Assembly (NCBI GenBank): GCA_030447905.1
Contig: JAUJNZ010000008.1
Location: 44,704-108,703, forward strand
Source of the DNA: Thermoleophilaceae bacterium
Lineage (GTDB): Bacteria; Actinomycetota; Thermoleophilia; Solirubrobacterales; Thermoleophilaceae
Direction: 5' to 3'
DNA: 64,000 bases
In this document: positions 1 through 64,000 of the stretch, one piece after another
How the letters are laid out: the number at the start of each line of letters is the position of its first letter
Position numbering within the stretch: position 1 is the first letter of the stretch
Position numbers and translations under genes: made by a program
The notes under the pieces: generated by a model
Seen by the model: only the letters and a program-made list of their open reading frames with translations
What the model was told of the DNA's origin: nothing
Databases searched by the model: none

Positions 1-99
1 CGTGAGCACGGTGCATCGCGTAGGGCCGGCGTTTTCCGGCTTCGACCGTGGGAGAATGAGATCGACAGGATTTCGGTCAAGCGTGAGGAGGGGCGGGAA

Positions 100-258
100 G
101 TGGATCTGGAGACCATCGCGCAATTCCTCCTGACGCTCGCGATGCTCGTGCTGCCTGCCCCCGTGCTGGTGGCCCTGGCGCGCCGACAGTCAAGGAAGGA
201 AGCAAGGGTGGGCGGGGTAGCTGAGCCCGAAGACCCCGAGCCCGATGAGGCCCACTAG
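100..258 (+). CDS. Small single-pass membrane protein, unknown function
   Basis: A 52-residue reading frame opens with GTG at 100, seven bases behind a strong AGGAGGGG ribosome binding site at 86-93. Residues 6-27 form one hydrophobic helix. It is followed by a short basic stretch (RRQSRKEAR) and an acidic, proline-rich tail (EPEDPEPDE). The charge pattern fits an N-out/C-in membrane peptide. No family is recognised. The good ribosome binding site is the main argument that it is real; it could also be the visible part of a small gene that starts further upstream in another frame. Confidence 0.45.
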   Translation: MDLETIAQFLLTLAMLVLPAPVLVALARRQSRKEARVGGVAEPEDPEPDEAH

Positions 259-403
259 ATCGGGCGGACGAATTCGACCGGTCCCGGCTGCTTTCGGCCG
301 CTCGACGACCAACTTCAGCATGCCGCAAGAGCGACCCGCCCGCTCGGCCTGGTCAAGGCGCCGCAACATCCGGTCCCCTAGCTGCGTTAGAGTAGGGCTT
401 ACA

Positions 404-550
404 ACCTTGCCGAACCGCTCGTGCGCCCCGGTGCGCAGGCGGCCGGGGGATCCGAGTAGGTGGGGCGAACCGCCGCGATGCGGTGGGGCGCAGCTCTTTC
501 AGCGCCAGCCCGTCAGCTAACCCCGGAGGCTGTCCGAAAGAGAGGTAGGT
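404..550 (+). promoter_or_regulatory. Cyclic-di-AMP riboswitch (ydaO/yuaA class)
   Basis: The RNA has the hallmark blocks of the ydaO class in order: GCCGAACCG at the 5' side (409-417), a GGGGGA core block (434-439), a GGGGCGAACCGCCGC block near 462-476, and the highly conserved CCGTCAGCTAACC-GG-AGGC block at 510-530. An AAAGAGAGG closing strand follows. It ends just before the M23 peptidase start. In actinobacteria this class precedes genes for cell-wall hydrolases and normally turns expression off when c-di-AMP binds. The off-switch direction here is inferred from the family; no expression platform was modelled. Confidence 0.9.
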
Positions 551-555
551 CCTCC

Positions 556-1758
556 GTGGTGGCATGTCGGCTTCGATATCCCCTCGCGCTGACCGTGGCG
601 GGGCTGACGCTGCTCGCCGTGTTCCTGGCGTCACCGCGCGCCGACGCGGATACCGCGACCCACGCCTTTCCGATCCGTGGCTCGCACTCCTACGGCAGCG
701 AGCTGTCGCGCTACGGCTATGCGCGCGGACGCCTGCACCGCGGTCAGGACATGGCGGCCGCCTCCGGCACGCCGCTCGTGGCCGTCACCGGTGGCCGGGT
801 GTCCTACCGCCAGTACCAGGGCGGCGGTGCGGGCTACTACGTCGTCATTCAGGGCGACGACGGCCGCGACTCCGTCTACATGCACCTGCAGAGCGCGGCG
901 TTCGTCGCGCCGGGGCAGCGCGTCCGCAAGGGTCAGGTGGTCGGGCGGGTCGGCTCGACCGGCAGTTCCACCGGCCCCCACCTGCACTTCGAGCGGTGGT
1001 CGGCGCACTGGTACGACGGCGGGAGCGCCTACGATCCCCTGGCCGCCCTGAAGAGCTGGGACGTTCCGCTCAGGCCGTCCGGTCTCACCGCCCGCCCCGG
1101 CTCGGACCGGGTCTCCCTCGACTGGGCCGACAACCCGCCGGAGGGTGACCTCGCCGGCTACCGGATCTACCGCCGCACCGCCGACACCGGCTACGTCCGC
1201 ATCGCCTCGACGGGCGCAAGCGCCTACGTCGACCGCGCAGCCAGCCGCAACACGAACTACGACTACCGCCTGAAGGCCGTCGACCGGTTGAGCAACCTGA
1301 GCGGCTACTCGAACTCCGCGAGCCCGTCAGCGGAGGCGGCCCCGACCGCCTACGCTCAGACCGTCGACAACGCCGACCCCGAGCGCTTTTTCGCCTCGGC
1401 GAGCTGGAGCCGGAGCACCTGGAACACACAGCGCAGGGGCGCCGACTACAGATACGCCCGGCCCGGGGCCGCCAGCGACAGCGCCCGCTTCCGCCTGCGA
1501 GTGCCCCGCACGGGCCGCTACGAGGTCTATGTCTGGCACCCGTCGGGCTCGGCCTACTCGGCCGCCGCGCCGATCGGGGTGAGGACGACCGAGGGGATGC
1601 GCTGGCGAAGGATCGACCAACGCACCGGGGGCGGGCGCTGGATCTCGCTCGGTGTCCATCCGCTGGCCGCGGGCGACCGGGAGTCGGTCTTCGTCTCGCG
1701 CTCGACGAGCGCTCCGGGCTATTTGATCGCCGACGCGGTGCGGATCGTGGAGCGGTAG
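556..1758 (+). CDS. Secreted M23 family metallopeptidase with FN3 and golvesin-like C-terminal domains
   Basis: This is a predicted zinc endopeptidase that cuts peptidoglycan cross-bridges outside the cell. A signal peptide (LALTVAGLTLLAVFLAS, then ADA) precedes a LytM/M23 core with the metal-binding HRGQDM block and the terminal GPHLHFE motif. A fibronectin type III repeat follows (residues about 175-260), then a C-terminal domain like those of golvesin or xanthan lyase binding modules (WNTQR.GADYRY ... LIADAVRIVE). Start GTG 556 was chosen because an in-frame ATG at 460 lies inside the riboswitch, and GAGGT sits about nine bases upstream of 556. GTG 559 is an alternative. Control by c-di-AMP is likely, linking turgor or wall stress to wall hydrolysis. 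Confidence 0.88.
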   Translation: MVACRLRYPLALTVAGLTLLAVFLASPRADADTATHAFPIRGSHSYGSELSRYGYARGRLHRGQDMAAASGTPLVAVTGGRVSYRQYQGGGAGYYVVIQGDDGRDSVYMHLQSAAFVAPGQRVRKGQVVGRVGSTGSSTGPHLHFERWSAHWYDGGSAYDPLAALKSWDVPLRPSGLTARPGSDRVSLDWADNPPEGDLAGYRIYRRTADTGYVRIASTGASAYVDRAASRNTNYDYRLKAVDRLSNLSGYSNSASPSAEAAPTAYAQTVDNADPERFFASASWSRSTWNTQRRGADYRYARPGAASDSARFRLRVPRTGRYEVYVWHPSGSAYSAAAPIGVRTTEGMRWRRIDQRTGGGRWISLGVHPLAAGDRESVFVSRSTSAPGYLIADAVRIVER

Positions 1759-1971
1759 TTCGGCCGCGGGTCCCTCAGGGCTCCGCGGTCGTCGTCTCTC
1801 GCACGGCCGTGACGAACCTGGAGAGGACGCGGGATCTGTCTGCTGCGCGCCAGGCGAGCGCGAGCGGCACGGCGGCTTTCGGCCTGTTTTTTAGCCTCCA
1901 TCTTCGATGAGCGAATACTCGAATCGCTTGACCGTCGGCTCGAAGCAGAAGGAACGACGCAGGGAGCCCTC

Positions 1972-2513
1972 TTGACCTCTTCTTCGCGCCCCGCCGACTC
2001 ACACGACGCTCGCGTCGAGCGCCTCCGGGATCAGCTCGTAGCGCTGGCCGGTCTCGTGACCGTCCTCGCGCTGATTCATCACACCGACCATGTGCTCCGC
2101 GGAGACATCGTGCTCTCCAGCCGGCTCGACCCGAAGTGGAACCACAGTGGCTGGCCGTTTCAGGCGCCGGTCACGCCGTTCACCGCGAGCCTGGCGGTCT
2201 ACCTGATCCTCGTCCCAGGCGTCGTCTTGACGCTCCGGCGCCGTCTCTGGGCCAGGTACTGGATAGGAGCCGCGATCGTGCTCGCGGCGATCATCGTCGT
2301 CGTCCACTTCGTCCCGGGTCCCGAGACAGAGACGCCTGCAGGTATCTTCGCGACCTAAAGGAGGGCTCTGGCAGCGTCTGGCAGCAAGAACCCGCGCCAG
2401 AGTCCCGGTGGCGCGTCGGAGTCCTCGCGCTCGTCGACGTCTTCGCCATCGTTGCCAGTTTGTTCGCCCTGATCGCCGTGGCGATGCGGGCACGCGTGTT
2501 AGGCCGGAAGTAA
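1972..2513 (+). CDS. Multi-pass membrane protein, frameshifted
   Basis: Translation from TTG 1972 (AGGGAG six bases upstream) gives three hydrophobic segments and stops at 2356-2358 after HFVPGPETETPAGIFAT. A further membrane helix (VGVLALVDVFAIVASLFALIAV) then continues in another frame to 2513. Reading one extra base at about 2356 (TA-aag becoming TAN-aag) restores one frame of about 180 residues with four helices. The protein is therefore either a decayed gene or affected by a one-base sequence error. It resembles uncharacterised actinobacterial membrane proteins; no function is assigned. No SD precedes the downstream part, so independent translation of that part is unlikely. Confidence 0.6.
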
Positions 2514-2548
2514 TTTCGAGCGCTACAGGGACCCGGCTCCCAACGAAG

Positions 2549-2570
2549 AAGCCCCGCCGGCGCGGGGCTT
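2549..2570 (-). terminator. Rho-independent terminator of tRNA-Leu
   Basis: A near-perfect GC-rich hairpin (AAGCCCCG...CGGGGCTT) follows the 3' end of the tRNA on the minus strand and leads into TCTTC. It lies between the convergent membrane protein gene and the tRNA, so it may act in both directions. Confidence 0.7.
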
Positions 2571-2574
2571 CCAG

Positions 2575-2660
<86 letters not shown>

Positions 2661-2672
2661 GTAGCCGAGCGG

Positions 2673-2678
2673 ATTATA
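2673..2678 (-). promoter_or_regulatory. -10 box of the tRNA-Leu promoter
   Basis: A perfect TATAAT lies on the minus strand 12 bases before the mature tRNA 5' end, the right place for a sigma-70-type promoter. No convincing -35 element is seen 17 bases further upstream. The region is shared back-to-back with the lexA promoter. Confidence 0.6.
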
Positions 2679-2716
2679 GACCCGGGAGAATGCCGTCCGA
2701 CGAGCGACGTAGTATA

Positions 2717-2730
2717 CGAACAGATGTTCG
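2717..2730 (+). promoter_or_regulatory. LexA operator (SOS box)
   Basis: CGAACAGATGTTCG matches the actinobacterial/Gram-positive SOS box CGAAC-N4-GTTCG perfectly. It lies 32 bases upstream of the lexA GTG start and just after a TAGTAT -10-like element (2710-2715). This predicts negative autoregulation of lexA. Confidence 0.88.
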
Positions 2731-2762
2731 TTCGAAGCCTCGACACCCCGGAGGTGCCCCGA

Positions 2763-3378
2763 GTGACGGAGCAGAGGCTGACCCAGCGCCAGCGCGAGGT
2801 CCTCGACTTCGTTTGTGGGCTACGCGCATGAGCACGGCTATCCGCCGGCGGTGCGCGACATCGGCCGAGCGCTCGGCCTAGCCTCGCCTTCGACGGTGCA
2901 CGGGCACCTCGCGAGGCTCGAGCGCGCCGGCCTCGTGCGGCGCGACCCGACCAAGCCGCGGGCCCTCGAGCTCCTCGCCGGCGCGGCCAGGAACGCCGTC
3001 GCGGGTCCGGGACTTCCCCTCGTGGGGCGGGTGGCCGCGGGACGGCCGATCCTTGCCGAGGAGAACGTTGAGGACTACGTCGAGGTCCCGGAGCTCGCCG
3101 GGGGAGGGGAGGGCGAGTTCGTCCTGCGGGTGGCCGGCGATTCGATGCGGGAAGCCGGCATCCTCGAGGGAGATTTCGTCGTGGTCCGGAGACAGGAGAC
3201 CGCCGACGACGGCGACATCGTCGTCGCCCTCCTCGAGGACGAGGCGACGGTCAAGCGCTTCTACCGCGAGCACGACCACGTGCGCCTGCAACCCGAGAAC
3301 GCCGCCATGGAGCCGATCCGAGCCCGCGAGGTCCGCGTGCTCGGCCGAGTAGTCGGCGTCTGTCGGAGGGTGTCGTGA
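2763..3378 (+). CDS. lexA: LexA repressor, frameshifted near the N-terminus
   Basis: LexA represses SOS genes and cleaves itself when RecA is activated. The start GTG 2763 has GGAGGT seven bases upstream and gives VTEQRLTQRQREVLDFV, helix 1 of the DNA-binding domain. That frame stops at 2829-2831. The rest (GYAHEHGYPP, SPSTVHGHLARLE, DPTKPRALE) continues in another frame from 2815 to 3378. Removing one T from GTTTGT at 2811-2816 fuses them as DFV-V-GYAHEHG. The C-terminal peptidase is complete: cleavage site AAGR, Ser in GDSMRE, and Lys in ATVKRFY. If the indel is real, only a GTG 2815 product lacking helix 1 could be made. It overlaps the next gene by four bases. Confidence 0.85.
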
Positions 3379-3698
3379 GCTCCGTCCTGCTTGAGGGAAC
3401 CCGGCTACCGGCGGGGCACGACCCGCACCAGCATCCCTTATTCGATGATCTTCGCCGTGCCGAGCCTGGGGCGGAGCCCCGGCGGCGTCCCGAGCCCACT
3501 GCTCCTGGGCCGGCGAGCGAGCGCGGCGAGCGCGGTCCGCGCTCCGGCGGCGACAGGCTGACGCTCGAGCACCACCTCGAGCGGATCTGGGAGGGCCTGC
3601 TCGCCGCCGGAGCCGCGGAGTGCCCGATCTGCATGAGCGGCATGGAGGCGGCCGGGGACTCCGCGGCCTGCGCAAGCTGTGGCACCACCTTGGCCTGA
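3375..3698 (+). CDS. Small zinc-ribbon protein downstream of lexA
   Basis: The 107-residue protein starts with GTG inside the lexA stop codon (GTGA overlap), so it is probably translationally coupled to lexA. The N-terminal half is charged and looks disordered. The C-terminal end has two paired cysteines, AECPICMSGME and CASCGTTLA (CxxC ... CxxC), typical of a zinc ribbon. Between them and the N-terminus is a helix (LEHHLERIWEGLLA). The exact role is unknown. Co-expression with lexA suggests an SOS-linked accessory function; that is inference from position only. Confidence 0.65.
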   Translation: MSSVLLEGTRLPAGHDPHQHPLFDDLRRAEPGAEPRRRPEPTAPGPASERGERGPRSGGDRLTLEHHLERIWEGLLAAGAAECPICMSGMEAAGDSAACASCGTTLA

Positions 3699-3764
3699 GG
3701 GGGTATCTCGTCTCTGCTAGGGGCGAAAGAACCTGGACACTTCGCCCCGGGCGACCTACCATTC

Positions 3765-4188
<424 letters not shown>

Positions 4189-4190
4189 GA

Positions 4191-4213
4191 GAGGGCCCGC
4201 AATGCGGGCCCTC
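4191..4213 (+). terminator. Rho-independent terminator of rnpB
   Basis: GAGGGCCCGC-AAT-GCGGGCCCTC forms a ten-base-pair stem three bases after rnpB and is followed by a pyrimidine/T-rich stretch. It also lies 33 bases beyond the stop of the convergent gene and may serve both. Confidence 0.85.
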
Positions 4214-4246
4214 CCTATTTCACGGGTCGGCGGGCGACTCAGGCCG

Positions 4247-5176
4247 TCAGTCGATGTCGACGTCGACGTCGACGTCGGGAGCGTTGCGCCTTCCACCCGA
4301 GTTCCGGACGTGGAAGTCGGTGTAGACCCTCGGCCTGTCGAACTCGGTGCGGACCCTCCGCCTGTCGACGCTCGTCCTGTCGGACTCGTCGGTGCGTTCA
4401 TGGTCGTAGGTCGGCTGGCGCACGAGCGAGCTCCGCGGCACGCATCCGATGTCCTCGAGGCAAACCACATCGGTCTGGGGATCCTCGGTGTACGGGGACG
4501 TGTCTTCCGCGGGCGCCCGGTCGGAGCTCGCGGTGGCGCGCTCCTCACGGCGCCTCTGAGCAGCCGCGCGCCGGCGTCGTGCCCTGCGGCGACGGGCCTC
4601 GCGGGCTTCTCGGGCCTCGCGGGCTTCTCGGGCCTCGCGCGCCCTTCGAGCCTCGCGCGCCGCGGAGTCCGCGGCCGGCTGGTTGGCGGCCCGTTCCGGT
4701 GGCAGGCCCGCTACGCGATGCTCCTGGCCGCCGGGGCCTGCACCCAGCCCGGCGACCAGCACGAGGACGACCAAGCCCACGGCGAGCGCGCCAAGCCCCA
4801 GCCGGCGCTCGCGGCCTCCCAGCCCGTCTGCCGCACGAGCCCGCGCCGAGTGGACGGCGTCACGAACGCTCTGCGCGCGAGCAGAGTGGAAGACGTCATC
4901 CAGCGCATGTCCCCAAGTCGAGCGGGCGGCGTGACGCTGACCCTGGGGTCGGGACGAGCGGAGCGCCTTCTTCACGCTTCGAGCGCCTGCGACCGCGGCC
5001 AGGCCGAGCGCTTCGAGTCTGCGGGGGCGGGGCGGCTCCAGCTCGGGATCCTCGCGAACGGGGCGCGTGCGGTGGTCGCCGTCGATCACGCGCGTCGACC
5101 CCGGATCCCCCGGATCCTTCGGCTCGCCGTAGAGCTGGGCGTAGATCTCCTCTTCGACGTCGCGGCGAGGTGTCAC
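4247..5176 (-). CDS. Hypothetical single-pass membrane protein with Ala-Arg-Glu repeats
   Basis: The 309-residue protein has a basic cytoplasmic N-terminal region of about 120 residues and one membrane helix ([21 protein letters not shown]). A highly charged AREAREARE segment predicted to form a single alpha helix follows, then a region with two cysteines (VVCLEDIGC). It ends in a repeated DVDVDVDID tail, encoded by a run of GTCGAC. A TAATAT element on the minus strand at 5220-5225, 44 bases before the start codon, may be the -10 box. No family is recognised. The low-complexity composition means parts may evolve by slippage. Confidence 0.6.
4593..4637 (-). repeat. Tandem 18-bp repeat encoding Ala-Arg-Glu units
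   Basis: Two and a half copies of an 18-base unit (CGGGCTTCTCGGGCCTCG on the plus strand) encode the repeated AREARE helix of the overlapping protein. Confidence 0.7.
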
Positions 5177-5394
5177 GCTCGATCGTCCTGCGCTCGGTGG
5201 CTGCTCCTACCGCTCCGCGATATTACTCCGATCGTCCGTGATGTCGAGTGTTTCCGCGGAAGTCGATCGCCGCGATGCTCCCACCGCGCCACCCGCGTCC
5301 CAGGACACCGACGGTGACCGACGGAGAGCTCCCGGGCGTCGCGGGGTCGCCAGACCCCGGAAGCTCTCGCCGGACGCGGACGGGATGACCAGTC

Positions 5395-5423
5395 TTGTGG
5401 GTCGGCCTCTGCGCCGGTACTAT
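5395..5423 (+). promoter_or_regulatory. Candidate promoter of gltBD
   Basis: TTGTGG and TACTAT are separated by 17 bases and lie about 50 bases upstream of the gltB start. The rest of the 5177-5474 gap shows a GGCCGG...CCGGCC inverted repeat after the -10 box but no recognisable riboswitch. No good ribosome binding site precedes ATG 5475. Confidence 0.35.
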
Positions 5424-5474
5424 TCGCAGGCCGGCCCCGCGGCCGGAGGCCGTCCCCTACCTCCCTCGCCCACC

Positions 5475-8400
5475 ATGACCGCTCCGAAGCGATCCGGGGC
5501 CGCTGGCCTCTACGACCCTCAGTTCGAGCACGATGCGTGCGGCATCGGTGCCGTGGCCGACCTTTCGAACGACGCCTCTCACGCCACGGTGATCAAGGCG
5601 CTCGACGTGCTCGACCGGCTCGAGCACCGCGGCGCCAGCGGGGCCGAGATCGACACCGGCGACGGCGCCGGCATCCTGCTCCAGATCCCCGACGAGCTCC
5701 TGCGCGGCGCCGTCGACTTCGAGCTGCCTCCCCGCGGGCAGTACGGCGTGGGCGCGCTCTTCCTGCCCGCCGAGCCCGCACGCCGCGCCGAGCTCGAGCA
5801 GCTGATCGAGGAGACCGTCGCGGCCGAGGGGCAGACCGTGCTCGGATGGCGCGACGTTCCCGTCGACGGCTCAGTTCCGGGCCGTAGCGCTGCGGCCGTA
5901 GAGCCCTTCATCCGTCAGGTGTTCGTCGGCGCCTCGCCGCAGCTCGCGGCCGACCCCGACGCCTTCGAGCGCAAGCTCTACGTCGTCCGCCGCGTCGTCG
6001 AGCGAGCCGACCCTGAGCACGACCTCGCGATCCCCTCCTTCTCGTCGAGGACCCTCGTCTACAAGGGCATGCTGACCTCGCCGCAGCTCCGCCGTTACTA
6101 CCCCGACCTGCGCGACGAGCGCACCCAGACCGCGCTGGCGCTCGTCCACTCGCGGTTCTCGACCAACACGTTCCCGAGCTGGGAGCTCGCCCACCCCTAC
6201 CGGCTGATCGCCCACAACGGCGAGATCAACACCCTGCGCGGCAACGTCAACTGGATGCGCGCCCGGGAGTCGCAGCTCGCCAGCGACCTGTTCGGCGATG
6301 ACCTCGAGAAGGTCTTCCCGGTCGTGCGCCCGGGCGGCTCGGACTCCGCCACCTTCGACAACGTGCTCGAGCTCCTCACCCTGGCCGGGCGCTCGCTTCC
6401 CCACGCGCTGATGATGATGGTCCCCGAGGCGTGGGAGCGCAACCCCGACATGGGCCAGGAGGAGCGCGACTTCTACGCCTACCACTCCTTCCTCCTCGAG
6501 CCCTGGGACGGGCCCGCGGCCATCGCGTTCACCGACGGCCGCGTCATCGGCGCGACCCTCGATCGCAACGGGCTGCGTCCCGGACGCTGGCAGCTCACGC
6601 GCGACGACGTCGTCGTGCTCGCCTCGGAGACGGGGGTGCTCGAGGCACCACCCGAGGAGGTCGTCGCCAAGGGGCGCCTTCAGCCCGGACGCATGTTCCT
6701 CGTCGACCTCGAGCGGGGGCGCCTCGTCGAGGACGAGGAGATCCGCCACGAGCTCGCCACTCGCCGGCCCTACGGCGAGTGGGTCCGGCGCAACTCCGTC
6801 CACCTCGACGACCTCCCCGCCAGGGCACCGCAGGAGCTCGCGACCGCGCCCCTGCGCACGCGCCAGCTGCTGTTCGGCTACACCCAGGAGGACCTGCGCA
6901 TCACGCTCGCGCGGATGGGCGGCGCTTCCGCCGAGGAGCCGACCGGTTCGATGGGCAACGACTTCGCGCTCGCCGTCCTCTCCGACAAGCAGCCGCCCCT
7001 CTACTCCTACTTCAAGCAGCTCTTCGCTCAGGTCACCAACCCGCCGATCGACCCGATCCGCGAGGAGATCGTGATGAGCCTGACGACCGGAGTGGGCGCC
7101 CAGCGCAACCTCCTCGACGAGACCGCCGAGCACGCTCACCAGCTCGCCATCGGCCAGCCGCTGCTGACCAGCGGCGAGCTCGAGAAGCTCCGCCAGGTCG
7201 ACCATCACGTCTTCAACGCCGAGACCCTCGACGCCACGTGGCCGGTGTCGGAGGGTGGCCCCGGTCTGGAGCGGGCGCTGGACCGCTTGTGCCGGGAGGC
7301 CACGGAGTGCCTCGCCGCCGGGCGCAACATCCTCATCATCTCCGACCGCGCCGCCGGCTTCGACCGCGTGCCGATCCCGGCACTGCTGGCGGTCGGGGGA
7401 GTTCACCACCACCTCGTGCGCGAGGGAACGCGCCTGCAGACCGGGCTCGTCGTCGAGTCGGGCGAGCCGCGCGAGGTCCACCACATCGCCTGCCTGCTCG
7501 GCTACGGCGCCTCGGCGGTCAACCCCTACCTGGCCTTGGAGACCCTGCACGACATGCTCGACTCCGGCCTCCTGCCGGGCGTCGAGGGTGCCGATGTGGC
7601 CGAGCGCCACATGGTCAAGGCGATCGGCAAGGGACTGCTCAAGACCATCTCGAAGATGGGGATCTCGACGATCGCAAGCTACTCGGGCGCGCAAATCTTC
7701 GAGGCGGTGGGGCTCGAGCCCGAGCTGATCGAGCGCTACTTCACCGGGACGACCTCGCGCATCGGCGGGATCGGCCTCGACGTGCTCGCGCGCGAGGCGC
7801 TCGTGCGCCACGATCGCGCGTTCCCGCGACGCGGCCCGGATGCGATCCCTTCCGAGCAGGCGGCACGTACCGGCGCCGCGACGGCGCCCCGGATCGACGT
7901 GGAACCGGGGGCCGCCGAGGCGCCGCTCGGCACCACCAACGGCGATGTCACGCGCGCGGCAGCGGCGGCGGCTGCGGGGGACGGCGCCTCGGCTAGCGGA
8001 CCGGACGGTGACGGGGCGGGCCCCGACGGCCAAGACCCCCGCCACCGCGCCCCAGTCGAGACCACCGGCCGCGAGGCCCAGCGCGCCGGCGCGGAGCTGT
8101 CGGGCGAGCACGCCAGAACCGGCGGCGTGATCGGCACCGGCGCTCCCGAGACCCCGGGCGGAGCGGCCGCCGGTCCTGCGGCCACCCGGCTGCCCGTGGG
8201 CGGCGTACACGCCTGGCGCCGCGACGGCGAGCGCCACCAGTGGAACCCGGAGACCATCGCGACCGTCCAGCACGCCGTCCGCTACGGCGGGACGCCTGCC
8301 TACGAGCAGTTCTCGCGCATGGTCAACGACGAGTCGAAGCGGCGCGCCACTCTCCGTGGCCTCCTCCAGCTCCACTTCGGTGCCGAGCCGATCCCGCTCG

Positions 8401-10556
8401 AGGAGGTGGAGCCCGCCGCCGAGATCGTCAAGCGCTTCGCGACCGGGGCGATGTCGCTCGGCTCGCTGTCGGCCGAGGCCCACGAGACGCTGGCCATCGC
8501 CATGAACCGCCTCGGCGGTAAGTCGAACACCGGAGAGGGCGGGGAGGACCCGCGCCGCTACACCGCCGATCCCAACGGCGACAGCCGCCGCTCGGCCATC
8601 AAGCAGGTCGCCTCGGGCCGCTTCGGGGTGACCATCCATTACCTCGTCAACTCCGACGACCTCCAGATCAAGATGGCCCAGGGGGCCAAGCCCGGCGAGG
8701 GCGGCCAGCTTCCCGGCCACAAGGTCGATCCCTACATCGCCTGGATCCGCAACTCGACGCCGGGGGTGGGGCTGATCTCGCCGCCGCCCCACCACGACAT
8801 CTACTCGATCGAGGACCTCAAGCAGCTCATCTTCGACCTGCGCTGCGCCAATCCGGCGGCGCGCGTCAGCGTCAAGCTCGTCTCGGAGGTCGGGGTCGGC
8901 ACGGTGGCCGCGGGCGTGGCCAAGGCGAACTCCGACCACGTCACGATCGCCGGTCACGACGGCGGCACCGGCGCCTCGCCCGTGTCGTCGATTCAGTCGG
9001 CTGGCGTGCCGTGGGAGATCGGCCTGGCCGAGACCCAGCAGACGCTCGTCCAGAACCGGCTGCGCGATCGGATCGTCGTCCAGACCGACGGTCAGCTCAA
9101 GACCGGCCGCGACGTGGTCGTGGCCGCCCTGCTCGGCGCCGAGGAGTTCGGTTTCTCGACCGCCCCGCTGATCTCGATGGGCTGCATCATGATGCGCGCC
9201 TGTCACCTCAACACGTGCCCGGTCGGCATCGCCACCCAGGACCCCGAGCTGCGCAAGCGGTTCGAAGGGACGCCCGAGAACGTCGTCAACTACTTCTTCT
9301 ACGTGGCCGAGGAGGTGCGCGGACTGATGTCTCGGCTCGGGGTGCGCCGCTTCGAGGACCTCGTGGGCCGCACCGACCTGCTCCGCGCCGACCAGGCGAT
9401 CGAGCACTGGAAGGCACGCGGGGTCGACCTCTCCGGCCTGCTGGCCGAGCCCGAGGCCGGCCCCGAGGTCGCGCGCCGGCGCGTGCGCCCGCAGGACCCC
9501 GTGCTGGAGGATCACGCCGACCACATGCTGATTGCCGTGGCCGGCCCGGCGCTCGAGCGCGGCGAGCGGGTCGAGACGACCTTGCGCGTCGAGAACAAGA
9601 ACCGCACTGTTGGGGGGTTGCTGTCGGGTGAGGTCGCGCGCCGTCACGGCGCCGACGGGCTTCCCGAGGGGACGATGGAGATCCGCGCCGAGGGCTCGGG
9701 CGGTCAGAGCTTCGGCGGCTGGCTCGCCCCGGGGATCACCCTGACCCTGCACGGGGACGCCAACGACTACACCGGCAAGGGGCTCTCCGGCGGGGTCCTC
9801 ACCGTGCGCCCGCCCGAGGGCTCGCGCTTCGTCGCCGAGGAGAACGTCGTGATCGGCAACACCGTGCTCTACGGGGCCACGGGTGGCCGGGCCTTCTTCC
9901 GCGGGCTGGCCGGGGAGCGCTTCGCCGTACGCAACTCGGGCGCGCGCGCGGTCGTGGAGGGCACGGGTGACCACGGCTGCGAGTACATGACCGGCGGGCG
10001 CGTCGTCGTGCTGGGGTCGACCGGACGCAACTTCGCCGCCGGGATGAGCGGCGGAATCGCCTACGTGCTCGACACCGAGGGGAGCTTCCCGGCCCGCTGC
10101 AACCAAGGGCTCGTCGACCTCGAGGAGCCGACCGAGGACGACCTCGCCGAGCTGTACGAGCTCGTCGAGGAGCACAGGGCCCGGACCGAGAGCCCGGTCG
10201 CCGCGCGCGTGCTCGACGACTGGGCGGGCTTGAGCGGGACGTGGGTCAAGGTCATGCCCCGCGACTTCAAGCGCGCTCTCGCCGAGGCCGCCGCGGCGGA
10301 CGGAAAGGTGGACGGTGAAGCGAAGGCCGTGGCGGTGCGGGGGGTCCAGCCGCCCGGCGACGGGGCGATCCCGGAAGGGGAGCCGAGTGGTCCGGGCGCG
10401 GCCGACGGAAGCCCGGTCCACGCCGGCCAGCAGGAGGACATCGCCGATGCCGCGGAGCGCGAGGCCGAGCGGGCGGAGCGTGCGGGGCTTCCCCGCGCCC
10501 ACGAGGCTGCAGCCGCCGCGGCCGGCAAGGACCGCGCGGAGCCCTCGCATGGGTGA
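5475..10556 (+). CDS. gltB: Glutamate synthase large subunit (GOGAT alpha)
   Basis: With GltD it converts glutamine and 2-oxoglutarate into two glutamates. ATG 5475 gives a short propeptide ending before Cys22 in [10 protein letters not shown], the N-terminal nucleophile of the class II glutaminase. FMN-binding synthase motifs follow ([20 protein letters not shown]). The 3Fe-4S cysteines are at about 1237, 1243 and 1248 ([12 protein letters not shown]). A C-terminal beta-helix with GGRAFFRG-type repeats completes it. At 1693 residues it exceeds the usual 1500 or so because of a low-complexity insert (about 784-905) and an acidic/Ala-rich tail after about 1600. A longer in-frame extension to 5238 lacks GltB similarity and was not used. 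It overlaps gltD by eight bases. Confidence 0.96.
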
Positions 10557-12006
10557 GCTCGGCGGCTTCCTGAAGATCCATCGCCAGGACGGCCGCAAGC
10601 GCCCGATCGGCGAGCGCGTGCACGACTTCCGCGAGTATCAGAAGGGGCTGGCCGCAACCGAGCTGCGCGCCCAGGGCGCGCGCTGCATGGAGTGCGGGGT
10701 TCCCTTCTGTCACTCGGGCTGCCCGCTGGGGAACCTGATCCCCGACTGGAACGACCTCGTCTACCGCGACCGCTGGCGCGAGGCGATCGACGCACTGCAC
10801 GCGACCAACAACTTCCCGGAGTTCACCGGGCGAATCTGCCCCGCCCCGTGCGAGGCGGCGTGCGTCCTCGACATCAACGACGACGCGGTGACCATCAAGC
10901 AGATCGAGGTGTCGATCGCCGATCGTGCCTTCGCCCAGGGCTGGATCACCCCGCGGACGCCGGCGTGGCGCAGCGGGCGAAGCGTGGCCGTGGTCGGCAG
11001 CGGGCCGGCCGGGCTGGCGGCGGCGGCGCAGCTCAACCAGGCCGGCCACTCCGTGACCCTCTACGAGCGCCAGGACCGCATCGGCGGACTGTTGCGCTAC
11101 GGGGTGCCGGACTTCAAGCTCGACAAGGGCGTCGTGCAGCGGCGCGTCGACATCCTCGCCGTGGAGGGTGTCGAGATGGTGACCGGGGTCGAGGTCGGGC
11201 GCGACGTAGACGCCCGCGAGCTGCTCGAGCGCGTCGACGCGCTCGTGGTCGCCACCGGCTCGACGGTGCCGCGCGACCTGCCGGTGCCCGGGCGTGAGCT
11301 CGACGGGGTGCACTTCGCCATGGAGTACCTCGAGCAGCGCAACCGCTTCGTGGCCGGTGATGCGAGCCCCGGGCGGCCGATCTCGGCGGCCGGGCGCCAC
11401 GTCGTGATCATCGGCGGCGGCGACACCGGCGCCGACTGCCTCGGCAACTCCCACCGCGAGCTGCCGGCGAGCGTGACCCAGATCGAGCTGCTCGCCGAGC
11501 CCCCGCCCGAGCGCCCGGACGACACGACGCCGTGGCCGACGTGGCCGCTGATCCTGAGGACCTCGCCCGCGCACGAGGAGGGGGGCGACCGCCGCTTCGG
11601 GGCTATGACCACCAGGTTCTCGGGCGAGAACGGGCGCGTCGCCCGCCTGCACGGCCACGAGGTCGGCGGCCCGCCCGACTTCGAGAAGGTCGAGGGCTCG
11701 GACTTCGAGTTGCCCGCCGACCTCGTACTGCTGGCGATGGGCTTCCTCCATCCCCAGCACGAGGGGCTCGTCGAGCAGCTCGGCCTCGAGCGCGACCGGC
11801 GCGGCAACGTCCTCGCGAGCGAGGAGGAGTGGGCGACTTCGGTTCCGGGGGTCTACGCCTGCGGGGACGCCAGGCGCGGCCAGTCGCTGATCGTCTGGGC
11901 GATCGCCGAGGGGCGCAAGTGCGCTGCGGCGGTGGATCGCCATCTCGCCGGGCTCGACGGGGCCGTGACGGGGGACGATCTCGCCCCGGCGCTCGCCGCG
12001 GGCTAG
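10549..12006 (+). CDS. gltD: Glutamate synthase small subunit
   Basis: This 485-residue NADPH-dependent flavoprotein passes electrons to GltB. The N-terminal iron-sulfur region has [15 protein letters not shown] and CPAPCEAAC clusters. A Rossmann motif for FAD ([12 protein letters not shown]) follows, then an NADPH-binding motif ([12 protein letters not shown]) and the C-terminal FAD segment ([12 protein letters not shown]). ATG 10549 lies inside the end of gltB (eight-base overlap), so translation is probably coupled. The gene order gltB-gltD is standard for the NADPH-GOGAT operon. Confidence 0.96.
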
Positions 12007-12022
12007 CGCCCCGCCGTTCGCG

Positions 12023-12514
12023 ATGAGCGTCTGGGTCTGGGTCTTCATGGTGCCTTGGGTGCTGTTGGGCGTCGGGGCGATCGTCTTTGCCGTTGCCGGC
12101 GGGCGCGAGCGCCGGCGCGGTATCCCCCTCCCGAGGTGGGGTGGCTCGGTCAGGGTCCTCATCCCGATTCTGTACCTCCTGCTCGGGCTCGCCGTACCGG
12201 CGATCGCCATCATCGCCCAGGAGGAGGCGGTCGGCGGAACAGGGACGCTCGCCGCGGAGGATGGCAACGAGGAGCTCGAGCGCGGCAAGGAGCTCTTTCG
12301 CTCGAACTGCGCGAGCTGCCACACGCTGGCCGCGGTCCAAGCCAAGGGCGTCACGGGCCCGAACCTCGACCGGCTCGGCAGCGTCAGCAGGCGCCGTGTG
12401 CTCGCGGCGATCAGCAACGGCGGGACGGGCAAGCTGCAGATGCCGGCCGGGCTGCTCGACGGCGAGAACGCGCAGGCGGTCGCCGCCTACGTATCGCGCG
12501 TCGCCGGTAAGTAG
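12023..12514 (+). CDS. Membrane-anchored c-type cytochrome
   Basis: The 163-residue protein has two N-terminal hydrophobic segments (residues about 4-25 and 44-65) and an acidic linker. A class I cytochrome c domain follows, with the heme-attachment motif C96-A-S-C-H100 and a probable axial Met140 (GKLQMPAG). The heme domain would face outside the membrane. It starts 17 bases after gltD and may be read from the same transcript, though no functional link with glutamate synthesis is known. The electron partner is unknown; a terminal oxidase donor is one possibility. Confidence 0.82.
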   Translation: MSVWVWVFMVPWVLLGVGAIVFAVAGGRERRRGIPLPRWGGSVRVLIPILYLLLGLAVPAIAIIAQEEAVGGTGTLAAEDGNEELERGKELFRSNCASCHTLAAVQAKGVTGPNLDRLGSVSRRRVLAAISNGGTGKLQMPAGLLDGENAQAVAAYVSRVAGK

Positions 12515-12661
12515 CGCAGTCGCCGCCGGCTTCGGCCGATCCCGGCGGCCCGGTATCTCTTAGACAGGGTTTACCGCCCGCGGGTAGAAATCCGATCGAG
12601 GTCGGCGGCGCGTACCACGAAGCGAGCCCCTCGAAACGCTCCGGCGGCCGCCGCCCCAGGC

Positions 12662-12680
12662 TATACTTACCCCTCGTAAG
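12662..12680 (+). promoter_or_regulatory. -10 box overlapped by an inverted repeat (candidate HxlR operator)
   Basis: A TATACT hexamer (12662-12667) is overlapped by the inverted repeat CTTAC-N5-GTAAG (12666-12680), 22 bases upstream of the next start codon. An operator covering the -10 box would give repression. The HxlR-type regulator encoded at 13405 is the obvious local candidate, but binding is inferred from proximity only. Confidence 0.45.
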
Positions 12681-12701
12681 CAACATGCAGAAGGCTAAGC
12701 G

Positions 12702-13265
12702 ATGAAGACCCAGGAGAGCAGGTTCCAAGTCCATGACGATCTGACGGCGCCCGAGCGCAGCCTGCCCGTCCTCAAGGGTGCGCTGGCCGGGGGCGGACAG
12801 CTGCCGAACTTCGTCGGCGTCCTCGCCGGCTCGCCCGCGACCCTGCGGGCCTACGCGCGCCTGCGCTCCGAGCTTCGCCACGGCGCCCTGCCGCTCAAGA
12901 CCCAGCAGCGGATCGCGCTCGCCGTGGCCGAGTATCAACGCTCGACCTACGCCCTCTCGACGCTCGCCCGGACCGCTCGCGAGGCCGGCCTCGGGCTCGA
13001 CGAGATCACCCTCGCGCGTCGCTTCGAGTCGGGCGAGGAGCGTGAGGCCACACTCCTGCGCTTTGTCCGCAGCCTGCTCGAGAACGAGGGCGCCCCGCCT
13101 CGGCATCTCCACGAGGAGGCGCGGGAGGCCGACTGGACCGACGAGCAGATCCTCGAGGCGATCGCCCACGTCGGCCTCAACACCTTCTCTAACCTGATCA
13201 CCCGCGCGGGCGACGTCCCGCGTGACGGATCGGGCGAGGAGGCCCGGCTGCTCCAAGCCGCCTGA
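12702..13265 (+). CDS. Carboxymuconolactone decarboxylase / AhpD-like family protein
   Basis: The 187-residue all-helical protein carries the AhpD-like core (LRHGALPLKTQQRIALAVAEYQRSTYALSTLARTA). Where AhpD has a CxxC pair this protein has YQRSTYA, so it cannot act as a thiol peroxidase partner by the known mechanism. The second half (WTDEQILEAIAHVGLNTFSNLITR) repeats the typical family helix. A start at 12702 has a weak AAGG upstream. It sits between a possible operator and a downstream HxlR regulator gene, the arrangement often seen for redox or electrophile stress genes. Substrate unknown. Confidence 0.75.
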   Translation: MKTQESRFQVHDDLTAPERSLPVLKGALAGGGQLPNFVGVLAGSPATLRAYARLRSELRHGALPLKTQQRIALAVAEYQRSTYALSTLARTAREAGLGLDEITLARRFESGEEREATLLRFVRSLLENEGAPPRHLHEEAREADWTDEQILEAIAHVGLNTFSNLITRAGDVPRDGSGEEARLLQAA

Positions 13266-13305
13266 GAGGGCCGCCCGGACGTCTCCGGGATAACGGCCGC
13301 TCACG

Positions 13306-13344
13306 CCGGCAACCACGTGGCTTCCCCCTCCGCGTGGTTGCCGG
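13306..13344 (+). terminator. Hairpin terminator between the AhpD-like gene and hxlR-type gene
   Basis: CCGGCAACCACG (13306-13317) pairs perfectly with CGTGGTTGCCGG (13333-13344) around a C-rich loop. No T-run follows, so it could alternatively be a factor-dependent terminator or RNA-stabilising hairpin. Confidence 0.5.
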
Positions 13345-13404
13345 GGCGGCCGGAGAGCTACTCGCGCCGCGACGACCGACCCCTCAAGGCACTAACCTCT
13401 GACC

Positions 13405-13782
13405 ATGGCCGCGCGCACGAGGGTCGCAACGCTTGAGCCGCCCCGACCCTCCCGACGCCCTGCGGCCGGCCAGCGGGAGGAGTGCTGTGCTCTCTTTCAC
13501 CGCGCCGTCGAGCTTGTCGGCAAGCGCTGGAACGGGGCGATTCTCAGCGTCCTCCTCGACGGACCACTGCGCTTCTCGGAGATCCGCACCCTCGTGCCCT
13601 ACATCTCGGACCGCCTGCTCTCGGAGCGCCTCAAGGAGCTCGAGGCGGAGGAGCTGGTCGAACGCGAGGTTCTCGACGAGCACCCGGTCGGCGTCGAGTA
13701 TCGCCTCGCCGACAAGGGCGAGGCACTGGGGCCCGCACTGGGCGCGCTGAAGATCTGGGCGGAGGCCTGGATCCGGCGGTAG
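13405..13782 (+). CDS. HxlR-family winged-helix transcriptional regulator
   Basis: The 125-residue protein shows the HxlR winged helix: GKRWNGAILSVLLDGPLRFSEI, then ISDRLLSERLKELE (recognition helix) and VEYRLADKGEALGPAL (wing). Two cysteines (C27, C28) stand at the start of the domain, near the position where redox-sensing HxlR proteins such as YodB carry a sensor cysteine. Redox sensing is therefore possible but not shown. The likely target is the AhpD-like gene upstream, whose -10 box overlaps an inverted repeat. Confidence 0.85.
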   Translation: MAARTRVATLEPPRPSRRPAAGQREECCALFHRAVELVGKRWNGAILSVLLDGPLRFSEIRTLVPYISDRLLSERLKELEAEELVEREVLDEHPVGVEYRLADKGEALGPALGALKIWAEAWIRR

Positions 13783-13873
13783 GCCCCCAGCCGGGGATCC
13801 GGCTACCCGAGGCGTCTCGTTAGCCTAGGGCAGGCTTCGCCCGCGCCCTTCCCCGCGACCCGACGAGGAGCTC

Positions 13874-15226
13874 ATGGCCGACCAGCCCCAGACCGCCGAC
13901 GACGTGATCGCGCTCGTCGACGAGCAGCAGATCCGCTTCATCCGGCTGTGGTTCACCGACATCCTCGGTCACCTGAAGAGCTTCTCGGTGAACAAGTCGG
14001 AGCTCGAGGACGCCTTCGAGGGCGGTATGGGCTTCGACGGGTCCTCGATCACCGGCTTCAACGCCATCGAGGAGTCGGACATGATCGCCATGCCCGACCC
14101 GTCCACTTTCGCGGTGCTGCCCTGGCGCCCGGACGCGGCCGGCGTCGCCCGGATGTTCTGCGACATCCAGACCCCCGAGCGCAAGCCCTACGAGGGCGAT
14201 CCCCGCCACGTGCTGCGCCGGGCCCTCGAGCGGGCCGAGCGCATGGGCTTCGACGCCTTCAACGTCGGCCCCGAGCTCGAGTTCTTCTACTTCCGCAGCG
14301 CCCGTGGCGGCGACGGCGGCAGGCCGGAGATCCTCGACGAGGGCGGCTACTTCGACCTGACGACGCTCGACGCCGGCTCCGACGTTCGCCGGGACACGGT
14401 GCTCGCCCTCGAGCGGCTCGGGATCCACGTCGAGTACACCCACCACGAGGTCGGACCGTCCCAGCACGAGATCGACATGCGCTACGCCCCCGCGCTCAAG
14501 ATGGCGGACGACTGCATGACCTACCGGATCACGGTCAAGGAGTACGCCATGAAGTACGGCTGGCACGCCACCTTCATGCCGAAGCCGCTGTTCGGCCAGA
14601 ACGGGTCGGGCATGCACACCCACCAGTCGCTCTTCCAGGGCGATCGCAACGCCTTCTACGACGCCGACGACCAGTACTTCCTCTCAGAAGTGGGCAAGGC
14701 CTTCATCGCGGGCCAGCTGCGCCACGCCCGCGAGATCTCCTCGATCTTCGCCCAGTGGGTCAACTCCTACAAGCGGCTCGTGCCGGGCTACGAGGCGCCC
14801 GTCTACTGCGCGTGGTCGCGCCGCAACCGCTCGGCGCTCGTGCGCGTGCCGCTGTACCACCCCGGCAAGGAGCAGGCGACGCGCATGGAGCTGCGCTGCC
14901 CCGACCCGGCCTGCAATCCCTACCTGACCTTCGCCGCGCTGCTGCAGGCGGGGCTCGAGGGCGTCGAGAAGAGCTACGAGCTGCCCGAGCCGATGGACAA
15001 GAACCTCTACCACCTCTCGCCCGACGAGCGCAAGCGGCTCGGGATCGAGCAGCTCCCCGAGACCCTCGGCGAGGCGATCGAGCTGACCGCGGAGTCAGAG
15101 CTCGTGCTGCGCACCCTCGGCGAGCACATGTTCAACCGCTACGTCGAGATCAAGCGCAAGGAGTGGGAGGACTACCGCGTGCAGGTCACGCCGTGGGAGC
15201 TCGATCGGTACATGGCGGTGCTCTAA
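13874..15226 (+). CDS. glnA: Glutamine synthetase, type I
   Basis: It makes glutamine from glutamate, ammonia and ATP and supplies the substrate for the GltBD pair upstream. Family motifs are visible: [10 protein letters not shown], the metal-binding [20 protein letters not shown], the ATP-site [16 protein letters not shown], and NRSALVRVP with [15 protein letters not shown]. At 450 residues it is the shorter GSI-alpha-like form, and I see no clear adenylylation-site segment, which argues against covalent control by GlnE. GAGGAG upstream of ATG 13874 is a good ribosome binding site. Confidence 0.95.
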
Positions 15227-15259
15227 GGCGTCCCCGCCGCCACCGCGGTGGTGGCGCAC

Positions 15260-17244
<1,985 letters not shown>

Positions 17245-17336
17245 GTCCCGAGGTTACCCGCCGGTCGGGGATCGGCAACCGGGCGGGTCGTTGGCCGGGG
17301 GCCGCCGACGGCCAGTCGGACGCCCGGCCGGGCCGC

Positions 17337-18770
17337 TCACCGCCGGGGCGGCTCGGGCCCTCGCAGCTGCGCCCGTCTGACCTTACCGCTCGCCGTCTTG
17401 GGCAGCGCCGCAGCGAAGTCGACGATACGGGGGTGCTTGTAGGGAGCCGTTCGCTCCTTGACGTGGTCCTGGAGTACCCGCGCCAGCTCTTCGCTCGGGC
17501 GCTCCCCGTCGCGGAGGACGACCACGGCGCGCACCACCGAGCCGCGCACTTCGTCGGGTGCGGCGACCGCCGCGGCCTCGGCCACCGCCGGGTGTGAGCC
17601 GAGCGCCGACTCCACCTCGAACGGACCGATCCGGTACCCCGACGAGATGATGAGGTCGTCGGTGCGGCCCTCGAACCACAGGTAGCCGTCCTCGTCGGCG
17701 CGGACGCGGTCGCCGGTGCGCCAGGGCCGGTCGCGGCTCCCGTCGAGGAAGAAAGTGGGGAGGGTGGCCGGGTCGGCGCACAGCTCCCCGTCCTCGACCC
17801 AGGCGTCGAAGCCGGGCAGCGGCCTGCCCATCGAGCCGGGACGGACCGGTTCGCCGAGTGGCATCCCGCAGATAGCGCCGGTCTCGGTCTGCCCGTAGCC
17901 GTCGTGGATTTCGACGCCGGTCGCCGCGCGCCAGTCGTGCACGACGCCAGGATCGAGCGGCTCCCCGGCGGCGACGGCGTGACGCAGGGCCGGCAGCCGT
18001 CGCAGCTCGGCGCCCCTGGCCACCGCGCGGTACTCGGTCGGGGCCATGCAGAGCACGTTCACCCCCTCGCGCTCGGCGGTCGCGAGCCGCTGCTCCGGCT
18101 CGAACCGCCGATCCTCGAGCAGGGCGCCGGCGCACCGCAGCCAGGGCGCGACGAACGCGTTGCGCGCCGACTTCGACCACCCGCTCGCCGCCGTGCACCA
18201 CACGAGCTCGCCCGGGCGGGCGCCGAGCCAGTGCTCGGCCTGAACCCCCTGGCCCTCGAGGTAGGCCTGGCCGTGGCGGATCGGCTTCGGGTCGCCGGCG
18301 GTGCCCGAGGTGAACGTGATCAGCGTCGCCTCCTCGGGATCGAGCTCAACCGCCGGGGCCGGCGCGGCCTCGAACAGCGACTCGTCGGGGACGCGCACGA
18401 GCGGTCCGTCGAAGCCCGCCTCGATCACCGTCTCGACGTTGCGCTCCGAGGCCACCACGAGCCGCGGCGGCACGGCCTCGAGCCGGGAGTGCAGGTCGCC
18501 CGCGCGCAGCTGCTCGGTGCACGGCAGCGCGACGGCCCCGATGCGAAAGCACGCCAGGAGCGCCAGCACCCACTCGGGCGTCGACCCGACCACGGTCGTG
18601 ACCACATCCCCGCGCCGCACCCCGCGTGCGGTCAGCGCTCCGGCCAGGCGCGCCGAGCGCTCCGCCACCTCGCCGAAGGAGAGCTCGCGGCGGGTGCCCG
18701 AGGACTCGAGCACGACCAGGGCGCGTCGGGCGCGCGGAGCCGACTCGACGACGTCGCGAGCGAAGTTCAT
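17337..18770 (-). CDS. AMP-dependent acyl-CoA synthetase
   Basis: It activates a carboxylic acid to its CoA thioester via an acyl-adenylate. The ANL-superfamily motifs are present: TFTSGTAGDPK (P-loop), DGYGQTETG, WRTGDRVR, GRTDDLIISSGYRIGP, and the catalytic C-terminal lysine in PKTASGKVRR. The 477-residue length and motif style resemble medium-chain (ACSM-like) enzymes. ATG 18770 was chosen because the longer open frame upstream is antisense to the acyl-CoA dehydrogenase gene. It is divergent from that gene with a 78-base gap, which suggests joint control of a fatty or aromatic acid pathway. Confidence 0.9.
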   Translation of the reverse strand: MNFARDVVESAPRARRALVVLESSGTRRELSFGEVAERSARLAGALTARGVRRGDVVTTVVGSTPEWVLALLACFRIGAVALPCTEQLRAGDLHSRLEAVPPRLVVASERNVETVIEAGFDGPLVRVPDESLFEAAPAPAVELDPEEATLITFTSGTAGDPKPIRHGQAYLEGQGVQAEHWLGARPGELVWCTAASGWSKSARNAFVAPWLRCAGALLEDRRFEPEQRLATAEREGVNVLCMAPTEYRAVARGAELRRLPALRHAVAAGEPLDPGVVHDWRAATGVEIHDGYGQTETGAICGMPLGEPVRPGSMGRPLPGFDAWVEDGELCADPATLPTFFLDGSRDRPWRTGDRVRADEDGYLWFEGRTDDLIISSGYRIGPFEVESALGSHPAVAEAAAVAAPDEVRGSVVRAVVVLRDGERPSEELARVLQDHVKERTAPYKHPRIVDFAAALPKTASGKVRRAQLRGPEPPRR

Positions 18771-18848
18771 CGCGCCGGATGGTAGGTGGGCCGCCGGTAG
18801 ACTGGCGACCCCCCGAGTCACCCGAGCCGAAGAGATCCAGGAGGCCGC

Positions 18849-20054
18849 ATGGCCGTCGCGACCACGATCACCGCCTACGCGGACAAGACCGAGGACCAGC
18901 GCGCGATCACCGAGATGGTGCACCAGTTCGTCGACGAGCAGGTGCTCCCGGTGGCCGGGCACCACGACCACGAGGACTCCTTTCCCGAGGACGTCGTCGA
19001 GCAGATGAAGGAGCTCGGCCTGTTCGGCGTGACCATCCCCGAGGAGTACGGCGGGATGGGCCTCGACCTGACGACCTACGCGATGATCGTCGAGGAGCTC
19101 TCGCGCGGGTGGATCTCGATCGCCGGTGTAGTCAACACCCACTTCATCGGCTCCTACCTGCTGATGAAGTTCGGCACCGACGACCAGAAGGAGCGCCTCC
19201 TCCCGCGCATGGTCACCGGCGAGCTCCGCGCCGCCTTCTCGCTGTCCGAGCCCGGGCTGGGCTCCGACGTGCAGGCGATCTCCACGCGCGCCCGGCGCGA
19301 CGGCGACGACTGGCTCATCAACGGGCAGAAGACGTGGGTCACCAACGGCCTGCTCTCGGGCGTCGTCTTCCTGCTCGCGAAGACCGATCCGGACGCGAGC
19401 CCTCCGTACAAGGGGATGACCTGCTTCATCACCGAGAAGGAGCCAGGCGCCTCGGAGGTGCCGGGTCTGACGGTCCCGCCCAAGATCAACAAGATGGGCT
19501 ACAAGGGCGTCGAGTCGACCGAGCTCGTCTACGAGGACTACCGCTGCCCGGCCGCGAAGGTGCTCGGAGGCGAGGAGCAGGGGCTCGGCCAGGGCTTCGG
19601 ACAGATGATGGACGCGCTCGAGGTCGGCCGCGTGAACGTCGCGGCCCGCGGCGTCGGCATCGCCCAGCGCGCGCTCGAGCTCGCCCTGCGCTACTCCCAG
19701 GAGCGAAAGACGTTCGGCAAGCAGATCGCCGACCACCAGGCGATCCAGTTCAAGCTCGCCGACATGGCCACCAAGGTCGAGGCCGCACGCCTGCTCATGC
19801 TCAAGTCCGCCCGCCTCAAGGACGCCGGCGAGCGCTCCGACCTCGAGGCCGGCATGGCCAAGCTGTATGCCTCCGAGGCCGGCAAGGAGGTCGTCGAGGA
19901 CTCCCTGCGCATCCACGGCGGCTACGGGTACTCGAAGGAGTACGAGATCGAGCGCCTGTACCGCGACGCGCCGCTGCTGCTGATCGGCGAGGGTACATCG
20001 GAGATCCAGCGCATGGTGATCGGGAAGAAGCTGCTGCAGCGGCACAAGGTCTGA
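18849..20054 (+). CDS. Acyl-CoA dehydrogenase
   Basis: This 401-residue flavoenzyme introduces the alpha-beta double bond in an acyl-CoA. Typical motifs are visible: EYGGMGLD, FSLSEPGLGSDVQAI (FAD/substrate loop), GQKTWVTNG, RVNVAARGVGIAQRALE, RKTFGKQIADHQ, RIHGGYGYSKEYEIER and the C-terminal IGEGTSEIQR. A GGAGG site precedes ATG 18849. The neighbours (acyl-CoA synthetase divergent, SCP2-like protein downstream) suggest one lipid-type degradation unit. Chain-length preference cannot be read from the sequence. Confidence 0.93.
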   Translation: MAVATTITAYADKTEDQRAITEMVHQFVDEQVLPVAGHHDHEDSFPEDVVEQMKELGLFGVTIPEEYGGMGLDLTTYAMIVEELSRGWISIAGVVNTHFIGSYLLMKFGTDDQKERLLPRMVTGELRAAFSLSEPGLGSDVQAISTRARRDGDDWLINGQKTWVTNGLLSGVVFLLAKTDPDASPPYKGMTCFITEKEPGASEVPGLTVPPKINKMGYKGVESTELVYEDYRCPAAKVLGGEEQGLGQGFGQMMDALEVGRVNVAARGVGIAQRALELALRYSQERKTFGKQIADHQAIQFKLADMATKVEAARLLMLKSARLKDAGERSDLEAGMAKLYASEAGKEVVEDSLRIHGGYGYSKEYEIERLYRDAPLLLIGEGTSEIQRMVIGKKLLQRHKV

Positions 20055-20069
20055 GTCGGCGTCCCCCTC

Positions 20070-20423
20070 ATGACCCAAGCCGACACAAAGACGCTCATCG
20101 AGCAGGCGGTGACGCGCTTCCAGGCAGATGTACCGGCTCTCAAGCCGCTGAAGCTGGTACTGCGGTTGGAGCTCCACGCGCGCGGCGACGTGCCCGTCTG
20201 GCGGGTTGAGCTCCCCGGCCCCACCGTCTCCAAGGATCCCGCGCGGGACGCGCGCGTCGACCTGTCCATCCCGCGCGTGTTCTTCAACGAGCTCGCGCGC
20301 GACGGTCGCCTGGCCGACTGGATCGAGGCCTACGAGCACGGGCACGTGCGCGTGTCGGGCGATCGCTCGATCATCCGGCTCGTCGGCAACGTGATCGAGC
20401 GCCAGCTCGCGCGGGCACGCTGA
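20070..20423 (+). CDS. SCP2-like sterol/lipid-binding domain protein
   Basis: The 117-residue protein is a single SCP2-type fold: an N-terminal helix, a beta sheet (LVLRLELHARG, VWRVELPG), then RVDLSIPRVFFNELARDGRLADWIEAYEHGHVRVSGD and a final amphipathic helix. Such domains bind hydrophobic ligands or acyl-CoAs. It starts 15 bases after the acyl-CoA dehydrogenase stop and is most likely co-transcribed, so it may carry that enzyme's substrate. Confidence 0.75.
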   Translation: MTQADTKTLIEQAVTRFQADVPALKPLKLVLRLELHARGDVPVWRVELPGPTVSKDPARDARVDLSIPRVFFNELARDGRLADWIEAYEHGHVRVSGDRSIIRLVGNVIERQLARAR

Positions 20424-20450
20424 GCAACTCGCGCAGACGCCCCTGACCGC

Positions 20451-21203
20451 CTAGCCGTCCGCCTGCTCGCGCCGGCACCACCACGTCGTCCGGCCCCCCA
20501 CCTTCCCGCCCTCGAGTGCGGCACCGCAGCGCGGGCAGTGCCCGCCCCGGTGGCGCTCGGCGATCAGGTCGCCGGTGTGGACGCCGCCCCTGCTGATGGC
20601 CGAGCGGGTGGCCGCGCGAAGCGCCCGGCGCAGACGGTCGAGCTCTGACTCGCTCAGCTCTCCGGCGGGGCGGCGGGGATCGAGGCGCGCCTCCCACAGG
20701 GTCTGGTCGGCCAGGAGATTGCCCACGCCGGCGATCGTCGACTGGTCGAGCAGCCGGGCCTTGACCGGAGCCGTGCCGTGACCGACCCGCTCACGGAACT
20801 CGGCTCGGGTGGCCTCGGCGGCGTCGGGACCGAGGCGCGAGAGGTCCGGATCGAGCACCGCCCGACTCAGGCGGCGCTTGTCGCGCAGGGCGAGCCGGCC
20901 ACCGCCCTCGAACCCGAGCGTGAAGCGGTCCCACGCGTTTGGCGCGGGCGGCCCGTCCATGACGACTCGCCCGGCCATCCCGAGATGGAGGCCGAGGACG
21001 GGACCGCCGGTCTCTACCCAGAGCATCTTGCCGCGGCGGTGGGCGACGGTGAGGCGGTGACCCTCGAGCGCCGCCGCGAGCTCTCCGGGGGCATGCGGTC
21101 GGCATACGTAGGTGTCGGAGTCGTCGACCGCGACGATCGTGCGTCGCAGCCCGCGGTCCTCTATCAGAGAGCGCGCGCGCTCGGCTTCCGGCAGCTCGGG
21201 CAT
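20451..21203 (-). CDS. Fpg/Nei-family DNA glycosylase with an incomplete zinc finger
   Basis: This is a base-excision repair glycosylase/AP lyase. The protein begins MPELPEAE with the catalytic Pro2 and Glu3. It has the beta-sandwich (GLHLGMAGRV) and the helix-two-turn-helix segment (LLDQSTIAGVGNLLADQTLW). A C-terminal zinc finger follows: CPRC, 16 residues, then WWCRREQ. The fourth zinc ligand, normally Cys two residues after the third, is Glu. GGRTTWW keeps the finger arginine. At 250 residues it is slightly short. Whether zinc is still bound is open; some Nei relatives work without zinc. Confidence 0.88.
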   Translation of the reverse strand: MPELPEAERARSLIEDRGLRRTIVAVDDSDTYVCRPHAPGELAAALEGHRLTVAHRRGKMLWVETGGPVLGLHLGMAGRVVMDGPPAPNAWDRFTLGFEGGGRLALRDKRRLSRAVLDPDLSRLGPDAAEATRAEFRERVGHGTAPVKARLLDQSTIAGVGNLLADQTLWEARLDPRRPAGELSESELDRLRRALRAATRSAISRGGVHTGDLIAERHRGGHCPRCGAALEGGKVGGRTTWWCRREQADG

Positions 21204-21371
21204 GTGGTGGAGGGGCGGCGGGGCACGCCCGACAGCGTAGGCATCGCGACCGCGACGCCGCAGCAGTGGTCCGCGCTCGTCGAGGACAGCCGTCGCTCAA
21301 GTTCCGGCGGACGGTGGCCGATCTAGGGCACGACACCTACTACCCCCCGACGCCTTCCTCCCACTCTCGCC

Positions 21372-21659
21372 ATGGCCGCCCCGACGTCCACCCACTCCCT
21401 CCCCGAGGAGGAGCTCGACCGCTTCGCCTACGTCGCCTCGCACGACATGGCCGAGCCGCTGCGGATGGTCTCCGGGTACCTGGAACTGATACGCGACAGC
21501 TACGGGGACCGGCTCGACGCCGACTTCGAGGAGTTCATGCGACTCGCCATAGACGGCGTCGAGCGGATGCACGCCTACCTCGAGAGCCTGCGCACCCACT
21601 CGCGGATCGGTCGGCTCGAAAGCGATCGTCGACGAGCGCCTCGACCGCCGCGGAGGTGA
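21372..21659 (+). pseudogene. Histidine kinase remnant: HisKA dimerisation domain without ATPase domain
   Basis: The 95-residue frame encodes a dimerisation/phosphoacceptor domain with the H-box FAYVASHDMAEPLRMVSGYL. It ends at TGA 21657-21659 after RLESDRRRAPRPPRR, just where the linker to the catalytic ATPase domain should begin. No N, G1 or G2 box follows in any frame. The next frame opens at once with a truncated receiver. This looks like an internal deletion in a hybrid kinase gene. No ribosome binding site is seen before ATG 21372. Confidence 0.7.
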
Positions 21660-21904
21660 TCAGAAGCGTTCCGTCGCAGGGACCGGCGGGCCGGTTCGAC
21701 GTCGTCCTCGTTGATCGGCACGCGCCTCGGGTGGACGGCCTCGAGGTCCCCCGCTGGCTGACCACCTATCCCCCACAAGGCCGCGTGCCGGTCATCCTGC
21801 TGACCTCCGGAAGGGACCCGGAGGGGGCGGCCCGCCGCGTCACGGCGGCCGGTCACCTCATCAAGCCGCTACGTCAGTCTCGTCTTCGCGAGGCGCTCTC
21901 GTAG
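21656..21904 (+). pseudogene. Truncated response-regulator receiver domain
   Basis: The frame starts with GTG overlapping the stop of the kinase remnant (GTGA). It encodes only the second half of a receiver: phospho-acceptor Asp in RFDVVLVDRHAP, the Thr/Ser position in VILLTSG, and the conserved Lys in HLIKPLRQSRLREAL. The first beta strand and the acidic pair are missing. It ends at TAG 21902-21904, and the same frame then runs straight on into the next receiver, so the TAG looks like an acquired nonsense codon in one ancestral hybrid kinase. Confidence 0.6.
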
Positions 21905-21958
21905 GCCCTTGGGGGCGCATCGGCCGGCGGCCGCGATCGTCCTGCTTCGGCATCCGCG

Positions 21959-22732
21959 GTGGGTCGCAGGCCCGCGGGAGCCGACCCCGTCCTCGTCGCC
22001 GAGGACAATCCGACCAACCAGGCCGTCGCGGTCAGGTGGCTCGAGCGCCTGGGCTTCGAGGCGGAGGTCGCCAGCGACGGCGAGACGGCCCTCGAGGCGC
22101 TCGCCGCCCGGTCCTTCGCCGCTGTGCTCATGGACTGCCAGATGCCCCGCCTCGACGGCTACGAGGCGACGGGCGAGCTTCGCCGGCGCGAGGGCGACGA
22201 GCGGCGCACCCCCGTGATCGCCATGACCGCGCACGCCATGAAGGGAGACCGCGAGCGCTGCCTCGAGGCGGGCATGGACGACTACCTGGCGAAGCCGCTG
22301 CGCCCAGACACCCTGCGCACGATCCTCGAGCGCTGGGTCCCGGCCGCGGCCGCTGACGGCGGTGCGTCGCGGACCGAAGAGGACGGCGGCTGGGCGAACC
22401 CGGGTGGCGCGGGCGGGCAGCGACGACCGCGGTCTCCCCTTGTGAGCCCTGACACCACAGTCGGCGTCCCTCCGTGCACGCTCCTGCTGGTGGAGGACAA
22501 CCCCGGCGACGCCCGCCTCGTCCAGGAGCGTCTCAAGCGGGGCTGGACGCGCAACCTCGACGTCCACCACGCTCCGCGCCTCGACGAGGCCGTCGGTCAC
22601 CTCGCCGCGCACCGGACCGACTGCGTGACGAGACGAAACATCGCCTCCTCGGAGGGCGCACGCTCGAGCCTTCCAGAACGCGGCTCTGGACCGAGAGCGG
22701 TGTGGCGTGGTCGTGTCGACTTTGGAAGTTGA
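21959..22732 (+). pseudogene. Receiver domain plus truncated second receiver, tail of the broken hybrid kinase
   Basis: Residues about 8-125 form a complete receiver: acidic pair in VLVAEDNPTNQ, phospho-acceptor Asp in VLMDCQMPRLDG, Thr in AMTAHAM and Lys in YLAKPLR. A second receiver begins at about 175 (LLLVEDNPGDARLVQERL) but its similarity stops near AAHRTDCV (nt 22627), before its phospho-acceptor. The last 35 residues are unrelated. The first receiver could still fold and be phosphorylated if translated from GTG 21959. More likely it is dead sequence from the same gene as the two pieces upstream. Confidence 0.6.
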
Positions 22733-22858
22733 GCCTTCTTGCCGACGATAGTCGGAGCCGCGTGCCCCGAGCCCGTCGATGGATTGACGGTACCCCGGCG
22801 TGCGGGTAACAGGCATGTACTATTCCAGCAATCTCGACGCCCGACATCGAGCGATCAC

Positions 22859-23451
22859 GTGTCCGATCGATCCTCCGTCAAGAGGGACACGGCCATCGGA
22901 GTGCACGCCGCCGTCGAGGCGCTGACTGCCGAGTGGGACGCACTCCGAGATCGAGTAAACGCGGCCCCTTCCGGCGACCCGGATGGGTCGACGCGTGGAT
23001 CGAACCGTTCGGCGGACGCCCCCTCGCGCTGGTCGCACGCACCGACGGCTCGCTCGCGGGCACCGTTGCGCTCCTCAGGTGCTCGGCTGCTCGGGTGGTG
23101 ACCGCACACTGCCGCCACACGCCGCTGCAGGATGCGCTCGCCGGGGACGACCGCACGTGTGTCGCGTTGGCGGCCGCCCGCACGCACGAGTGCACAGGGC
23201 GCCTTGACCTGGGCCTCGTCGACGCTGAGGATGCGCCGCCCCCGGGCCTGCGTGCGGCGGCTGGCGAGGCGGATTCGACACCAAGTCCCGGCGCTTCGAC
23301 CCGGGGCCGCTCCCCGATCGAGCGAGCGTACCGCGAGCGCGTCCGTTTGCAGGCGTTTCGCCGCTCCGCAGGGGGCGCACTACAGACACCCGCCCGGCGT
23401 CACGGTCGTCTCCTGACCACGCGGACGCTTCGGTGCGGGCGGCTCACGTGA
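22859..23451 (+). pseudogene. FemAB-like (CelD-type) acyltransferase, frameshifted and short
   Basis: From GTG 22859 the protein reads VHAAVEALTAEWDALRDRV and then loses frame. Adding one C to the CCCC run at about 22970 joins it to FRRPGWVDAWIEPFGGRPLALVARTDG and on to a stop at 23451. The join reproduces the start of the FemAB-like proteins encoded at 33156 and 34379 (WxxL...F..W.W..AW). Even restored, it has about 197 residues, against about 360 for those relatives, so the acyltransferase half is missing. Its stop overlaps the next GTG (GTGA), which suggests it once led this operon. Confidence 0.5.
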
Positions 23452-24620
23452 GCGCTCTCGAGCCGCGATTGCTCGCCGGGCTCATCAGCTGCGCGGGGGG
23501 CTCAGAAAGCCGCCGACGCCGCTTCGGCGCCCGGCTCGACCTCGCCCGCTCGATGGGCTTTCGCGCCGCGCTCCGCAAGGCCCGCGAACGGGCGCCGAGC
23601 ATGCTGCCCGGGTACGTGAGGGACTCGGTCTACCGCGAGATCTGGACCGCCGCGGCCGCTCGGGCGGGAGCCGACTGCGAGGAGATCGGACCGGACGTCT
23701 TGAGGCTCGAGCGCGACGGAGCCTCGACCTTCGTCAGGCAGCAGGTGACGGCCCTTGACGACCCGGTCACGCTGGACCTGGCCCTCGACAAGCCGGCCGT
23801 GCATCGTCTCCTTCGGGGCGTCGGCGTACCGGTGCCCGAGCACGTCGAGTTCGGGTGGCGAGACCTCGCGCCGGCCGAACGCTTCCTCGCGACCGGCGGT
23901 GCGTGCGTGGTCAAGGCAGCCGACGGGACCGCGGGCGGCGAGGGCACCACCGCCGGGGTCGACACGCCCGTCCGGCTGCTGCGCGCGTGCCTTCACGCCG
24001 CTCGTTACGGGGAGCGACTGCTCATCGAGCGCCAGGCGCCCGGGCCCGTGTATCGGCTGCTCTTCCTCGACGGCGACCTGATCGACGTCATCCGGCATCT
24101 GCCCCCGCGGCTCGAGGGAGACGGTCGCGCCAGCGTCGAGGATCTCATCCGCGCCGAGAACGACCGGCGCCGGGCTGCCGGCGGAGCGGCGGGCCTGTCG
24201 CTGCTCGGCGTCGGGCTCGACACCGTCTTCGCGCTCGAGCGTCAGAGTCTCGCTCTGTCCTCGGTCGTACCTCGCGGCGAGGAGGTGACGATCCAGACGG
24301 TTACTAACGACAATCGCATCGAGGACACGACTACCGTACGTCACCCTCTCGAGGAGGAGCTGGTGTCGGCCGCCAGGCGCGCAGCCGCCGCGGTCGGGCT
24401 GCGACTGGCCGGCGTGGACGTCGTCACGCCGCACGCCGGCGTCTCGCTCGAGCGGGCAGGCGGAGTCGTGACCGAGGTCAACGGAACACCCGGCATCCAT
24501 CATCACTACCACGTGGCGGACCCTCACGAAGCCACTCACGTAGCGGTCCCGATCCTCGAGCGCGTGCTGGAGGCCGCGCGCGAGGCAGCTGCACACCGAC
24601 AAGAGCAGGAGGCGACATGA
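23448..24620 (+). CDS. ATP-grasp ligase, cyanophycin-synthetase-like
   Basis: It is predicted to form an amide or peptide bond by activating a carboxylate with ATP. The ATP-grasp fold shows DKPAVHRLLRGVGVPVPEHV, the nucleotide-binding CVVKAADGTAGGEGTT, ERQAPGPVYRLLFLDGDLIDVIRHLPP, and the metal-binding end VVTEVNGTPGIHHHYH. The order of motifs follows the C-terminal ATP-grasp part of CphA-type ligases. There is no Mur-ligase domain. Start GTG 23448 overlaps the preceding stop; an in-frame GTG at 23433 is possible. The stop overlaps the next start (ATGA). Substrates are unknown; the partner dioxygenase suggests a modified amino acid or small peptide. Confidence 0.75.
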   Translation: MSALEPRLLAGLISCAGGSESRRRRFGARLDLARSMGFRAALRKARERAPSMLPGYVRDSVYREIWTAAAARAGADCEEIGPDVLRLERDGASTFVRQQVTALDDPVTLDLALDKPAVHRLLRGVGVPVPEHVEFGWRDLAPAERFLATGGACVVKAADGTAGGEGTTAGVDTPVRLLRACLHAARYGERLLIERQAPGPVYRLLFLDGDLIDVIRHLPPRLEGDGRASVEDLIRAENDRRRAAGGAAGLSLLGVGLDTVFALERQSLALSSVVPRGEEVTIQTVTNDNRIEDTTTVRHPLEEELVSAARRAAAAVGLRLAGVDVVTPHAGVSLERAGGVVTEVNGTPGIHHHYHVADPHEATHVAVPILERVLEAAREAAAHRQEQEAT

Positions 24621-25654
24621 GAGTATTCAGCTTCGATCCGAGCGACTACCGCGATGCCTACGCGCGTGACGGCTACGTGCACATCTGCGCGGGACTCACG
24701 CCCGAGTTCCTCGCGTCGGTGGTCGAATATGCCGGGCGAGAGCTCGCCAGCCACAAGCTCGACCGCTTCGCGATCAAGGGAAAGAAGGAGCAGTCGCTCT
24801 ACGAGCTCCCCGATGACATCGACATCGGCGAGGTCTATGAGGTGGTGGCCGCCGTGGCCGGCCTCGACCGCGCGACGATCACGATGTCCGAGCGTCACAT
24901 CCAGATCTACGAGGCGACCGCGGCGCCGGAGCCGGCGGCGCACAAGGACCGGTACCCGTCGCAGGTCTCGGTCGGGCTCTCGATCCGGATCCCGGACGAA
25001 TCGCGGCTCGTGCTGTATCCCTACTCGCACCGCGAGACCAACCCGTTCAACACGAGCGCCGGACTCCGCCGCCACCTCCAGCCCGAGCAGCTGCCGGAGA
25101 ACGCGCTGCGGGGAGCGCGCGAGGTAGAGCTCGACGACCGCGAGGGCGACGTCATCATGTTCCCGGGGTCGACGACATGGCACCTCCGCCGCCGTGCCGC
25201 CGACGCGTTGAACCTCTATCTGAAGTTCAACGACTTCGGTTGTGATCCGCTCGGCGAGGATCCGTTCACCCAGCCGATTCGCGAGCGTACGCTCACGCTG
25301 GTCGAGTCCGGGGACGACGAGAAGCTCGACGGCCTCTCTCCGGTGCCCTCGCGCCGACTCGACACGGTCTCGCGTACCGCGACTCGCGACGGGTGGCGCG
25401 AGGTGCTCGAGGCACGCGTCTTCGGCGAGGAGCCCTTCGGGATCACCGAGATCCAGCAGGCGGCGCTGCTCTCGTGCGGGGGCGGCGAGAGCTTGGCGTC
25501 GTTGGCCCGGCGTATCGCGGGACCGGCGGGAGTCGCAGATGCGCGGCGCCAGATCCTGCGGCTGGCGAGCCAAGGGGCGATCGACCTGCTCGAGTGGGCG
25601 TCGCCGATGGCCACCGCTTCCGAGGGCACCGGAGGGCTCAGCGCGGCGATGTAG
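24617..25654 (+). CDS. Fe(II)/2-oxoglutarate dioxygenase-like protein with C-terminal winged-helix-like domain
   Basis: Residues 1-220 look like a phytanoyl-CoA-type oxygenase: SERHIQIYEA, the HxD motif in AAHKDRYPSQVSVGLSI, a strand rich in IRIPDESRLVLYPYSHRE, and the distal histidine in FPGSTTWHLRR. From about 255 to 345 there is a separate helical domain (TEIQQAALLSCGGGESLASLARRI) that resembles a winged helix. Translation is coupled to the ATP-grasp gene by an ATGA overlap. Hydroxylation of the ligase's substrate or product is a reasonable guess; no substrate can be named. Confidence 0.65.
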   Translation: MRVFSFDPSDYRDAYARDGYVHICAGLTPEFLASVVEYAGRELASHKLDRFAIKGKKEQSLYELPDDIDIGEVYEVVAAVAGLDRATITMSERHIQIYEATAAPEPAAHKDRYPSQVSVGLSIRIPDESRLVLYPYSHRETNPFNTSAGLRRHLQPEQLPENALRGAREVELDDREGDVIMFPGSTTWHLRRRAADALNLYLKFNDFGCDPLGEDPFTQPIRERTLTLVESGDDEKLDGLSPVPSRRLDTVSRTATRDGWREVLEARVFGEEPFGITEIQQAALLSCGGGESLASLARRIAGPAGVADARRQILRLASQGAIDLLEWASPMATASEGTGGLSAAM

Positions 25655-25675
25655 CGATCGCCGCTGGGTACGCGG

Positions 25676-26605
25676 TCACGCTGGGGGTGCGCCGCGCCGC
25701 GGCGAGGGGCGCGACGGCGCCTCGGCCGGGTCTCGGCCGGCCGGCGTCGCAGCAGCCCCTTCGATCGCGTCGAGCGTCGTACTGCCGGATGCGGGACGCT
25801 CGCCGCGCAGGCGCTCGCGCAGGTCGAGTACGGCCGGGTCACGAAGCCGCCGCCGCCCGGCGTCGGTGACGATCGGCTCGACCCCGGACTCGCGCAGTAG
25901 CGCGGCGCACGCGTCGAGCTCGTCGGCGCGTCGCTCGGCGTGGACCGCCAGGCCGGTGAGGACGCGCTCGACGAGCGCCGGAAAGGGAACTTCCTCGCCG
26001 GGGCCCGAGATCGATCGTGCCACCTCATGCTCCAGTCCGAAGGACCGGGCCGCGAGCATCGTTTCGAGCACCAGCGCGTCACGTCCCTTCATGAAGACGC
26101 TGCGCACCAGCTTCAGCCGCGCGGCGCGTCCGGCCTCTCCGGCGATGACGTCGATCCGCATCCGGGCCGGCCGCAGCAGCGCCGCGAGGCGTTCGGCGCC
26201 GTCCCCCGCGGCGACGATCGGCACCGACGCTCCGCTCGCCGCGACCGTCCCGAGGACCGCCGCATCCGCGTAGCTCACGCCGGCGCGCGCGGCAACTCGT
26301 GCCGCGTCCTGCTTTTGCTCGGGTGTGCTCGAGGCCAGGTCGGCCAGCAGCGTGCCGCTAGGTATGCGCCGCAGCACGTCCAGGGCCACGGTGGGGGCGA
26401 CGGCCGCCGGGAGCGCGCAGAGCACAGCGTCGGCGTCCTCGACCGCTTCCTGGAGTGAGGCGGCCGGCGTGGCGCCGGCGGCCGCGATGCGCTCGCCGAG
26501 ATCGGCGCGAGGCCGCGACCAGGCGACGACACGGTGCACCCGCGCGAGCGCTGGGGCCAGGGCGGCGCCGAGCTCGCCCACACCGATCAGCGCGACGTTC
26601 GTCAC
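25676..26605 (-). CDS. NAD(P)-binding dehydrogenase, 6-phosphogluconate-dehydrogenase-like with DUF1932
   Basis: The N-terminus is a Rossmann fold (VALIGVGELGAALAPAL) of the beta-hydroxyacid dehydrogenase type. VLCALPAAVAP and a glycine/serine-rich substrate loop (LGTVAASGASVPIVAAG) follow. An all-alpha C-terminal domain of the DUF1932 type (LKLVRSVFMKGRDALVLETML) keeps the catalytic-type lysine. GTG 26605 was chosen because it follows the upstream stop by five bases and begins the Rossmann strand. It is the last gene of a three-gene minus-strand operon and ends 21 bases from the convergent dioxygenase gene. Substrate unknown. Confidence 0.75.
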   Translation of the reverse strand: MTNVALIGVGELGAALAPALARVHRVVAWSRPRADLGERIAAAGATPAASLQEAVEDADAVLCALPAAVAPTVALDVLRRIPSGTLLADLASSTPEQKQDAARVAARAGVSYADAAVLGTVAASGASVPIVAAGDGAERLAALLRPARMRIDVIAGEAGRAARLKLVRSVFMKGRDALVLETMLAARSFGLEHEVARSISGPGEEVPFPALVERVLTGLAVHAERRADELDACAALLRESGVEPIVTDAGRRRLRDPAVLDLRERLRGERPASGSTTLDAIEGAAATPAGRDPAEAPSRPSPRRGAPPA

Positions 26606-26610
26606 GGTGC

Positions 26611-27813
26611 TCAGGTGCCGGCTCGTGCCAGGCCGGTCTGCCCCACGACCTTGCGCTGCGCCGCGCGGGTCTTCAGCCCGAGGCTCATCAGCGTGGGACC
26701 GGGATCCTCGAACGAGAGCAGCGGGAAGTGCTGTCGGTGGAGCAGGCTCAGAAGCCACCCGCGCACCGTCATCTCCCCCTCGACCCGGTAGTCGCGAAGT
26801 GCGCGGAGGTCCTCGATCGGATGCCACATCCGCACCCCCGTGCGGAAGCCCGTCAGCGGCTCCGACGGCAGGCCGACGGCGCGTCGATAGGCGATCAGCG
26901 CCATGTCGATCCCGGCTCGGCGAACGAGTTCGGTAGCCGCGGTCAGGCGGTGGTTGCACTCGATGATCTTGTACTCACCGTCGCGCGGATCGAGCTTGAA
27001 CTCGACGTTGCCGAGACCGCGCAGGCCGATGCCCTGGAAGAACCGCGAACCGAGCTCCGCGACGCGCGGATCCCAGACCGTCCGGTGGTAGGTCGCCAGG
27101 CCGAAGTGGGGGGGCCACTGGCGCAGCTTGTGCTTGCAGAGATGGAACAGGGGCTGGCCATGCTCGTCCAGGTAGCTGTAGTAGGAGAAGTACTGGTCGT
27201 CGCCGCCCGGGATGATCTCGGTGACGAGCATCTCGACCCCTAGCGCGAGGGTGGCCTCGAGCGCCGGCTCGAGCTCAGCGCGCTCGTTTACGAGCAGCAC
27301 CTTCTTACGGATCCCGTAGTGAGCGGCGAACTCGTGCGCTGCGCGCGGCTTGAGCGCACAGGGGTACTCGAACTCGGCGGCCACGCTCTCGGCGTCGGCC
27401 GGGGTGCGAACGGTCGCAGTGCGCGGCGTCGGCACGCCGGCCTGGCGCGACAGCTCGTAGGTCCGGTGCTTGTCGAGCATCGAGCGCAGGACGCCGTCGT
27501 CTGCCTCCACAGGCTGGTACCCGAGCTCGATCAGGCGCGGGCGGCGGTTCGCCACCAGCTCGAGGCCGTCGTCGTGGCAGGGAATCACGGCTCCGCGCCG
27601 TGGACCGCGATGCTCGAGCCAATCAAGGTAACGCTCGGCGACGCCCTTCCCGGCACCGACGTCGGCGAACTCGCGGCAGTGGCGAGAAGCGCGGACCGGG
27701 TCGTCTCCGGCACCTAGGGCGTAAACCGGCGCCCCCGCGCGCGACAGGCTGCGAGCGGCGGAGACCGCGATGCTCTCGCCGCCGAGCAGGATGGCTGGAG
27801 GAGGGACCGGCAA
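26611..27813 (-). CDS. ATP-grasp ligase, carboxylate-amine ligase type
   Basis: The protein starts with a pre-ATP-grasp fold (AILLGGESIAVSAARSLSRAG, VYALG, DPVRASRHC). It continues with DKHRTYELSRQAGVPTPRT, CALKPRAAHEFAAHYG, VTEIIPGGDDQYFSYYSYLD, and the metal-site GNVEFKLDPRDGEYKIIECNHR split around Glu and Asn ligands. This pattern matches predicted ATP-grasp ligases that couple a carboxylate to an amine. TTG 27813 lies one base beyond the upstream stop and has no strong ribosome binding site, so translation is probably coupled. A decayed copy of its N-terminus is found at 33018-33149. Confidence 0.75.
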   Translation of the reverse strand: MPVPPPAILLGGESIAVSAARSLSRAGAPVYALGAGDDPVRASRHCREFADVGAGKGVAERYLDWLEHRGPRRGAVIPCHDDGLELVANRRPRLIELGYQPVEADDGVLRSMLDKHRTYELSRQAGVPTPRTATVRTPADAESVAAEFEYPCALKPRAAHEFAAHYGIRKKVLLVNERAELEPALEATLALGVEMLVTEIIPGGDDQYFSYYSYLDEHGQPLFHLCKHKLRQWPPHFGLATYHRTVWDPRVAELGSRFFQGIGLRGLGNVEFKLDPRDGEYKIIECNHRLTAATELVRRAGIDMALIAYRRAVGLPSEPLTGFRTGVRMWHPIEDLRALRDYRVEGEMTVRGWLLSLLHRQHFPLLSFEDPGPTLMSLGLKTRAAQRKVVGQTGLARAGT

Positions 27814-27814
27814 G

Positions 27815-28549
27815 CTAGGGGGCCTCGGCGCTCTGCTCGAGCCCGGCCACGCCGCGCTCGTGCAGGAGCGCATCGACCCAGCCGTTGTTGAACTCACCGC
27901 GTGCCACCGCCGACGTGTAGTCCGACTCGGCGGCCGCCTTCGCGGTAAGGCGATCGAGGAGCTCATCGGAGATGTCGCGCGGTACGACCACGACGCCGTT
28001 GGCGTCACCGACGATCACGTCGCCCGGATTGACGACGATGCCGCCCGCCGAGATCGGGTAGTTGATCTCGCCGGGGCCGCGATGCAGCGGGCCGATCGGC
28101 GTGACCCCGCGCGCGAAGACCGGGAAGTCGCCGAGCGCTTGGATGCCGGGCAGGTCGCGGATCAGGCCGTCGACGAGGAATCCGGCGGCCCCGCGGTGAC
28201 GCGCCTTCGTCGAGACGAGGTCGCCGAGCACCGCGGTCATCGTCGAAGCGCTCGTGTCGACGACCACCACGTCCCCCGGCTCGAGGATGTCGAGGCTCTT
28301 GTGGACCATCAGGTTGTCGCCCGGGTAGACCTTCACGGTGCACGCGGGCCCGAGCAGCTTCATGTGCGGGTCCGTCAGCGCGCCGATCCGCGGCTCCATG
28401 GTGTATAGCCGGTTCATCTCGTCGGAGATCGCCGGCGTCTCGAAGGCATGGAACGCCGACACCGTCAACGGATCCGGACGCTCGATCTCGCAGCGGATCC
28501 GCAGACCGGGCCCCGGATGCATCTCCGCCGACTTGGGCTTGCCAACCAT
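27815..28549 (-). CDS. RraA-like / HMG-aldolase family protein
   Basis: The 244-residue protein has the RraA fold signature: TPAISDEMNRL, GPACTVKVYPGDNLMVH, PGDVVVVD, RHRGAAGFLVDGLIRDLPGI, then FARGVTP and VNPGDVIVGDANGVVVVP. The GxxxDG..RD arrangement carries the Arg and Asp used by the class II pyruvate aldolase/oxaloacetate decarboxylase members, so enzyme activity is plausible rather than RNase E inhibition. It leads an operon with the ATP-grasp ligase and dehydrogenase, and may supply or cleave an oxo-acid substrate for them. The oxo-acid role is inference. Confidence 0.75.
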   Translation of the reverse strand: MVGKPKSAEMHPGPGLRIRCEIERPDPLTVSAFHAFETPAISDEMNRLYTMEPRIGALTDPHMKLLGPACTVKVYPGDNLMVHKSLDILEPGDVVVVDTSASTMTAVLGDLVSTKARHRGAAGFLVDGLIRDLPGIQALGDFPVFARGVTPIGPLHRGPGEINYPISAGGIVVNPGDVIVGDANGVVVVPRDISDELLDRLTAKAAAESDYTSAVARGEFNNGWVDALLHERGVAGLEQSAEAP

Positions 28550-28607
28550 CTCTTTGTCTCCTCGTCGTCGCGCTGTGCCGGCTCGCGGCTAGTATCGGCA
28601 CCTCACG

Positions 28608-28636
28608 CAGGCGCCGAGAGCTTTTAAGGGCGCCTG
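28608..28636 (-). terminator. Candidate terminator after the ferredoxin-like gene
   Basis: CAGGCGCC (28608-28615) pairs with GGCGCCTG (28629-28636) around GAGAGCTTTTAAG. It lies 70 bases beyond the stop of the ferredoxin-like gene on the minus strand and upstream of the RraA-like operon, separating the two transcription units. Confidence 0.5.
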
Positions 28637-28706
28637 ACGCGCCCGCTGACGATAACGGCCGCCTGGCAGCAGGGTGGGAGCACGAGAGCGCTCCGCCTCC
28701 GAACGA

Positions 28707-28946
28707 TCAGGCGCGCTCGAGCGCCGTGCCGTCGTAGAGCTTGAGCACGCGCAGCTTGCCGGGCGGCGCACCGCGGATGCACAGCTCGCACAGCACGCAC
28801 TCGTCGAGGTTTTCCTCGACCACCTCGACATGTCCGTTGCGGTTCGCGTAGATGTCGACCGGGCAGGCATCGGCAAGTACCTGCGCCAGCTCGACGTCAT
28901 CGCGGACGTCCTCGGCGACCTCGACGTCGATGAACGTCCCGGGCAT
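28707..28946 (-). CDS. FixX-like ferredoxin-type iron-sulfur protein
   Basis: The 79-residue protein has Cys28 in ACPVDIY and Cys50, Cys53 and Cys56 in DECVLCELCIRG. The CxxCxxC group plus the distant CP cysteine are the four ligands of one [4Fe-4S] cluster in two-domain ferredoxins; the second cluster is absent. Its start overlaps the stop of the upstream SucD-like gene (ATGA), so it belongs to the same operon. An electron-transfer or structural role with the CoA-ligase pair has no described precedent that I know of; the partner is unknown. Confidence 0.7.
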   Translation of the reverse strand: MPGTFIDVEVAEDVRDDVELAQVLADACPVDIYANRNGHVEVVEENLDECVLCELCIRGAPPGKLRVLKLYDGTALERA

Positions 28947-29863
28947 CAGGCGTGCACCGCCTTTGCGAGCTTCGCCGAGACCAGATCCGGGATCTCCGAT
29001 ATCTCCTCGGCGACCGTGATCCCGGCGTCGTTCAGTCGCTTGATCTTCTCGGCGGCGGTGTCCGCCCTGCCCTCGACGATCGTGCCCGCGTGGCCGAAGC
29101 TCATGCCCGGCATATCGTCCATGAAGCGGCCGGCCATGAAGGCGACGATCGTCAGTTGCGAGTCGTTCTCGGTGACCCAGCGGGCGAGCTCTGCCTCCAT
29201 GCGCCCGCCCGGCTCCGAGTAGATGACGATGGCCTCGGTCTGGGGGTCGGCCTCGAACAGCGGCATCAACTCGGCGTAGGTCGAGCCGATGATCGCGTCG
29301 CCGCCGATCGAGATCGCCGTCGAGACGCCGAGGCCGGTGGCGGTGAGCGTCGAGGAGATCTCGGTGGTCATTCCGCCCGAGCGAGACATCACCCCGACCG
29401 GTCCCGGCTGGTAGGCCTTGGCGGCGTCGCGGGCCGGGCCGCCGATGCCGCCCATCTTGCCGACGCCCGGGCGGATCACCCCCAAGCAGTTGGGGCCGAT
29501 GACGCGGGCGCCGCGCATCGCCGCGAGCTCGACCATCTGGGCGACGTCGTAACGGGGGATGCGCTCGGTGACGACGACCACGAGCTTGACGCCCGCCTCG
29601 ATCGCCTCGAAGACCGCGTCTCGGGCGAAGGCGGGGGGGACGGTGACCACCGAGCCGTCGGGTACTTGGCCGGTGGCGTCGACGAGCTCGGCGACCGAGT
29701 CGAACACGGCGACGCCGTGGACCTCGCGCCCACGGCGGCCGGGGGTGACCCCACCGACGATGGTCGAGCCGTAGTCGAGGCACTCGCGCGTTAGGTTGAC
29801 CGCCTCGCGCCCGGTGATGCCCTGGACGATGAAGGTCGTCGACTCGTCGATCAGAACCGACAT
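28946..29863 (-). CDS. CoA ligase alpha subunit, probably malate-CoA ligase (SucD family)
   Basis: The 305-residue protein has the CoA-binding Rossmann fold (FIVQGITGREAVNLT, GGVTPGRRG, GPNCLGVIRPG). The phosphorylated histidine His258 sits in SFGHAGTIVEG, with SRSGGMTTEIS and SIGGDAIIGST loops. All are diagnostic of succinyl-CoA synthetase-type alpha subunits. Malate rather than succinate is inferred from the malyl-CoA lyase type gene at the head of the same operon. Succinyl-CoA or citryl-CoA synthetase remain possible. The stop overlaps the ferredoxin-like gene start. Confidence 0.8.
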   Translation of the reverse strand: MSVLIDESTTFIVQGITGREAVNLTRECLDYGSTIVGGVTPGRRGREVHGVAVFDSVAELVDATGQVPDGSVVTVPPAFARDAVFEAIEAGVKLVVVVTERIPRYDVAQMVELAAMRGARVIGPNCLGVIRPGVGKMGGIGGPARDAAKAYQPGPVGVMSRSGGMTTEISSTLTATGLGVSTAISIGGDAIIGSTYAELMPLFEADPQTEAIVIYSEPGGRMEAELARWVTENDSQLTIVAFMAGRFMDDMPGMSFGHAGTIVEGRADTAAEKIKRLNDAGITVAEEISEIPDLVSAKLAKAVHA

Positions 29864-31162
29864 CTAACCCTCCACCACCTCGCCTGTGCCCGAGAGGCGC
29901 TCGGCCGGTGGCAGCTCATCGCCGGCGCGCTCGCCGGGCAGCGGCTTTGCTCCGTTGGAGCCCGAGGAGACCTTCTCGACGGCGATTCGCGCGGCCTCGT
30001 GCATCGAGACAGAGCGGTCGCAGTACTCGACTCCGTAGCGGGCGAGGATCTTGAAGCCCTCCTCCTCCCAGGCGCCGGGGATGCGGAAGACGGCGATCTT
30101 CTCGGCGGGGTCGTGGCCGAGCTCGATGCAGGCCTTGATGACCCCGCGGGCGACGATGTCGACTCGGGTGTTCGAGACGATCGACATCATCACCGCGATC
30201 TTCTCGACACCGGGCTTCTGGAGCACGAGCTTCGTCAGGTTGGCCGCCTTGGAGACGCTCGGGTTGCCGCCGATCTCGCAGTAGTTGGCCGGTTGCCCGC
30301 CTTGGCGGCGGACGGCGTCGAACAGGGTCAGCGAGCCGCCGCCGGCGCCGATCACCAGACCAAGGTTGCCGTCGAACTCCGCCACGTTGCCGGCGACGCC
30401 GCGGTGGTCGACTGAGTCGATTCGCTCGCCCTCGATCTCGAACGGCGTCGCCTCGCGGGCCTCGCGCGTCTCGTCCTCGCCGACGCCGAGCTCTGCGAGC
30501 AGGGCCTTCTGGCGCGGACGGGCCTCGTTCTCCATGTCCATGTGCGCGTCGACGGCGACGAACGAGCCGTCCTCGAGCTTCGCGAGCGGGTTTATCTCGG
30601 CGAGGGTCATGTCGTACTTGACGAACAGCCGCGCGAGCGCCGAGAGGACCGGGGTAAGGCGCGTGAGGTCCCGCCCGGTGACGCCGGTCTGGGCGATCGC
30701 GTCCTTGGCGCGGAAGTCCATCTGGGGCAGAACTGTCGAGAAGTGGCCGCGGCCGATGTGCTCGGGGCGAGCCTCGGCGATCTCCTCGATGTCGATTCCG
30801 CCCATGTCCGAGAAAACGAAGGTCGGCAGCTTGCGCACGCCGTCGTAGATGACGCCCGCGTAGTACTCGTGGGCGATCGGGGCCCTGGCGGCGACGAGCA
30901 CGCCGCGCGGCACGTGACCGTTGATCTCGAGGCCGAGGATCTCGCGGGCGTGGGACTCGCACTCCTCAGGGCTATCGGCGAACCTGACTCCGCCGGCCTT
31001 CATACGCCCGCCGGTGAGGACCTGGGATTTGATGACCACCGGGCCGCCGACGTCCGCCGCGATCTTGCGGGCTTCCTCCGTTGTCGTCGCATGCCCCGAC
31101 TGGGTGATCGGGATCCGCTCGCGCCCGAGGATCCGGCGGGACTCGTACTCGAAAAGACGCAT
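29864..31162 (-). CDS. CoA ligase beta subunit, probably malate-CoA ligase (SucC family)
   Basis: The 432-residue ATP-grasp subunit pairs with the alpha subunit encoded immediately downstream. It shows MRLFEYESRRIL, VVIKSQVLTGGRMKAGGVRF, the metal-binding LAEINPLAKLEDG and VDAHMD, and the phosphohistidine-receiving loop LGLVIGAGGGSLTLFDAV followed by NYCEIGGNPS. It is slightly longer than usual because of a C-terminal tail rich in Gly, Pro and Glu. Context with the lyase points to malate thiokinase, which makes malyl-CoA from malate. Confidence 0.8.
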   Translation of the reverse strand: MRLFEYESRRILGRERIPITQSGHATTTEEARKIAADVGGPVVIKSQVLTGGRMKAGGVRFADSPEECESHAREILGLEINGHVPRGVLVAARAPIAHEYYAGVIYDGVRKLPTFVFSDMGGIDIEEIAEARPEHIGRGHFSTVLPQMDFRAKDAIAQTGVTGRDLTRLTPVLSALARLFVKYDMTLAEINPLAKLEDGSFVAVDAHMDMENEARPRQKALLAELGVGEDETREAREATPFEIEGERIDSVDHRGVAGNVAEFDGNLGLVIGAGGGSLTLFDAVRRQGGQPANYCEIGGNPSVSKAANLTKLVLQKPGVEKIAVMMSIVSNTRVDIVARGVIKACIELGHDPAEKIAVFRIPGAWEEEGFKILARYGVEYCDRSVSMHEAARIAVEKVSSGSNGAKPLPGERAGDELPPAERLSGTGEVVEG

Positions 31163-31245
31163 GGAGGAGGCGAGAATCTAGCGGGGGCCGTGGCCTACCC
31201 GGCTCCGGACGCGGAAGCCGCGCTAGGCCGCGCCCCGGTCACTGC

Positions 31246-32355
31246 TCACCTCGCCGTGGGCGCCGCCTCGCCCAGCTCCACGCCCGCCTCCTCGGGACTC
31301 TTGCCCTCGAGCCCGTACTCCTCGGCGAGGCCGGGGTCCTTGTGGGCGAGCATCTCGGCCAGGGAGACCATGACCTTGCACTGCTTCCAGGTGGCGTCGT
31401 CCTGCATCTTGCCGTCGATCATGTGCACCCCGCGGCCGTCCGGGATCGCCTCGATGACCTTCTTGGCGAACCGGACCTCCTCGGGGTCGGGGCTGAACAC
31501 CTTGCGCGCGACCTCGATCTGGCGTGGGTGGAGCGTCCAGGCGCCGACGCAACCCATCAGAAAGGCGGCGCGGAACTGGGCTTCGCAGCCGATGACGTCG
31601 CCGATGTCGCCGAACGGCCCGTAGAAGGGGAGGATCCCGGTGGCGGCGCAGGCGTCGACCATGCGGCCGATCGAGTAGTGCCAGAGGTCCTGCTGGGCGG
31701 ACCGCCGCGGCGCGTCGCCGTCGCGGGGATCGGGATCTTCGATCACGCGGTAGCCCGGGTGGCCGCCGCCGACGCGCGTCGTCTTCATGCGCCGCGAGGC
31801 GGCGAGGTCGGCGGGTCCGAAGCTCATCCCCTGCAGGCGCGGGCTCGCCGCCGCGATCTCCTCGAGGTTGGTCACCCCGAGCGCGGTCTCGAGGATGGCG
31901 TGCACGAGGATCGGCTTCGAGACGCCGTGCCGTGACTCGAGCTGGGCGAGCAGGCGGTCGACGTAGTGGATGTCCCATGCGCCCTCGACCTTGGGGACCA
32001 TGATCACCTCGAGGCGCTGGCCGAGCTCGCCGACGAGAAGCATGAGGTCGTCGAGCACCCACGGCGACTCGAGGGCGTTGACCCGCGTCCACAGCGCCGC
32101 CTCGCCGAAGTCGACCTCGCGGCCGAGCTTGACGAGCCCCTCGCGCGCGGCCACCTTGCGGTCGACCGGTACTGCGTCCTCGAGGTTGCCCAGGAGGACG
32201 TCGCACTGGCGGGCGAGCTCGGGGAGCTTGCCGGACATCTTCTCGTTCGAGGGGTCGAAGAAGTGGATCATTCGCGCCGGCTTGACGGGGATCTCGAGCG
32301 GGGGACAAGGGGCGCCGGCGGCGAGTGGGACGGCGAAGGTGCGGGGGTTGCGCAA
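31246..32355 (-). CDS. Malyl-CoA / beta-methylmalyl-CoA lyase-like enzyme (CitE/HpcH family)
   Basis: The 369-residue TIM-barrel lyase is predicted to cleave malyl-CoA to acetyl-CoA and glyoxylate, or to act in reverse. It has [10 protein letters not shown], the metal-site Glu/Asp of [41 protein letters not shown], the [10 protein letters not shown] strand and the closing [15 protein letters not shown] motif. TTG 32355 was chosen: AGGAG lies six bases upstream, whereas the longer open frame to 32535 runs through the divergent promoter. It heads the operon with the CoA-ligase pair; the 83-base gap before the next gene shows nothing notable. Confidence 0.82.
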
Positions 32356-32480
32356 GGGGTCTCCTGAAATCGATCGAGCGGGGCGCCGCGCGGCGGGCGC
32401 GCGGCGGGCGCCCCAAAGGTACCGACGGTTAGGCTTGACCGCCGCCTTTTCCCGCCCCCGACGAGATCTCCGAGGACCAG

Positions 32481-33017
32481 ATGACCGACACCGCCGCCCC
32501 CGCTCTCGAGACGAGCCAGGCCGCCCGCGAGGCATCCGGCGCGCGCCAGTACGGCCGCTACCTCGAGGAGTTCGAGGTCGGCGCCGTTTACAAGCACTGG
32601 CCGGCCAAGACCGTGACCGAGGCCGACGACCACCTCTTCTGCCTGATCACGATGAATCATCACCCGCTGCACATAAACGACGTCTACGCAGCGCACTCCC
32701 AGCAGGGCCGGAACGTCGTGGTGGGGCCGCTCGTCTACTCGTTGATGCTCGGGATGTCGGTGGGCGATGTCTCCGGCAAGGCGATCGCCAACCTGGCCAC
32801 GGAGGAGCTCGAGCACCCTGCCCCTCTGTTCCACGGCGACACGCTGTTCGCCGAGAGCGAGGTGCTCGAGGTGACGCCGTCGCGCTCAAAGCAGGATCGC
32901 GGAGTGGTGAAGGTTCGCACCGACGCGTACAAGCAGGACGGCACGCTCGTGGCGACCTTCCGGCGCAGTGTTCTCGTGCCGCGGCAAGCGGTGGGGAGCC
33001 CGGAGGAGGAAGCGTAG
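32481..33017 (+). CDS. MaoC-family hydratase
   Basis: The 178-residue hot-dog-fold protein has the MaoC core: [36 protein letters not shown] with the catalytic-type Asp and His region, [17 protein letters not shown], and [16 protein letters not shown]. It is divergent from the malyl-CoA lyase type gene (125-base shared promoter region). CitE-like lyase plus MaoC hydratase pairs are known in mesaconyl-CoA/methylmalyl-CoA and related short-chain CoA routes, so hydration of an enoyl-CoA in the same pathway is likely. The exact substrate is not visible. Confidence 0.8.
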
Positions 33018-33149
33018 GCGCTGACGGCGAAGCCACTCGAGGGATTGCTCCCGTCCCGTGGCGCCCGCGCCGACGTTCACGAAGTCCCCGCAATAGCGGG
33101 AGTGGCGAACAGGGTCGATCTCGTGCCCCAGCGCGTAAACGTGGACGAC
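33018..33149 (-). pseudogene. N-terminal fragment of a second ATP-grasp ligase
   Basis: On the minus strand this gap encodes VHVYALGHEIDPVRHSRYC followed by GDFVNVGAGATGREQSLEWLRR. That aligns without gaps to VYALGAGDDPVRASRHCREF-ADVGAG in the ATP-grasp ligase at 26611-27813. The fragment is only about 45 residues long, has no start codon and runs out where the MaoC gene begins. It sits directly downstream of a FemAB-like gene, the same gene order seen at 22859-24620, so it looks like the remains of a duplicated FemAB/ATP-grasp pair. Confidence 0.65.
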
Positions 33150-33155
33150 GTGGAC

Positions 33156-34286
33156 TTAAGGCCCGCGGTCGATGAGCCACGCGCTCACCTTGGGCGCCCG
33201 ACCAGGCAGGCGACGCGACCCCATCGCGCCGCGGATAGCTGCCCGACCCGCAGGCGTGCGGGGTAAGGCGATCGTCTCGAGGGAGGTCTCGCCGTTGGCG
33301 AACCGCGCCTTGTACGGCTCGTCGCCCAACAGGAGACGGTACTCGGCCAGGCCGCCGACGCATGCGTCGCGAATCGTGTGTGCCATCAGCACGAAGCCGA
33401 TCGAGGCCTGCTCCCAAGCTGGATCGCGGCCCGCCTGGTAGTACCAGTCGACGCCGGCGAATCGGAATCCGTACCAGGCTGCGATCGGCCGCCCCCCGAT
33501 CTCCGCAAGCCACAACCGCAGCCATCCGCGCGCCAGGGCGGCCCGGGCGAACGAGCGGTGAAACGCGCGCCTGGCCGGGGAGAACGCCTGCGATTCGTGC
33601 GCCCATCGCTGCTCGTGCAGGCGAAAGAGGTGCTCGAGGTCGTCTGCGAGTCGTGCCGGGTCGTCGGCCAGGCGGTAGCTGACTCCGTGCTCCCGAACGA
33701 GCTTCCGTTCGCGCCGGCGCACCTGCTGGCGGAAGTTCGCGCTGCGGGAGGCGAGCAGCTCTTCCCAGCTCATGCCGTCGAGACGGAGCACCGGGCTCGG
33801 TTCGGTCCGCACGACCGTACCTCCGAGGTGGGAACGCCACCTGTGCTCGGCGGCAAGACGCTCCACGAGCACGAGATCGACCCGACCGGGGATCGAGTCG
33901 ATCGCCTGGCCAAATGCCCGCCCGACCGCCGAGCGGTCGCCGGGCGCGCAGATCGGACCAAGGAGGTCAGCCGGGCCGTGACCGATGAACCGCACGGTCT
34001 TGAACGGCGCCTTCGAGGACGAGCAGAGCGGCAGGATCCCCACGATCGATCCATCCCGTGCCCGGCACGCGCGCACGAGCAACCGGTGGTTGCGGCCAAG
34101 CTCTGCCGCCCACGCCGATGCCCATTCCCAGGTCGCGAAGACGTTGCCGCTGGCTTCGGCCAGGCGTTGCCAGTCGCTGCGCAGAGCGTCGAGGTCGTCG
34201 ACGCTCTCCACGCACAGCTCCTCCGGCTCGGCGCCAGATGCGGCTGAAGCGGAGGCGCGAGCGGTCCGCTGCGCCTCCTCCGACAC
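33156..34286 (-). CDS. FemAB-like (CelD/BioF2 type) GNAT acyltransferase
   Basis: The 376-residue protein is a double-GNAT-fold acyltransferase. It shows the N-terminal WQRLAEASGNVFATWEWASAWAAELG segment, the central RSANFRQQVRRRERKLVREHG basic helix, and the C-terminal AWYGFRFAGVDWYYQAGRDPAWEQASIGFVL core. Relatives occur in exopolysaccharide clusters, where they are thought to add acyl or aminoacyl groups to the polymer or its precursors. It faces a second, divergent family member at 34379. The N-terminal 25 residues are Ala/Glu-rich and may not be structured. Confidence 0.8.
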   Translation of the reverse strand: MSEEAQRTARASASAASGAEPEELCVESVDDLDALRSDWQRLAEASGNVFATWEWASAWAAELGRNHRLLVRACRARDGSIVGILPLCSSSKAPFKTVRFIGHGPADLLGPICAPGDRSAVGRAFGQAIDSIPGRVDLVLVERLAAEHRWRSHLGGTVVRTEPSPVLRLDGMSWEELLASRSANFRQQVRRRERKLVREHGVSYRLADDPARLADDLEHLFRLHEQRWAHESQAFSPARRAFHRSFARAALARGWLRLWLAEIGGRPIAAWYGFRFAGVDWYYQAGRDPAWEQASIGFVLMAHTIRDACVGGLAEYRLLLGDEPYKARFANGETSLETIALPRTPAGRAAIRGAMGSRRLPGRAPKVSAWLIDRGP

Positions 34287-34378
34287 GTAGCGAGCATAGT
34301 CACGCGCCGTGGCTCGGCGGGCCGTCGGCGAGCGTTGAGGTGCGAAACCTCAAGCCGAACGCCGAACGCCCGGATAGG

Positions 34379-35458
34379 GTGACCGGCGTGCCGGAGCTCC
34401 GCCTCGAGTGGATCGTCGACGAGCACCGTTTTGCCGCCGTCGAGGCGGCATGGGACCTGCTCGCGGCCAAGGAACCGAGCCCCTTCGCGCGTCATGCGTG
34501 GTTCGCGCATTGGTGGCGGGCGTTCGCCGTGGACGCGTCGCTAAGAGTCTGCGTGCTCTGGGAGGGCGACACCCTGGTGGGAGCGGCTCCGCTTGTTGGC
34601 GAGTCGCGCAGGCTCACCGCCATGGTCAACGACCACACCCCGCTCTACGCGCCGTTCGCTCGCGACGAACGGGTGCTGGCGGCCCTCGCCGAGGCCGTGA
34701 TGGGGACGGGCTCCGGCGAGGTGGAGCTGGGTGCGCTTCCCTCCGACGGCGAGGTGCTCAGGCGCCTCCGACGGGCGAGCGACGAGGCGGGGCGCAGCGC
34801 GGTGGAGGAGCCCCAGCACGTCTCGCCTTTCGTCGACATGTCGGGCAGCTTCGAGCAGTTCAAGGCCGAGAGCAAGCCGCGCTGGGGAGCGCCGCTCGAG
34901 CGCTTTCGGCGCAAGATGGGACGCGAGCACGGCGCGACGTTCTCGCTCGCCGAGTCGCCCGTCGACCTCGACCGAGAGCTCGAGCGCGGTCTGCGCGTCG
35001 AGTCGAGCGGATGGAAGGGCCGAGCCGGGACCTCCATCCTCTCCCAGGCGAGCACCGCCTCCTTCTACCGCTCCGTCGCCCGCGCCTACCACGGCTTCGG
35101 AGAGCTGAAGCTGTCGGGGATCTCGCTGGACGGGCAGTTGGTGGCCTTCGACATGTCCCTGCTTCACAACAACCGGCTCTGGCTCCTCAAGACCGGCTTC
35201 GACGAGTCCTATCGCCGCCTCGCGCCCGGGCTCGTGCTACGGCTCTCGATCATCGAGCGGGGCTTCGAGCTCGGCCTGGCGGGACACGAGTTGCTAGGCG
35301 ACGACTCGGAGTGGAAGCGCAAGTTCGCCAACGGGCACCGGGCGCACTGTCGACTTCGGGCGTACCGGGCCCGACCCGCTCCGATGTTCCGCTATGCCTA
35401 CCGGCGCTGGACCCGCCCTCGCCTGCGGCGCATGTACCACCGCGTGCGAAGCCGTTGA
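34379..35458 (+). CDS. FemAB-like (CelD/BioF2 type) GNAT acyltransferase
   Basis: The 359-residue protein resembles the divergent neighbour: AAWDLLAAKEPSPFARHAWFAHWW, SKPRWGAPLERFRRKMGREHG, GISLDGQLVAFDMSLLHNNRLWLLKTGFDESYRRLAPG, and LLGDDSEWKRKFANG. GTG 34379 or 34388 can start it; neither has a strong ribosome binding site. Its 3' end overlaps the convergent glycosyltransferase gene by 61 bases. It is probably an acyl decoration enzyme of the polysaccharide locus. Confidence 0.78.
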   Translation: MTGVPELRLEWIVDEHRFAAVEAAWDLLAAKEPSPFARHAWFAHWWRAFAVDASLRVCVLWEGDTLVGAAPLVGESRRLTAMVNDHTPLYAPFARDERVLAALAEAVMGTGSGEVELGALPSDGEVLRRLRRASDEAGRSAVEEPQHVSPFVDMSGSFEQFKAESKPRWGAPLERFRRKMGREHGATFSLAESPVDLDRELERGLRVESSGWKGRAGTSILSQASTASFYRSVARAYHGFGELKLSGISLDGQLVAFDMSLLHNNRLWLLKTGFDESYRRLAPGLVLRLSIIERGFELGLAGHELLGDDSEWKRKFANGHRAHCRLRAYRARPAPMFRYAYRRWTRPRLRRMYHRVRSR

Positions 35459-36672
35459 GCGCCACTTCCTGGGGAGCGCGGGCCCTCCCCCGCCCTCGAG
35501 ACCTGGCCATAGCACTCGAGCAGCGCCCGCTCCGACTGGTCCCACGACAGCGTGGTCTCGACGCGCCTGCGACCCTCGCGCCCCATCCGCTCGCGCGCGC
35601 CGGGGTCGTCGAGCAGACCGGCGATGCGCTCGGCGAAATCCCGCTCGTCGTTCGGCTGCGCATAGACGGCCGCCTGTGCCGCCGAGACCCGGGCCTCTCG
35701 CAGATCGAACGAGACGATCGGCTTGCTCATCGCCATGTACTCCATGATCTTGTTCATCGTCGAGGCGTCGTTCAGGGGGTTGAGAGGGTCTGGGGACAGG
35801 CAGACGTCAGCACTAGAGAGGTGGCGCAGGACATCGTCGTCCGAAACGCGGCCCGTGAACGTCACGTGGTCCGTAAGACCGAGCTCGCGAGCGAGGACGA
35901 CCAGCGAGGGATACTCGTCCCCCGAACCCACGAAGACGGCGTGCCAGTCGCGGCGATCGAGTTCGTCTCGCAGGCAGGAGAGCGCGCGCAAGGCGTAGTC
36001 GACCCCGTCTTGAGGTCCCATCACGCCCAGGTAACAGAGCAGGTTCGACTTCCCGCGCTTTAGCGAGGGGTCCGGGGGTACGGGAACGAACCGGTCGAGG
36101 CGCGGCCCGCTGCGGACGACGAACACCTGCTCGGGCGACTTGCCCCCACGCGAGAGCGCGGCGGCGCGGTAGGTCTCGTTGGTGGCGATCACCACGTCTG
36201 CGAGCCGAAACGTGATCCGCTCGAGCGCGAGCAACGCCCGGTGAACTGGGCCTGGCCCGCGGTCGAAGCGCGACAGGTACAGCTCGGGAACGAGATCGTG
36301 GTGGTCGAAGACGATCCGCGCCCCCGCAAGCTTGTGGGGCAGGGCGGCGAGGAAGAGAAGGTCGGGCGGGTTGCAGATGTGAACGACGTCGAAGCGACCC
36401 AGCCGCAACCCGAGGACCATCATCCGCAGCAGGGCGGCGCCGTACTCGCGCCCGTAGCCGAGAGGCCCACCGGTGGCCGGGCGCAGGGGAAACCGATGGA
36501 TCCGGACGCCTTCGAGCTCCGCATAGGCCTCGGTGTCATGGCGCTCGCCTCGCGGGCAGACGACGCTAACGTCGTACCCCGCGGCGGCGAGGGCGCGGCT
36601 CTCCTGCCACACCCGCCGGTCGAACGGGACGGACAGGTTCTCGACGAGGACGAGGACCCGGCTACCAGCCAA
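35398..36672 (-). CDS. Glycosyltransferase family 4
   Basis: This is a GT-B glycosyltransferase. The acceptor domain starts VLVLVENLSVPFDRRVWQES, and the donor domain shows YLGVMGPQDGVDYALRAL, FTGRVSDDDVLRHLSSADVCLSP, and the ADP/UDP/GDP-sugar loop NDASTMNKIMEYMAMSKPIV in place of the usual EGxP motif. It is the last gene of a tightly overlapping four-gene operon (11-base overlap with the dehydrogenase gene). Donor sugar cannot be told. The GDP-sugar dehydrogenase next to it makes a uronic acid donor conceivable. Confidence 0.88.
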   Translation of the reverse strand: MAGSRVLVLVENLSVPFDRRVWQESRALAAAGYDVSVVCPRGERHDTEAYAELEGVRIHRFPLRPATGGPLGYGREYGAALLRMMVLGLRLGRFDVVHICNPPDLLFLAALPHKLAGARIVFDHHDLVPELYLSRFDRGPGPVHRALLALERITFRLADVVIATNETYRAAALSRGGKSPEQVFVVRSGPRLDRFVPVPPDPSLKRGKSNLLCYLGVMGPQDGVDYALRALSCLRDELDRRDWHAVFVGSGDEYPSLVVLARELGLTDHVTFTGRVSDDDVLRHLSSADVCLSPDPLNPLNDASTMNKIMEYMAMSKPIVSFDLREARVSAAQAAVYAQPNDERDFAERIAGLLDDPGARERMGREGRRRVETTLSWDQSERALLECYGQVSRAGEGPRSPGSGAQRLRTRWYMRRRRGRVQRR

Positions 36673-37981
36673 CGCCCACGTACCCGGGCTGACCGCGGCG
36701 CTCCTCCGATCCGGGCAGGCGAACGAGGTCGACGATCAGCGAATCGCCGTCCGCACGCGCCAGGGCCTCGACGACCTCGGGCTCCCTGGTCCCGACGATG
36801 CAGACCTCCGCGTGGTCGACGACCTCCGCAGGGGATTCGGCCAGGAGACGGCTGAGGTGGGGGAGGTGCGCATCGAGGTATTCGCGGTTAGACCCGACGA
36901 GGCGAGACAGGGCGACGGTGCCGTCGTACACGCGGAGCTCATAGCCCTTGCCGAGGAGCCGTTCGGTGAGGTCGACGAGCGGACTTTCCCGCAAATCATC
37001 GGTCCCCGACTTGAACGCCAGGCCGAGAACGCCCACCCGGCGCCGGCCCGAGGCGGCGATGAGCTCGAAGGTCCGGCGCAGGTGCGCCTCGTTCGAGGCG
37101 AGCACGCTGCTCAGGATCGGCACCTCGACGTCCTTCCGGCCGGCCTGATGGACGATCGCCCGCAGGTCCTTGGGAAGGCACGACCCGCCGAAGGCGAAGC
37201 CGGGGGACAAGTAGGCGGAGCTGATGTTGAGTTTCGTATCGGAGCGAAAGACCTCCATGAGCTCGTGCGAGTCGAGGCCCAGGCTCCGCGACAGAGCCCC
37301 GATCTCGTTGGCGAACCCCACCTTGAGCGCGTGAAAGGCGTTGTCGGCGTACTTGATCATTTCGGCGATCTGCAGCGGAAGGCGGAAGCGAGGGCCGGGC
37401 AGGCCGTCGTAAAGCCTCGCCACCGGTTCGCCGCTCTCCTCGTCGAGCTCTCCGACGACGGTCTTCGGAGGGTCGTGGAAGTCGCACACGCTAGTCCCCT
37501 CGCGCAGGAACTCGGGATTGACGCACACGCCGAAGTCGCGGCCTGCGGTCCGGCCGGAGGCGCGCTCGAGCAGCGGCACGAGCCGCTCCTCGCAGGTTCC
37601 CGGGAGCATCGTGCTCCGAAAAGCGACGGTATGGCGCCCTTCTTTCTCCGCTAGTGCGGCACCGATCTGCTCGCTGACACGCTCGACGAATGCCGTGTCG
37701 ATGCCACCGTTGGGAGCCGAGGGCGTGCCCACGCAGACGAGCGAGAGCTCGGAGCTCCGAACCGCCTCAGCGGCGTCGTCCGTCGCGCGCAACGCTCCCG
37801 AGCCGACCGCCTCCGCCGTGAGCGCCCCCAGGCGATCCTCGACCACCGGAGCCTCGCCGCGGTTGATCCTCTCGACCTTCCCGGGATCAACGTCGACCCC
37901 GACGACCTCGTGTCCGCGTGCGGCGAAGCACGCCGCCGAAACACACCCGACGTACCCGAGCCCGAAGACGCTCAGCTTCAT
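36662..37981 (-). CDS. GDP-mannose 6-dehydrogenase-like nucleotide-sugar dehydrogenase (AlgD family)
   Basis: It oxidises a nucleotide sugar to the uronic acid with two NAD+. The 439-residue protein begins MKLSVFGLGYVGCVSAACFA and has RSTMLPGT, NPEFLREGT, PPKTVVGELD, EMIKYADNAFHALKVGFANEIG, and catalytic Cys268 in GFAFGGSCLPKD. GLAFKSGTDDLRESPLV and a terminal GVGW complete it. Length, Cys268 position and the TVxGELD motif fit AlgD-type GDP-mannose dehydrogenases better than UDP-glucose dehydrogenases; this is judged from memory of the families. ATG 37981 overlaps the previous stop by four bases. The product would be GDP-mannuronate. Confidence 0.85.
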   Translation of the reverse strand: MKLSVFGLGYVGCVSAACFAARGHEVVGVDVDPGKVERINRGEAPVVEDRLGALTAEAVGSGALRATDDAAEAVRSSELSLVCVGTPSAPNGGIDTAFVERVSEQIGAALAEKEGRHTVAFRSTMLPGTCEERLVPLLERASGRTAGRDFGVCVNPEFLREGTSVCDFHDPPKTVVGELDEESGEPVARLYDGLPGPRFRLPLQIAEMIKYADNAFHALKVGFANEIGALSRSLGLDSHELMEVFRSDTKLNISSAYLSPGFAFGGSCLPKDLRAIVHQAGRKDVEVPILSSVLASNEAHLRRTFELIAASGRRRVGVLGLAFKSGTDDLRESPLVDLTERLLGKGYELRVYDGTVALSRLVGSNREYLDAHLPHLSRLLAESPAEVVDHAEVCIVGTREPEVVEALARADGDSLIVDLVRLPGSEERRGQPGYVGVGW

Positions 37982-38877
37982 GAGCGGCCGGACTCTCGAT
38001 CGCGTGAGGCCATCGAGGTCGACCCCCACCCTGACCGGTCGGTGATCGGGGCCGCTGCGGGTGTGCCGCTCGGCTGCGGACCGTCGCGTCGCGAACGAAC
38101 TCGGTCCAGCGTGTCCTTCCACGGCGAGAGGACGATGCGCCGTCCCGGGGGCGAGAGCTTGAGAGAGAAGCGCGCTCCGTCGTCGCGGTGGTCAACGGCT
38201 ACGCGCGGGATGCTTAGGATGTCGTCGGGCTGACCGCGGTCGTTGCGGACGCTGAAGGCGAAGCGGTAACCGGCGGCCGCGGCGGCGTCCGCCACGCGAG
38301 CGTCCCACTCGCCGAAGGGATATGCGAGCACGTCGCATCGCCCGAGCCGCTCGCGCACACGCGAGCGCGAGTCGTGGAGCTCCTGCCGCAGGCCTTCGTC
38401 TCCGAGCCGGGTGAGGTGGGCATGGGAGCAGGTGTGGCTGCCGAACTCGATACCCGCTGCGGCCATCTCCTCGACCATCGGCCAGCTGAGCGACCGCATG
38501 ATCTGCGGGTACGCCGCTGCATGTCCTCTCACCTCCGGCCAGGCGAACGCGGCCTGCCGGTCGACGAGATCCGGGAGAACGAAGACGATCGCCGGCCACC
38601 CATACTCACGGAGCAGTGGAAATGCGCTAGTGAAGTTGTCGACATAGCCGTCATCGAAGGTGAGGAAGACCTGCGGGGTGCTGAGGCGCCGCCCCGAGGC
38701 GAGCGCGTCGAGGGTGGGCCGGCCGCCCGGGGCCCAGCCTCGCCGCCCAAGCGCGGCGAGCTGGCGTTCGAACAACTCCGGGGACAGCGACAGGAACGGA
38801 GGACCACCCTCGGCGATCGAGTGGTAGCACAGGAATGCCGCCCGGCGCGTACGGTTGCTCATCGCCCGGGGCGTCAT
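37978..38877 (-). CDS. Polysaccharide deacetylase (NodB homology domain)
   Basis: The 299-residue protein has the carbohydrate esterase family 4 motifs: CYHSI, the metal/catalytic TFDDGYVDNF, the zinc-binding SHTCSHAHLTRL, and YPFGEWD. There is no signal peptide, so it acts in the cytoplasm or on a lipid-linked intermediate, as in other exopolysaccharide loci. Overlaps at both ends (ATGA with the neighbouring genes) show that it is translated within the operon. The last 50 residues are Arg/Ser/Pro-rich and may be a disordered tail. Confidence 0.87.
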   Translation of the reverse strand: MTPRAMSNRTRRAAFLCYHSIAEGGPPFLSLSPELFERQLAALGRRGWAPGGRPTLDALASGRRLSTPQVFLTFDDGYVDNFTSAFPLLREYGWPAIVFVLPDLVDRQAAFAWPEVRGHAAAYPQIMRSLSWPMVEEMAAAGIEFGSHTCSHAHLTRLGDEGLRQELHDSRSRVRERLGRCDVLAYPFGEWDARVADAAAAAGYRFAFSVRNDRGQPDDILSIPRVAVDHRDDGARFSLKLSPPGRRIVLSPWKDTLDRVRSRRDGPQPSGTPAAAPITDRSGWGSTSMASRDRESGRS

Positions 38878-40034
38878 GGCGAGAGCTCCTGATAGACGGC
38901 CTCGAGCGGCGCGAAGACTTCGCGGTGGTTGAGGCGGCGGGCTCGCTCGCGGGCGGCCTCGCCCAGCGCCCGGCGCCGCTCGGCATCCTCGACCAGGGAG
39001 GCGATCGCCTCCGCGAGTGACCTCGGGTCGCCGGGCGGGACGAGCAGCGCCTCGCTGCCGTCATCGAGAACATCGGGAACGCCTCCGACCGCGGTGGCGA
39101 CGATCGCCCGGGCATGCGCCATAGCCTCGAGCAGGGCGACGGGAAGCCCCTCGGACAGCGAAGGGAGCACGAAGACTCCGGCCGAGGAGAGAAGGCGCTC
39201 CTTGGCGCCCCGGTCGAGCCACCCCGCCCAGGTGACGGCATCCGACCGAAGCACCTCCTCCGCCTCCATCGGCGGCTCGCCCGGCCCCGCCAGGGTGGCT
39301 CGTGCCTCCGGGCAGCGCTCGACCAGCGACGAGAGGGCCTGGACGAGGACGCGTCCTCCCTTGGCGGGATCGACGAACCCCCCCATGTAGAGGATGCTCA
39401 CGGTCCCCGCCTCGTCGTCAGGGCCGGCCGCGCGTCGCTGGGCGTCCACGAAGGGCGCGGCGTTCGGCACCACGATGACGTCTTTGGCCCCGAAGCGTGC
39501 CTCGATCTCTCGCGCACCGGCCGCCGAGACACTCACAACGCGATCGGAGGCGGCGAACGCCCCGCGGAATGTCGCGCGGGCGAGGCGCCCGATTCGGGCG
39601 TCGAAGGCCGCGATGTCTCCCACGCCCGCGTGCAGGTGCAGCAGCACCCGGCAGCCGAGGGCCTTGGCGAGCCAGACGACGACGGTCTTTCGGTAGAGGC
39701 TTCCCCGCACGGCGGTATGCACGTGGACCACTCGCCGACCGCCCCGGAGCGACCAGCCCAGAAGGCGGAGGAGCGCGAGTACGAACGTGCCCAGCCTCCC
39801 AAAGCGAGACGCGCCGCGATAGGTCGGGATGGCCTCAAGCCCGAATCGAGAGCCGAGCGGAGAAGCGAGCAGGTCGCGGATCACGGCGGCCATGCCTCCG
39901 TCGGTTGCCGGGTCCGGGCCGAGGTGGACGACCCGGGGCGCTCGATCCGCGGACGCGCGACCTCTCCGGGATCGACGTCGGGGCGGGGGGTGTCCCGAGA
40001 GGGTCGGCTGGGCCATCGACGTAGTTCGCTTCAT
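38874..40034 (-). CDS. Glycosyltransferase family 4
   Basis: The GT-B protein shows VVHLGPDPATDGGMAAVIRDLL, VHVHTAVRGSLYRK, ILYMGGFVDPAKGGRVLVQAL, and the donor-binding VFVLPSLSEGLPVALLEAMAHARAIVAT. The start is uncertain: ATG 40034 gives MKRTTSMAQP, ATG 40016 is an alternative, and a frame open to 40112 would run past the divergent amidotransferase start. It is the first gene of the four-gene operon (GT, deacetylase, dehydrogenase, GT), each overlapping the next. Confidence 0.85.
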   Translation of the reverse strand: MKRTTSMAQPTLSGHPPPRRRSRRGRASADRAPRVVHLGPDPATDGGMAAVIRDLLASPLGSRFGLEAIPTYRGASRFGRLGTFVLALLRLLGWSLRGGRRVVHVHTAVRGSLYRKTVVVWLAKALGCRVLLHLHAGVGDIAAFDARIGRLARATFRGAFAASDRVVSVSAAGAREIEARFGAKDVIVVPNAAPFVDAQRRAAGPDDEAGTVSILYMGGFVDPAKGGRVLVQALSSLVERCPEARATLAGPGEPPMEAEEVLRSDAVTWAGWLDRGAKERLLSSAGVFVLPSLSEGLPVALLEAMAHARAIVATAVGGVPDVLDDGSEALLVPPGDPRSLAEAIASLVEDAERRRALGEAARERARRLNHREVFAPLEAVYQELSP

Positions 40035-40092
40035 CCGGAGCGTAGTCGCAACCCTCTCCCGAGCGCGAAACTCGAATGCCATGATAAACGCG

Positions 40093-41988
40093 GTGTGCGG
40101 CGTTGGCGTCATCCTCGACCCCGCCTCGACGGCTCCGGCGCGGGCGGCCCCCGCGATGACCGCAGCCCTCGGTCATCGCGGTCCCGACGGCACCGGCTCC
40201 TGCTCGATCGGGCCGACCCTACTCCTCCACACCCGCCTCGCGATCATCGACGTGGCCGGGGGAGACCAACCGCTCCGGTCAGAGGACGGCGCCTGCGCCG
40301 CCGTCGTCAACGGCGAGATCTATAACCACTCCGAGCTGCGAGCGGAGCTCGAGGCCAAGGGTCACCGGTTCGCCACCCGCTCAGACTCGGAGGTCATCCT
40401 CCATCTGTACGAGGAGCTCGGGCTCGATTGCGTCCGACGCCTGAACGGCATCTTCGCGTTCGCGCTCTGGGACGATCGGCGCCAGGAGCTCGTGCTCGCC
40501 CGCGATCACTTCGGCGTAAAGCCTCTCTACTGGTGGAGCGACGGGCGTCGTCTGGCCGCCGCTTCGGAGGTGGGGGCGCTCTTGGCGAGCGGACTGGTCT
40601 CCCCCGCCGTTGACGCCGTGGCGCTCGACCACTTCCTGACATGGCGCTTCGTGCCGTCGCCGCGGACCCTGTTCGACGGTATCTCGAAGCTCCCGCCTGC
40701 ATCGTGCCTGGTCGCCCGCGAGGACGGAATGCGAGTGACGAGCTACCGCGAGGTACCCGGGTCGCCCCTCGCGGAAGCCACCTCGCGGGAGCTCGAGGTC
40801 ACGTTTGGCGATCGCTTCGAGCAGGCCGTCGAGCGCCAGATGATGTCCGATGTTCCGTACGGCGCCTTCCTCAGCGGAGGGATCGACTCCGCGGCGGTCA
40901 GCGCCGCGATGGCTCGAGCGACCGACGCGCCCGTCAAGACCTTCACGATCGGATTCCCGGGTGCCGGTGGCGGGCTCGACGAGCGGGCCGCCGCGGCGGC
41001 GACCGCGGGGGCGCTGGGCACCGAGCACCGCGACGTCGCGATGTCCGAAGCGGACTTCCCAGCCCTACTCGCCGCGTGCGTGCGAAGGCTCGAGGATCCC
41101 TGCGGCACGCCGTCCGCGCCCGCGCTGCTCGAGGTCAGCCGCTTCACGTCCGAGCACGTAAAGGTCGTCCTGTCCGGGCAGGGCGCCGACGAGCCGCTTG
41201 GTGGATACCAGCGCCACCAGGCGGCGGCGTCGCTCGGGCTGGCGCGACGCCTGCCACGGCCACTCGCCCCACTGGCACGTGCCGCGGCCGACGCCCTACC
41301 GCGTAACGAGCGGGCGAAGCGGATGGCCCGCCTCCTGGGAAAGGGCGACGGGGAGAGTCCTCTGCTGGGTGTCTTCGAGATAACGACAGGGGAGGGGCGC
41401 CGCATGCTCGCCGGCTCGGCCGGCCATGAGGCGGCGGCGGAGAGGCGTGACCTGGCGCGGAACGTACTCCGCGACGTGGAGAGCCGCGGGATCCTCGAGC
41501 AGGCGCTCTATCTCGACACCCGCCTCTTCCTGCCCGACGGGCTGCTCGTGTACGGGGACAAGATGTCGATGGCCTGGGGCATCGAGCAGCGTGTGCCCTT
41601 TCTCGACGTCGAGCTGATGCGCTTTGTCGAGCGCATCCCCGCCGGATTGCGCGTAAGAGGGCTGACGCGGAAGTGGCTCTACCGGCGGGCGATCGAGCCA
41701 CTCGTGCCGCCACAGGTACTGCGCCGGCGCAAGCACCCCTTCGCAACGCCCTACGACGAGTGGCTCAGGACATCGCTCGGCGTCGAGGTCGAGACGCGCT
41801 TCCGCGCGGGTTCGCCGATGGAGGGCCTGGTCGACCCCAAGGCGGCAGCGCAGCTCGTGGCGGCGCACCGCAGCGGCCGCCACGATCACAAGCGAATCCT
41901 CTACTGCCTCCTCGAGCTGTCCGAGTGGCACAGGACCTTCATCGAGGGTTCCGTCGACGAGCCTTCTGTGGTCGCCGAGCCCGTCTGA
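40093..41988 (+). CDS. asnB: Asparagine synthase-type glutamine amidotransferase
   Basis: Start GTG 40093 places the nucleophilic Cys at position 2 (M-CGVGVILDP), as the class II amidotransferase mechanism requires; the upstream in-frame ATG 40081 would bury it. The glutaminase half has LGHRGPDG, LLHTRLAIID and NGEIYNH. The synthetase half has the pyrophosphatase loop FLSGGIDSAAV and LSGQGADEPLGGYQRH, in which Glu-Pro replaces the more usual E-L-F. Length is 631 residues. Such proteins in polysaccharide clusters often amidate uronic acids instead of making free asparagine. With an AlgD-like gene next door that role is likely but not proven. Confidence 0.85.
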   Translation: MCGVGVILDPASTAPARAAPAMTAALGHRGPDGTGSCSIGPTLLLHTRLAIIDVAGGDQPLRSEDGACAAVVNGEIYNHSELRAELEAKGHRFATRSDSEVILHLYEELGLDCVRRLNGIFAFALWDDRRQELVLARDHFGVKPLYWWSDGRRLAAASEVGALLASGLVSPAVDAVALDHFLTWRFVPSPRTLFDGISKLPPASCLVAREDGMRVTSYREVPGSPLAEATSRELEVTFGDRFEQAVERQMMSDVPYGAFLSGGIDSAAVSAAMARATDAPVKTFTIGFPGAGGGLDERAAAAATAGALGTEHRDVAMSEADFPALLAACVRRLEDPCGTPSAPALLEVSRFTSEHVKVVLSGQGADEPLGGYQRHQAAASLGLARRLPRPLAPLARAAADALPRNERAKRMARLLGKGDGESPLLGVFEITTGEGRRMLAGSAGHEAAAERRDLARNVLRDVESRGILEQALYLDTRLFLPDGLLVYGDKMSMAWGIEQRVPFLDVELMRFVERIPAGLRVRGLTRKWLYRRAIEPLVPPQVLRRRKHPFATPYDEWLRTSLGVEVETRFRAGSPMEGLVDPKAAAQLVAAHRSGRHDHKRILYCLLELSEWHRTFIEGSVDEPSVVAEPV

Positions 41989-42126
41989 ATCGGGGCTGAC
42001 CGGCGGCGAGACGCCCTATGGGCGGTCGCGTGCAGGACTTCAGCACACGGGCAAAGTGGACGAACGTCCGAGTTGAGCAGGGATGGGCTCACGCCCGCGG
42101 GCGACGTGGCCGAGAGCGATGAATAC

Positions 42127-43404
42127 ATGCCCTCGACCCCCCCGCCCATGCTTGCCCATACCTCCCCGCTCCTCCCCGGCGCGACCTTTCGTCTCGGCGC
42201 CGCCGTCGCCCTCTGCTTCCTCGCCCTCTCGGCGGCCGTCGCGCCGGCGAGCTCGTCGGCCTCCCACCGCGTGCAAATCCAAGGCCCCGCCGTCCACACC
42301 CTGGACGGGGACCGCTTGCCCTTCTGGGCTAGGACGACCCCTCGCGCCAGAGCCGTTTCCTACTGGGTCGACGGGCGACACATGAACGTCGACCGTCGCG
42401 CCCCCTGGCGCTTTGACTCGGGTGGCCAAAGGACCCGAAGGGCTATGTCGCCCGGCCTACACAAGCTCAAGGTGCGCGCGTGGTGGCAGATCGGCTCCCG
42501 CCACTTCGCGCGCGAGACCAGCAGGTGGGTCAGGGTGCGGCCCAAGACGACCCCCCCGAATCCAACCCCCGCGCCCACCCCGAATCCAACCCCCGCACCC
42601 ACCCCCAACCCGACCCCCACCGTCCCCAACACCTCGATCGCCGGAGCCGACTGGGGCTCGGACTTCGAGAGTGGCGGCTTCGGCGAGTGGAGCTGGTGGG
42701 GCCAGGGCGACTCAAGCTACACCGGCCTTTCGGTCGTCGACCCGGCGGACCGGGGCGCCCCCCGGCTGAGCGGCCGGGCGGCGCGCTTCCAGACGACCGA
42801 CTCCGACATCGCCGCCGGACGCATCAACTCGAAGCTATACAAGTTCTTCCACAGCGGCACGGGCGATCGCACCAACTTCACGCCGAAAGCCGCCACCGGC
42901 ACCTACAGCGCCCGGTACTACATTCCCTCGAACTACTCCATACCGAACACGCGGGTCAATGGGAGGAACCGCTACGTCAACATCTTCCAGTGGAAGGACA
43001 ACTACTGGTTGGACTCCTCGAAGACCCGCGAAACCTCCGATCCGACATGGTGGCTCGAGCTCGGGAGCGCGGGGGCCTATGGGGTGGATGGCGTTCGCAG
43101 CGACCACCCGGTGGCGCTTGTCCACCACTGGCAGGACTGGACGAAGGGCTACTCCGACTACCGTTACCCGATGAACCCGGTACCCGTTCCGCTCGGGCGG
43201 TGGTTCCAGGTCGAGGCCAAGGTGGTCGAGGACCAGTACATCGACTTCTTCGTCGACGGGAAGCACCTCGTCCGCGCCGAGAACCGGTCGTGGCCGGTCG
43301 GCACCTGGCATCAGGGCTCCTTCCAGCAGATCTTCGGCGTAGGTCACTACGCGACCAACGCCGGCTCGCTCATGGTCGATCAGGTCACCTACCGCCGACC
43401 CTGA
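42127..43404 (+). CDS. Secreted polysaccharide-lyase-like protein with Ig-like domain
   Basis: A signal peptide (AAVALCFLALSAAVAPASSSA) precedes an Ig-like domain (residues about 45-125: VSYWVDGRHMNVDRRAPW, LHKLKVRAWW), then a Pro/Thr linker of repeated NPTPAP units. A jelly-roll domain of about 250 residues follows: SDFESGGFGEWSWWGQGD, NIFQWKDNYW, HHWQDWTKGY, PVPLGRWFQVEAKVV, DFFVDGKHLV. This last domain resembles heparin-lyase I-like and related concanavalin-type folds; the assignment is tentative and catalytic residues could not be fixed. ATG 42127 was chosen for the signal peptide; ATG 42148 also fits. A paralogue is encoded at 44564. Confidence 0.72.
   Translation: MPSTPPPMLAHTSPLLPGATFRLGAAVALCFLALSAAVAPASSSASHRVQIQGPAVHTLDGDRLPFWARTTPRARAVSYWVDGRHMNVDRRAPWRFDSGGQRTRRAMSPGLHKLKVRAWWQIGSRHFARETSRWVRVRPKTTPPNPTPAPTPNPTPAPTPNPTPTVPNTSIAGADWGSDFESGGFGEWSWWGQGDSSYTGLSVVDPADRGAPRLSGRAARFQTTDSDIAAGRINSKLYKFFHSGTGDRTNFTPKAATGTYSARYYIPSNYSIPNTRVNGRNRYVNIFQWKDNYWLDSSKTRETSDPTWWLELGSAGAYGVDGVRSDHPVALVHHWQDWTKGYSDYRYPMNPVPVPLGRWFQVEAKVVEDQYIDFFVDGKHLVRAENRSWPVGTWHQGSFQQIFGVGHYATNAGSLMVDQVTYRRP
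42556..42626 (+). repeat. Tandem 24-bp repeat encoding Pro-Thr linker
   Basis: Two full copies of a 24-base unit (CCGAATCCAACCCCCGCGCC + CACC, second copy with one change) and one degenerate copy encode the NPTPAPTP linker of the overlapping secreted protein. Confidence 0.75.
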
Positions 43405-43425
43405 GCAGAGTGAGCGTCCGTACCG

Positions 43426-44213
43426 CTACGAGTCGTCGCCATGGAAGCTTGGTGCACGAGTGGCCAGGTACCGTGCTTGAACGCGACGACCGACACATCT
43501 CGAGGGAAGGCCGGAGCGCGGAGGACTGTCGCGACAGGCCGGCGACGCGGAAACGATAAGGCGGCGGAGCACCCGCTCGACCATGAGTACGTAGCGCAGG
43601 TAGGAGGCGCTTAGCCGAGGGCGGCGGTCTCCGAGTATCGGCCCGAGACGATGCGGTAGTCGCAGCGGAGCCACTACCCGAGGAAAACCAGCGCTTCGAA
43701 AAGCGGCGTCAGCTCGGAGTAGTCGTACTCCTTGAGATGCCCCACAGGTCGCTCGAAGCCAAAGACCCGACTGACGTCGGCTGGACCCAGGTACGCATGA
43801 GGAGTTCGGAGGACGTAACGGCCACCCGGCCGGAGGAGCTCGTAGACCTGGCTCAGGTGAACCGTGAGATCGTCGGGATGCAGGTGCTCTATGAGCTGAC
43901 TGCTGAGTACAACGTCGAAGGTACCTGAGGTGAACCGGCGAAGATTAACGCCGTCAGTCGCCTGCCAGTCCATGCCTGGGCCACCCGCCCGGGTTCTCTC
44001 TTTGCTGATGTCAGTCGCGACGACGTGGTAGCCGGCCTCGGTCAAGGCCCTAGCTAACGCACCCGTGCCGGACCCGATCTCGCAGGTATCAAGCGGGGGA
44101 GAACGAAGCAGGGAGGGCCAGTCCCCGATACGCTCGGCGGCATTCGTGGGGGCCAATCACGGCAACTCAGATCTGTACCGGGCTAGTAGCTCGGAGGTGT
44201 AGCTACTCTCCAT
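43426..44213 (-). pseudogene. SAM-dependent methyltransferase with in-frame TGA and a frameshift
   Basis: The middle frame encodes a class I methyltransferase: CEIGSGTGALARALTEAG (SAM-binding), VVATDIS, FDVVLSSQLIEHL and YELLRPGGRYVLRTPHAYLG. Upstream in the same frame, ATG 44213 opens MESSYTSELLARYRSELP, then a TGA at 44157-44159. Downstream the frame ends at TAG after FEALVFLG. One added base there (GGGTA-GTGGCT) continues VAPLRLPHRLGPILGD to 43426. Two lesions in one gene favour a true pseudogene. It may once have methylated a sugar of the surrounding polysaccharide. Confidence 0.65.
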
Positions 44214-44563
44214 TAGGTCGCCCTCCTCGTCCCAGTGATCAGGCGGCTTTGGTGCGCCGAGTGAGCGATGGAGTGATCGACGGCAATGGGCTCGGGAGAA
44301 CAGAAACGCTTCGCCAACAAGTTGTCGCGACTTGTACGCGCCCGCGCTGCCCCTCGGCGCGCGTGCTTGCTCGGTAGACTAGCACTCGTACCTAGATCTC
44401 ACTCGAGGGCTGTTATAAATGAATCGGACTAGAGAGCGCGACGGAGCGATCGCAGCGGGTCTGCTCCGGCGCGTGCGGGCCTCGGGGAACCTTTGAACGG
44501 AACACGGCAGAGCCCCCGAGCCGGGTCCCCGGTCAGCGGAGTCGACACCTCGACGGCGGACTC
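44214..44563. other. Non-coding stretch with possible promoter elements
   Basis: This 350-base gap is less GC-rich than its surroundings. GGTAGACTAGC (TAGACT at 44373-44378) and TTATAAATG near 44413-44421 are -10-like elements reading toward the lyase-like gene at 44564. No open frame, repeat or RNA family was recognised. Confidence 0.3.
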
Positions 44564-45502
44564 ATGACCGGCGTACGACTCAAGATTCGGAATCGCGTAC
44601 GGGCCCGTTTCAGGCGGCAAGTGGCCGCCTGCGTACTGGTCGCCACTTTGCCGGGCGTTCCGCTCTTGGTGCCGCACCTCGAGCTCCTCCCGGTTGACCC
44701 ACCGGAGCCAGGGCGGGCGGGCGCCGTCGACGCGCGTGGCTTCGACACGTCGTTTACCAAAGTCACGTGGGGGTCGAACTTCGAGCGCGGGAACTTCTCC
44801 GAGTGGGATTGGTGGGGCCAGGGCGACTGGACCTACACCGGCCTGTCGGTCATCGACCCCGCCGACCGCGGCCTCCCTGGTCTCAGTGGCCGAGCCGCTC
44901 GCTTCGAGGTGACCGACTCCGACATCGACGCCGAGCGCCTCAACTCGAAGCTCTACAAGTACTTCCACACCGGTACCGGCGACCGCGTCAACTGGGGGCC
45001 GCCAGACGTCAGCGGCACCTATCGCGCGTGGTACTACTTGCCGACCGAGTACTCAGTTCGCTCGGGCGGTTGGACAACGCCCTTCCAGTTCAAGGACCAG
45101 TACTGGTCTAGGGAGCGTGGCGGGTCAGAGCAGTCCGACCCGGTCTGGTACCTGGCCTTCGAGAACGCCTCCGACCACGGCGTCCCAGGCTCGCGCCCCG
45201 ACGCGCCGGTGGCGATCGTCCGGCATTGGGAGGACTGGACGCGAGGGTACCCCGACTCCGTCTACCCGGGCCCGCGCGTCCTGGTGCCCCTCGGGCGCTG
45301 GTTCGAGATCCGAGCCGACGTCTTTCAGGGCGACCGCGTCGAGTTCTACATGGACGGAAAGCTAGTCAACGTCGGCCGCCACAATGACTTCCCGGTCGGG
45401 AACCGCCACCCCCTATCGTTCACTTGGATCTTCGGAGTCGGCAACTACACCAACTCGCCGAGCTGGGCGCTCGTCGACCAGGCGGCTGTCACCCGGCGCT
45501 GA
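44564..45502 (+). CDS. Secreted polysaccharide-lyase-like protein, paralogue of 42127-43404
   Basis: The 312-residue protein repeats the C-terminal domain of the gene at 42127: WGSNFERGNFSEWDWWGQGD, YTGLSVIDPADRGLPGLSGRAA, TDSDIDAERLNSKLYKYFHTGTGDR, PFQFKDQYW, VRHWEDWTRGY, VPLGRWFEIRADVF, YMDGKLV. It lacks the Ig-like domain and Pro/Thr linker. The N-terminus (VAACVLVATLPGVPLLV) is a probable signal or membrane anchor. The two copies flank a methyltransferase pseudogene, pointing to a tandem duplication. Function as for its relative: probably polymer binding or cleavage outside the cell. Confidence 0.7.
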   Translation: MTGVRLKIRNRVRARFRRQVAACVLVATLPGVPLLVPHLELLPVDPPEPGRAGAVDARGFDTSFTKVTWGSNFERGNFSEWDWWGQGDWTYTGLSVIDPADRGLPGLSGRAARFEVTDSDIDAERLNSKLYKYFHTGTGDRVNWGPPDVSGTYRAWYYLPTEYSVRSGGWTTPFQFKDQYWSRERGGSEQSDPVWYLAFENASDHGVPGSRPDAPVAIVRHWEDWTRGYPDSVYPGPRVLVPLGRWFEIRADVFQGDRVEFYMDGKLVNVGRHNDFPVGNRHPLSFTWIFGVGNYTNSPSWALVDQAAVTRR

Positions 45503-45548
45503 GGCCGGGAGCCCGGCGCGCGTCCGTGCCCCGGCCGGGCCGTTCGGA

Positions 45549-47051
45549 TCAGGGGGCTCCCACCGCTTGCTCGGGACGTTTGAAGAGGGGGAACTCGATC
45601 CGTTTCGGCAGTAGCCGCAAGCGACTCGCGAGCACCCAGTACGCGAGGCCGTAGAGCCCGGTAACCGCGAGCAGCACTGCGACGGCGGACGGGCGCGTGC
45701 TGGCCGATATACCGAAGAGCAGGTAGACGGCCAGGAAGGGCAGCGTCAGCCCACCCGCCAGGATGACCGGCGAGCGGATGGCTCGAAGGTAGATGTCGAT
45801 CGGCAGCCCATAGGACCGATGGAAGTCACGAAGGAAGAGAAGGCTTCCGACGAGGAGAGCGAGGATGGTTCCCGCCAGGACGCCCCAGAGGTCGAAGAGA
45901 GGAGCGAGCGCGAGCGTGAACACCACGTTCAGGACGGCAGTGCGACCGGAGTTGATCGCCACCATGCCCGGTCGGCCGTCGGCGTTGGCGATGTTCATGC
46001 CGACCTCAATGGTCATGCGCGCCAGGTAGGCGACGCTGATCGCGATGACCACCGCCACTCCCTCCTCCGGCGTCGATCCGAGCCACGCCACGAGCAGGAA
46101 GGGGGCGGTCAGGGCCGTGACGATGAGGATGGGAAAGGAGATCGAGACGACACGCTCGGTGTAATGGGAATACATCCGGGCGATTACCGAGCGGCCCCGT
46201 AAGGCGATCTCGGCGGTCGCGGTGGGAAGGAGGGCGGAGATCGTGAGCACGCCGAGCGCTCGGACGGCGTTCGCGGCTCGTGCGCCGAGCTCGTAGGCGG
46301 CCGCCACGCGCACGCCGATCAGGAGAGCGATGATGATCTTGTCGGTCTGGTTGTTGACGATGTCGGAGAGGACATGAACCTGGTTTTGGAGGCTGTAGGC
46401 GATCACCTCCCGAGCCCTCGCCATCGACGGGAGGCTGACCTTCGGGCGGCGCCACACGTAGACCATGGCCGCGGCGCCGAAGGCGATGCGGATCACCTCG
46501 GCCGCGGCGTTCGCGAGCGCATATACGGTGAGGTCGCGGCTCGCGAGCAGAGCGGCGACGCTGAAGGCGAAGTTGAGCACGGCTCCGAACGAGCCGGCGA
46601 CGTTGGGCGGGACCATCACGCGCATGCCCACCGGCACCGCGGCGAGCACGCCCCGGTACTCCTGGGCAATGAGGATCGCGGCGGAGGAGAGCAGCACGAT
46701 CCGCATCTCGTCCGGGCTGAGCACGCCCAGCAGACGAGTCGCGAGCGGCGCCGCGAGCACCGCCGCACCGAAGACCAGAACGCCAAGCGCGGTGGTCACG
46801 AGCAGCCCGAGTCCCAGACACTCGCCGATCGCCTGACGGTCGCCGCGTGAGTCGTGCAGTGCGACGAAGCGGGCGAGTGCCCTGGTGACGCCGAGGTTGA
46901 CGAGGCCGGCGTACGTCGCGACCGCTCCCGTGACCGCCCAGACGCCGAACTGATCGAGCCCCAGGCGGCTCAGCAGGAGCGGCGCGAGGAGGAGCCCGAA
47001 GAAGGAGGCGAGGAATATGGTGCTCGACTGAGCGAGCGTGTTCTTGAACAC
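45549..47051 (-). CDS. Polysaccharide flippase (Wzx/MATE-like)
   Basis: The 500-residue protein has about 12-14 hydrophobic helices and the typical start of Wzx-type flippases (NTLAQSSTIFLASFFGLLLAPLLLSRLG, FGVWAVTGAVATYAGLVNLGVTRALARFV). A mid-protein NNQTDKIIIALLIG segment and a GRPGMVAINSGRTAVLN segment are also usual in the family. It should move lipid-linked repeat units across the membrane for polymerisation. The gene stands alone on the minus strand between the lyase-like gene and the glycosyltransferase-epimerase fusion gene. Confidence 0.88.
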   Translation of the reverse strand: MFKNTLAQSSTIFLASFFGLLLAPLLLSRLGLDQFGVWAVTGAVATYAGLVNLGVTRALARFVALHDSRGDRQAIGECLGLGLLVTTALGVLVFGAAVLAAPLATRLLGVLSPDEMRIVLLSSAAILIAQEYRGVLAAVPVGMRVMVPPNVAGSFGAVLNFAFSVAALLASRDLTVYALANAAAEVIRIAFGAAAMVYVWRRPKVSLPSMARAREVIAYSLQNQVHVLSDIVNNQTDKIIIALLIGVRVAAAYELGARAANAVRALGVLTISALLPTATAEIALRGRSVIARMYSHYTERVVSISFPILIVTALTAPFLLVAWLGSTPEEGVAVVIAISVAYLARMTIEVGMNIANADGRPGMVAINSGRTAVLNVVFTLALAPLFDLWGVLAGTILALLVGSLLFLRDFHRSYGLPIDIYLRAIRSPVILAGGLTLPFLAVYLLFGISASTRPSAVAVLLAVTGLYGLAYWVLASRLRLLPKRIEFPLFKRPEQAVGAP

Positions 47052-47174
47052 TGGGGTCGTCTCCGCTGCTTTCCCCTGACCGGGGACGGGTTCGTATGGG
47101 AGGGTAGGCCTGTCTCCTCGCCGCCGGGAGCGTCGTTCGCCTCCGGCGGCGGGTGTCGCAGGGGCAGGACTAGC

Positions 47175-49391
47175 ATGGCGCGCGTGCCCCCGCGAAGAGT
47201 GTTACTCCTGCTCCCGCATCTCCGCCGAGCAGGAGCGGAGAACGCGCTGGTCCATCTGGCGGTGGGCCTCGCCGAGCGGGGTCACGAGGTCACCGTGGCC
47301 ACCATGGTGGGTCACGGCCGCGATCCCGCGCCGCTGAGCGCGGCGGGCGTGCGTCTCGTCGATCTCGGTGCGCGGGGACGGCTCGACAAGCTGCTCGCCC
47401 TGCCCCGGCTCGTCGCCCTTGCCCGCGACGCCGACCTCGTTCACTGCGGGCTGTGGGACATGACCCTCTGGGGGCGGCTGGCGGCGATCATCGCCCGCCG
47501 CCCGGTCACGGTCTCCGAGCAAACGCCCGGACGCGAGTTCGAGGTGGCGTCCGGAGGCGCGCGACGCGCGCGCTGGGTCTCTCTCCACAACCGGCTGCTC
47601 GCGCCGTTCACCTATGCGGTCGGCGCCTGTGGGCGCTGGCAGATCGACCTGCTCGAGCAGGAGGGCGTCGGGCGTGAGAAGGTCCTCCACATTCCCAACG
47701 GGGTGCCGATCGACGAGCTTCGCACCCGCCGGCCCGGCGACGTCACCCGCGCGGGCCTCGGCATACCCGAGGATGCCCGCGTCGTCGTCCACGTCGCGCG
47801 CTTCGAGCCTCAGAAGAACCAGCGCGCGACGATCGATGCGGTCGCCGCCCTGCGCGCCGAGCTGGGCGACGTGCGCGTGCTGTTTTTGGGAGACGGCGGC
47901 GAGCGCCCGGAGCTCGAACGCTACGCGGAGCGCATCGGGGCCCATGACTGGGCGCTGTTCCTCGGGGTTCGCTCCGATGTCCCGGCCCTGCTGCGACTCG
48001 CTGATCTCGCGGTCCTCCCGTCGTTCGGAGAGGGTCTGCCGGTCGCACTCGTCGAGGGGATCGCCGCCGGCGTCCCCACCGTGGCGACCGACGTCGGCGA
48101 CGTCCGCTGGGTCCTAGAGACCACGGGCGCCGGGCTGTGCGTCCCCCCGCGGTCTCAAGCCGCCTTCGAGGCCGCGTGTCGAGACGTCCTGACCGACGTC
48201 GCGCTTCGTGAGCGACTGGCCGACCGGGCTCGTGCCAGCCGCGACTTCGACGCGTCCACCATGGTCGACCGCTATGAGGTGCTGTTCGAAGCGGCTATCG
48301 AGGGACGGCAACCGCCCGGCCGAGTAGACGGGGGCGGGGCGCAGGAGCCGGATCGCCCGGAGGCGCGAAACTCTGGCCGGCCCTCGCTGCGCCGAAGGGC
48401 GCACGGCGCGGGGCGAGAGATAAGGTCCCTGACCAAGGAGGTCCGGAAGGGCTACGACGCGGTCGTGGGCAGGGGCGAGGACTTCACCCACCAGGCCCAT
48501 GGCCGCCATATCGACCCCGAAGGGCTTCGCGGCTACTACTGCGACTTTCGCCACAAGGCCCTGGCGGCCATGGCCGACAGCCCGGACGGCTTTCCCCGAC
48601 GGTCCTCCGGCGAGCCCTGGGACCTGGTCATCCCGGTCGCCCAGGCGGCGCTCGGCTACTGGGAGCTGAGGCAGGAGGGGCATGAGACCGAGCGCCCGTT
48701 CCTCATGCTCGCCGACTGGCTCGTCGCTCGGGCCGAGGACGGTCCGTCAGGCCTGGCCTGGTACTCGAGCCTTGCCCTTCCGAAATATGACCTCGACCCG
48801 GGATGGCCATCGGCCATGGGGCAGAGCGAGGCGATCTCGGTACTCCTGCGCGCACACGACCTGACCGGCGAGCGCCATTACCTCGAAACCGCGTCCGCAG
48901 CTCTCGAGGTGATGACTGCAGAAGTCTCGGAGGGCGGGGTGTCGCGCCGGATCGACGGCCACCTCGTTCTCGAGGAGTACGCGACCGAGAGGCCCCTGGC
49001 CATCCTGAACGGGTGGATCTTCTCCCTCTTCGGCCTGCACGAGCTCTTCCAGGTCACCGGCGACGAGCGCGCGCGCGACATCTTCGCCATGAGCCGCGAG
49101 GGACTCCTCGCCCTCTTGCCGCGCTACGACGTCGGTTGGTGGTCTCTCTATAGCCTCTACGACCACGGCCGCCCCGATCTCGCCAAGCCGTTCTATCAGC
49201 GACTGCACCCCGTGTTGCTCGACGGCCTCCACCTCGTGGCGCCTGACGAACGCCTCTTCGCCTACGCGCGGATATGGGAGGCCCAGCTCACTCCGCTCGC
49301 ACTGGCTCGCAACGCGGTGGACAAGGTCTCCTTCCGCATCTGGCGGGAGCTCCACGCCGACGCGGCTCCCCTGCCCGCTGCCCGTCTCTAA
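47175..49391 (+). CDS. Glycosyltransferase family 4 fused to a glucuronyl C5-epimerase domain
   Basis: Residues 1-375 are a complete GT4 enzyme: LLLPHLRRAGAENALVHLAVGLA, HIPNGVPIDE, VHVARFEPQKNQRATIDAV, LPSFGEGLPVALVEGIAAGVPTVAT. After a Gly/Arg linker, residues about 413-738 match the D-glucuronyl C5-epimerase C-terminal domain: LAWYSSLALPKYD, MGQSEAISVLLRAHDLTGERHYL, VLEEYATERPLAILNGWIFSLFG split across Glu601-Tyr602, then WWSLYSLYD with Tyr659 and KPFYQRLHPVLLDGLH with Tyr674. These are the positions of active-site Glu and Tyr residues in the heparan-sulfate epimerase. The frame is uninterrupted, so the fusion is real in this sequence. It suggests linked transfer and epimerisation of a uronic acid. 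Confidence 0.88.
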   Translation: MARVPPRRVLLLLPHLRRAGAENALVHLAVGLAERGHEVTVATMVGHGRDPAPLSAAGVRLVDLGARGRLDKLLALPRLVALARDADLVHCGLWDMTLWGRLAAIIARRPVTVSEQTPGREFEVASGGARRARWVSLHNRLLAPFTYAVGACGRWQIDLLEQEGVGREKVLHIPNGVPIDELRTRRPGDVTRAGLGIPEDARVVVHVARFEPQKNQRATIDAVAALRAELGDVRVLFLGDGGERPELERYAERIGAHDWALFLGVRSDVPALLRLADLAVLPSFGEGLPVALVEGIAAGVPTVATDVGDVRWVLETTGAGLCVPPRSQAAFEAACRDVLTDVALRERLADRARASRDFDASTMVDRYEVLFEAAIEGRQPPGRVDGGGAQEPDRPEARNSGRPSLRRRAHGAGREIRSLTKEVRKGYDAVVGRGEDFTHQAHGRHIDPEGLRGYYCDFRHKALAAMADSPDGFPRRSSGEPWDLVIPVAQAALGYWELRQEGHETERPFLMLADWLVARAEDGPSGLAWYSSLALPKYDLDPGWPSAMGQSEAISVLLRAHDLTGERHYLETASAALEVMTAEVSEGGVSRRIDGHLVLEEYATERPLAILNGWIFSLFGLHELFQVTGDERARDIFAMSREGLLALLPRYDVGWWSLYSLYDHGRPDLAKPFYQRLHPVLLDGLHLVAPDERLFAYARIWEAQLTPLALARNAVDKVSFRIWRELHADAAPLPAARL

Positions 49392-50533
49392 CCGAGCCGC
49401 GATTCGGTGTGGGCCGCCGGGCGCCCGGGGCCGAGATGGCTCCGATAGGCCTCGAGCGTGAGCTCCGCGACTCTGCTCCAGCTGGTCCCTGCCCCCGAGC
49501 GTGCGGCGGCTGCACCCATGGCCTCCGCCCGACCGCGGTCGGTGACGATCTCGAGCACCGCTTCGGCGAGCGCCCGCGGGTCCTCGGGCGGGACAAGCCG
49601 CCCGAGGTCGGGTGAGACGAGCTGGGGGAGGCCTCCGACCGAGCTGGCGACGATCGCTCGGCCGTGAGCCTTCGCGAGCGAGCCGACGCCGCTCTGGCTC
49701 GCCTGGCGGTAAGGCAGGACCACGCACGTCGCGCCTTCGAACAGCTCGGGTAGCTCGTCCTCTGGCACGTGTCCGTGGCGAAGCGTCACCCGCGCGTCGG
49801 AGAGGATCGGGTGGTCGAGGAGTGGGCCACTGCCGGCCACGACGAGGCGAGTCTCGGGCGCGGAGGCCCAGACGGTGGGCAGCGCGTCGAGCAGGGTGTC
49901 CAGCCCCTTGTAGAAGGAGAGCCTGCCGAAGAACAGCAGGGAAGGCTTCTGCGGCAGCGGCCGGTGCAGCGGCTCGTCGACGCCATGGGGGATGACGGCG
50001 ACGGCGCCCTGCGGGCGCTCGCGCTCGATCAGCTCATCGCGCAGGGCGTCCCCATGGACGAACACGAGGGACGCCGCACGGATGAGCCGGCTGCGGACCG
50101 CCCGCTTCCAGCGGCTCCTGATCGTGTCGCCCGGGTGCGGCGAAGGGTCGTGCACTGTTATCGCCAGCCTGGAGGGCGACAGAGGGCTCGCTCCGATGAG
50201 CCGGACGTCGTCCACCACCGAGTCCTGCAGATGGACGACGTTCGGAGCGAAGCCCCTCGCCGTCCGCCGCGCCCTCCAGGCCGTGGGTAGGGCAGAGAGG
50301 TCGCGCACGCGGCCGTCGATCTCCGCGCGCTCGGCCGCGCCGCCGAGCCGCTGCTCGGCAAAGGTCCGCATGGCCCCCGCCTCGCCCCCGAACTCGTGGT
50401 CGTGGGTTCGGCAGAGGAGAGACACCGGGCAGTCGTGGGCGATCAGCCCGCCGGCGAGCCCGATGCTGTACTTCGCGAAATGGTCAAAGGCCAGCAGGAC
50501 GCGCGGAGGGTGTGGCGCCTCACGGCGAGTCAT
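49388..50533 (-). CDS. Glycosyltransferase family 4
   Basis: The 381-residue GT-B protein shows VLLAFDHFAKYSIGLAGGLIAH, VVHLQDSVVDDVRL, LLFFGRLSFYKGLDTLLDALP, and VVLPYRQASQSGVGSLAKAHGRAIVAS, where SQSGV replaces the usual EGFP-type donor loop. Its start overlaps the end of the O-antigen ligase gene by 14 bases, so it is the last gene of the BY-kinase/ligase/GT operon. Its stop overlaps the stop of the convergent fusion gene by four bases. Confidence 0.88.
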   Translation of the reverse strand: MTRREAPHPPRVLLAFDHFAKYSIGLAGGLIAHDCPVSLLCRTHDHEFGGEAGAMRTFAEQRLGGAAERAEIDGRVRDLSALPTAWRARRTARGFAPNVVHLQDSVVDDVRLIGASPLSPSRLAITVHDPSPHPGDTIRSRWKRAVRSRLIRAASLVFVHGDALRDELIERERPQGAVAVIPHGVDEPLHRPLPQKPSLLFFGRLSFYKGLDTLLDALPTVWASAPETRLVVAGSGPLLDHPILSDARVTLRHGHVPEDELPELFEGATCVVLPYRQASQSGVGSLAKAHGRAIVASSVGGLPQLVSPDLGRLVPPEDPRALAEAVLEIVTDRGRAEAMGAAAARSGAGTSWSRVAELTLEAYRSHLGPGRPAAHTESRLG

Positions 50534-52022
50534 GGCCGTCGCGGCGCCACGCGGTCTCGGGCGCCGCGCTGCGCGCGGTGCTCGCGACGATCGCTCCGCT
50601 GATCACTCCGATCGCCGCGGTCATGTCGGGGACGCTGAAGTAGAGCATCACGACCGAGCTGAGCATGATCGTCGCGAGCCCCACGCCGCAGGCGGCCATG
50701 CTCGGGTCTCGCTCGTTTCTCCTCCACGCCAGCCGGAGCGTCTTGCCGAGGAAGACGAGAAAGGCGATGAGGCCCGGCACCCCGGCCACGAGCACCAGGT
50801 AGAGATACTGATTGTGAAGGAAGCGGCGGGGCAGCCGCACGTAGCGGTCCTCGACGGTGAAATCGGCGATGTGGGCGCCATACGGAGCCCCGACGCCGAC
50901 CCCGAGAACCGGGTGATCGAGAGCCGTCGCCCAGCCCCGCTCGATCTCGTAGCGGCGGTCGTCGGCCGAGCTTGACTCGCCCACGGCCTGGAGGTTGCCG
51001 AGCGTGGCGGCGCGGTCGATCAGCGGCGTGACCCGGGAGCCCTGAGGTGCGGTGGGCGCGAGGAAGGCCATGAGGGCGATGCCGGCGGCACCGACGGCCA
51101 CGCCGCGGGCGAGCGTGTAGCGCACCTGGCCGCGAGAGAGGACGAGCAGCAGCCCGAGGCCGACGAGGAGGCCGACCCACATGTTGCGGTTGAAGGAGAT
51201 GGCGAGGTTCAGCGCCTGGCCGGCGAGCACCCCGGCCCAGAGCAGCCGTCGGGTACCTCGCGCCTGGCCGAGTTGTACGACCGCGAACCAGAAGAGGCCG
51301 TATGCGAGCCCCAGGCCCGGCAGCCGGACGCGGCTGATGAGCCCGAGCCCCTCCTGGGCGCGGATGAACTGCCGGCCGGGGTCCTGGAGCAACTCGCCCA
51401 CCCCCTGATGGAGTGCCGCGACCAGGGCCACTAGGCCCGTAACGCTGGCGATCACCGCGGCGACCACCAGCACGCGGTGCGCCGAGCGTGCGTCAGGGAA
51501 GAGCCGTACCCCGACGTAGAAGAGCGAGAGCAGCACGAACGGGCGTCCCCAGTTGACGACATCGGTGGGCTCGACCCGGCCGACGCTGAGCGCGAGGGCC
51601 GCGGATAGAGCGAGCAGGCCGAAGAAGATGGCCAGCGCCCCCCCGGCCGTCCCTCCCCACGTCGCCCGCCGCGGCCGCACGAGCGCAACGAACAGGACGC
51701 CGAGCAGGACGATCTCGTGCAGCCGGATGCTCAGCGCGCCGGCTTCGATCGCGAAGAACGACTCATGAAAGGCTGAGTCGGTAAGCACCAGAAGGGCGGT
51801 TACGCCGAGCAGGGGCCACCGCAGGAACAACGCGAGCACCACGACCGCCGCCGGGGCGAGGAGGAGGACGTTCAGGCGCGGGTCGGCGATGACCAGCGCG
51901 AGCAACGCCTCGGCCACGAGCGTGACCGCGACCGCCGCGACCGCCGCCTGGCGGCTACCGAGTCTGACCCCTGCGCTACTGAGACGCCGAAGCGGCGGAC
52001 TGTCCGTAGTAGTAATAGTCAC
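50520..52022 (-). CDS. O-antigen ligase/polymerase-like membrane protein
   Basis: The 500-residue protein has about 12 membrane helices and the Wzy_C domain pattern: a large periplasmic loop (GSRVTPLIDRAATLGN, DDRRYEIERGWATALDHPVLGVGVGAPYG) followed by RFLHNQYLYLVLVAGVPGLIAFLVF. Such proteins polymerise repeat units or transfer them to an anchor. The GTG start lies within the last codons of the BY-kinase gene (47-base overlap), which is unusual; the tyrosine-rich kinase tail is read in another frame there. It is co-transcribed with the kinase and a glycosyltransferase. Confidence 0.85.
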   Translation of the reverse strand: MTITTTDSPPLRRLSSAGVRLGSRQAAVAAVAVTLVAEALLALVIADPRLNVLLLAPAAVVVLALFLRWPLLGVTALLVLTDSAFHESFFAIEAGALSIRLHEIVLLGVLFVALVRPRRATWGGTAGGALAIFFGLLALSAALALSVGRVEPTDVVNWGRPFVLLSLFYVGVRLFPDARSAHRVLVVAAVIASVTGLVALVAALHQGVGELLQDPGRQFIRAQEGLGLISRVRLPGLGLAYGLFWFAVVQLGQARGTRRLLWAGVLAGQALNLAISFNRNMWVGLLVGLGLLLVLSRGQVRYTLARGVAVGAAGIALMAFLAPTAPQGSRVTPLIDRAATLGNLQAVGESSSADDRRYEIERGWATALDHPVLGVGVGAPYGAHIADFTVEDRYVRLPRRFLHNQYLYLVLVAGVPGLIAFLVFLGKTLRLAWRRNERDPSMAACGVGLATIMLSSVVMLYFSVPDMTAAIGVISGAIVASTARSAAPETAWRRDGHDSP

Positions 52023-53622
52023 CGCCGTGGACCGGCCTAGCGAAATTGGCGACGAGCCCGAGAGGACGTCCGCCGAGCAGAGCGACCTGCTTGCGGAAAT
52101 CGGAGGCCGCGTCGCGCGTCGTCTCGCCCAAGCCGCACACGATGATCACGCCCGAGACGCTCGGGACGAGGGATAGGGCGTCGCTGACCATCGACAGGGC
52201 GGGCGTGTCGAGGATCACGAGGTTGAACCGTGACTCGAGCACTTCGAGCACCGCACGCATGCGCGTGCTCTCGAGCAGTTCGGTCGGATTCGGCGGTGGC
52301 GGGCCGGCCCGGACCATGGTCAGCTGGCGAGTGTCGGCGCCCCCGCCCGAGCTCGGGACCGGGACGTTGACCAGGCAGTCATCGAGGTTCGCTCCGGTTA
52401 GCAGCGACGAGAGGCCCAGTGCGGGCTGGCGACCGTTGGGCAGGGCGGCCTGCTTGTGCAGGTCGGCCTCGACCAAGACCACGCTGTCGCCCATGGAGGC
52501 CATGGTCATGGCCAAGTTGCGCGCGACCGTCGACTTGCCCTCCCCGGCCAGAGCGCTCGCAACGAGTACCGAGCGGATGGGCTCATCGACACTGAAATAG
52601 CGGAGGTTCGCGCGCAGGGTGCGAAAAACCTCGGCGTCGCGCGAAGGCAGCCATGTATCCCCGCCCTCGGTCTCCGAGGCGGTCACGCCCTCGCTACGCG
52701 GAACCCGAGTCAGGATGGGCAGTTCGAAGAGCTCCTCGAGTTCCTTCGCGTCTCGAATCCGCCGGTCCGACCGCTCGAGCAGGGCCGCGAGCCCGAAGCC
52801 GACGACCCCGCCGACGATCAGACCGAGCAGGAGGTTGCGCAGCGGCTTGGGGGAGGAGGGGCTGCTGGGCGGCGTCGCCGTCTGAACCAGCTCCGCGTCT
52901 CCGGTCTGCACGGCCCGGGCTACCTGAAGCTGCTCGAGGCGATCCCGCAGCTCTTGCCCGTCTTGGCCGGAGCGCTTCGCCGGCGACAGCGCAGAGAGGT
53001 TGGCGCGTACGAGGCGGAGCGCGCTGTCGACGCGTCTCTGATCGGCTTCCCGGCGGAAGGCGATGTACGCTTCGCCGTAGGCGTCGGCCAGAGCCGCCGC
53101 CCGCTTCGGCGTGTCGGCCTCCGCCTCGATCTCCACGAGGTCGGCTTCCCCCGTCGACTTCACGTTGATCGACTCCTCGACCTGCTTGCCGGTGGTGCCA
53201 CGCCCGAGGTCCTTCGCGGCTCGCGCGGCTACGACCGGCAGCGCAATGAGCTCCTCGTTGGTCGCGGCTTCCCGAGAGGGATCGATCGTCGGCCTGCTCC
53301 CCTGGGTGTCCAGCAGATCCTCGGCATCGCGGAAGAGGACGGTCGAGGAGGCGGTGTAGCGCTCTGGCTGCAACAGGGAGAAGAGCAGCGCGAGCAGCGG
53401 AACCAGCACGAGCGCCTGCAGGAAGACCCACTTGCGGTTGCGGACGATCCGAAGCGCCTGGTCGACCACTCCCTCCTCGGGCGGGGCGTCCTGGCCACTC
53501 CGTCCGCCTCGCGTAGGGACGGCGGGGCCCCGGGCGTGCCCACGTCCCGGAAACGTGAGGCCGGCGTAGGATTGCTGCGAGTAGAGGCTCGCCTCGGGCG
53601 GGTCGTTGCGGTGAAGGGTCAT
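51976..53622 (-). CDS. Bacterial tyrosine kinase, Wzz/CapA-CapB fusion type
   Basis: The 548-residue protein joins a chain-length (Wzz) domain with two membrane helices (VFLQALVLVPLLALLFSLL near the start, LRNLLLGLIVGGVVGFGLAALLE in the middle) to a cytoplasmic BY-kinase. The kinase has Walker A SALAGEGKSTVARNLA, Walker A' VVLVEADLHKQ and Walker B LVILDTPALS. It ends in a tyrosine cluster (GGDYYYYGQ), the usual autophosphorylation site. It controls polymer length and export. The partner phosphatase is probably encoded at 53838, transcribed divergently. Confidence 0.92.
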   Translation of the reverse strand: MTLHRNDPPEASLYSQQSYAGLTFPGRGHARGPAVPTRGGRSGQDAPPEEGVVDQALRIVRNRKWVFLQALVLVPLLALLFSLLQPERYTASSTVLFRDAEDLLDTQGSRPTIDPSREAATNEELIALPVVAARAAKDLGRGTTGKQVEESINVKSTGEADLVEIEAEADTPKRAAALADAYGEAYIAFRREADQRRVDSALRLVRANLSALSPAKRSGQDGQELRDRLEQLQVARAVQTGDAELVQTATPPSSPSSPKPLRNLLLGLIVGGVVGFGLAALLERSDRRIRDAKELEELFELPILTRVPRSEGVTASETEGGDTWLPSRDAEVFRTLRANLRYFSVDEPIRSVLVASALAGEGKSTVARNLAMTMASMGDSVVLVEADLHKQAALPNGRQPALGLSSLLTGANLDDCLVNVPVPSSGGGADTRQLTMVRAGPPPPNPTELLESTRMRAVLEVLESRFNLVILDTPALSMVSDALSLVPSVSGVIIVCGLGETTRDAASDFRKQVALLGGRPLGLVANFARPVHGGDYYYYGQSAASASQ

Positions 53623-53687
53623 GGTTGAGCGGCTGCGGCCTCCGCGAAGCGTATCTTCGCCCGCCCCTTCGAGTGGTAGGTATGGGT

Positions 53688-53699
53688 ATGAGGTCTCAT
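53688..53699. promoter_or_regulatory. Inverted repeat between kinase and phosphatase genes
   Basis: ATGAG-GT-CTCAT lies in the 215-base region between the divergent BY-kinase and phosphatase genes. It could be a small operator site; no matching regulator is known in the window. Confidence 0.25.
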
Positions 53700-53837
53700 G
53701 AAGATTACGCTCGGCGAACGCGCAGCGAAGAGTGGCTATGTCCTCTCCGTGGGTTTCGGCTGGTTCTGGCCCGGCCTTGAATGCGGATATCTGCGCGGCG
53801 ATTCGACGCGTGCCGGCGGACCCGCACAGCGCGAGTC

Positions 53838-54665
53838 ATGCGGACTAGCCTCGTCGGCGTGATCGACCTCCACGTCCACGCGCTTCCCGCGATCGACGAC
53901 GGCCCGACCACCGTCGATGGAAGCCTTGAGCTGCTGCGCTCCGCCTACGCGAAAGGGACCGAGGTAGTGGCAGCGACCCCACACCTCCGCCAGGATTTCC
54001 CGGGAGTCCGCGTATCGGAGATCGCCGCGCGCTGTCGTGCTCTCGCGGATGCCCTCGATAGCCACGGCGCAGGGGTGCGCTTGATCCCCGGCGCCGAAGT
54101 CGACTACGAGTGGGCCCGCGACGCATCGGCCGAGGACCTGGGTCTCGCTTCCTTCGGTCAGGCGGGGCGTGACATCCTGCTCGAGACGCCGTACGGGGCG
54201 ATTACGCCCGCTTTCGAAGACGTTCTCTTCCAGCTTGCGACCAAGGGCTTTCGACTCACGCTCGCCCATCCCGAGCGGAATGCGACCTTTCAGGCGGCGC
54301 CGGAGCGACTCGAGGCCATCGTCGGGCGTGGCGCCTTGGTTCAGTTGACCGCGCGTACGCTGCTCGGAAACCCTCGCCGCTCGGCCTCGGCGCGACTCGC
54401 GCGCACGCTCCTCGAGCGGGGGCTCGCGCACGTGATCGCCTCCGACGCGCACAGCGCTGCGGCGGAGCGGGCGCCCGGCCTTTCTCGAGCGGTCGGCCTA
54501 GCGACGTCGGTTGTCGGTCCCAGAGCCGAGTGGATGGTCAAAGATGCGCCCGCGGCGATCCTCGCCGGTGAGCCGCTTCCCGTACCCCCACCCATTCGTG
54601 CGCGGTCAGGGCGACGCCTCGCCCGTGGATTGCCGGGCCTGCTTGCCCCGCGGCGAGAACGCTGA
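53838..54665 (+). CDS. PHP-type tyrosine-protein phosphatase (CpsB/YwqE family)
   Basis: It dephosphorylates the BY-kinase tyrosine tail. The metal-binding PHP motifs are present: DLHVHALPAIDDGP, VVAATPHLR, RLIPGAEVDY, LAHPERNATFQ and IASDAHSAAAERA. ATG 53838 was chosen because the longer frame to 53781 adds a basic, unconserved stretch; a GTG at 53859 directly before IDLHVH is also possible. With the divergent kinase gene it forms the usual kinase/phosphatase pair of polysaccharide loci. Confidence 0.85.
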   Translation: MRTSLVGVIDLHVHALPAIDDGPTTVDGSLELLRSAYAKGTEVVAATPHLRQDFPGVRVSEIAARCRALADALDSHGAGVRLIPGAEVDYEWARDASAEDLGLASFGQAGRDILLETPYGAITPAFEDVLFQLATKGFRLTLAHPERNATFQAAPERLEAIVGRGALVQLTARTLLGNPRRSASARLARTLLERGLAHVIASDAHSAAAERAPGLSRAVGLATSVVGPRAEWMVKDAPAAILAGEPLPVPPPIRARSGRRLARGLPGLLAPRRER

Positions 54666-54692
54666 GAGGTCTCCTCGCTCGCCCCGGGGGCC

Positions 54693-56198
54693 CTAGTAAG
54701 CCCCACGTCGCGACAACACCGCCGGCACGGTGGCCAGCAGGATCTCGATGTCGCGGGCGAGCGACCATCCCGCCACGTACTGATAGTCGAAGCGAATCAT
54801 CTCGTGGAAGGGAATCTGGGAGCGACCCGAGATCTGCCATAGCCCGGTCATGCCGGGCCGCAGATCGAGCCGACGCTCGTGCCAGTCGTGCTCGAGCGCG
54901 GCCGTCTCTTCGAGGATGAGGGGACGGGGACCGACCAGGCTCATATCGCCGCGGAGGACGTTGAAGAGCTGGGGCAGCTCGTCGAGCGAGAGGGTGCGCA
55001 GGAGCGCCCCGACGCGGGTGATCCGCGGATCGTCCTTGATCTTGAACATGACGCCGTCGTCGAGGTCGTTCTCCTTGGCGTACTCGAGCTTGCGCTGGTC
55101 GGCGTCGCGGTACATCGACCGGAACTTGAGCACCTCGATCGTCCTGCGGCTGCGGCCCGATCGGCGCTGGCGGAAGAAGACCGGACCCGGGGACTCGAGC
55201 TTGATGGCAATGGCCAGGGCGGCAAGGAGCGGGGCCAGCACGATGAGGGCCAGAGCCGAGCCGGCGACGTCGAGCATGCGCTTCGCCACTCGCGAGGCCC
55301 GGGTTAGCTTCGGAGCACCGATCGAGAGCAGCGGCAGCCCGCCGATCTGATCCAACGCGCGGGCGCCGCCGATGAACTCGAACAACCGCGGGACGATGTC
55401 GACGGCCACCTGGCGATCACGGCAGGCTCTGATGCTCGAGAGCAGCTGCTCGTGCGTCGCGCGGGAGAAGGCGATGATCACCCGGTCCACGCTCTGCTCC
55501 TCGAGGACGTCGACTAGGTCGTCGAGCCGGCCGAGGTGGGGTAGGTCGGTCATCTGCGGCTCGTGGATCTCGTCGTCGACGAGCCCGAGGGGGATGAGCC
55601 CATAGTGCGCCGAGCTCGTGAGCTTGCGGGCGACCTGTCCGGCGACGAGGCCCGAGCCGACGATCAGGGTCCTCTGCTGCAGGGCGGTCAGCCGGTGGGC
55701 GAGCGCCCGCGCTCCCGCCCGACCGACCCCGCTGAGCAGGCCCACGGCCGGAACGGAGACGAGTCCGGCCATCGGCGCGCTGCGCGTGCCGAGAGCGACG
55801 GCGACCCCGAAGATCGGCCAGGAGGCGACGATCGAGGCGGTCAGGAGGCGCGGGGTCTCCGGGACGCCGCTCACCCACGAGCGCAGATCGTCGCCCGTGT
55901 AGAGACCGCACGCAAACGCGAGCGCCGGCCAGAGGAGGGTGACGCCGACGACAAGCCCGATCCCCGCGCCGGACTGGACCCCGGCGGCGAGGGCCACGAG
56001 CGCTCCGGCGCCCAGGCCGGCGAGCAGGTCGGCGAGGAAGAGCAGACGGCGCAGGATGCTCCAGCGCTCAGCTCCCCGGGTGCGCTCGGTGGCGCGGCCG
56101 GCCTCGAGGACCTCGACACCCTCGGACTCATCTGTGGGAGGGGGGCGGAGGCTGCCCCGGAAGAGGGTCCCAGGATCTTCCGTGACTTTACCGATCAT
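54693..56198 (-). CDS. Undecaprenyl-phosphate sugar-1-phosphate transferase (WbaP/polyprenyl glycosylphosphotransferase)
   Basis: It starts repeat-unit synthesis by moving a sugar phosphate to undecaprenyl phosphate. Four hydrophobic helices lead the protein. A Rossmann-like CoA-binding segment (QQRTLIVGSGLVAGQVARKL, DRVIIAFSRATHEQLL) follows, then a membrane helix and the catalytic domain. Visible motifs are KRMLDVAGSALALIVLAPLLAALAIAIKLESPGPVFFRQ (split here between SPGPVFFRQ and its helix), FRSMYRDAD, LRTLSLDELPQLFNVL, and PGMTGLWQISGRS. ATG 56198 removes about 115 low-complexity residues of the longer open frame. It is convergent with the phosphatase gene. Confidence 0.88.
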   Translation of the reverse strand: MIGKVTEDPGTLFRGSLRPPPTDESEGVEVLEAGRATERTRGAERWSILRRLLFLADLLAGLGAGALVALAAGVQSGAGIGLVVGVTLLWPALAFACGLYTGDDLRSWVSGVPETPRLLTASIVASWPIFGVAVALGTRSAPMAGLVSVPAVGLLSGVGRAGARALAHRLTALQQRTLIVGSGLVAGQVARKLTSSAHYGLIPLGLVDDEIHEPQMTDLPHLGRLDDLVDVLEEQSVDRVIIAFSRATHEQLLSSIRACRDRQVAVDIVPRLFEFIGGARALDQIGGLPLLSIGAPKLTRASRVAKRMLDVAGSALALIVLAPLLAALAIAIKLESPGPVFFRQRRSGRSRRTIEVLKFRSMYRDADQRKLEYAKENDLDDGVMFKIKDDPRITRVGALLRTLSLDELPQLFNVLRGDMSLVGPRPLILEETAALEHDWHERRLDLRPGMTGLWQISGRSQIPFHEMIRFDYQYVAGWSLARDIEILLATVPAVLSRRGAY

Positions 56199-56439
56199 GG
56201 TCGTGGGCGCCTTCTCGCCGCTCGTTCTTGCCGGTCCACCCGGCGCGACGGTTGTCTGAGGGCCGCCAGGGGCTGACCTTACTCGGTTTGGCGGTGAAGG
56301 GGTCGTAGTGGACCGGCGCGGCCGGCTTCGGTCGCCGTCTCGGCGCACCGCCGAGTCGATCTGCGTGAGGCTCCCTGTAGGGTCTTCATCTCCAGCTCGC
56401 GTTGCCTCCCTGGGGGAAGCCGGGTCTCCCGCGTCGAAC

Positions 56440-58470
56440 ATGTCCTCTCTGTTATCGGCACGAGACCCGGGGGCTGTAGGAAAGTTGCGGAGGGATCGAT
56501 CGGTGGCCGGGGCGCTCGTGGCGCTGCCCGGAGCGCTCACTCTTTACCTCAGCTTCAGCAGCGGAGGCTTCTTTCCGGACGCGACCGGACTGGCGGTGGT
56601 CGTGGTTTCGCTCGTCCTCGTGGTGCGAATCACGCTGGCCGAGAGACCATTCGCCGGAGTTTCCGGACTCGTCCTCCTCGCCGGGGGGGCGCTGACCCTC
56701 CTCGCGATCTGGACGCTCCTGTCGGCGCTCTGGTCGGGGTCTCCGGCTCGCGCCCTGCTCGAGTTCGACCGGACGCTCCTCTATCTACTCGCCCTCGTCA
56801 CGCTCGCCACCTTGCCCGTCACGGCGCCACGGCTCGAGTGGGCGCTGCGGGCCTTCGCCGGCGCGGTGAGCGTGGTCTGCCTGGCGGGGCTCACGAGCAG
56901 GCTGTTGCCCGACGTCCTGGCTACGGAGCCCTCGGCCCTCGTCGAGCGCCTGAGCTATCCGGTTGATTACTGGAACGCGCTTGGCCTGCTGGCCGCCGTC
57001 GGCGCGATTGCGTGCCTGCACCTGACGAGCGGACCGGGCCAGCCGCGAGCGGTGCGGGCTCTGAGTGCCGGGGCGATTCCGCTGCTCGCGTCCACGCTGC
57101 TCCTTACCTTCTCGCGCGGGGCGATCGCCGTCGCGGTTCTGGGCGCGCTCGTCTACGCGTTACTCGGGCGGCCCTGGGGCCTGCTCAGTACGGCTTTGGC
57201 CGCAGGACCGACCACGGCGCTTGCCCTCGTCCAGACCTACGGGGCCGAGCTGCTCGGCCGCGAGGGTGCCGCGGCCCCCGCTGCTATCGCGCAGGGCCAT
57301 GAGCTCGCGCCGGTCCTCCTTGCATGTGCGCTCGGGGCGGGCCTTCTCCGGCTCGGTCTCGCCCCCGTCGATGAGCTGATCGAGGGCGGTGCCAAGCGCC
57401 AGGCGGCGGCAAACGCGGGCATTCCCCGACGCGCCAAGCTGGCGGGAGGGGCGACGGTCGCGCTCGCTCTGGTCGCTCTCCTCCTGGCGCTCGACGTGCC
57501 CGACCGCGTCGAGCGCCAGTACGCGCGTTTCGTCGCGGGAGACACCCTCGCCACCGCCGACACTCGCGACCGGCTGACGAGCCCCGCCAACAACGGTCGC
57601 CTGGATCATTGGAAGGTCGCAGTCGATGCCTTCAGCGCCGCACCGCTTCGGGGCCAGGGCGCCGGGAGCTACCAGATCCTATGGGCTCGCGACCGGGACT
57701 CGGACTTCAATGTCCTCGACGGCCACTCGCTGTATCTCGAGTCGCTCGCTGAGCTCGGCTTGATCGGCTTGGGCCTGCTCGTCCTCGTGCTGCTGGCCCT
57801 CGGGGGCGCCCTCGCCGTCCGCGCCCGCGGCCGCAACCGCAGCCTCTACGCCGCCGTTCTCGCCGCCGTCCTCGCCTGGGCCGTGCATGCGGGCGTCGAC
57901 TGGCACTGGGAGATGCCGGCGGTCACAACGTGGGTCTTCGCCCTCGGTGGCCTGGCGATCGCGGCGCCTGCGGGGGAGACCGGCCGCGCCCAGGGGCCGG
58001 CACCGCTCTCGCGCATCGTGGCCGCGCTCGGGTGCCTACTGCTCGCGGTCACGCCCGCCCTCGCCGCGCTGTCCCAGCGGGCCCTCGACGAGAGCGTCGC
58101 CGCCTTTCGCCGCGGCGACTGCACCCGCAGCGTCGACGCCGCCATCACGTCGATCTCCTATCTAAGCGTCCGGCCCCAGCCCTTCGAGCTGCTCGCCTAC
58201 TGCGACGTCCGAGCGGGATTCTCGGAGCTCGCGGTCAAGAGCATGCGCAATGCCCTCGCCCGCGACCCGGCGAACTGGGAGTACCACTACGGGCTCGCGC
58301 TCGTGCGGGGCGCGGCCGGGCTCGATCCTCGGCCTCCGGCCGCAGTCGCGCTCGCCCTCAACCCCCTCAGCCCGCTGACGCAGGAGGCGGCCATCGAGCT
58401 CGGAACGGCCGACAGGTCCCCCGAATGGCGAAGGCGGGCCCTGGAGGCCCGCCTTCCGCTCGCGCCTTGA
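56440..58470 (+). CDS. O-antigen ligase-like membrane protein with C-terminal TPR-like region
   Basis: The 676-residue protein has about 12 membrane helices with the Wzy_C signature: NGRLDHWKVAVDAFSAAPLRGQGAGSYQILWA and DGHSLYLESLAELGLIGLGLLVLVLLALGG. After the last helix, residues about 565-676 are helical and TPR-like (ALDESVAAFRRGDCTRSVDAA, VKSMRNALARDPANWEYHYGLALV). ATG 56440 is favoured over a longer frame from 56308. The 241-base gap to the divergent sugar transferase has no recognisable RNA element. Two such ligases in one locus suggest separate polymerase and attachment roles. Confidence 0.83.
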   Translation: MSSLLSARDPGAVGKLRRDRSVAGALVALPGALTLYLSFSSGGFFPDATGLAVVVVSLVLVVRITLAERPFAGVSGLVLLAGGALTLLAIWTLLSALWSGSPARALLEFDRTLLYLLALVTLATLPVTAPRLEWALRAFAGAVSVVCLAGLTSRLLPDVLATEPSALVERLSYPVDYWNALGLLAAVGAIACLHLTSGPGQPRAVRALSAGAIPLLASTLLLTFSRGAIAVAVLGALVYALLGRPWGLLSTALAAGPTTALALVQTYGAELLGREGAAAPAAIAQGHELAPVLLACALGAGLLRLGLAPVDELIEGGAKRQAAANAGIPRRAKLAGGATVALALVALLLALDVPDRVERQYARFVAGDTLATADTRDRLTSPANNGRLDHWKVAVDAFSAAPLRGQGAGSYQILWARDRDSDFNVLDGHSLYLESLAELGLIGLGLLVLVLLALGGALAVRARGRNRSLYAAVLAAVLAWAVHAGVDWHWEMPAVTTWVFALGGLAIAAPAGETGRAQGPAPLSRIVAALGCLLLAVTPALAALSQRALDESVAAFRRGDCTRSVDAAITSISYLSVRPQPFELLAYCDVRAGFSELAVKSMRNALARDPANWEYHYGLALVRGAAGLDPRPPAAVALALNPLSPLTQEAAIELGTADRSPEWRRRALEARLPLAP

Positions 58471-58500
58471 GTCCCCTCGGCCACGCCGAGGCCGGGACTC
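58469..58500 (+). terminator. Hairpin terminator after the O-antigen ligase gene
   Basis: GAGTCCC...GGGACTC with an inner CTCGGC/GCCGAG stem begins within the stop codon of the upstream gene. It also lies 20 bases from the stop of the convergent LPFTG gene. Confidence 0.55.
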
Positions 58501-58519
58501 GGCCCCGACCCGTTCCTAC

Positions 58520-59038
58520 TTACTCGCGGGAGCTCCGACGACGGAGCACGAAGCCCGAGCCGAGCAGGCCGAGACCGCCGATCAGCACCGGAATGGCCGC
58601 GAAGCCCGTGAACGGGAGCTCACCGCCGCCGGTGCCCGAGGACTGCTGCTCCGCCGGCTGGACGTCGGCCGGATCGCTCGGATCGCTCAGAGTGGTCGAC
58701 TCGCTCGAACCGCCGGAGCCGCCGGAATCGCCGGGATTGCTGAAGTACTGCACCTCTGAGGCGTCACCCGAGTCCCCGAGCCCGGAGACGGCCAGGCCGA
58801 CCCCACCGAGTGACATCAGGATGCCCAGCGCCAGAATCATCGTGATCGCGATACGTGACCTCAAGAGAGCTCCTTTCCCGTGGCTGACCCCCGTTCGCTC
58901 CGCGGCGGCCGCCCGCGCACGCGCGCGGGTCTTGGCGCGGTCGAGCGCGAGCCCGTCGAGCGACGGCCGCTCCTCGCGCAGCCACTGGGCCACGGGGAGG
59001 AGGTCATCGGGAAGAGGGCGCTCGCTTCGATCGCTCAT
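58520..59038 (-). CDS. LPFTG-anchored surface protein with cytoplasmic N-terminal domain
   Basis: The 172-residue protein ends in a classical cell-wall sorting signal: LPFTG, a membrane helix (FAAIPVLIGGLGLLGSGFVL) and RRRSSRE. An extracellular Ser/Gly/Asp-rich segment precedes it. Unusually, a second membrane helix (ITMILALGILMSLGGVGLAVSG) lies at about 72-95, after a charged N-terminal region (PDDLLPVAQWLREERPSLDGLALDRAKTRARARA split by its helix) that resembles proteins encoded beside ECF sigma factors. A perfect AGGAGGTG site precedes ATG 59038. It is divergent from the sigma gene (52-base gap). Confidence 0.78.
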   Translation of the reverse strand: MSDRSERPLPDDLLPVAQWLREERPSLDGLALDRAKTRARARAAAAERTGVSHGKGALLRSRIAITMILALGILMSLGGVGLAVSGLGDSGDASEVQYFSNPGDSGGSGGSSESTTLSDPSDPADVQPAEQQSSGTGGGELPFTGFAAIPVLIGGLGLLGSGFVLRRRSSRE

Positions 59039-59090
59039 CACCTCCTTATACGGATGAGCGCCTCCCTTCCTGACCGAGCCTGCGGAAAAC

Positions 59091-59591
59091 ATGCGCGACG
59101 CTGACTTCGAGCGCCTCTACGCCGAGCACGCGGAGCCGCTTTTCGCCTTTCTCGCCTACCGCACCGGCGATCGGGTCCTCGCCGAGGATCTGCTCGCCGA
59201 CACCTTCGAGCGCGTCCTGCGCGCCCGCCGCCGCTTCGACCGCCGCCGGGGCAGCGCCAAGACGTGGATCTACTCGATCGCCCTCAACCTCCTGCGCGAC
59301 CACGCGCGCGGGCGGACGGCCGAGGCGCGTGCGATCGCCGGCGCACGCTCGGGCGCAGTGGCGGGCGGGGAGGAGAGCCCTCCCGACCGGGCGCTCGAGG
59401 GGGTCGAGCACCGCGACACCGTGACGCGAGCTCTGGCCGGCCTCAGCGACGAGGAGCGCGAGGCGATCGCCCTGCGCTTCGGCGGTGACCTGACCGTTCC
59501 CGAGATCGCCCAGGTCACCGGCGAGCGGCTGACCACGGTCGAGGGGCGCGTCTACCGAGCGCTCGGGAAGCTGCGCGATGAGCTCTCCTGA
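59091..59591 (+). CDS. ECF RNA polymerase sigma factor
   Basis: The 166-residue protein has sigma region 2 (FERLYAEHAEPLFAFLAYRTGDRVLAEDLLADTFERVL split around its conserved AEDLLADTFERVL core, RGSAKTWIYSIALNLLRDHAR) and region 4 (LAGLSDEEREAIALRFGGDLTVPEIAQVTG, VEGRVYRALGKLRDEL). It would direct transcription of a small regulon. The divergent LPFTG gene with its cytoplasmic charged domain is the candidate partner or anti-sigma; no zinc-binding anti-sigma motif (HxxxCxxC) is seen in it. Confidence 0.87.
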   Translation: MRDADFERLYAEHAEPLFAFLAYRTGDRVLAEDLLADTFERVLRARRRFDRRRGSAKTWIYSIALNLLRDHARGRTAEARAIAGARSGAVAGGEESPPDRALEGVEHRDTVTRALAGLSDEEREAIALRFGGDLTVPEIAQVTGERLTTVEGRVYRALGKLRDELS

Positions 59592-59958
59592 GCACCGTGG
59601 ACCGGGCCGGAGGGGCCGGCGCTCGCGAGCGCGGCGGTTGCTCGGCTCGCTGATGTACTGGTTCGCGGTGTTGATCATCTCCCTCGCGCTGGTGATCGGG
59701 CTCGTGTTGCTGATCGAATCCCGCGACGAGTCGCAGGTCGAGGGACGAGGCGGCGCCAGCTCGGCGCCGGCCCGGATCGGTGCCCGGTCTGCTCAGGTCG
59801 GGAGCGGCTCCGCCCGCTCGAGCCGCCCGAACACCACGATCCGCTGGGCCGCGCTGTACAGCGGGTGGCAGGCCGTGAGCACTAGCCGGTCGTGGCCGAC
59901 GCGCCGGGTGACCTCGGTGGCGGTGGGCGGCACGATCCTCCGCTTCTCGACTCGGTAG
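59578..59958 (+). CDS. Possible small membrane protein overlapping the sigma-factor stop
   Basis: ATG 59578 lies within the sigma gene and opens a frame with a basic N-terminus (RRGRRSRARRLLG) and a clear membrane helix (WFAVLIISLALVIGLVLLI), followed by a low-complexity tail. The frame then runs antisense into the last 166 bases of the convergent sortase gene, so the true 3' end is doubtful. It may be a small anchor protein coupled to the sigma factor, or the helix may be chance. Confidence 0.35.
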   Translation: MSSPEHRGPGRRGRRSRARRLLGSLMYWFAVLIISLALVIGLVLLIESRDESQVEGRGGASSAPARIGARSAQVGSGSARSSRPNTTIRWAALYSGWQAVSTSRSWPTRRVTSVAVGGTILRFSTR

Positions 59959-60428
59959 ACGAAGCGCCCGTAGGGCATCTCGAGGACGAGCGGCTGACCG
60001 CGCCGCAGCCGATCGATCGTGCGGAAGGGCGCAAGGTAGGTGGTTCGGTGGCCCGCGACGGCGACCGTCCCGCGCTGGCCCGGAAGCGGCGTGTCGGAGT
60101 AGTGGCCGGGACCCTTTCGCAGCGCCGAGGTGCCGACCCCCTGGACCATGACGAAGCTGCGTCGCAAGGTCGGCATCGAGATCCGCCCCAGGGCGCGTCC
60201 GCGCTCAACGCGGTCGGCGAGGCGGGCCGCGGCCGCGGCGAAATCGCCGCCCCCGTCGCCCGCCATGCCGGCGAGCTCTCGCTCGAGGTCCGACTGCCGG
60301 GTCTTGGCGATACCCCAGGAGATCGGCTCTTGCCAGAGGAGGGTTGTCGTCGCGTCGAGGACCAGCAGGGCGCCGCTCACCATCAGCACCGAGGCCACGA
60401 AGCGCAGGGCCGTGCGGACGCGGCGCAT
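59793..60428 (-). CDS. Sortase (class D/E-like)
   Basis: This transpeptidase joins surface proteins to the cell envelope. The 211-residue protein has an N-terminal membrane anchor (FVASVLMVSGALLVLDATTTLL) and the catalytic triad: His in GTVAVAGHRTTYLAPF, Cys in LVLTACHPLY, and Arg in SAAQRIVVFGRL. The LPFTG protein encoded 750 bases away is its likely substrate. Assignment to class D or E is based on length and the TAC motif only. Confidence 0.9.
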   Translation of the reverse strand: MRRVRTALRFVASVLMVSGALLVLDATTTLLWQEPISWGIAKTRQSDLERELAGMAGDGGGDFAAAAARLADRVERGRALGRISMPTLRRSFVMVQGVGTSALRKGPGHYSDTPLPGQRGTVAVAGHRTTYLAPFRTIDRLRRGQPLVLEMPYGRFVYRVEKRRIVPPTATEVTRRVGHDRLVLTACHPLYSAAQRIVVFGRLERAEPLPT

Positions 60429-60589
60429 GGCACCAGTCTAGGTCGAAGTCGTCTCGCGCGAACGCCGTGTCTGCAGGTCCGGTCGACGCCTTCCTCTCAC
60501 CACCGATACCGCGCCGTGGACGCGCGCGGCCCGATGCCGCCAGGGCCGGCGTGGGACCCACCGGAATCGGGTACGATGCACAGGCGCGG

Positions 60590-62059
60590 ATGGCAACGAC
60601 TTGGAAGCAGCCGACGGATCGGCGGGGGGTGGCGAAGCTCAGGGCTTCGCTCGACCGCCTCTCTCGCCGCGAGCGAGTCGCGGCGCTCGCTCTTGCCCTT
60701 CTGGTGGTGCTACTCCTCGCCGCAGGGGTCGGGAGCGCCGTCGGCGGCGGCCTTCCGTTCGGGGACGACGAGGAGGCGCGCGGGCCCGCGGGGGTCCCCT
60801 CCGACTGGGCGAACCTCGAGCCGCTGCTGCCGCTCGCACCGAGCCTCAAGGACATAGCGGCTCTCAAGCGCACCGCGGCGGGAGAAGGCTCAGGCGTGCT
60901 GGCGGCCGAGTCGGACGGCGCCGGGGCACTCCGCCTTCGCGCCCTTCCGGAAGGCGCTAGGACCCTCCGCCGCGCCCGGGTCGCTGGAGAGGGGGCTCCT
61001 GCCGGGCGGCGCCGGCCAGCGGCCCTCCGGGCCCCCACGGACCTACGCGCACCGAGGATCCCCCTGCCCTCGGTGCGACGGATTCTCGCGACCCGCTTGG
61101 GCACGGCTCTGGGCGCCGCGAACGAGCTCCTCGAGATCGTCGAGATAGATCTCCAAAACCTCCCCAACCTTCCGATCGACCTCGACCTCGCCATTCCGCG
61201 CCTCCCCCCTCTCCCGGACACCCCGCTCCCGCCGATCGGTGACCCGGTGATCGATCCGCCCGACCTGCCGGGCGGCAATCCCCTGCCGGGCGGCGATCCC
61301 CTGCCGGGCGGCGGTTCCCTCCCCGGTAGTCCGGGTGCGCCGCCCGCACCCATCAACGTGACGGTCGTCAACTCCCAGGCGGATTCCAGCTTCGACGTCC
61401 TCCTGGTCGCCCGCGGGCGGAGCCTAGTCGAGGCCTATCGCTTCCCCGATCGCGACATCTCCGGGCTCGCCGCCCAGATCAACCTCCGCTCGAGCGTGCT
61501 CGTCGCCGACGTCCTGCGCGACCGCAGGCGCCTCGCGCGCGTGACCGCGGCTCCTCTTCGCTCCGCCGACGCCTCCGCCCCAGGCGCGGGCACCGGTACC
61601 GCCGGCCTTGCCGTGAGCAGCGCGTCGCGGGGCGGGGGCGGCGGGGGGAACGAGGCGGGCCAGGCCAGGCCGGCGAGTGCGACCTCAGGGGCGAACGAGC
61701 GCCCGAGTGCGGACCTCCGCCAGAGCGTTCGTTCCGCCGGCGGATCGGCGGCCGGCCGGGGCAGCTCCCCGACGCGATCGTCTTCGCCGAGCTCTTCCTC
61801 GCCGCGCTCCGGCGCCGCGAATGCGCCCCGCCGCCGGGCGCGGCGAGCTGGTCGGTCAGGCGCGTCGCCGCGCACGAGCCCCAAGCCTCCCCGTCTGCGG
61901 TCGTCGCGGGGAGCCGGCCACAGCCGCGGTCAGCGCTCGCAAAAGCCGCGCAAGGCCAGGAAGCTCAAGGCGAACAAGCAGGACCAGAAGGAGAGGAAAC
62001 CCAAGAAGGGCAAGCGAGGCCAGGGTGGCGATGACGATGAAGAGGGAGACGACGACTAG
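60590..62059 (+). CDS. Proline-rich single-pass membrane protein, paralogue A
   Basis: The 489-residue protein has a charged N-terminus (ASLDRLSRRERVAALALA), one membrane helix, then LPFGDDEEARG and a long extracellular part. That part has a leucine/isoleucine-proline segment (LPNLPIDLDLAIPRLPPLPDTPLPPIGDPV), glycine-proline repeats and a small conserved-looking fold (INVTVVNSQADSSFDVLLVARGRSLVEAYRFP). It ends in a basic Ser/Arg-rich tail and a final acidic GDDDEEGDDD. No family is recognised. The gene at 62234 encodes a relative with the same layout. The nearby sortase and LPFTG gene suggest a surface role. Confidence 0.65.
   Translation: MATTWKQPTDRRGVAKLRASLDRLSRRERVAALALALLVVLLLAAGVGSAVGGGLPFGDDEEARGPAGVPSDWANLEPLLPLAPSLKDIAALKRTAAGEGSGVLAAESDGAGALRLRALPEGARTLRRARVAGEGAPAGRRRPAALRAPTDLRAPRIPLPSVRRILATRLGTALGAANELLEIVEIDLQNLPNLPIDLDLAIPRLPPLPDTPLPPIGDPVIDPPDLPGGNPLPGGDPLPGGGSLPGSPGAPPAPINVTVVNSQADSSFDVLLVARGRSLVEAYRFPDRDISGLAAQINLRSSVLVADVLRDRRRLARVTAAPLRSADASAPGAGTGTAGLAVSSASRGGGGGGNEAGQARPASATSGANERPSADLRQSVRSAGGSAAGRGSSPTRSSSPSSSSPRSGAANAPRRRARRAGRSGASPRTSPKPPRLRSSRGAGHSRGQRSQKPRKARKLKANKQDQKERKPKKGKRGQGGDDDEEGDDD
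61265..61318 (+). repeat. Three tandem 18-bp repeats (Leu-Pro-Gly-Gly-Xaa-Pro)
   Basis: Three copies of CTGCCGGGCGGCGATCCC with small changes encode LPGGNP, LPGGDP and LPGGGS in the overlapping proline-rich protein. Confidence 0.75.
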
Positions 62060-62233
62060 CTCTCGTTTCCTTCCGCCGCCAAGTGGCTGGCCAGGGCGCT
62101 AGGTTGAGGTAAGAAGCTCGTCGGACGCGGGTGCTCGGGCAGCGTGGGAGCGGCCTGAGAGCCATCGACGGCTCGGTTTCTCGCGGGGGGTGAGTCAACC
62201 CCTCTCAAAGTCGGCTACCCTCGCCGATCGGGG

Positions 62234-63619
62234 ATGCTGAAACGCTTGAAGCAGTCGGTGGAGGACCACCCCGCCGCCGAAGCGAGTCCGCGGTCTACCT
62301 CCGACCGCCGCGGCGGGCAAGTCATCGTCGCCCTCAGCGCCCTCTCGGCCTTCTTTCTCATCGCCGCCCTGGCGGGCGCTCTGGGCGTCGGGTTCCCTTT
62401 CGGCGATCGCGACGAGCCGGCAAAGAGGGATGAACCTCGCGCAGCACTTCCGCCAGAATGGCGTGACCTTCGGCCGCTGCGCCCTCTGTTCCCGGAGGGC
62501 GAGGGATCGGGCGTCGCCTCGGATCGGGCGCGCGATCCGTCGAGGCCGCGGCCGGCCAGGGGACCTGTTACCAACCTTCTACCCCGCGCCGCCCGCCCGC
62601 GTGCTGCATCCCGGCCCCGGCTACGCGTCGGCCCGCCGCGGCGAGCGAGGCCGCTGGCGGCCGCCGCTACGCGCCCTCGACCGGTGCCCAGGCTCGTGCC
62701 TGCCCGGGCCCTTGGGCTCGACTTGAGGGTAAGTCTGCCAAGCCTTGTCGGCTTGGTCGACCTCGACGTTACTCGGCTGTTCGACTTTCTGTTCGCAGGC
62801 GGAGGCCTTGCCCTCGACATCGACTTCGACCTGGGCTTCGAGCTCCCCGACATCGATCTCCTTCCGGGCTTCGAGCTGTCCCCGATCGACATTCCCGTCG
62901 ATCCTCCGCTGCCGGTTGATGTCCCCGACCTTCCCCGGCCGACCCGCCCGCTTCCGCCCGCACAACCGCTGGTCTCCACCGATGCACCGCCCGCCCGCCT
63001 GCCTCGCGTGGGCCGACCTCTCGGAGCCGCCACTCTCGGGACCCCGCCCGGGACCGCCGCGCGGACTGCCGAAACCAAGGTGGCGTCCGAGGCGGAGGCA
63101 TCGCCAGCTTCCTCCGTCCTCCCCGGGGTCGAGCCTTACCTTCGCCGTCGCCTTAGCCGGACGGCGAGGCCGAGCTCGGATGCCGCCCGGCGGAGATCGT
63201 CGCCCGGGTCCGAGTCGGGCGACCGCGCGCGCCGCCCTTCGAAACGGGAAGGGGAGCGCTCGGGCGACTCGGCCGAAGAGATTGCGAGCTCCGGCTCGGC
63301 GACCCCGGAGCGGCGCTCCGCATCAGACGGCCCGCTCGAGGTGCCGGCGGAGGTTCGAGCCGGATCCCGCTCCTCCCGTGACCGCCGCGACGCCCGGCGA
63401 GCCGCCGGCGATCGCGCGACGGAGTGCCAGCGCCCCCCGAGGGACAGAGAAGACGGAGAGGACGACCACCAGAGCTGCGAGCAGGGCGAGCGAGACTCCG
63501 AGCGCAGGCAGAAGCGCAGGGACGACCAGGAGCGGCGGGAGGACGACGCCCGCGGTCGCGAGGACGACGCCCGCGGTCGCGAGGAGGATGACGCGCGCAC
63601 CGATCGCCGCGGCGGCTAG
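62234..63619 (+). CDS. Proline-rich single-pass membrane protein, paralogue B
   Basis: The 461-residue protein mirrors its upstream neighbour: a short cytoplasmic N-terminus, a membrane helix (VALSALSAFFLIAALAGALGVG), then FPFGDRDEP and PPEWRDLRPLRPLFPEGEGSG, matching LPFGDDEE and PSDWANLEPLLPLAP in paralogue A. A segment of Leu/Asp/Pro repeats follows (FELPDIDLLPGFELSPIDIPVD). The C-terminal 170 residues are almost wholly charged (Arg, Asp, Glu, Ser) with a duplicated DDARGRE unit. No known domain. Its composition suggests a disordered, stalk-like surface protein. Confidence 0.62.
   Translation: MLKRLKQSVEDHPAAEASPRSTSDRRGGQVIVALSALSAFFLIAALAGALGVGFPFGDRDEPAKRDEPRAALPPEWRDLRPLRPLFPEGEGSGVASDRARDPSRPRPARGPVTNLLPRAARPRAASRPRLRVGPPRRARPLAAAATRPRPVPRLVPARALGLDLRVSLPSLVGLVDLDVTRLFDFLFAGGGLALDIDFDLGFELPDIDLLPGFELSPIDIPVDPPLPVDVPDLPRPTRPLPPAQPLVSTDAPPARLPRVGRPLGAATLGTPPGTAARTAETKVASEAEASPASSVLPGVEPYLRRRLSRTARPSSDAARRRSSPGSESGDRARRPSKREGERSGDSAEEIASSGSATPERRSASDGPLEVPAEVRAGSRSSRDRRDARRAAGDRATECQRPPRDREDGEDDHQSCEQGERDSERRQKRRDDQERREDDARGREDDARGREEDDARTDRRGG
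63539..63580 (+). repeat. Two tandem 21-bp repeats (Glu-Asp-Asp-Ala-Arg-Gly-Arg)
   Basis: Two identical copies of a 21-base unit starting GAGGACGACGCCCGC encode the repeated EDDARGR near the end of paralogue B. Confidence 0.75.
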
Positions 63620-63721
63620 GGCAGTCGCCCGAGCCTGAACCGGTCGTCGGTTCCGGCGGGTAATCTACCTCGCCTTCGCCGGCGTGACAGCGCCGCACAT
63701 AGTCAGGAGTCCTTCCAGGCC

Positions 63722-64000
63722 ATGGCCAAGCAGATGTCTCCGCTGCCCGACGCCAAGACAGTCCGGGCCAACCCGAGCGCCGCCGAGCTCAAAGACCTTG
63801 CCGCGGCCATGCCGAACGCGCGCCGTACGCGCTACGGGAACCTGAACGTCCATACCCGGGTGCTCGCTCGCTCCAAGGCATCGACGTTCATCCTCGTCGA
63901 CGACCACGCGGAGAGCTCGCAGCAGGCCATCTCACGCGAGGAGGGTCACCGCATCGCCGAGCTCCAGGACGACTACGTCGCCGGCCGCGACATGCTCATC
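63722..64000 (+). CDS. Probable ATP-type phosphoenolpyruvate carboxykinase, N-terminal part (cut by the window end)
   Basis: The frame opens at ATG 63722 and stays open for 93 codons to the window edge. Residues KTVRANPSAAELKDLAAAMPNARRTRYGNLNVHTRVLARS (split at about PNA) and the following TFILVDDHAE, ISREEGHRIAELQDDYVAGRDMLI recall the N-terminus of a divergent group of ATP-dependent PEP carboxykinases in actinobacteria. This match is from memory and the catalytic part is not in the window, so it is tentative. Its composition differs sharply from the low-complexity gene before it, which supports a real start here. Confidence 0.5.
   Translation, partial: MAKQMSPLPDAKTVRANPSAAELKDLAAAMPNARRTRYGNLNVHTRVLARSKASTFILVDDHAESSQQAISREEGHRIAELQDDYVAGRDMLI

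Follow-up and report, generated by a model that had tools for sequence, protein, structure and literature searches.

Capsule amidation by an ATP-grasp enzyme has a precedent in Campylobacter jejuni, where Cj1438C acts on GlcA (PMC11800379). Biosynthesis of the fungal compound E-64 combines an Fe/2OG oxygenase with two successive amide-forming enzymes, one of them an ATP-grasp enzyme, and proceeds without an NRPS (PMC12568646). In cyanophycin synthetase (CphA), the residues H267, R309, N394 and R458 serve aspartate addition, with R458 binding the incoming aspartate (PMC9427784). In the 64-kb stretch of DNA analyzed here (the window), we found a gene set that resembles parts of each of these systems and probably builds an unusual, so far undescribed amide-linked chemical group. 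A literature search of open-access papers did not return a description of this gene set. The locus is composed of the following features:

23433-24620, plus strand: AG1, cyanophycin-synthetase-like stand-alone ATP-grasp ligase (start uncertain, GTG at 23433 or ATG at 23553)
24617-25654, plus strand: putative Fe(II)/2-oxoglutarate oxygenase (HxD codons 24941-24949, distal His codon 25181-25183)
25286-25594, plus strand: C-terminal domain of the oxygenase (aa 224-326), RRE/PqqD-like winged helix (AF2 model and fold match)
25676-26605, minus strand: 6PGDH/beta-hydroxyacid dehydrogenase-like protein, NAD_binding_2 and DUF1932 (Pfam)
26611-27813, minus strand: AG2, CarB-like ATP-grasp ligase (Pfam, PDB, NCBIfam; inferred TTG start at 27813)
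27815-28549, minus strand: RraA-like aldolase/decarboxylase, cluster-specific subtype (PF03737, PDB 3noj)
22894-23271, plus strand: degraded CelD/FemAB-like GNAT remnant outside the conserved set (tblastn, no intact ORF)
21221-28703, no strand given: module-bearing insertion of 7.5 kb relative to the congener G003 (approximate edges)

The gene calls agree with the first-pass annotation, which had described two convergent operons, each with one ATP-grasp ligase, meeting across a 21-base gap (25655-25675). The start of the oxygenase gene overlaps the end of AG1 by 4 bp. Pfam matches back the labels RraA-like, 6PGDH-like and second ATP-grasp ligase (AG2).

AG1 had been labeled CphA-like, and a profile match to residues 190-480 of cyanophycin synthase (PDB CphA, E 1e-44) bears this out; a Pfam search gave no match. 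The match of the 395-aa protein is confined to this region, and the N domain and the Mur-ligase-like M domain are absent. Its NCBIfam cyanophycin synthetase score was 128 bits against a cut-off of 850-877. Residue mapping revealed that AG1 shares with the glutathione-synthetase-like G domain of CphA1 the ATP-grasp fold and equivalents of K220, E300, R309, GDG, E450, N452 and H460, including the Lys/Glu ATP ligands and the E-x-N metal site. The ATP-ligand and metal-site positions K220, E300, E450 and N452 are invariant, where covered, in the AG1 set, whose members are 36-51% identical to the window protein; the R309 equivalent is kept in all members compared and the N394 equivalent in most. By analogy to CphA1, AG1 is expected to activate a carboxylate for amide formation. 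In contrast to CphA1, the H267 position is occupied by Gly or Ala and the R458 position by His in 8 members compared and by Leu in G463, and the AG1 genes sit in EPS loci. A function of AG1 as cyanophycin synthetase was rejected, the Mur-ligase domain and defining residues being missing.

AG2 carries an ATP-grasp domain (CPSase_L_D2, E 4e-9 in Pfam; further matches in PDB and NCBIfam) and an E-x-N metal site, with an IIECNHR motif in its sequence, and stays below every NCBIfam equivalog cut-off. AG2 relatives are present in six other module loci. In G100, AG2 and AG1 are fused to a single ORF of 781 aa, and G067 contains AG2 plus a broken AG1.

In RraA-like aldolases, an Arg-Asp pair is catalytic. 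The RraA-like protein of the window (PF03737, E 6.6e-44) aligned to the 4-carboxy-4-hydroxy-2-oxoadipate/HMG aldolase 3noj over 199 residues (E 4e-28) and retains both the Arg-Asp pair and the PGDN-H motif, which places it in this fold family. Unlike HMG/CHA aldolase, the cluster proteins, which are 63-71% identical across loci, form a separate clade (support 99/99), score below the NCBIfam equivalog cut-off (139.8 vs 179 bits) and occur in a biosynthetic context.

The window dehydrogenase displayed a 6PGDH NAD-binding domain (E 7e-14) and DUF1932 (E 6e-9). Dehydrogenases of this type occur in G000, G100 and G376, with 47-50% identity for the relatives in the latter two, and the three loci group as a supported RraA subclade (96/93). 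G067, G789 and G463 instead carry isocitrate-dehydrogenase-like proteins (Iso_dh) that are 51-56% alike. Since the loci alternate between two unrelated families of dehydrogenase, the chemistry is narrowed down to oxidation of a beta-hydroxy acid with NAD, which makes the pathway testable with a small panel of substrates.

The oxygenase-like protein had been annotated as a 2OG dioxygenase. This label is based on the HxD...H facial triad of Fe(II)/2-oxoglutarate oxygenases (H109, D111 and H189; 79-80 residues between first and last His), which is invariant in six relatives; Pfam, NCBIfam and PDB searches gave no sequence match. AlphaFold models of the core (232 and 345 aa) reached a pLDDT of about 50 or less and are too poor to inform on the fold; the fold searches that started from them gave no 2OG oxygenase match and are likewise silent. 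No relative was detected in the plasmids and viral contigs searched, and a scan of GTDB contigs, which reaches close relatives only, added just one further oxygenase locus.

The genes co-occur in other genomes. The oxygenase gene was found in five of 232 genomes of the order, all five among the eight that contain AG1 (P about 1e-8, genomes treated as independent), and a sixth oxygenase locus, L007, fits the same association. AG2 accompanies the oxygenase in six of six loci and the distinct RraA subtype in five of six. Among 101 relatives, this subtype occurs in exactly the three with a full-length oxygenase match; the next-best RraA proteins are 43% identical or less, and the subtype is absent from module-less relatives. 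A locus from another class of the phylum (G463) keeps RraA (67%), AG2 (48%) and AG1 (39%), with the oxygenase absent. Gene order is rearranged between genomes while gene content persists. Since the order varies and one genome has AG2 fused to AG1, an inherited neighborhood does not explain the gene set. Chance neighborhood, which failure of the genes to co-occur in related genomes would have indicated, was rejected on the basis of their co-occurrence and of rearranged yet complete loci. The five enzymes move together between rare genomes of actinobacteria, nearly always next to or within surface-polysaccharide genes, and the earlier proposal of a single pathway is strengthened by strict co-occurrence, scrambled order, the AG2-AG1 fusion and the alternative dehydrogenase in some loci.

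Each of the eleven contexts examined is situated at polysaccharide genes, with linkage to Wzx, Wzy, Wzz or glycosyltransferase genes seen across genomes. In G405, Wzz and RraA overlap by 4 bp, and in G463 the module is placed between Wzy and Wzx/sugar transferase. The modules of G376, G100, G067 and G789 are near EPS genes, and three AG1-only loci (G012, G803 and G769) and one AG2-only locus (G014) adjoin flippases or glycosyltransferases. Proximity within the window alone is weak evidence, since its EPS locus is also in place in the module-less relatives G004 and G014. A UDP-sugar dehydrogenase gene is close to the module in the window but was not seen at other module loci, which leaves amidation of uronic acids specifically unsupported. 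The Cj1438 C-terminal amidoligase, compared by description, likewise combines ATP-dependent amide bond formation with a polysaccharide locus (PMC11800379). It differs in belonging to the TupA-like ATP-grasp family, in acting as one ligase with serinol/ethanolamine phosphate as the amine, and in having neither an aldolase nor an oxygenase partner.

Our preferred reading, to which we give close to an even chance, is that the module is a mobile, co-inherited unit that makes an unusual amide-linked acyl or amino-acyl group and attaches it to a surface polysaccharide. RraA would use pyruvate aldol chemistry to make or trim a small di- or tricarboxylic acid bearing hydroxy/oxo groups, whose oxidation state would be set by the beta-hydroxyacid dehydrogenase (6PGDH or isocitrate-dehydrogenase type), perhaps along with a decarboxylation. 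By way of acyl phosphates, AG2 and AG1 would then couple carboxylates to amines, whether amino acids or amino sugars, in two amide bonds. Where present, the oxygenase-like protein may oxidize the product, perhaps gripping its substrate via the winged-helix domain, before the product would finally be placed on the exopolysaccharide repeat unit. Gene linkage, intact catalytic residues of the ligases, EPS context and dehydrogenase alternation are directly supported, and every substrate and product named is inferred. It is possible, though doubtful, that the locus represents an undescribed class of decoration, in which an RraA-family enzyme and one or the other of two unrelated dehydrogenases build an aldol-derived hydroxy-polycarboxylic acid that is joined through two ATP-grasp amide bonds and oxidized by a member of a new family of oxygenases that carry a recognition domain at the C-terminus, the cassette having moved between actinobacterial lineages into EPS loci. 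If true, this would reveal a new way of placing non-sugar groups on the surface polymers of bacteria through amide links, a new RraA subtype that serves biosynthesis instead of catabolism, and a CphA-like ligase whose amine specificity has changed. Rule-based miners keyed to NRPS, PKS or RiPP signatures may miss such sets.

The main rival, which we regard as rather unlikely, is a free pseudopeptide made without an NRPS, in which the ligases join an aldol-derived acid to amino acids or amines, the oxygenase tailors the product and EPS proximity reflects a shared mobile neighborhood. Gene content fits the earlier statement that the product is built without an NRPS, and E-64 biosynthesis follows the same logic, with an Fe/2OG oxygenase, an ATP-grasp enzyme and an amide synthetase (PMC12568646). 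That pathway differs from the module in being fungal, in yielding a free metabolite, in using an amide bond synthetase as second ligase and in having neither RraA nor an EPS link. The accessory and rare distribution of the module would suit a free metabolite, as would the finding, which counts against the polysaccharide reading, that no glycosyltransferase or sugar-acceptor gene is co-inherited with the five. However, transporter, regulator and resistance genes are not conserved with the set, and the eleven polysaccharide contexts, including the Wzz overlap and the Wzy-Wzx insertion, point to a polysaccharide substituent rather than to the small peptide-like molecule originally proposed.

Modification of a RiPP-like peptide or protein, with the winged helix as RiPP recognition element (RRE) and the ligases acting on the peptide, appears very unlikely. 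The domain (AF2 pLDDT about 60-92) does match the RREs of MibB (residues 182-285; VIA Z 9.1, 2.0 A over 85 residues), NisB, TbtB, ThcOx and PqqD, known RREs reaching Z 6.4-9.1. Non-RRE winged helices reach equal Z, however, the fold being shared with the non-RiPP enzymes GdmN, NovN, NO66 and PKMT, and a PqqD Pfam/HMM match was not obtained. Furthermore, tblastx of six loci revealed no conserved small intergenic ORF (very short or diverse precursors could escape), G463 lacks the oxygenase, and RraA and the dehydrogenases suit small acids better.

A catabolic or anaplerotic module linked to the CoA-ester locus next to it, with genes for a sucCD-like ligase, an HpcH/HpaI lyase, MaoC and acyl-CoA dehydrogenase, is slightly less probable still and largely refuted by synteny. 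This locus adjoins the module in the window, as do MaoC and acyl-CoA dehydrogenase genes in G067. Yet the congener G003 presents an empty site, with about 20 bp between the ferredoxin-like stop and the Fpg/Nei-like start compared to 7.5 kb, and the CoA locus occurs without the module in G003 and in further congeners or family members (G004, G006 and G017), which rules against a tie between the two. Moreover, no genes of this kind lie beside the module in G376, G100 and G463, and two ATP-consuming ligases do not point to catabolism. Convincing direct repeats, as ends of a mobile element, were not found at the insertion edges, and no GC anomaly was seen at the module. A cyanophycin-like storage polymer produced by AG1 with AG2 is the least credible explanation, for the CphA ATP-grasp domain is the nearest match of AG1 but the Mur-ligase domain and the H267 and R458 identities are lost.

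The sequence upstream of AG1 had been described as a FemAB remnant. As a working part of the set it was rejected, being devoid of an intact ORF and not conserved with the other genes; its weak resemblance to CelD/FemAB-like GNAT proteins stands, with 27% identity over 127 aa (tblastn, E 1.3e-5) to the GNAT protein encoded at 34379-35458.

The five genes of the module were called in the window (G000:C13:44704-108703, part of a 2.58-Mb genome) where the first-pass annotation had placed them, in convergent runs whose ends are 21 bases apart.

23433-24620, plus strand: AG1, a CphA-like ATP-grasp ligase with a clear match to the cyanophycin synthase ATP-grasp domain
24617-25654, plus strand: oxygenase-like gene with an HxD...H motif
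25676-26605, minus strand: 6PGDH-like dehydrogenase gene (Pfam)
26611-27813, minus strand: AG2, the second ATP-grasp ligase (Pfam); TTG start inferred from the N-termini of homologues
27815-28549, minus strand: RraA-type aldolase gene (Pfam)

AG1 and the oxygenase-like gene overlap by 4 bp, and the minus-strand genes are spaced by 1-5 bp. Pfam backed the RraA, 6PGDH and AG2 labels. AG1 had no Pfam match and was assigned by the cyanophycin synthase domain (E 8e-25 by sequence, 1e-44 by profile). The label '2OG dioxygenase' is based on the HxD...H motif, invariant in six relatives; family searches gave zero matches. The FemAB part of the plus-strand run is a remnant.

A search of other genomes, mostly draft assemblies and with the phylum sampled in part, revealed co-conservation of the gene set, the absence of which the annotation had named as refuting its proposal. 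The oxygenase occurs in 5 and AG1 in 8 of 232 genomes of the order, the latter including all five oxygenase-bearing ones (chance probability ~1e-8 on the assumption of independent genomes, which holds only in part). A sixth oxygenase locus, L007, came from GTDB contigs; outside the order, neither a class-wide sample (399 genomes) nor a phylum-wide one (396) yielded the oxygenase. AG2 accompanies the oxygenase at all six loci, L007 included. The module RraA forms a distinct subtype (63-71% identity between loci; clade support 99/99), while module-less relatives contain RraA proteins of only ≤43%. On the closed chromosome of G463, from another class of the phylum, RraA (67%), AG2 (48%) and AG1 (39%) were found without an oxygenase. 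Linkage is retained in various arrangements:

ARRANGEMENTS
G376: RraA-AG2-6PGDH-AG1 in a single operon; convergent oxygenase nearby
G405: Wzz-RraA-AG2-AG1-oxygenase, all in one direction
G100: 781-aa ORF of fused AG2 and AG1; oxygenase and RraA-6PGDH 22-31 kb away on the same contig
G067: fusion of AG2 with a broken AG1, next to an intact copy of AG1; RraA, an Iso_dh gene, MaoC and the oxygenase follow
G789: AG1, oxygenase (truncated, frameshifted), Iso_dh, AG2 on a 9.7-kb contig without RraA
G463: Iso_dh, RraA, AG2, AG1

Retained content combined with shifting order matches the prediction of selection for joint function. A DUF1932 6PGDH-like gene is present in the window, G100 and G376, and an isocitrate/isopropylmalate-family gene in G067, G789 and G463 (mutually 51-56% alike; the G067 copy scores under all NCBIfam equivalog cut-offs). 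Genome-wide, G067 and G789 gave no match to the module 6PGDH. In the RraA tree, the window, G100 and G376 group together with support of 96/93. We read the two dehydrogenases, from these few loci (n=6), as replacing each other at one step.

The ligase active sites are conserved. AG1 retains the CphA ATP/metal and acyl phosphate residues (K220, E300, R309, E450, N452), whereas H267 is replaced by Gly/Ala and R458, which in CphA binds the alpha-carboxylate of the incoming aspartate (PMC9427784), by His. Judged from these residues, AG1 should activate a carboxylate and use an amine other than that of CphA. Module RraA shares an Arg-Asp pair with 4-carboxy-4-hydroxy-2-oxoadipate aldolase (3noj). 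The C-terminus of the oxygenase-like protein is a predicted winged helix (pLDDT mostly >70) resembling RiPP recognition elements (MibB, Z 9.1, 2.0 A over 85 residues; also NisB, TbtB, ThcOx and PqqD). It fits GdmN/NovN C-termini equally well and ribosomal oxygenase C-termini less well; a likeness of fold does not by itself give a function.

The module repeatedly adjoins exopolysaccharide (EPS) genes. RraA overlaps a Wzz-type gene by 4 bp in G405, and in G463 the module is flanked by Wzy and by Wzx plus a priming sugar transferase. EPS-type genes lie within ~10 kb in G376, G100, G067, G789 and the window, and loci with AG1 only (G012, G803, G769) or AG2 only (G014) adjoin flippase, glycosyltransferase or chain-length genes. 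As module-less relatives also carry the EPS locus at the site seen in the window, the EPS argument rests on the other genomes.

The data show the linkage, the preserved ligase active sites and the gene context; we infer every substrate and the final attachment in the following route. An unusual hydroxy/oxo acid would come from RraA and a dehydrogenase, with AG2 and AG1 forming two amide bonds. Loci that encode the oxygenase would use it to modify the product, and the finished group would be placed on EPS. Precedents are ATP-grasp amidation of capsule GlcA (PMC11800379), GalA with amide-linked alanine/serine in Vibrio EPS (PMC4663550) and the NRPS-independent E-64 route (PMC12568646). The main rival is the annotation's own proposal of a free peptide-like metabolite.

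The window's large EPS locus (33156-58470) encodes flippase-like, Wzy, Wzz-like and priming sugar transferase proteins, two CelD-like GNATs, UDP-glucose/GDP-mannose dehydrogenase and asparagine synthase. At its edge, a 42-aa stretch (33018-33143, minus strand; 50% identical to the AG2 N-terminal part, E 3e-6) seems to be left over from a second AG2. L067:1-5901 (G769) is a different context, where an AG1 relative lies close to glycosyltransferases and a PqqD protein (PF05402, E 5e-15); it may hold a peptide-related system. L126:1139-3739 (G718) is possibly a poly-amino-acid capsule system; its 866-aa protein contains an AG1-like ATP-grasp (31%) and the neighbour resembles a capsule-synthesis (CapA-like) protein.

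In the window, 7.5 kb including the module separate a ferredoxin-like from an Fpg/Nei-like gene; in the congener G003 the distance is ~20 bp. G004, G006 and G017 carry the CoA-ester genes without the module. Given these arrangements, the succinyl-CoA-ligase-like, lyase and MaoC genes next to the module were ruled out as its members. Their family-conserved locus (28707-33017 and 18849-20423) comprises a small ferredoxin-like protein, a succinyl/malate-CoA-ligase-like pair, acyl-CoA dehydrogenase and SCP2-like genes, an HpcH/HpaI lyase (NCBIfam best RipC) and a RipB-like MaoC hydratase, both under cut-off, and possibly represents a malyl/citramalyl-CoA pathway. Broken-frame fragments (21372-22732), in the part of the insertion that separates the module from the Fpg/Nei-like gene, resemble histidine kinase and response-regulator receiver domains.

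Follow-up and report, generated by a model that had tools for sequence, protein, structure and literature searches.

The polysaccharide C5-epimerases known so far (AlgG, AlgE, GLCE) work on material that has been exported or has reached the Golgi lumen, and the patterns that result are therefore statistical. A bacterial D-glucuronyl C5-epimerase, RED65_08024, is known from Bermanella marisrubri (PMC4432689), and Vibrio cholerae VPS contains GulNAcA amidated with glycine, for which the epimerase and the amidating enzyme are unassigned (PMC3901696). The bacterial sources of alginate genes are debated (PMC11468063).

We analyzed a 64,000-nucleotide stretch of DNA (the window) from the MAG of a soil-type actinobacterium of the class Thermoleophilia, and found at 33.2-58.5 kb a complete Wzx/Wzy-type exopolysaccharide (EPS) locus, for which a uronic-acid polymer is a well-supported product. 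A Pfam/NCBIfam scan of the locus proteins recovered all the components named in an earlier note on this DNA, each where it had been placed. All of these exceeded the curated Pfam cut-offs except the BY-kinase ATPase, which was assigned through TIGR01007 instead. The genes and their neighbours are as follows.

33156-34286, minus strand: FemAB-like GNAT acyltransferase 1 (PF13480, 7e-34)
34058-35458, plus strand: FemAB-like GNAT acyltransferase 2, given as ORF, true start probably ~34250 (PF13480, 1e-22)
35398-36672, minus strand: GT_a, GT4 glycosyltransferase travelling with AlgD (PF13692/PF00534)
36662-37981, minus strand: AlgD, predicted AlgD-clade GDP-mannose 6-dehydrogenase (1mfz match, active-site residues)
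37978-38877, minus strand: polysaccharide deacetylase, no signal peptide by hydropathy, 4-bp overlaps with AlgD and GT_b (PF01522, 1e-26)
38874-40112, minus strand: GT_b, GT4 glycosyltransferase, given as ORF, with its actual start near 40019 or 39893 (PF13692, 2e-32)
40093-41988, plus strand: AsnB-type glutamine amidotransferase, read from a GTG start as Met-Cys-Gly (PF00733, 2e-84; TIGR01536, 440 bits)
42127-43404, plus strand: LyA, secreted, with a Pro-rich linker and a C-terminal heparinase-I-like jelly-roll domain from 42631
43674-44156, minus strand: truncated-looking methyltransferase in a lower-GC spacer (GC 0.66; PF08241, 3e-15)
44564-45502, plus strand: LyB, sharing 48% identity with LyA, with a hydrophobic segment at the N-terminus and a heparinase-I-like jelly-roll domain
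45549-47051, minus strand: Wzx-type flippase (PF01943/PF13440; 49-51% to G154 and G222)
47175-48302, plus strand: GTe, the GT4 half of a protein in which GT4 and epimerase are fused (PF00534, 5e-30; stand-alone orthologues 46-53%)
48303-49391, plus strand: C5-epimerase half of the fusion, PF06662 toroid (5e-39; human GLCE, 8e-19; catalytic residues)
49388-50533, minus strand: GT_c, GT4 glycosyltransferase (PF13692, 5e-23)
50520-52022, minus strand: Wzy-like polymerase/ligase A (PF04932, 5e-15)
51976-53622, minus strand: Wzc-like BY-kinase with chain-length domain (TIGR01007, 112 bits, cut-off 108)
53838-54665, plus strand: CpsB/CapC-type phosphatase (PF19567, 5e-32)
54693-56540, minus strand: priming polyprenyl-phosphate hexose-1-phosphate transferase (PF02397, 2e-64; TIGR03025, 382 bits, above cut-off)
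56308-58470, plus strand: Wzy-like polymerase/ligase B, given as ORF, start near 56437 or 56503 (PF04932, 3e-10)
58520-59092, minus strand: small LPFTG sorting-signal protein with two hydrophobic segments, syntenic in G198 with the sigma gene and priming transferase
59091-59591, plus strand: ECF sigma factor, its gene divergent from that of the LPFTG protein (65% to the G198 homologue, arrangement alike)
59793-60428, minus strand: class E-like sortase (PF04203, 4e-26; NF033747, 126 bits, below cut-off 160)

The set contains what is expected of Wzx/Wzy-dependent EPS synthesis, namely a priming transferase, a flippase, Wzy, and a Wzc/BY-kinase with its phosphatase. The initiating transferase, flippase, two O-antigen ligases (both PF04932 Wzy/ligase proteins), BY-kinase/phosphatase pair, asparagine-synthase-type amidotransferase, deacetylase and two FemAB-like acyltransferases of the earlier note were all found. 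GT_b, the deacetylase, AlgD and GT_a look like a single translationally coupled operon, since successive minus-strand genes overlap by 4, 4 and 11 bp. GT_b homologues adjoin a deacetylase in relatives G288, G198 and G154. The earlier note was also right that a sortase lies next door and that an exosortase is missing: PF09721 has no match in this genome, and of 179 genomes of the class one carries a match above cut-off. The note's comparison with PEP-CTERM/exosortase loci is a likeness in gene set only; it does not extend to the exosortase itself or to the XrtA-system NCBIfam cut-offs, which the locus proteins do not reach (e.g., TIGR03108, 435.6 bits vs 816.9).

The dehydrogenase, previously described as AlgD-like, belongs to the AlgD clade. 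It matches 1mfz with 456 bits across residues 1-419, whereas the next solved structure scores 238 bits and the match ends at 356, and it shares 49% identity with P. aeruginosa AlgD. The alignment shows that it keeps KLN...PGFAFGGSCLPKD and the catalytic residues Lys210, Asn214, His217, Cys268 and Lys271; our check on Cys268, Lys210, Asn214 and the KLN-PGFAFGGSC loop found all of them in place. From these sequence features, the enzyme is a true relative of GDP-mannose dehydrogenase and is predicted to oxidise GDP-mannose. Tyr256 is changed to Ala, as in nearly all class members. The change of Arg259 to Ser occurs here only, all other aligned class members having Arg or Lys; this residue is a substrate-site neighbour in P. 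aeruginosa GMD, and we count the change against the uronic-acid model. We also considered a UGD assignment and rejected it, as the best structure match is 1mfz and a UGD-like enzyme sits on contig C4. The genome carries a mannose-1-P guanylyltransferase-like gene. GT_a adjoins AlgD at 49-63% identity in seven loci (L101-L106 and L108), and in L107 the adjoining glycosyltransferase is just 28% identical to GT_a.

The proposed C5-epimerase domain proved to be the C-terminal half of the protein at 47175-49391 (plus strand), with 134 bits to PF06662 (cut-off 23.3). It consists of the GLCE-type toroid alone, the beta-barrel domain not being seen, and keeps Glu499, Tyr500, Tyr560 and Tyr578; the catalytic tyrosines and Glu are retained by nearly all EPS-type epimerases. 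The fusion to GT4 had gone unremarked in the earlier note. Such fusions recur: in relative G198, the epimerase is joined to a PssE/WelK-like GT28 half, directly downstream of PssD. The window-type GT4 fusion was found in one MAG, which counts against the uronic-acid model. In the papers searched we found no GT-fused C5-epimerase and no Thermoleophilia C5-epimerase, and no PssE or WelK is known to bear an epimerase domain. Hydropathy shows no signal or TM segment in the fusion or in its EPS-type relatives. Fused to a GT4 and bearing no such segment, the enzyme does not resemble one that is exported or lumenal and acts post-polymerisation; it probably works in the cytoplasm on lipid-linked intermediates and not, like AlgG, AlgE and GLCE, on polymer that has been exported. 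The closest epimerase loci (G198 and G288) have no AlgD, which we also count against the uronic-acid model, and because of this absence GlcA to IdoA stands as an alternative to ManA to GulA.

The AsnB-like protein keeps the glutaminase Cys1 and scores far above the TIGR01536 cut-off of 267 bits. Gln replaces Glu348 of asparagine synthetase B, and a separate, housekeeping-type AsnB on contig C3 retains Glu; the idea that the locus gene is the cell's sole asparagine synthetase was rejected on account of this second copy. Orthologues (61-63%) lie beside the epimerase in G198 and G288. The epimerase- or AlgD-linked homologues likewise have Gln at this position; among EPS AsnB homologues the residue varies. 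Amidation of the uronate carboxylate, as the earlier note proposed, is plausible but unproven: the non-housekeeping paralogue, its Glu348 to Gln change and its place beside the epimerase in relatives speak for it.

LyA and LyB, two secreted heparinase-I-like proteins, were not picked up in the earlier note. Both score below the PF14099 cut-off; the G154 relative passes (31.1 vs 29.9 bits). They share the layout of PF14099 lyases, and of the QxH and YxKxGxY motifs they have Q[FW]K and FGxGxY, the His and the second-motif Lys being absent; Q[FW]K occurs too in clear PF14099 members of G222. We infer that they are remote relatives of heparinase-I/PF14099 lyases and may have lyase activity. AlphaFold models of LyB and the trimmed LyA domain had low confidence (pLDDT 47-48, three sequences); this and the sub-cut-off PF14099 scores weigh against the uronic-acid model. 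Foldseek/VIA-align matched these models to jelly rolls of the ConA-like type, among them galectins, PL7 alginate lyases and accessory domains of GH43; as there was no clear winner, just the fold class was used. A search of the PDB with the family profile gave spurious matches only. The LyA/LyB family is reliably present in just 3 of 299 class genomes, each time on the EPS-locus contig, and a fourth has a weak match lying outside the domain. Among the 299 class genomes, PF14099 or PF07940 occurs in 9 of 11 AlgD genomes (p=7e-7, Fisher test, which ignores phylogenetic relatedness). For PF14099 taken together with LyA-type proteins, the count is 6 of the 14 genomes that have an epimerase (p=9e-4, same test and caveat), all six within 11 kb, and the epimerase locus of G288 contains heparinase-family proteins. 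These secreted proteins track AlgD and the epimerase, usually at no more than 11 kb, and therefore point to a uronic-acid polymer.

We consider it rather probable that this Wzx/Wzy-dependent locus makes a uronic-acid-containing exopolysaccharide by the following route. Cytoplasmic assembly of the repeat unit would start from a priming hexose-1-phosphate, with GDP-ManA made, and a mannuronate most likely added, by the AlgD/GT_a pair. The GT4-epimerase fusion would add or bind a residue and, while the intermediate is still lipid-linked, invert C5 of a uronate to yield L-guluronate or L-iduronate. An acyl group would be taken off by the cytoplasmic deacetylase, the AsnB-like enzyme would probably amidate a carboxylate, and the FemAB-like enzymes could attach acyl or aminoacyl groups. 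Wzx would then flip the unit and Wzy polymerise it, with the BY-kinase and CpsB setting length, and the two heparinase-I-like proteins may trim, release or bind the polymer. More tentatively, at somewhat less than even chances, there may be a class of cytoplasmic GT-coupled C5-epimerases acting on lipid-linked uronates before export, partnered by a cytoplasmic deacetylase and by an amidotransferase. A polymer of iduronate or guluronate amide would then grow one residue at a time, without post-polymerisation remodelling.

A competing reading, to which we give a little under an even chance, is a glycosaminoglycan (GAG)-like polymer in which the epimerase acts on glucuronate, the UGD-like enzyme encoded on contig C4 supplying UDP-GlcA, to give iduronate next to de-N-acetylated GlcN; AlgD would supply a separate mannuronate side residue or be a recent addition. 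The GLCE-type epimerase, the deacetylase gene overlapping the epimerase gene in L052, L053, L110 and L111, and the heparinase-family proteins at the G288 locus are consistent with this, as is the PssE/WelK-like fusion partner beside PssD in G198, WelK being a beta-1,4-glucuronosyltransferase. PssD/E-type pairs do, however, comprise galactosyltransferases as well, such as Cps14F/G. The C4 enzyme has TuaD as its best NCBIfam match (458 bits), although the cut-off of 700 is not reached. It speaks against this reading that the window locus itself has no UGD gene and that AlgD and the deacetylase look translationally coupled there.

It is unlikely that the locus makes an ordinary acidic EPS, with ManA from AlgD, a toroid that is a degenerate or structural remnant, an AsnB-like protein that is another asparagine synthetase, and lectins for LyA and LyB. 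The AsnB-like protein does pass TIGR01536, the residue at position 348 is variable, and the LyA/LyB models match galectins equally with PL7 lyases; but the retained catalytic Tyr and Glu of the epimerases, the housekeeping-type AsnB on C3, the PF14099-like layout and the G154 relative above the Pfam cut-off argue otherwise. Less probable still is a HexNAc-uronate polymer like VPS, with N-acetylhexosaminuronate as the epimerase substrate. A UDP-HexNAc-type dehydrogenase is present in the G288 locus, in place of AlgD, and in that of G264, and this genome has a split gene, 66% identical, on its contig C18; VPS itself has amidated GulNAcA and no assigned C5-epimerase (PMC3901696, PMC4432689). The window dehydrogenase, however, is AlgD-clade and not of the UDP-HexNAc type.

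If the uronic-acid route proposed above is correct, a GT-fused cytoplasmic epimerase would fix the position of L-iduronate or L-guluronate in the repeat unit, so that defined GAG- or alginate-like polymers could be made in a template-like way. The locus would also provide candidate enzymes for unassigned epimerisation and amidation steps, such as those of VPS, and the debated bacterial sources of alginate genes (PMC11468063) would gain a lineage of actinobacteria whose AlgD is clear.

The locus resembles the Pseudomonas/Azotobacter alg system in combining an AlgD-clade dehydrogenase, a C5-epimerase and lyase-like genes, which together with the lyase association support the uronic acid proposed in the earlier note. 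The term "alginate-like" is not supported in this form: the scan of locus proteins found no Alg8/Alg44-type (GT2) synthase and no AlgG/AlgE-type beta-helix epimerase, and in their place are Wzx/Wzy with GT4 enzymes and a GLCE-type toroid that is apparently cytoplasmic and GT-fused. With the D-glucuronyl C5-epimerases (animal GLCE and RED65_08024), the window enzyme has the PF06662 toroid and catalytic Glu/Tyr set in common, and differs in being toroid only, without a signal sequence and fused to a glycosyltransferase. VPS has a C5-epimerised amidated uronic acid and a cluster with a UDP-Glc/GDP-Man dehydrogenase gene (PMC3901696); the window locus differs in having candidate epimerase and amidation genes. 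The G198 fusion, next to PssD, brings in the rhizobial/sphingan PssDE-WelK glucuronosyltransferases. Finally, PEP-CTERM/exosortase (XrtA) loci have in common an AsnB-type amidotransferase, FemAB-like proteins, the Wzc/PGT/GT4 set, and a small C-terminally anchored protein with a transpeptidase; here an LPFTG protein and a class E-like sortase replace PEP-CTERM and exosortase.

The locus is of the Wzx/Wzy type, for a uronate-containing polymer that is probably C5-epimerised and possibly amidated. It lies in a metagenome-assembled genome (G000; 2.58 Mb, 95% complete), where the window spans positions 44704-108703 of contig C13. Pfam/NCBIfam profile scans of the locus proteins confirmed every component named in the earlier note, whose observation was right; its reading as an amidated, epimerised uronic-acid exopolysaccharide (EPS) stands in part and is sharpened here. 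The genes discussed are:

35398-36672, -, glycosyltransferase GT_a
36662-37981, -, AlgD dehydrogenase
37978-38877, -, deacetylase
38874-40112, -, glycosyltransferase GT_b
40093-41988, +, AsnB-like amidotransferase
42127-43404, +, LyA, jelly-roll protein
44564-45502, +, LyB, jelly-roll protein
47175-49391, +, GT4-epimerase fusion
49388-50533, -, glycosyltransferase GT_c
50520-52022, -, WzyA
51976-53622, -, BY-kinase

GT_b/deacetylase, deacetylase/AlgD and AlgD/GT_a overlap by 4, 4 and 11 bp on the minus strand and therefore look like one operon; the BY-kinase, WzyA and GT_c genes likewise overlap.

The element of greatest interest is the glycosyltransferase-fused, apparently cytoplasmic C5-epimerase. 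Its C-terminal half matches PF06662 (5e-39) and human GLCE (8e-19), and Glu499, Tyr500, Tyr560 and Tyr578 (human numbering), which we take to be the catalytic residues of GLCE, are present in it and in 12 of the 13 other strong EPS-type members. Glu499/Tyr500 are lost in the G135 protein, the 6i01 chain has Phe at position 578 in the GLCE alignment, and the residue at the position of human Arg563 is Tyr. PF06662 proteins are common in Thermoleophilia (165 of 299 genomes), and the EPS-type group, delimited by score, is small (14 genomes). Hydropathy revealed no signal or TM segment in EPS-type epimerases and a hydrophobic peak above 2 in other-group members such as those of G216 and G073. Some members of a divergent non-EPS group (loci L091, L092, L094, L096 and L098) have an N-terminal hydrophobic segment.

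The GT4 sharing the single ORF has stand-alone orthologues (46-53% identical) in G154, G222, G264 and G244. The epimerase of G198, whose genome is a single contig, has a PssE/WelK-like GT28 half as its fusion partner, with PssD preceding the fusion gene. A divergent GT4 lies head-to-head with the epimerase gene in L052, L053 and L055, and in L052, L053, L110 and L111 the epimerase gene shares at least a few bases with that of the deacetylase. We infer that the epimerase works on a lipid-linked acceptor in the cytoplasm; by our estimate GlcA and ManA are equally possible substrates, and HexNAcA is a less likely one. The epimerase loci of G169 and G282 encode secreted-looking beta-helix proteins (PF13229/NosD/Disaggr_assoc; L111:7601-9013 and L112:11641-13053) that possibly modify the polymer.

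The best PDB match of AlgD (phmmer) is Pseudomonas aeruginosa GDP-mannose dehydrogenase (456 bits, residues 1-419; 49% identity), followed by UDP-glucose dehydrogenase (238 bits, residues 1-356). Alignment shows that catalytic Lys210, Asn214, His217, Cys268 and Lys271 and the KLN..PGFAFGGSCLPKD loop are retained, and that Tyr256 is replaced by Ala and Arg259 by Ser; other class members have Arg/Lys at 259. Tyr256 and Arg259 are among the key inhibitor-contact residues of GDP-mannose dehydrogenase (PMC10619135). AlgD-clade genes occur in 11 of the 299 genomes, G000 being the sole carrier within its order. A GT_a homologue (49-63% identity) adjoins AlgD in seven loci (L101-L106, L108), and the two are therefore a travelling pair. 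Since contig C4 of G000 carries mannose-1-phosphate-guanylyltransferase-like and UGD-like genes (best matches, both below curated cut-offs), the organism may make both GDP-ManA and UDP-GlcA. A UDP-HexNAc-type dehydrogenase gene on contig C18 (G000:C18:41496-42528; L007, L008) is split over two frames; intact counterparts, 65-66% identical, occur in EPS loci of G288 and G264.

The AsnB-like gene starts GTG-TGC-GGC at 40093, giving an N-terminal Cys, and has orthologues in the epimerase loci of G198 and G288 (61-63% identity) and adjoining AlgD in G056 (44%). All four proteins have Gln at the position of Escherichia coli AS-B Glu348, a residue important for acyl-adenylate commitment that is kept in the second AsnB of G000 (contig C3); this residue difference favours a non-aspartate acceptor as a candidate.

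LyA and LyB each have an N-terminal hydrophobic segment and are 48% identical over the aligned part. Their domain family was found in 3 of 299 genomes (G000, G154 and G198), on an EPS contig in every case; G175 gave a weak match confined to the N-terminal part of LyA. PF14099 is matched by two of seven family members (2e-7), the G154 member exceeding its cut-off, and the layout motifs align with those of clear PF14099 lyases. The QxH motif has Lys for His, as in clear G222 PF14099 members, the YxKxGxY motif has Gly for Lys, and predicted fold models are weak. On balance we lean towards putative lyase activity. A third LyB-like copy in G000 lies between dnaX and recR on contig C1 (L056:7812-9512); its LyB-like domain is 53% identical to LyB and its N-terminal half is CBM-like. 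The spacer between LyA and LyB (43405-44563) is lower in GC, contains a methyltransferase ORF without an evident start, and resembles a degenerated insertion.

PF14099 or LyA-type genes occur in 29 of 299 genomes and PF07940 heparinase II/III in 25. Either type is found in 9 of 11 AlgD genomes (Fisher p=7e-7), and PF14099/LyA-type genes in 6 of 14 EPS-type epimerase genomes (p=9e-4), kinship among genomes being ignored in both tests; heparinase II/III alone was not enriched among the latter (1/14). The chance of a random gene lying 12 kb or less from a given locus is about 1%, and the distances are:

AlgD to lyase: G031, 0.4 kb; G113, 1.8 kb; window, 4 kb; G131, 10.8 kb
AlgD to heparinase II/III: G002, 0.05 kb
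Epimerase to lyase: window, 1.7 kb; G136, ~2 kb; G274, 5 kb; G288, 7 kb; G198, 10 kb; G065, 11 kb

The G288 epimerase locus holds one heparinase II/III and two PF14099 proteins.

Small proteins (94-193 aa) with an LPFTG sorting signal are encoded in five Thermoleophilia EPS loci:

58520-59092, -, window
L048:9284-9865
L111:4634-4966
L112:15613-15897
L113:17754-18155

Their genes adjoin the priming glycosyltransferase or lie within ~2.5 kb of it, the proteins carry the only sorting signals detected in the loci by a six-frame scan, and several of the five loci have a sortase. The window protein (190 aa) has an internal hydrophobic segment besides the sorting signal, and its N-terminus is probably cytoplasmic; its gene and a divergently oriented ECF sigma gene form a pair (58520-59591) conserved in G198, and the product is possibly an anti-sigma-like protein processed by a sortase. 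Beside the sortase, two adjacent long ORFs (60344-62059 and 62234-63619, both +) of similar layout, Pro-rich with a charged tail, are possible cell-surface paralogues.

No exosortase was found in the locus, as noted earlier, or elsewhere in the G000 genome. The locus is thus not a member of the exosortase systems, yet it has the same outline through a class E-like sortase and a small LPFTG protein encoded close to the priming transferase; such LPFTG/sortase loci look like a Gram-positive counterpart of PEP-CTERM/exosortase EPS loci. The suggestion of an alginate-like polymer fares less well: the locus, having no Alg8/Alg44 or AlgG, is not an alginate system. The nearest characterised polymer logics are that of VPS, which contains amidated GulNAcA and whose epimerase is unknown (PMC3901696, PMC4432689), and that of heparan-type GlcA/IdoA.

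What the first reader, a model, noticed from the sequence alone, without database searches (positions are those of the whole stretch)
47175..49391. One polypeptide combines a GT4 glycosyltransferase with a glucuronyl C5-epimerase domain
Heparan-sulfate-type C5-epimerase domains are best known as separate enzymes acting on finished polymer. Here the epimerase domain is joined in frame to a complete glycosyltransferase, with Glu601-Tyr602, Tyr659 and Tyr674 at the places of the active-site Glu/Tyr residues. This predicts linked addition and epimerisation of a uronic acid, giving an iduronate- or guluronate-like unit in an actinobacterial polysaccharide. I know of no description of this fusion.
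Basis: partly seen in the sequence, partly recalled or inferred. Interest (0 to 1): 0.88.

Follow-up and report, generated by a model that had tools for sequence, protein, structure and literature searches.

The report
Glycosyltransferase fused to uronic-acid C5-epimerase
A soil-type actinobacterium carries one gene whose protein joins a sugar-adding enzyme to an enzyme of the kind that turns glucuronic acid into iduronic acid (the sugar that makes heparin flexible), which suggests that this bacterium makes the rarer sugar inside the cell while the chain is being built rather than on the finished polymer.

Summary
Window 47175-49391 (+) is one open 738-aa frame: a complete GT4 glycosyltransferase (res 1-383), a 29-residue disordered linker and a GLCE-type C5-epimerase catalytic domain (PF06662, E 4e-39). 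Five human GLCE catalytic residues (E499, Y500, N510, Y560, Y578) correspond to E601, Y602, N612, Y659, Y674. The model of the domain (pLDDT 93) matches human GLCE best. Neither half's nearest relatives carry this fusion. The closest GT4s (45-54% identical) lack the epimerase, and one sits in a syntenic cluster without it. The closest epimerases (51-56%) are stand-alone in four genomes. In a fifth genome the epimerase is fused to an unrelated GT, a PssE/GT28 half of a GT pair whose Rhizobium member adds glucuronate. Another lineage fuses it to a deacetylase. The GT4 fusion is therefore recent and so far seen once, but the pattern of joining this epimerase to cytoplasmic EPS-assembly enzymes recurs. 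The cluster is Wzx/Wzy-type with a UDP-glucose dehydrogenase, so the likeliest function is conversion of GlcA to an IdoA-type residue on the lipid-linked repeat unit before export. Activity, the sugar the GT4 adds, and the reality of the single-genome junction remain untested.

The parts
47175..49391 (+). fused gene, 738 aa, GT4 - linker - C5-epimerase
   Evidence: single open frame; codon usage favours this frame over both halves and no frame in the linker
47175..48323 (+). GT4 glycosyltransferase domain (res 1-383); E286-x7-E294 motif, ARFEPQKN at res 208; no transmembrane segment or signal peptide evident
   Evidence: Pfam, motif and hydrophobicity scan, AF2 blocks mostly above pLDDT 90
48324..48410 (+). 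linker, res 384-412, predicted disordered; contains no ATG/GTG/TTG codon in frame
   Evidence: AF2 pLDDT <50 for 384-412; start-codon scan
48411..49388 (+). GLCE-type C5-epimerase catalytic alpha-helical domain (res 413-738)
   Evidence: PF06662 4.1e-39; AF2 pLDDT 93; Foldseek top hits human/zebrafish GLCE, E 2.6e-13, 1.9 A over 216 columns
48975..48980 (+). Glu601-Tyr602 (human GLCE E499-Y500)
   Evidence: alignment; E in 26/27 and Y in 22/27 sequences
49008..49010 (+). Asn612 (human GLCE N510)
   Evidence: invariant in 27 sequences; catalytic in GLCE (PMC13308652)
49149..49151 (+). Tyr659 (human GLCE Y560)
   Evidence: invariant in 27 sequences
49194..49196 (+). Tyr674 (human GLCE Y578)
   Evidence: invariant in 27 sequences
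36662..38122 (-). UDP-glucose/GDP-mannose dehydrogenase family protein, probable UGDH giving UDP-GlcA
   Evidence: PF03721 4.3e-49
45549..47051 (-). Wzx-type flippase, divergent neighbour
   Evidence: PF01943/PF13440
49388..50533 (-). convergent GT4 glycosyltransferase (GT4b)
   Evidence: PF13692 5.1e-23
50520..52022 (-). Wzy-type polymerase/ligase
   Evidence: PF04932 4.8e-15
51976..53622 (-). Wzc-like chain-length/tyrosine-kinase protein
   Evidence: assigned from the translation; homologues sit in most of the related clusters
54693..56540 (-). WbaP-like initiating sugar-phosphate transferase
   Evidence: assigned from the translation; homologues of 54-58% identity in clusters L099-L103
38874..40112 (-). 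GT4c; its orthologue lies next to the stand-alone epimerase in genus g38
   Evidence: PF13692 2.1e-32
37978..38877 (-). polysaccharide deacetylase; a family fused to the epimerase in genome G095
   Evidence: PF01522 1.3e-26

Best explanation
The protein is a two-domain, soluble enzyme of Wzx/Wzy-type exopolysaccharide assembly. The GT4 domain adds a sugar to the undecaprenyl-linked repeat unit at the cytoplasmic face of the membrane, either the glucuronate itself or the sugar that flanks it. The tethered GLCE-type domain then inverts C5 of that glucuronate to an L-iduronate-type residue, before flipping and polymerisation. The flexible linker keeps the second active site on the same lipid-linked substrate. 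Shown here: the fusion frame, both folds (predicted), all five GLCE catalytic residues, the cluster content, and a parallel fusion to a PssE-type GT. Inferred: catalytic activity, cytoplasmic timing, substrate and product.
For: Domains and residues. Fold of the epimerase half. Two ordered domains joined by a disordered linker, with pTM (0.66) as expected for a flexible pair. UDP-glucose dehydrogenase, flippase and Wzy in the same cluster. No signal peptide or transmembrane segment evident. The same epimerase clade (100/99 support) is fused in G123 to the PssE half of a PssD/PssE transferase (PF04101 1.6e-9; NF041548 2e-23, below its curated cut-off; PssD neighbour above its curated cut-off). 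PssDE of Rhizobium adds GlcA to the lipid-linked glucose (PMC7589315). Other relatives fuse or couple it to cytoplasmic-type assembly enzymes: a deacetylase and a hexapeptide transferase, and a GT4 with a TGATG overlap in G027. Precedent for C5-epimerisation of GlcA on a lipid-linked glycan before export: Agl32 of Halobacterium, which has an unrelated active site (PMC13308652).
Against: No activity data. The sugar added by the GT4 cannot be read from sequence: the nearest solved GT4s are BshA, MshA, PimA and WaaG types. Orthologues of this GT4 occur in clusters that lack the epimerase, so its product is not always epimerised. [quoted passage not shown] The animal beta-hairpin and beta-sandwich domains are absent. 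No PssD or PssE was found in this genome.
Confidence: 0.58

Rival explanations
1. The two domains are both active, but the fusion is only a co-expression device: the epimerase works on the polymer or on a residue unrelated to the one the GT4 adds.
For: The GT4 clade is found without the epimerase, and the epimerase clade is found with other GTs. The linker is predicted disordered. In 56 non-Thermoleophilia relatives the upstream gene is a GT4 in only about 9, otherwise varied EPS genes.
Against: Fusion or tight pairing with a transferase happened more than once in this order (GT4 here, PssE in G123, TGATG-overlapping GT4 in G027). No export signal for action on finished polymer outside the cell.
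Confidence: 0.22
2. The fusion is a sequencing or assembly artefact, or a species-level stop-codon loss with no functional consequence; in the living cell there are two proteins.
For: It is seen in one genome only; near relatives of the two halves are not joined to each other. The linker shows no preferred coding frame. A TAG lies in another frame just after the GT, and a GTG at codon 431 with purine-rich sequence upstream could serve as an internal start.
Against: No ATG/GTG/TTG in frame between codons 369 and 431, although the helix at 411-431 is present in the related clade. The GTG at 431 would cut that helix off, and its purine-rich upstream stretches are poorly spaced. A different GT-epimerase fusion exists in a single-contig genome (G123).
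Confidence: 0.12
3. The epimerase half has changed reaction (for example a lyase, or an epimerase of another uronate giving a guluronate-type residue).
For: Human R563, three residues after Y560, is Tyr662 in the window. The family is wide, and only one bacterial member is recorded as characterised (PMC13308652).
Against: All five listed GLCE catalytic residues are kept; guluronate-forming epimerases of alginate are a different protein family (own knowledge).
Confidence: 0.08

Closest known systems
Human/zebrafish heparan-sulfate D-glucuronyl C5-epimerase (GLCE; 6hzz, 6i01, 4pw2, 4pxq)
   Same: catalytic alpha-helical domain (29% identity, 1.9 A over 216 columns) and all five catalytic residues
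   Different: no N-terminal beta-hairpin or beta-sandwich domains, fused to a GT4, predicted cytoplasmic; GLCE is a Golgi enzyme working on polymer
RED65_08024 C5-epimerase of Bermanella marisrubri (Raedts 2013, cited in PMC4432689 and PMC13308652)
   Same: bacterial enzyme of the GLCE type that makes IdoA in vitro
   Different: reported as a separate enzyme and assayed on heparin-type polymers; its sequence was not compared here
Agl32 of Halobacterium salinarum (PMC13308652)
   Same: works-like: C5-epimerises GlcA on a lipid-linked glycan before membrane crossing
   Different: unrelated active site, not a GLCE family member, no fusion described
PssE-C5-epimerase fusion in genome G123 (L103:8143-9666)
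   Same: same epimerase clade (52% identity), same position at the C terminus of a GT
   Different: GT28_C/PssE half of a two-subunit transferase instead of a GT4
Stand-alone epimerases of genus g38 (L099-L102, JAFDW MAGs)
   Same: 51-56% identical, in clusters with WbaP, Wzc, GT4c, deacetylase and UGDH
   Different: separate gene, no fused GT
AlgG/AlgE mannuronan C5-epimerases
   Same: polymer-level C5 inversion of a uronate in bacteria
   Different: different family and compartment (periplasmic or extracellular; PMC4432689)

Membership tests
D-glucuronyl C5-epimerase family (PF06662) | Pfam score above the gathering cut-off | tested here: met
   134.5 bits against 23.3
D-glucuronyl C5-epimerase family (PF06662) | catalytic residues E499, Y500, N510, Y560, Y578 | tested here: met
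   E601, Y602, N612, Y659, Y674 by alignment (residue list)
D-glucuronyl C5-epimerase family (PF06662) | alpha-helical catalytic domain fold of GLCE | tested here: met
   Foldseek ranks 1-8 are GLCE chains, E 2.6e-13 to 4.8e-12
D-glucuronyl C5-epimerase family (PF06662) | GlcA to IdoA activity | not testable with these tools
   needs an assay
Animal GLCE architecture | N-terminal beta-hairpin and central beta-sandwich domains | tested here: not met
   catalytic domain only; GT4 in their place
Glycosyltransferase family GT4 | GT-B type Glyco_transf_4 and Glycos_transf_1 domains and E-x7-E motif | tested here: met
   PF13439, PF00534; E286-x7-E294
Glycosyltransferase family GT4 | glucuronosyl specificity (of the mechanism proposed, not of the family) | not testable with these tools
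   nearest solved GT4s have other donors
Wzx/Wzy-dependent EPS cluster | flippase, polymerase, co-polymerase and initiating transferase together | tested here: met
   Wzx and Wzy by Pfam; Wzc and WbaP from their translations and homologues in related clusters

The most novel reading that the evidence does not exclude
A single bacterial polypeptide adds a sugar to a lipid-linked repeat and inverts C5 of a glucuronate on that same intermediate: an in-line iduronate-making enzyme that sets the sugar during assembly, in contrast to the polymer-level epimerases (GLCE, DS-epi1, AlgG). The separate PssE-epimerase fusion suggests the arrangement evolved at least twice.
Probability: 0.35. Interest if true: 0.72.

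Novelty: new variant of a known kind. Interest (0 to 1): 0.52.

Why it matters
Only one GLCE-type bacterial C5-epimerase is recorded as characterised in the papers read here, and bacterial iduronate has few assigned genes. A fusion, with parallels to other assembly enzymes, points to where and when iduronate is made in bacteria (cytoplasm, lipid-linked unit). It gives a defined enzyme to test that idea, and a possible one-protein route to defined iduronate-containing oligosaccharides.

Tried and rejected
(1) Frameshift artefact as the main reading: no in-frame ATG/GTG/TTG start for the epimerase and a conserved first helix argue against it, but reads are not held, so it is kept as a rival. (2) Reading long stop-to-stop frames as fusions (for example L015, L021, L027, L029, L109, L111): in these, scanned by Pfam, the N-terminal part has no domain; they are probably open frames of GC-rich DNA. 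Real other architectures: epimerase-deacetylase (L114), epimerase-Hexapep (L182), F5/8 or CWB2 domains (L117, L127). (3) The GT4s next to other Solirubrobacterales epimerases as orthologues of the fused GT4: the tree puts them in a separate clade. (4) The two secreted neighbours at 42073-45502 as known lyases: no Pfam match for either and no informative NCBIfam match; the one tried by PDB sequence search (44564-45502) gave only 4hxc, E 0.041. (5) PssD/PssE elsewhere in the genome: none. (7) Plasmid records: only three distant hits, no fusion annotated.

Full report
Observation. Window 47175-49391 (+) is one open frame of 738 codons. Pfam finds both halves of a GT4 glycosyltransferase (PF13439, PF00534) and, at residues 537-702, C5-epim_C (PF06662) at E 4.1e-39. 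The sequence search of the PDB with residues 413-738 returns human and zebrafish GLCE (E 6.6e-19 to 2.8e-17). It is the only PF06662 protein found in the genome, which has 25 contigs and 95% completeness.

Active site. The list of GLCE catalytic residues is E499, Y500, N510, Y560 and Y578 (PMC13308652). Counting along the alignment to 6hzz/6i01 gives E601, Y602, N612, Y659 and Y674. The residue offset of 90 is inferred from the chain end, and the 6i01 sequence carries Phe at the place of Y578. In 27 aligned sequences N612, Y659 and Y674 are invariant, E601 is kept in 26 and Y602 in 22. Human R563 is not kept (Tyr662 here).

Fold. The epimerase half folds with mean pLDDT 93 and its best structural matches are the eight GLCE chains (E 2.6e-13 to 4.8e-12, about 1.9 A over 216 columns). 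Weaker matches are alpha/alpha-barrel sugar epimerases such as cellobiose 2-epimerase. The full-length model has two well-ordered parts, residues 1-383 and 413-732, joined by 384-412 at pLDDT below 50; pTM 0.66 fits two domains with no fixed relative position. No signal peptide or transmembrane helix is evident, so a cytoplasmic enzyme is inferred.

Is the fusion real? Codon usage favours the annotated frame on both sides of the linker and favours no frame inside it, so this test is silent there. The stronger argument is that between codons 369 and 431 there is no ATG, GTG or TTG in frame, while the helix at 411-431 is shared with the stand-alone relatives L099-L102, with L103 and with L104/L107. 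From a standard start that helix is made only by translation through the GT. A GTG at codon 431 has AAGGAGG and GGAAGG upstream at poor spacing, so some internal initiation cannot be excluded. Reads across the junction were not available.

Relatives of the epimerase half. In 232 genomes of the order, the nearest are five at 51-56% identity. Four (genus g38; L099-L102) are stand-alone genes beside a divergent GT4c and a deacetylase, with UGDH, WbaP and Wzc near. The fifth, in the single-contig genome G123 (L103), is fused to the C terminus of a PssE/GT28_C protein (PF04101 1.6e-9; NF041548 2e-23) directly after a PssD gene above its curated cut-off. These six form one clade at 100/99, with L103 outside the window plus g38 (94/71, moderate). 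Since the partners are different GT families, the two fusions are taken as separate events (inference). G095 fuses a more distant member to a polysaccharide deacetylase, and a KSB1 genome to a hexapeptide transferase. Among about 60 further relatives from other phyla (Acidobacteriota, Bacteroidota, Chloroflexota and others) all but that hexapeptide case are short frames that leave no room for a GT domain.

Relatives of the GT half. Seven homologues in six genomes of the order, 45-54% identical, form a 99/99 clade with the window GT4. None carries an epimerase. Most end shortly after the GT domain, L230 continues into a GT4c-type domain, and L233 is interrupted by N. G016 (L228) is the most telling: flippase (-), this GT4 (+), Wzy (-), Wzc (-) lie in the order of the window, with the GT4 alone and no epimerase beside it; the only PF06662 protein of G016 is of a longer, distant type. 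The GT4s next to other Solirubrobacterales epimerases belong to another clade. In G027 such a pair overlaps by TGATG (overlap read from the two translations), a state one step from fusion.

Surroundings. The cluster has a UDP-glucose dehydrogenase family protein, flippase and Wzy, Wzc- and WbaP-like proteins, three further GT4s (one, GT4d at 35398-36672, assigned from its translation), a deacetylase and an asparagine-synthase-type protein. UDP-GlcA supply and lipid-linked assembly are therefore plausible locally. No PssD/PssE was found in the genome, so another transferase must add GlcA; the fused GT4 is a candidate but its donor cannot be read from sequence.

Mechanism. Most likely the protein acts on the undecaprenyl-linked repeat unit in the cytoplasm, and the tethered domain inverts C5 of a GlcA to an IdoA-type residue before export. 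The G123 fusion to a PssE-type subunit supports a link to GlcA addition, because PssDE adds GlcA to the lipid-linked glucose in Rhizobium (PMC7589315). Members of the PssE family can have other donors, however (own knowledge). [quoted passage not shown] Agl32 shows that C5-epimerisation on a lipid-linked glycan before export occurs in nature, by an unrelated active site.

Novelty. Searches of the open paper library found no description of a GT-GLCE fusion; absence there is weak evidence, since most subscription papers are not held. The epimerase family and GT4 are well known, so this is a new architecture of known parts: a new variant of a known kind.

Noticed in passing
42073-43404 and 44564-45502 (+): Two paralogous, apparently secreted proteins (signal-like N termini, shared 'FE-G-F-EW-WWGQGD' motif) with no Pfam match; a homologue (46%) lies in the syntenic cluster of G016 (L228:143-859). 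Possibly enzymes acting on the EPS.
   Followed up: partly
L103:8143-9666: PssE (GT28_C)-C5-epimerase fusion behind PssD in a single-contig genome of another family of the order; a second GT-epimerase architecture.
   Followed up: yes
L114:6628-8472 (-): C5-epimerase fused to a polysaccharide deacetylase (PF06662 + PF01522) in genome G095.
   Followed up: partly
L182:4078-5427 (+): C5-epimerase fused to a hexapeptide-repeat transferase in a KSB1 MAG.
   Followed up: no
L230:6803-9250 (-): Orthologue of the window's fused GT4 joined in frame to an orthologue of GT4c (816 aa open frame) in G115: gene fusion may be frequent in these clusters.
   Followed up: no
L229:7615-10268 (+): Two tandem copies of the GT4 orthologue in genome G086.
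   Followed up: no
L020, L028 (genus g19 genomes G042, G033): Tandem pairs of longer C5-epim_C proteins side by side.
   Followed up: no
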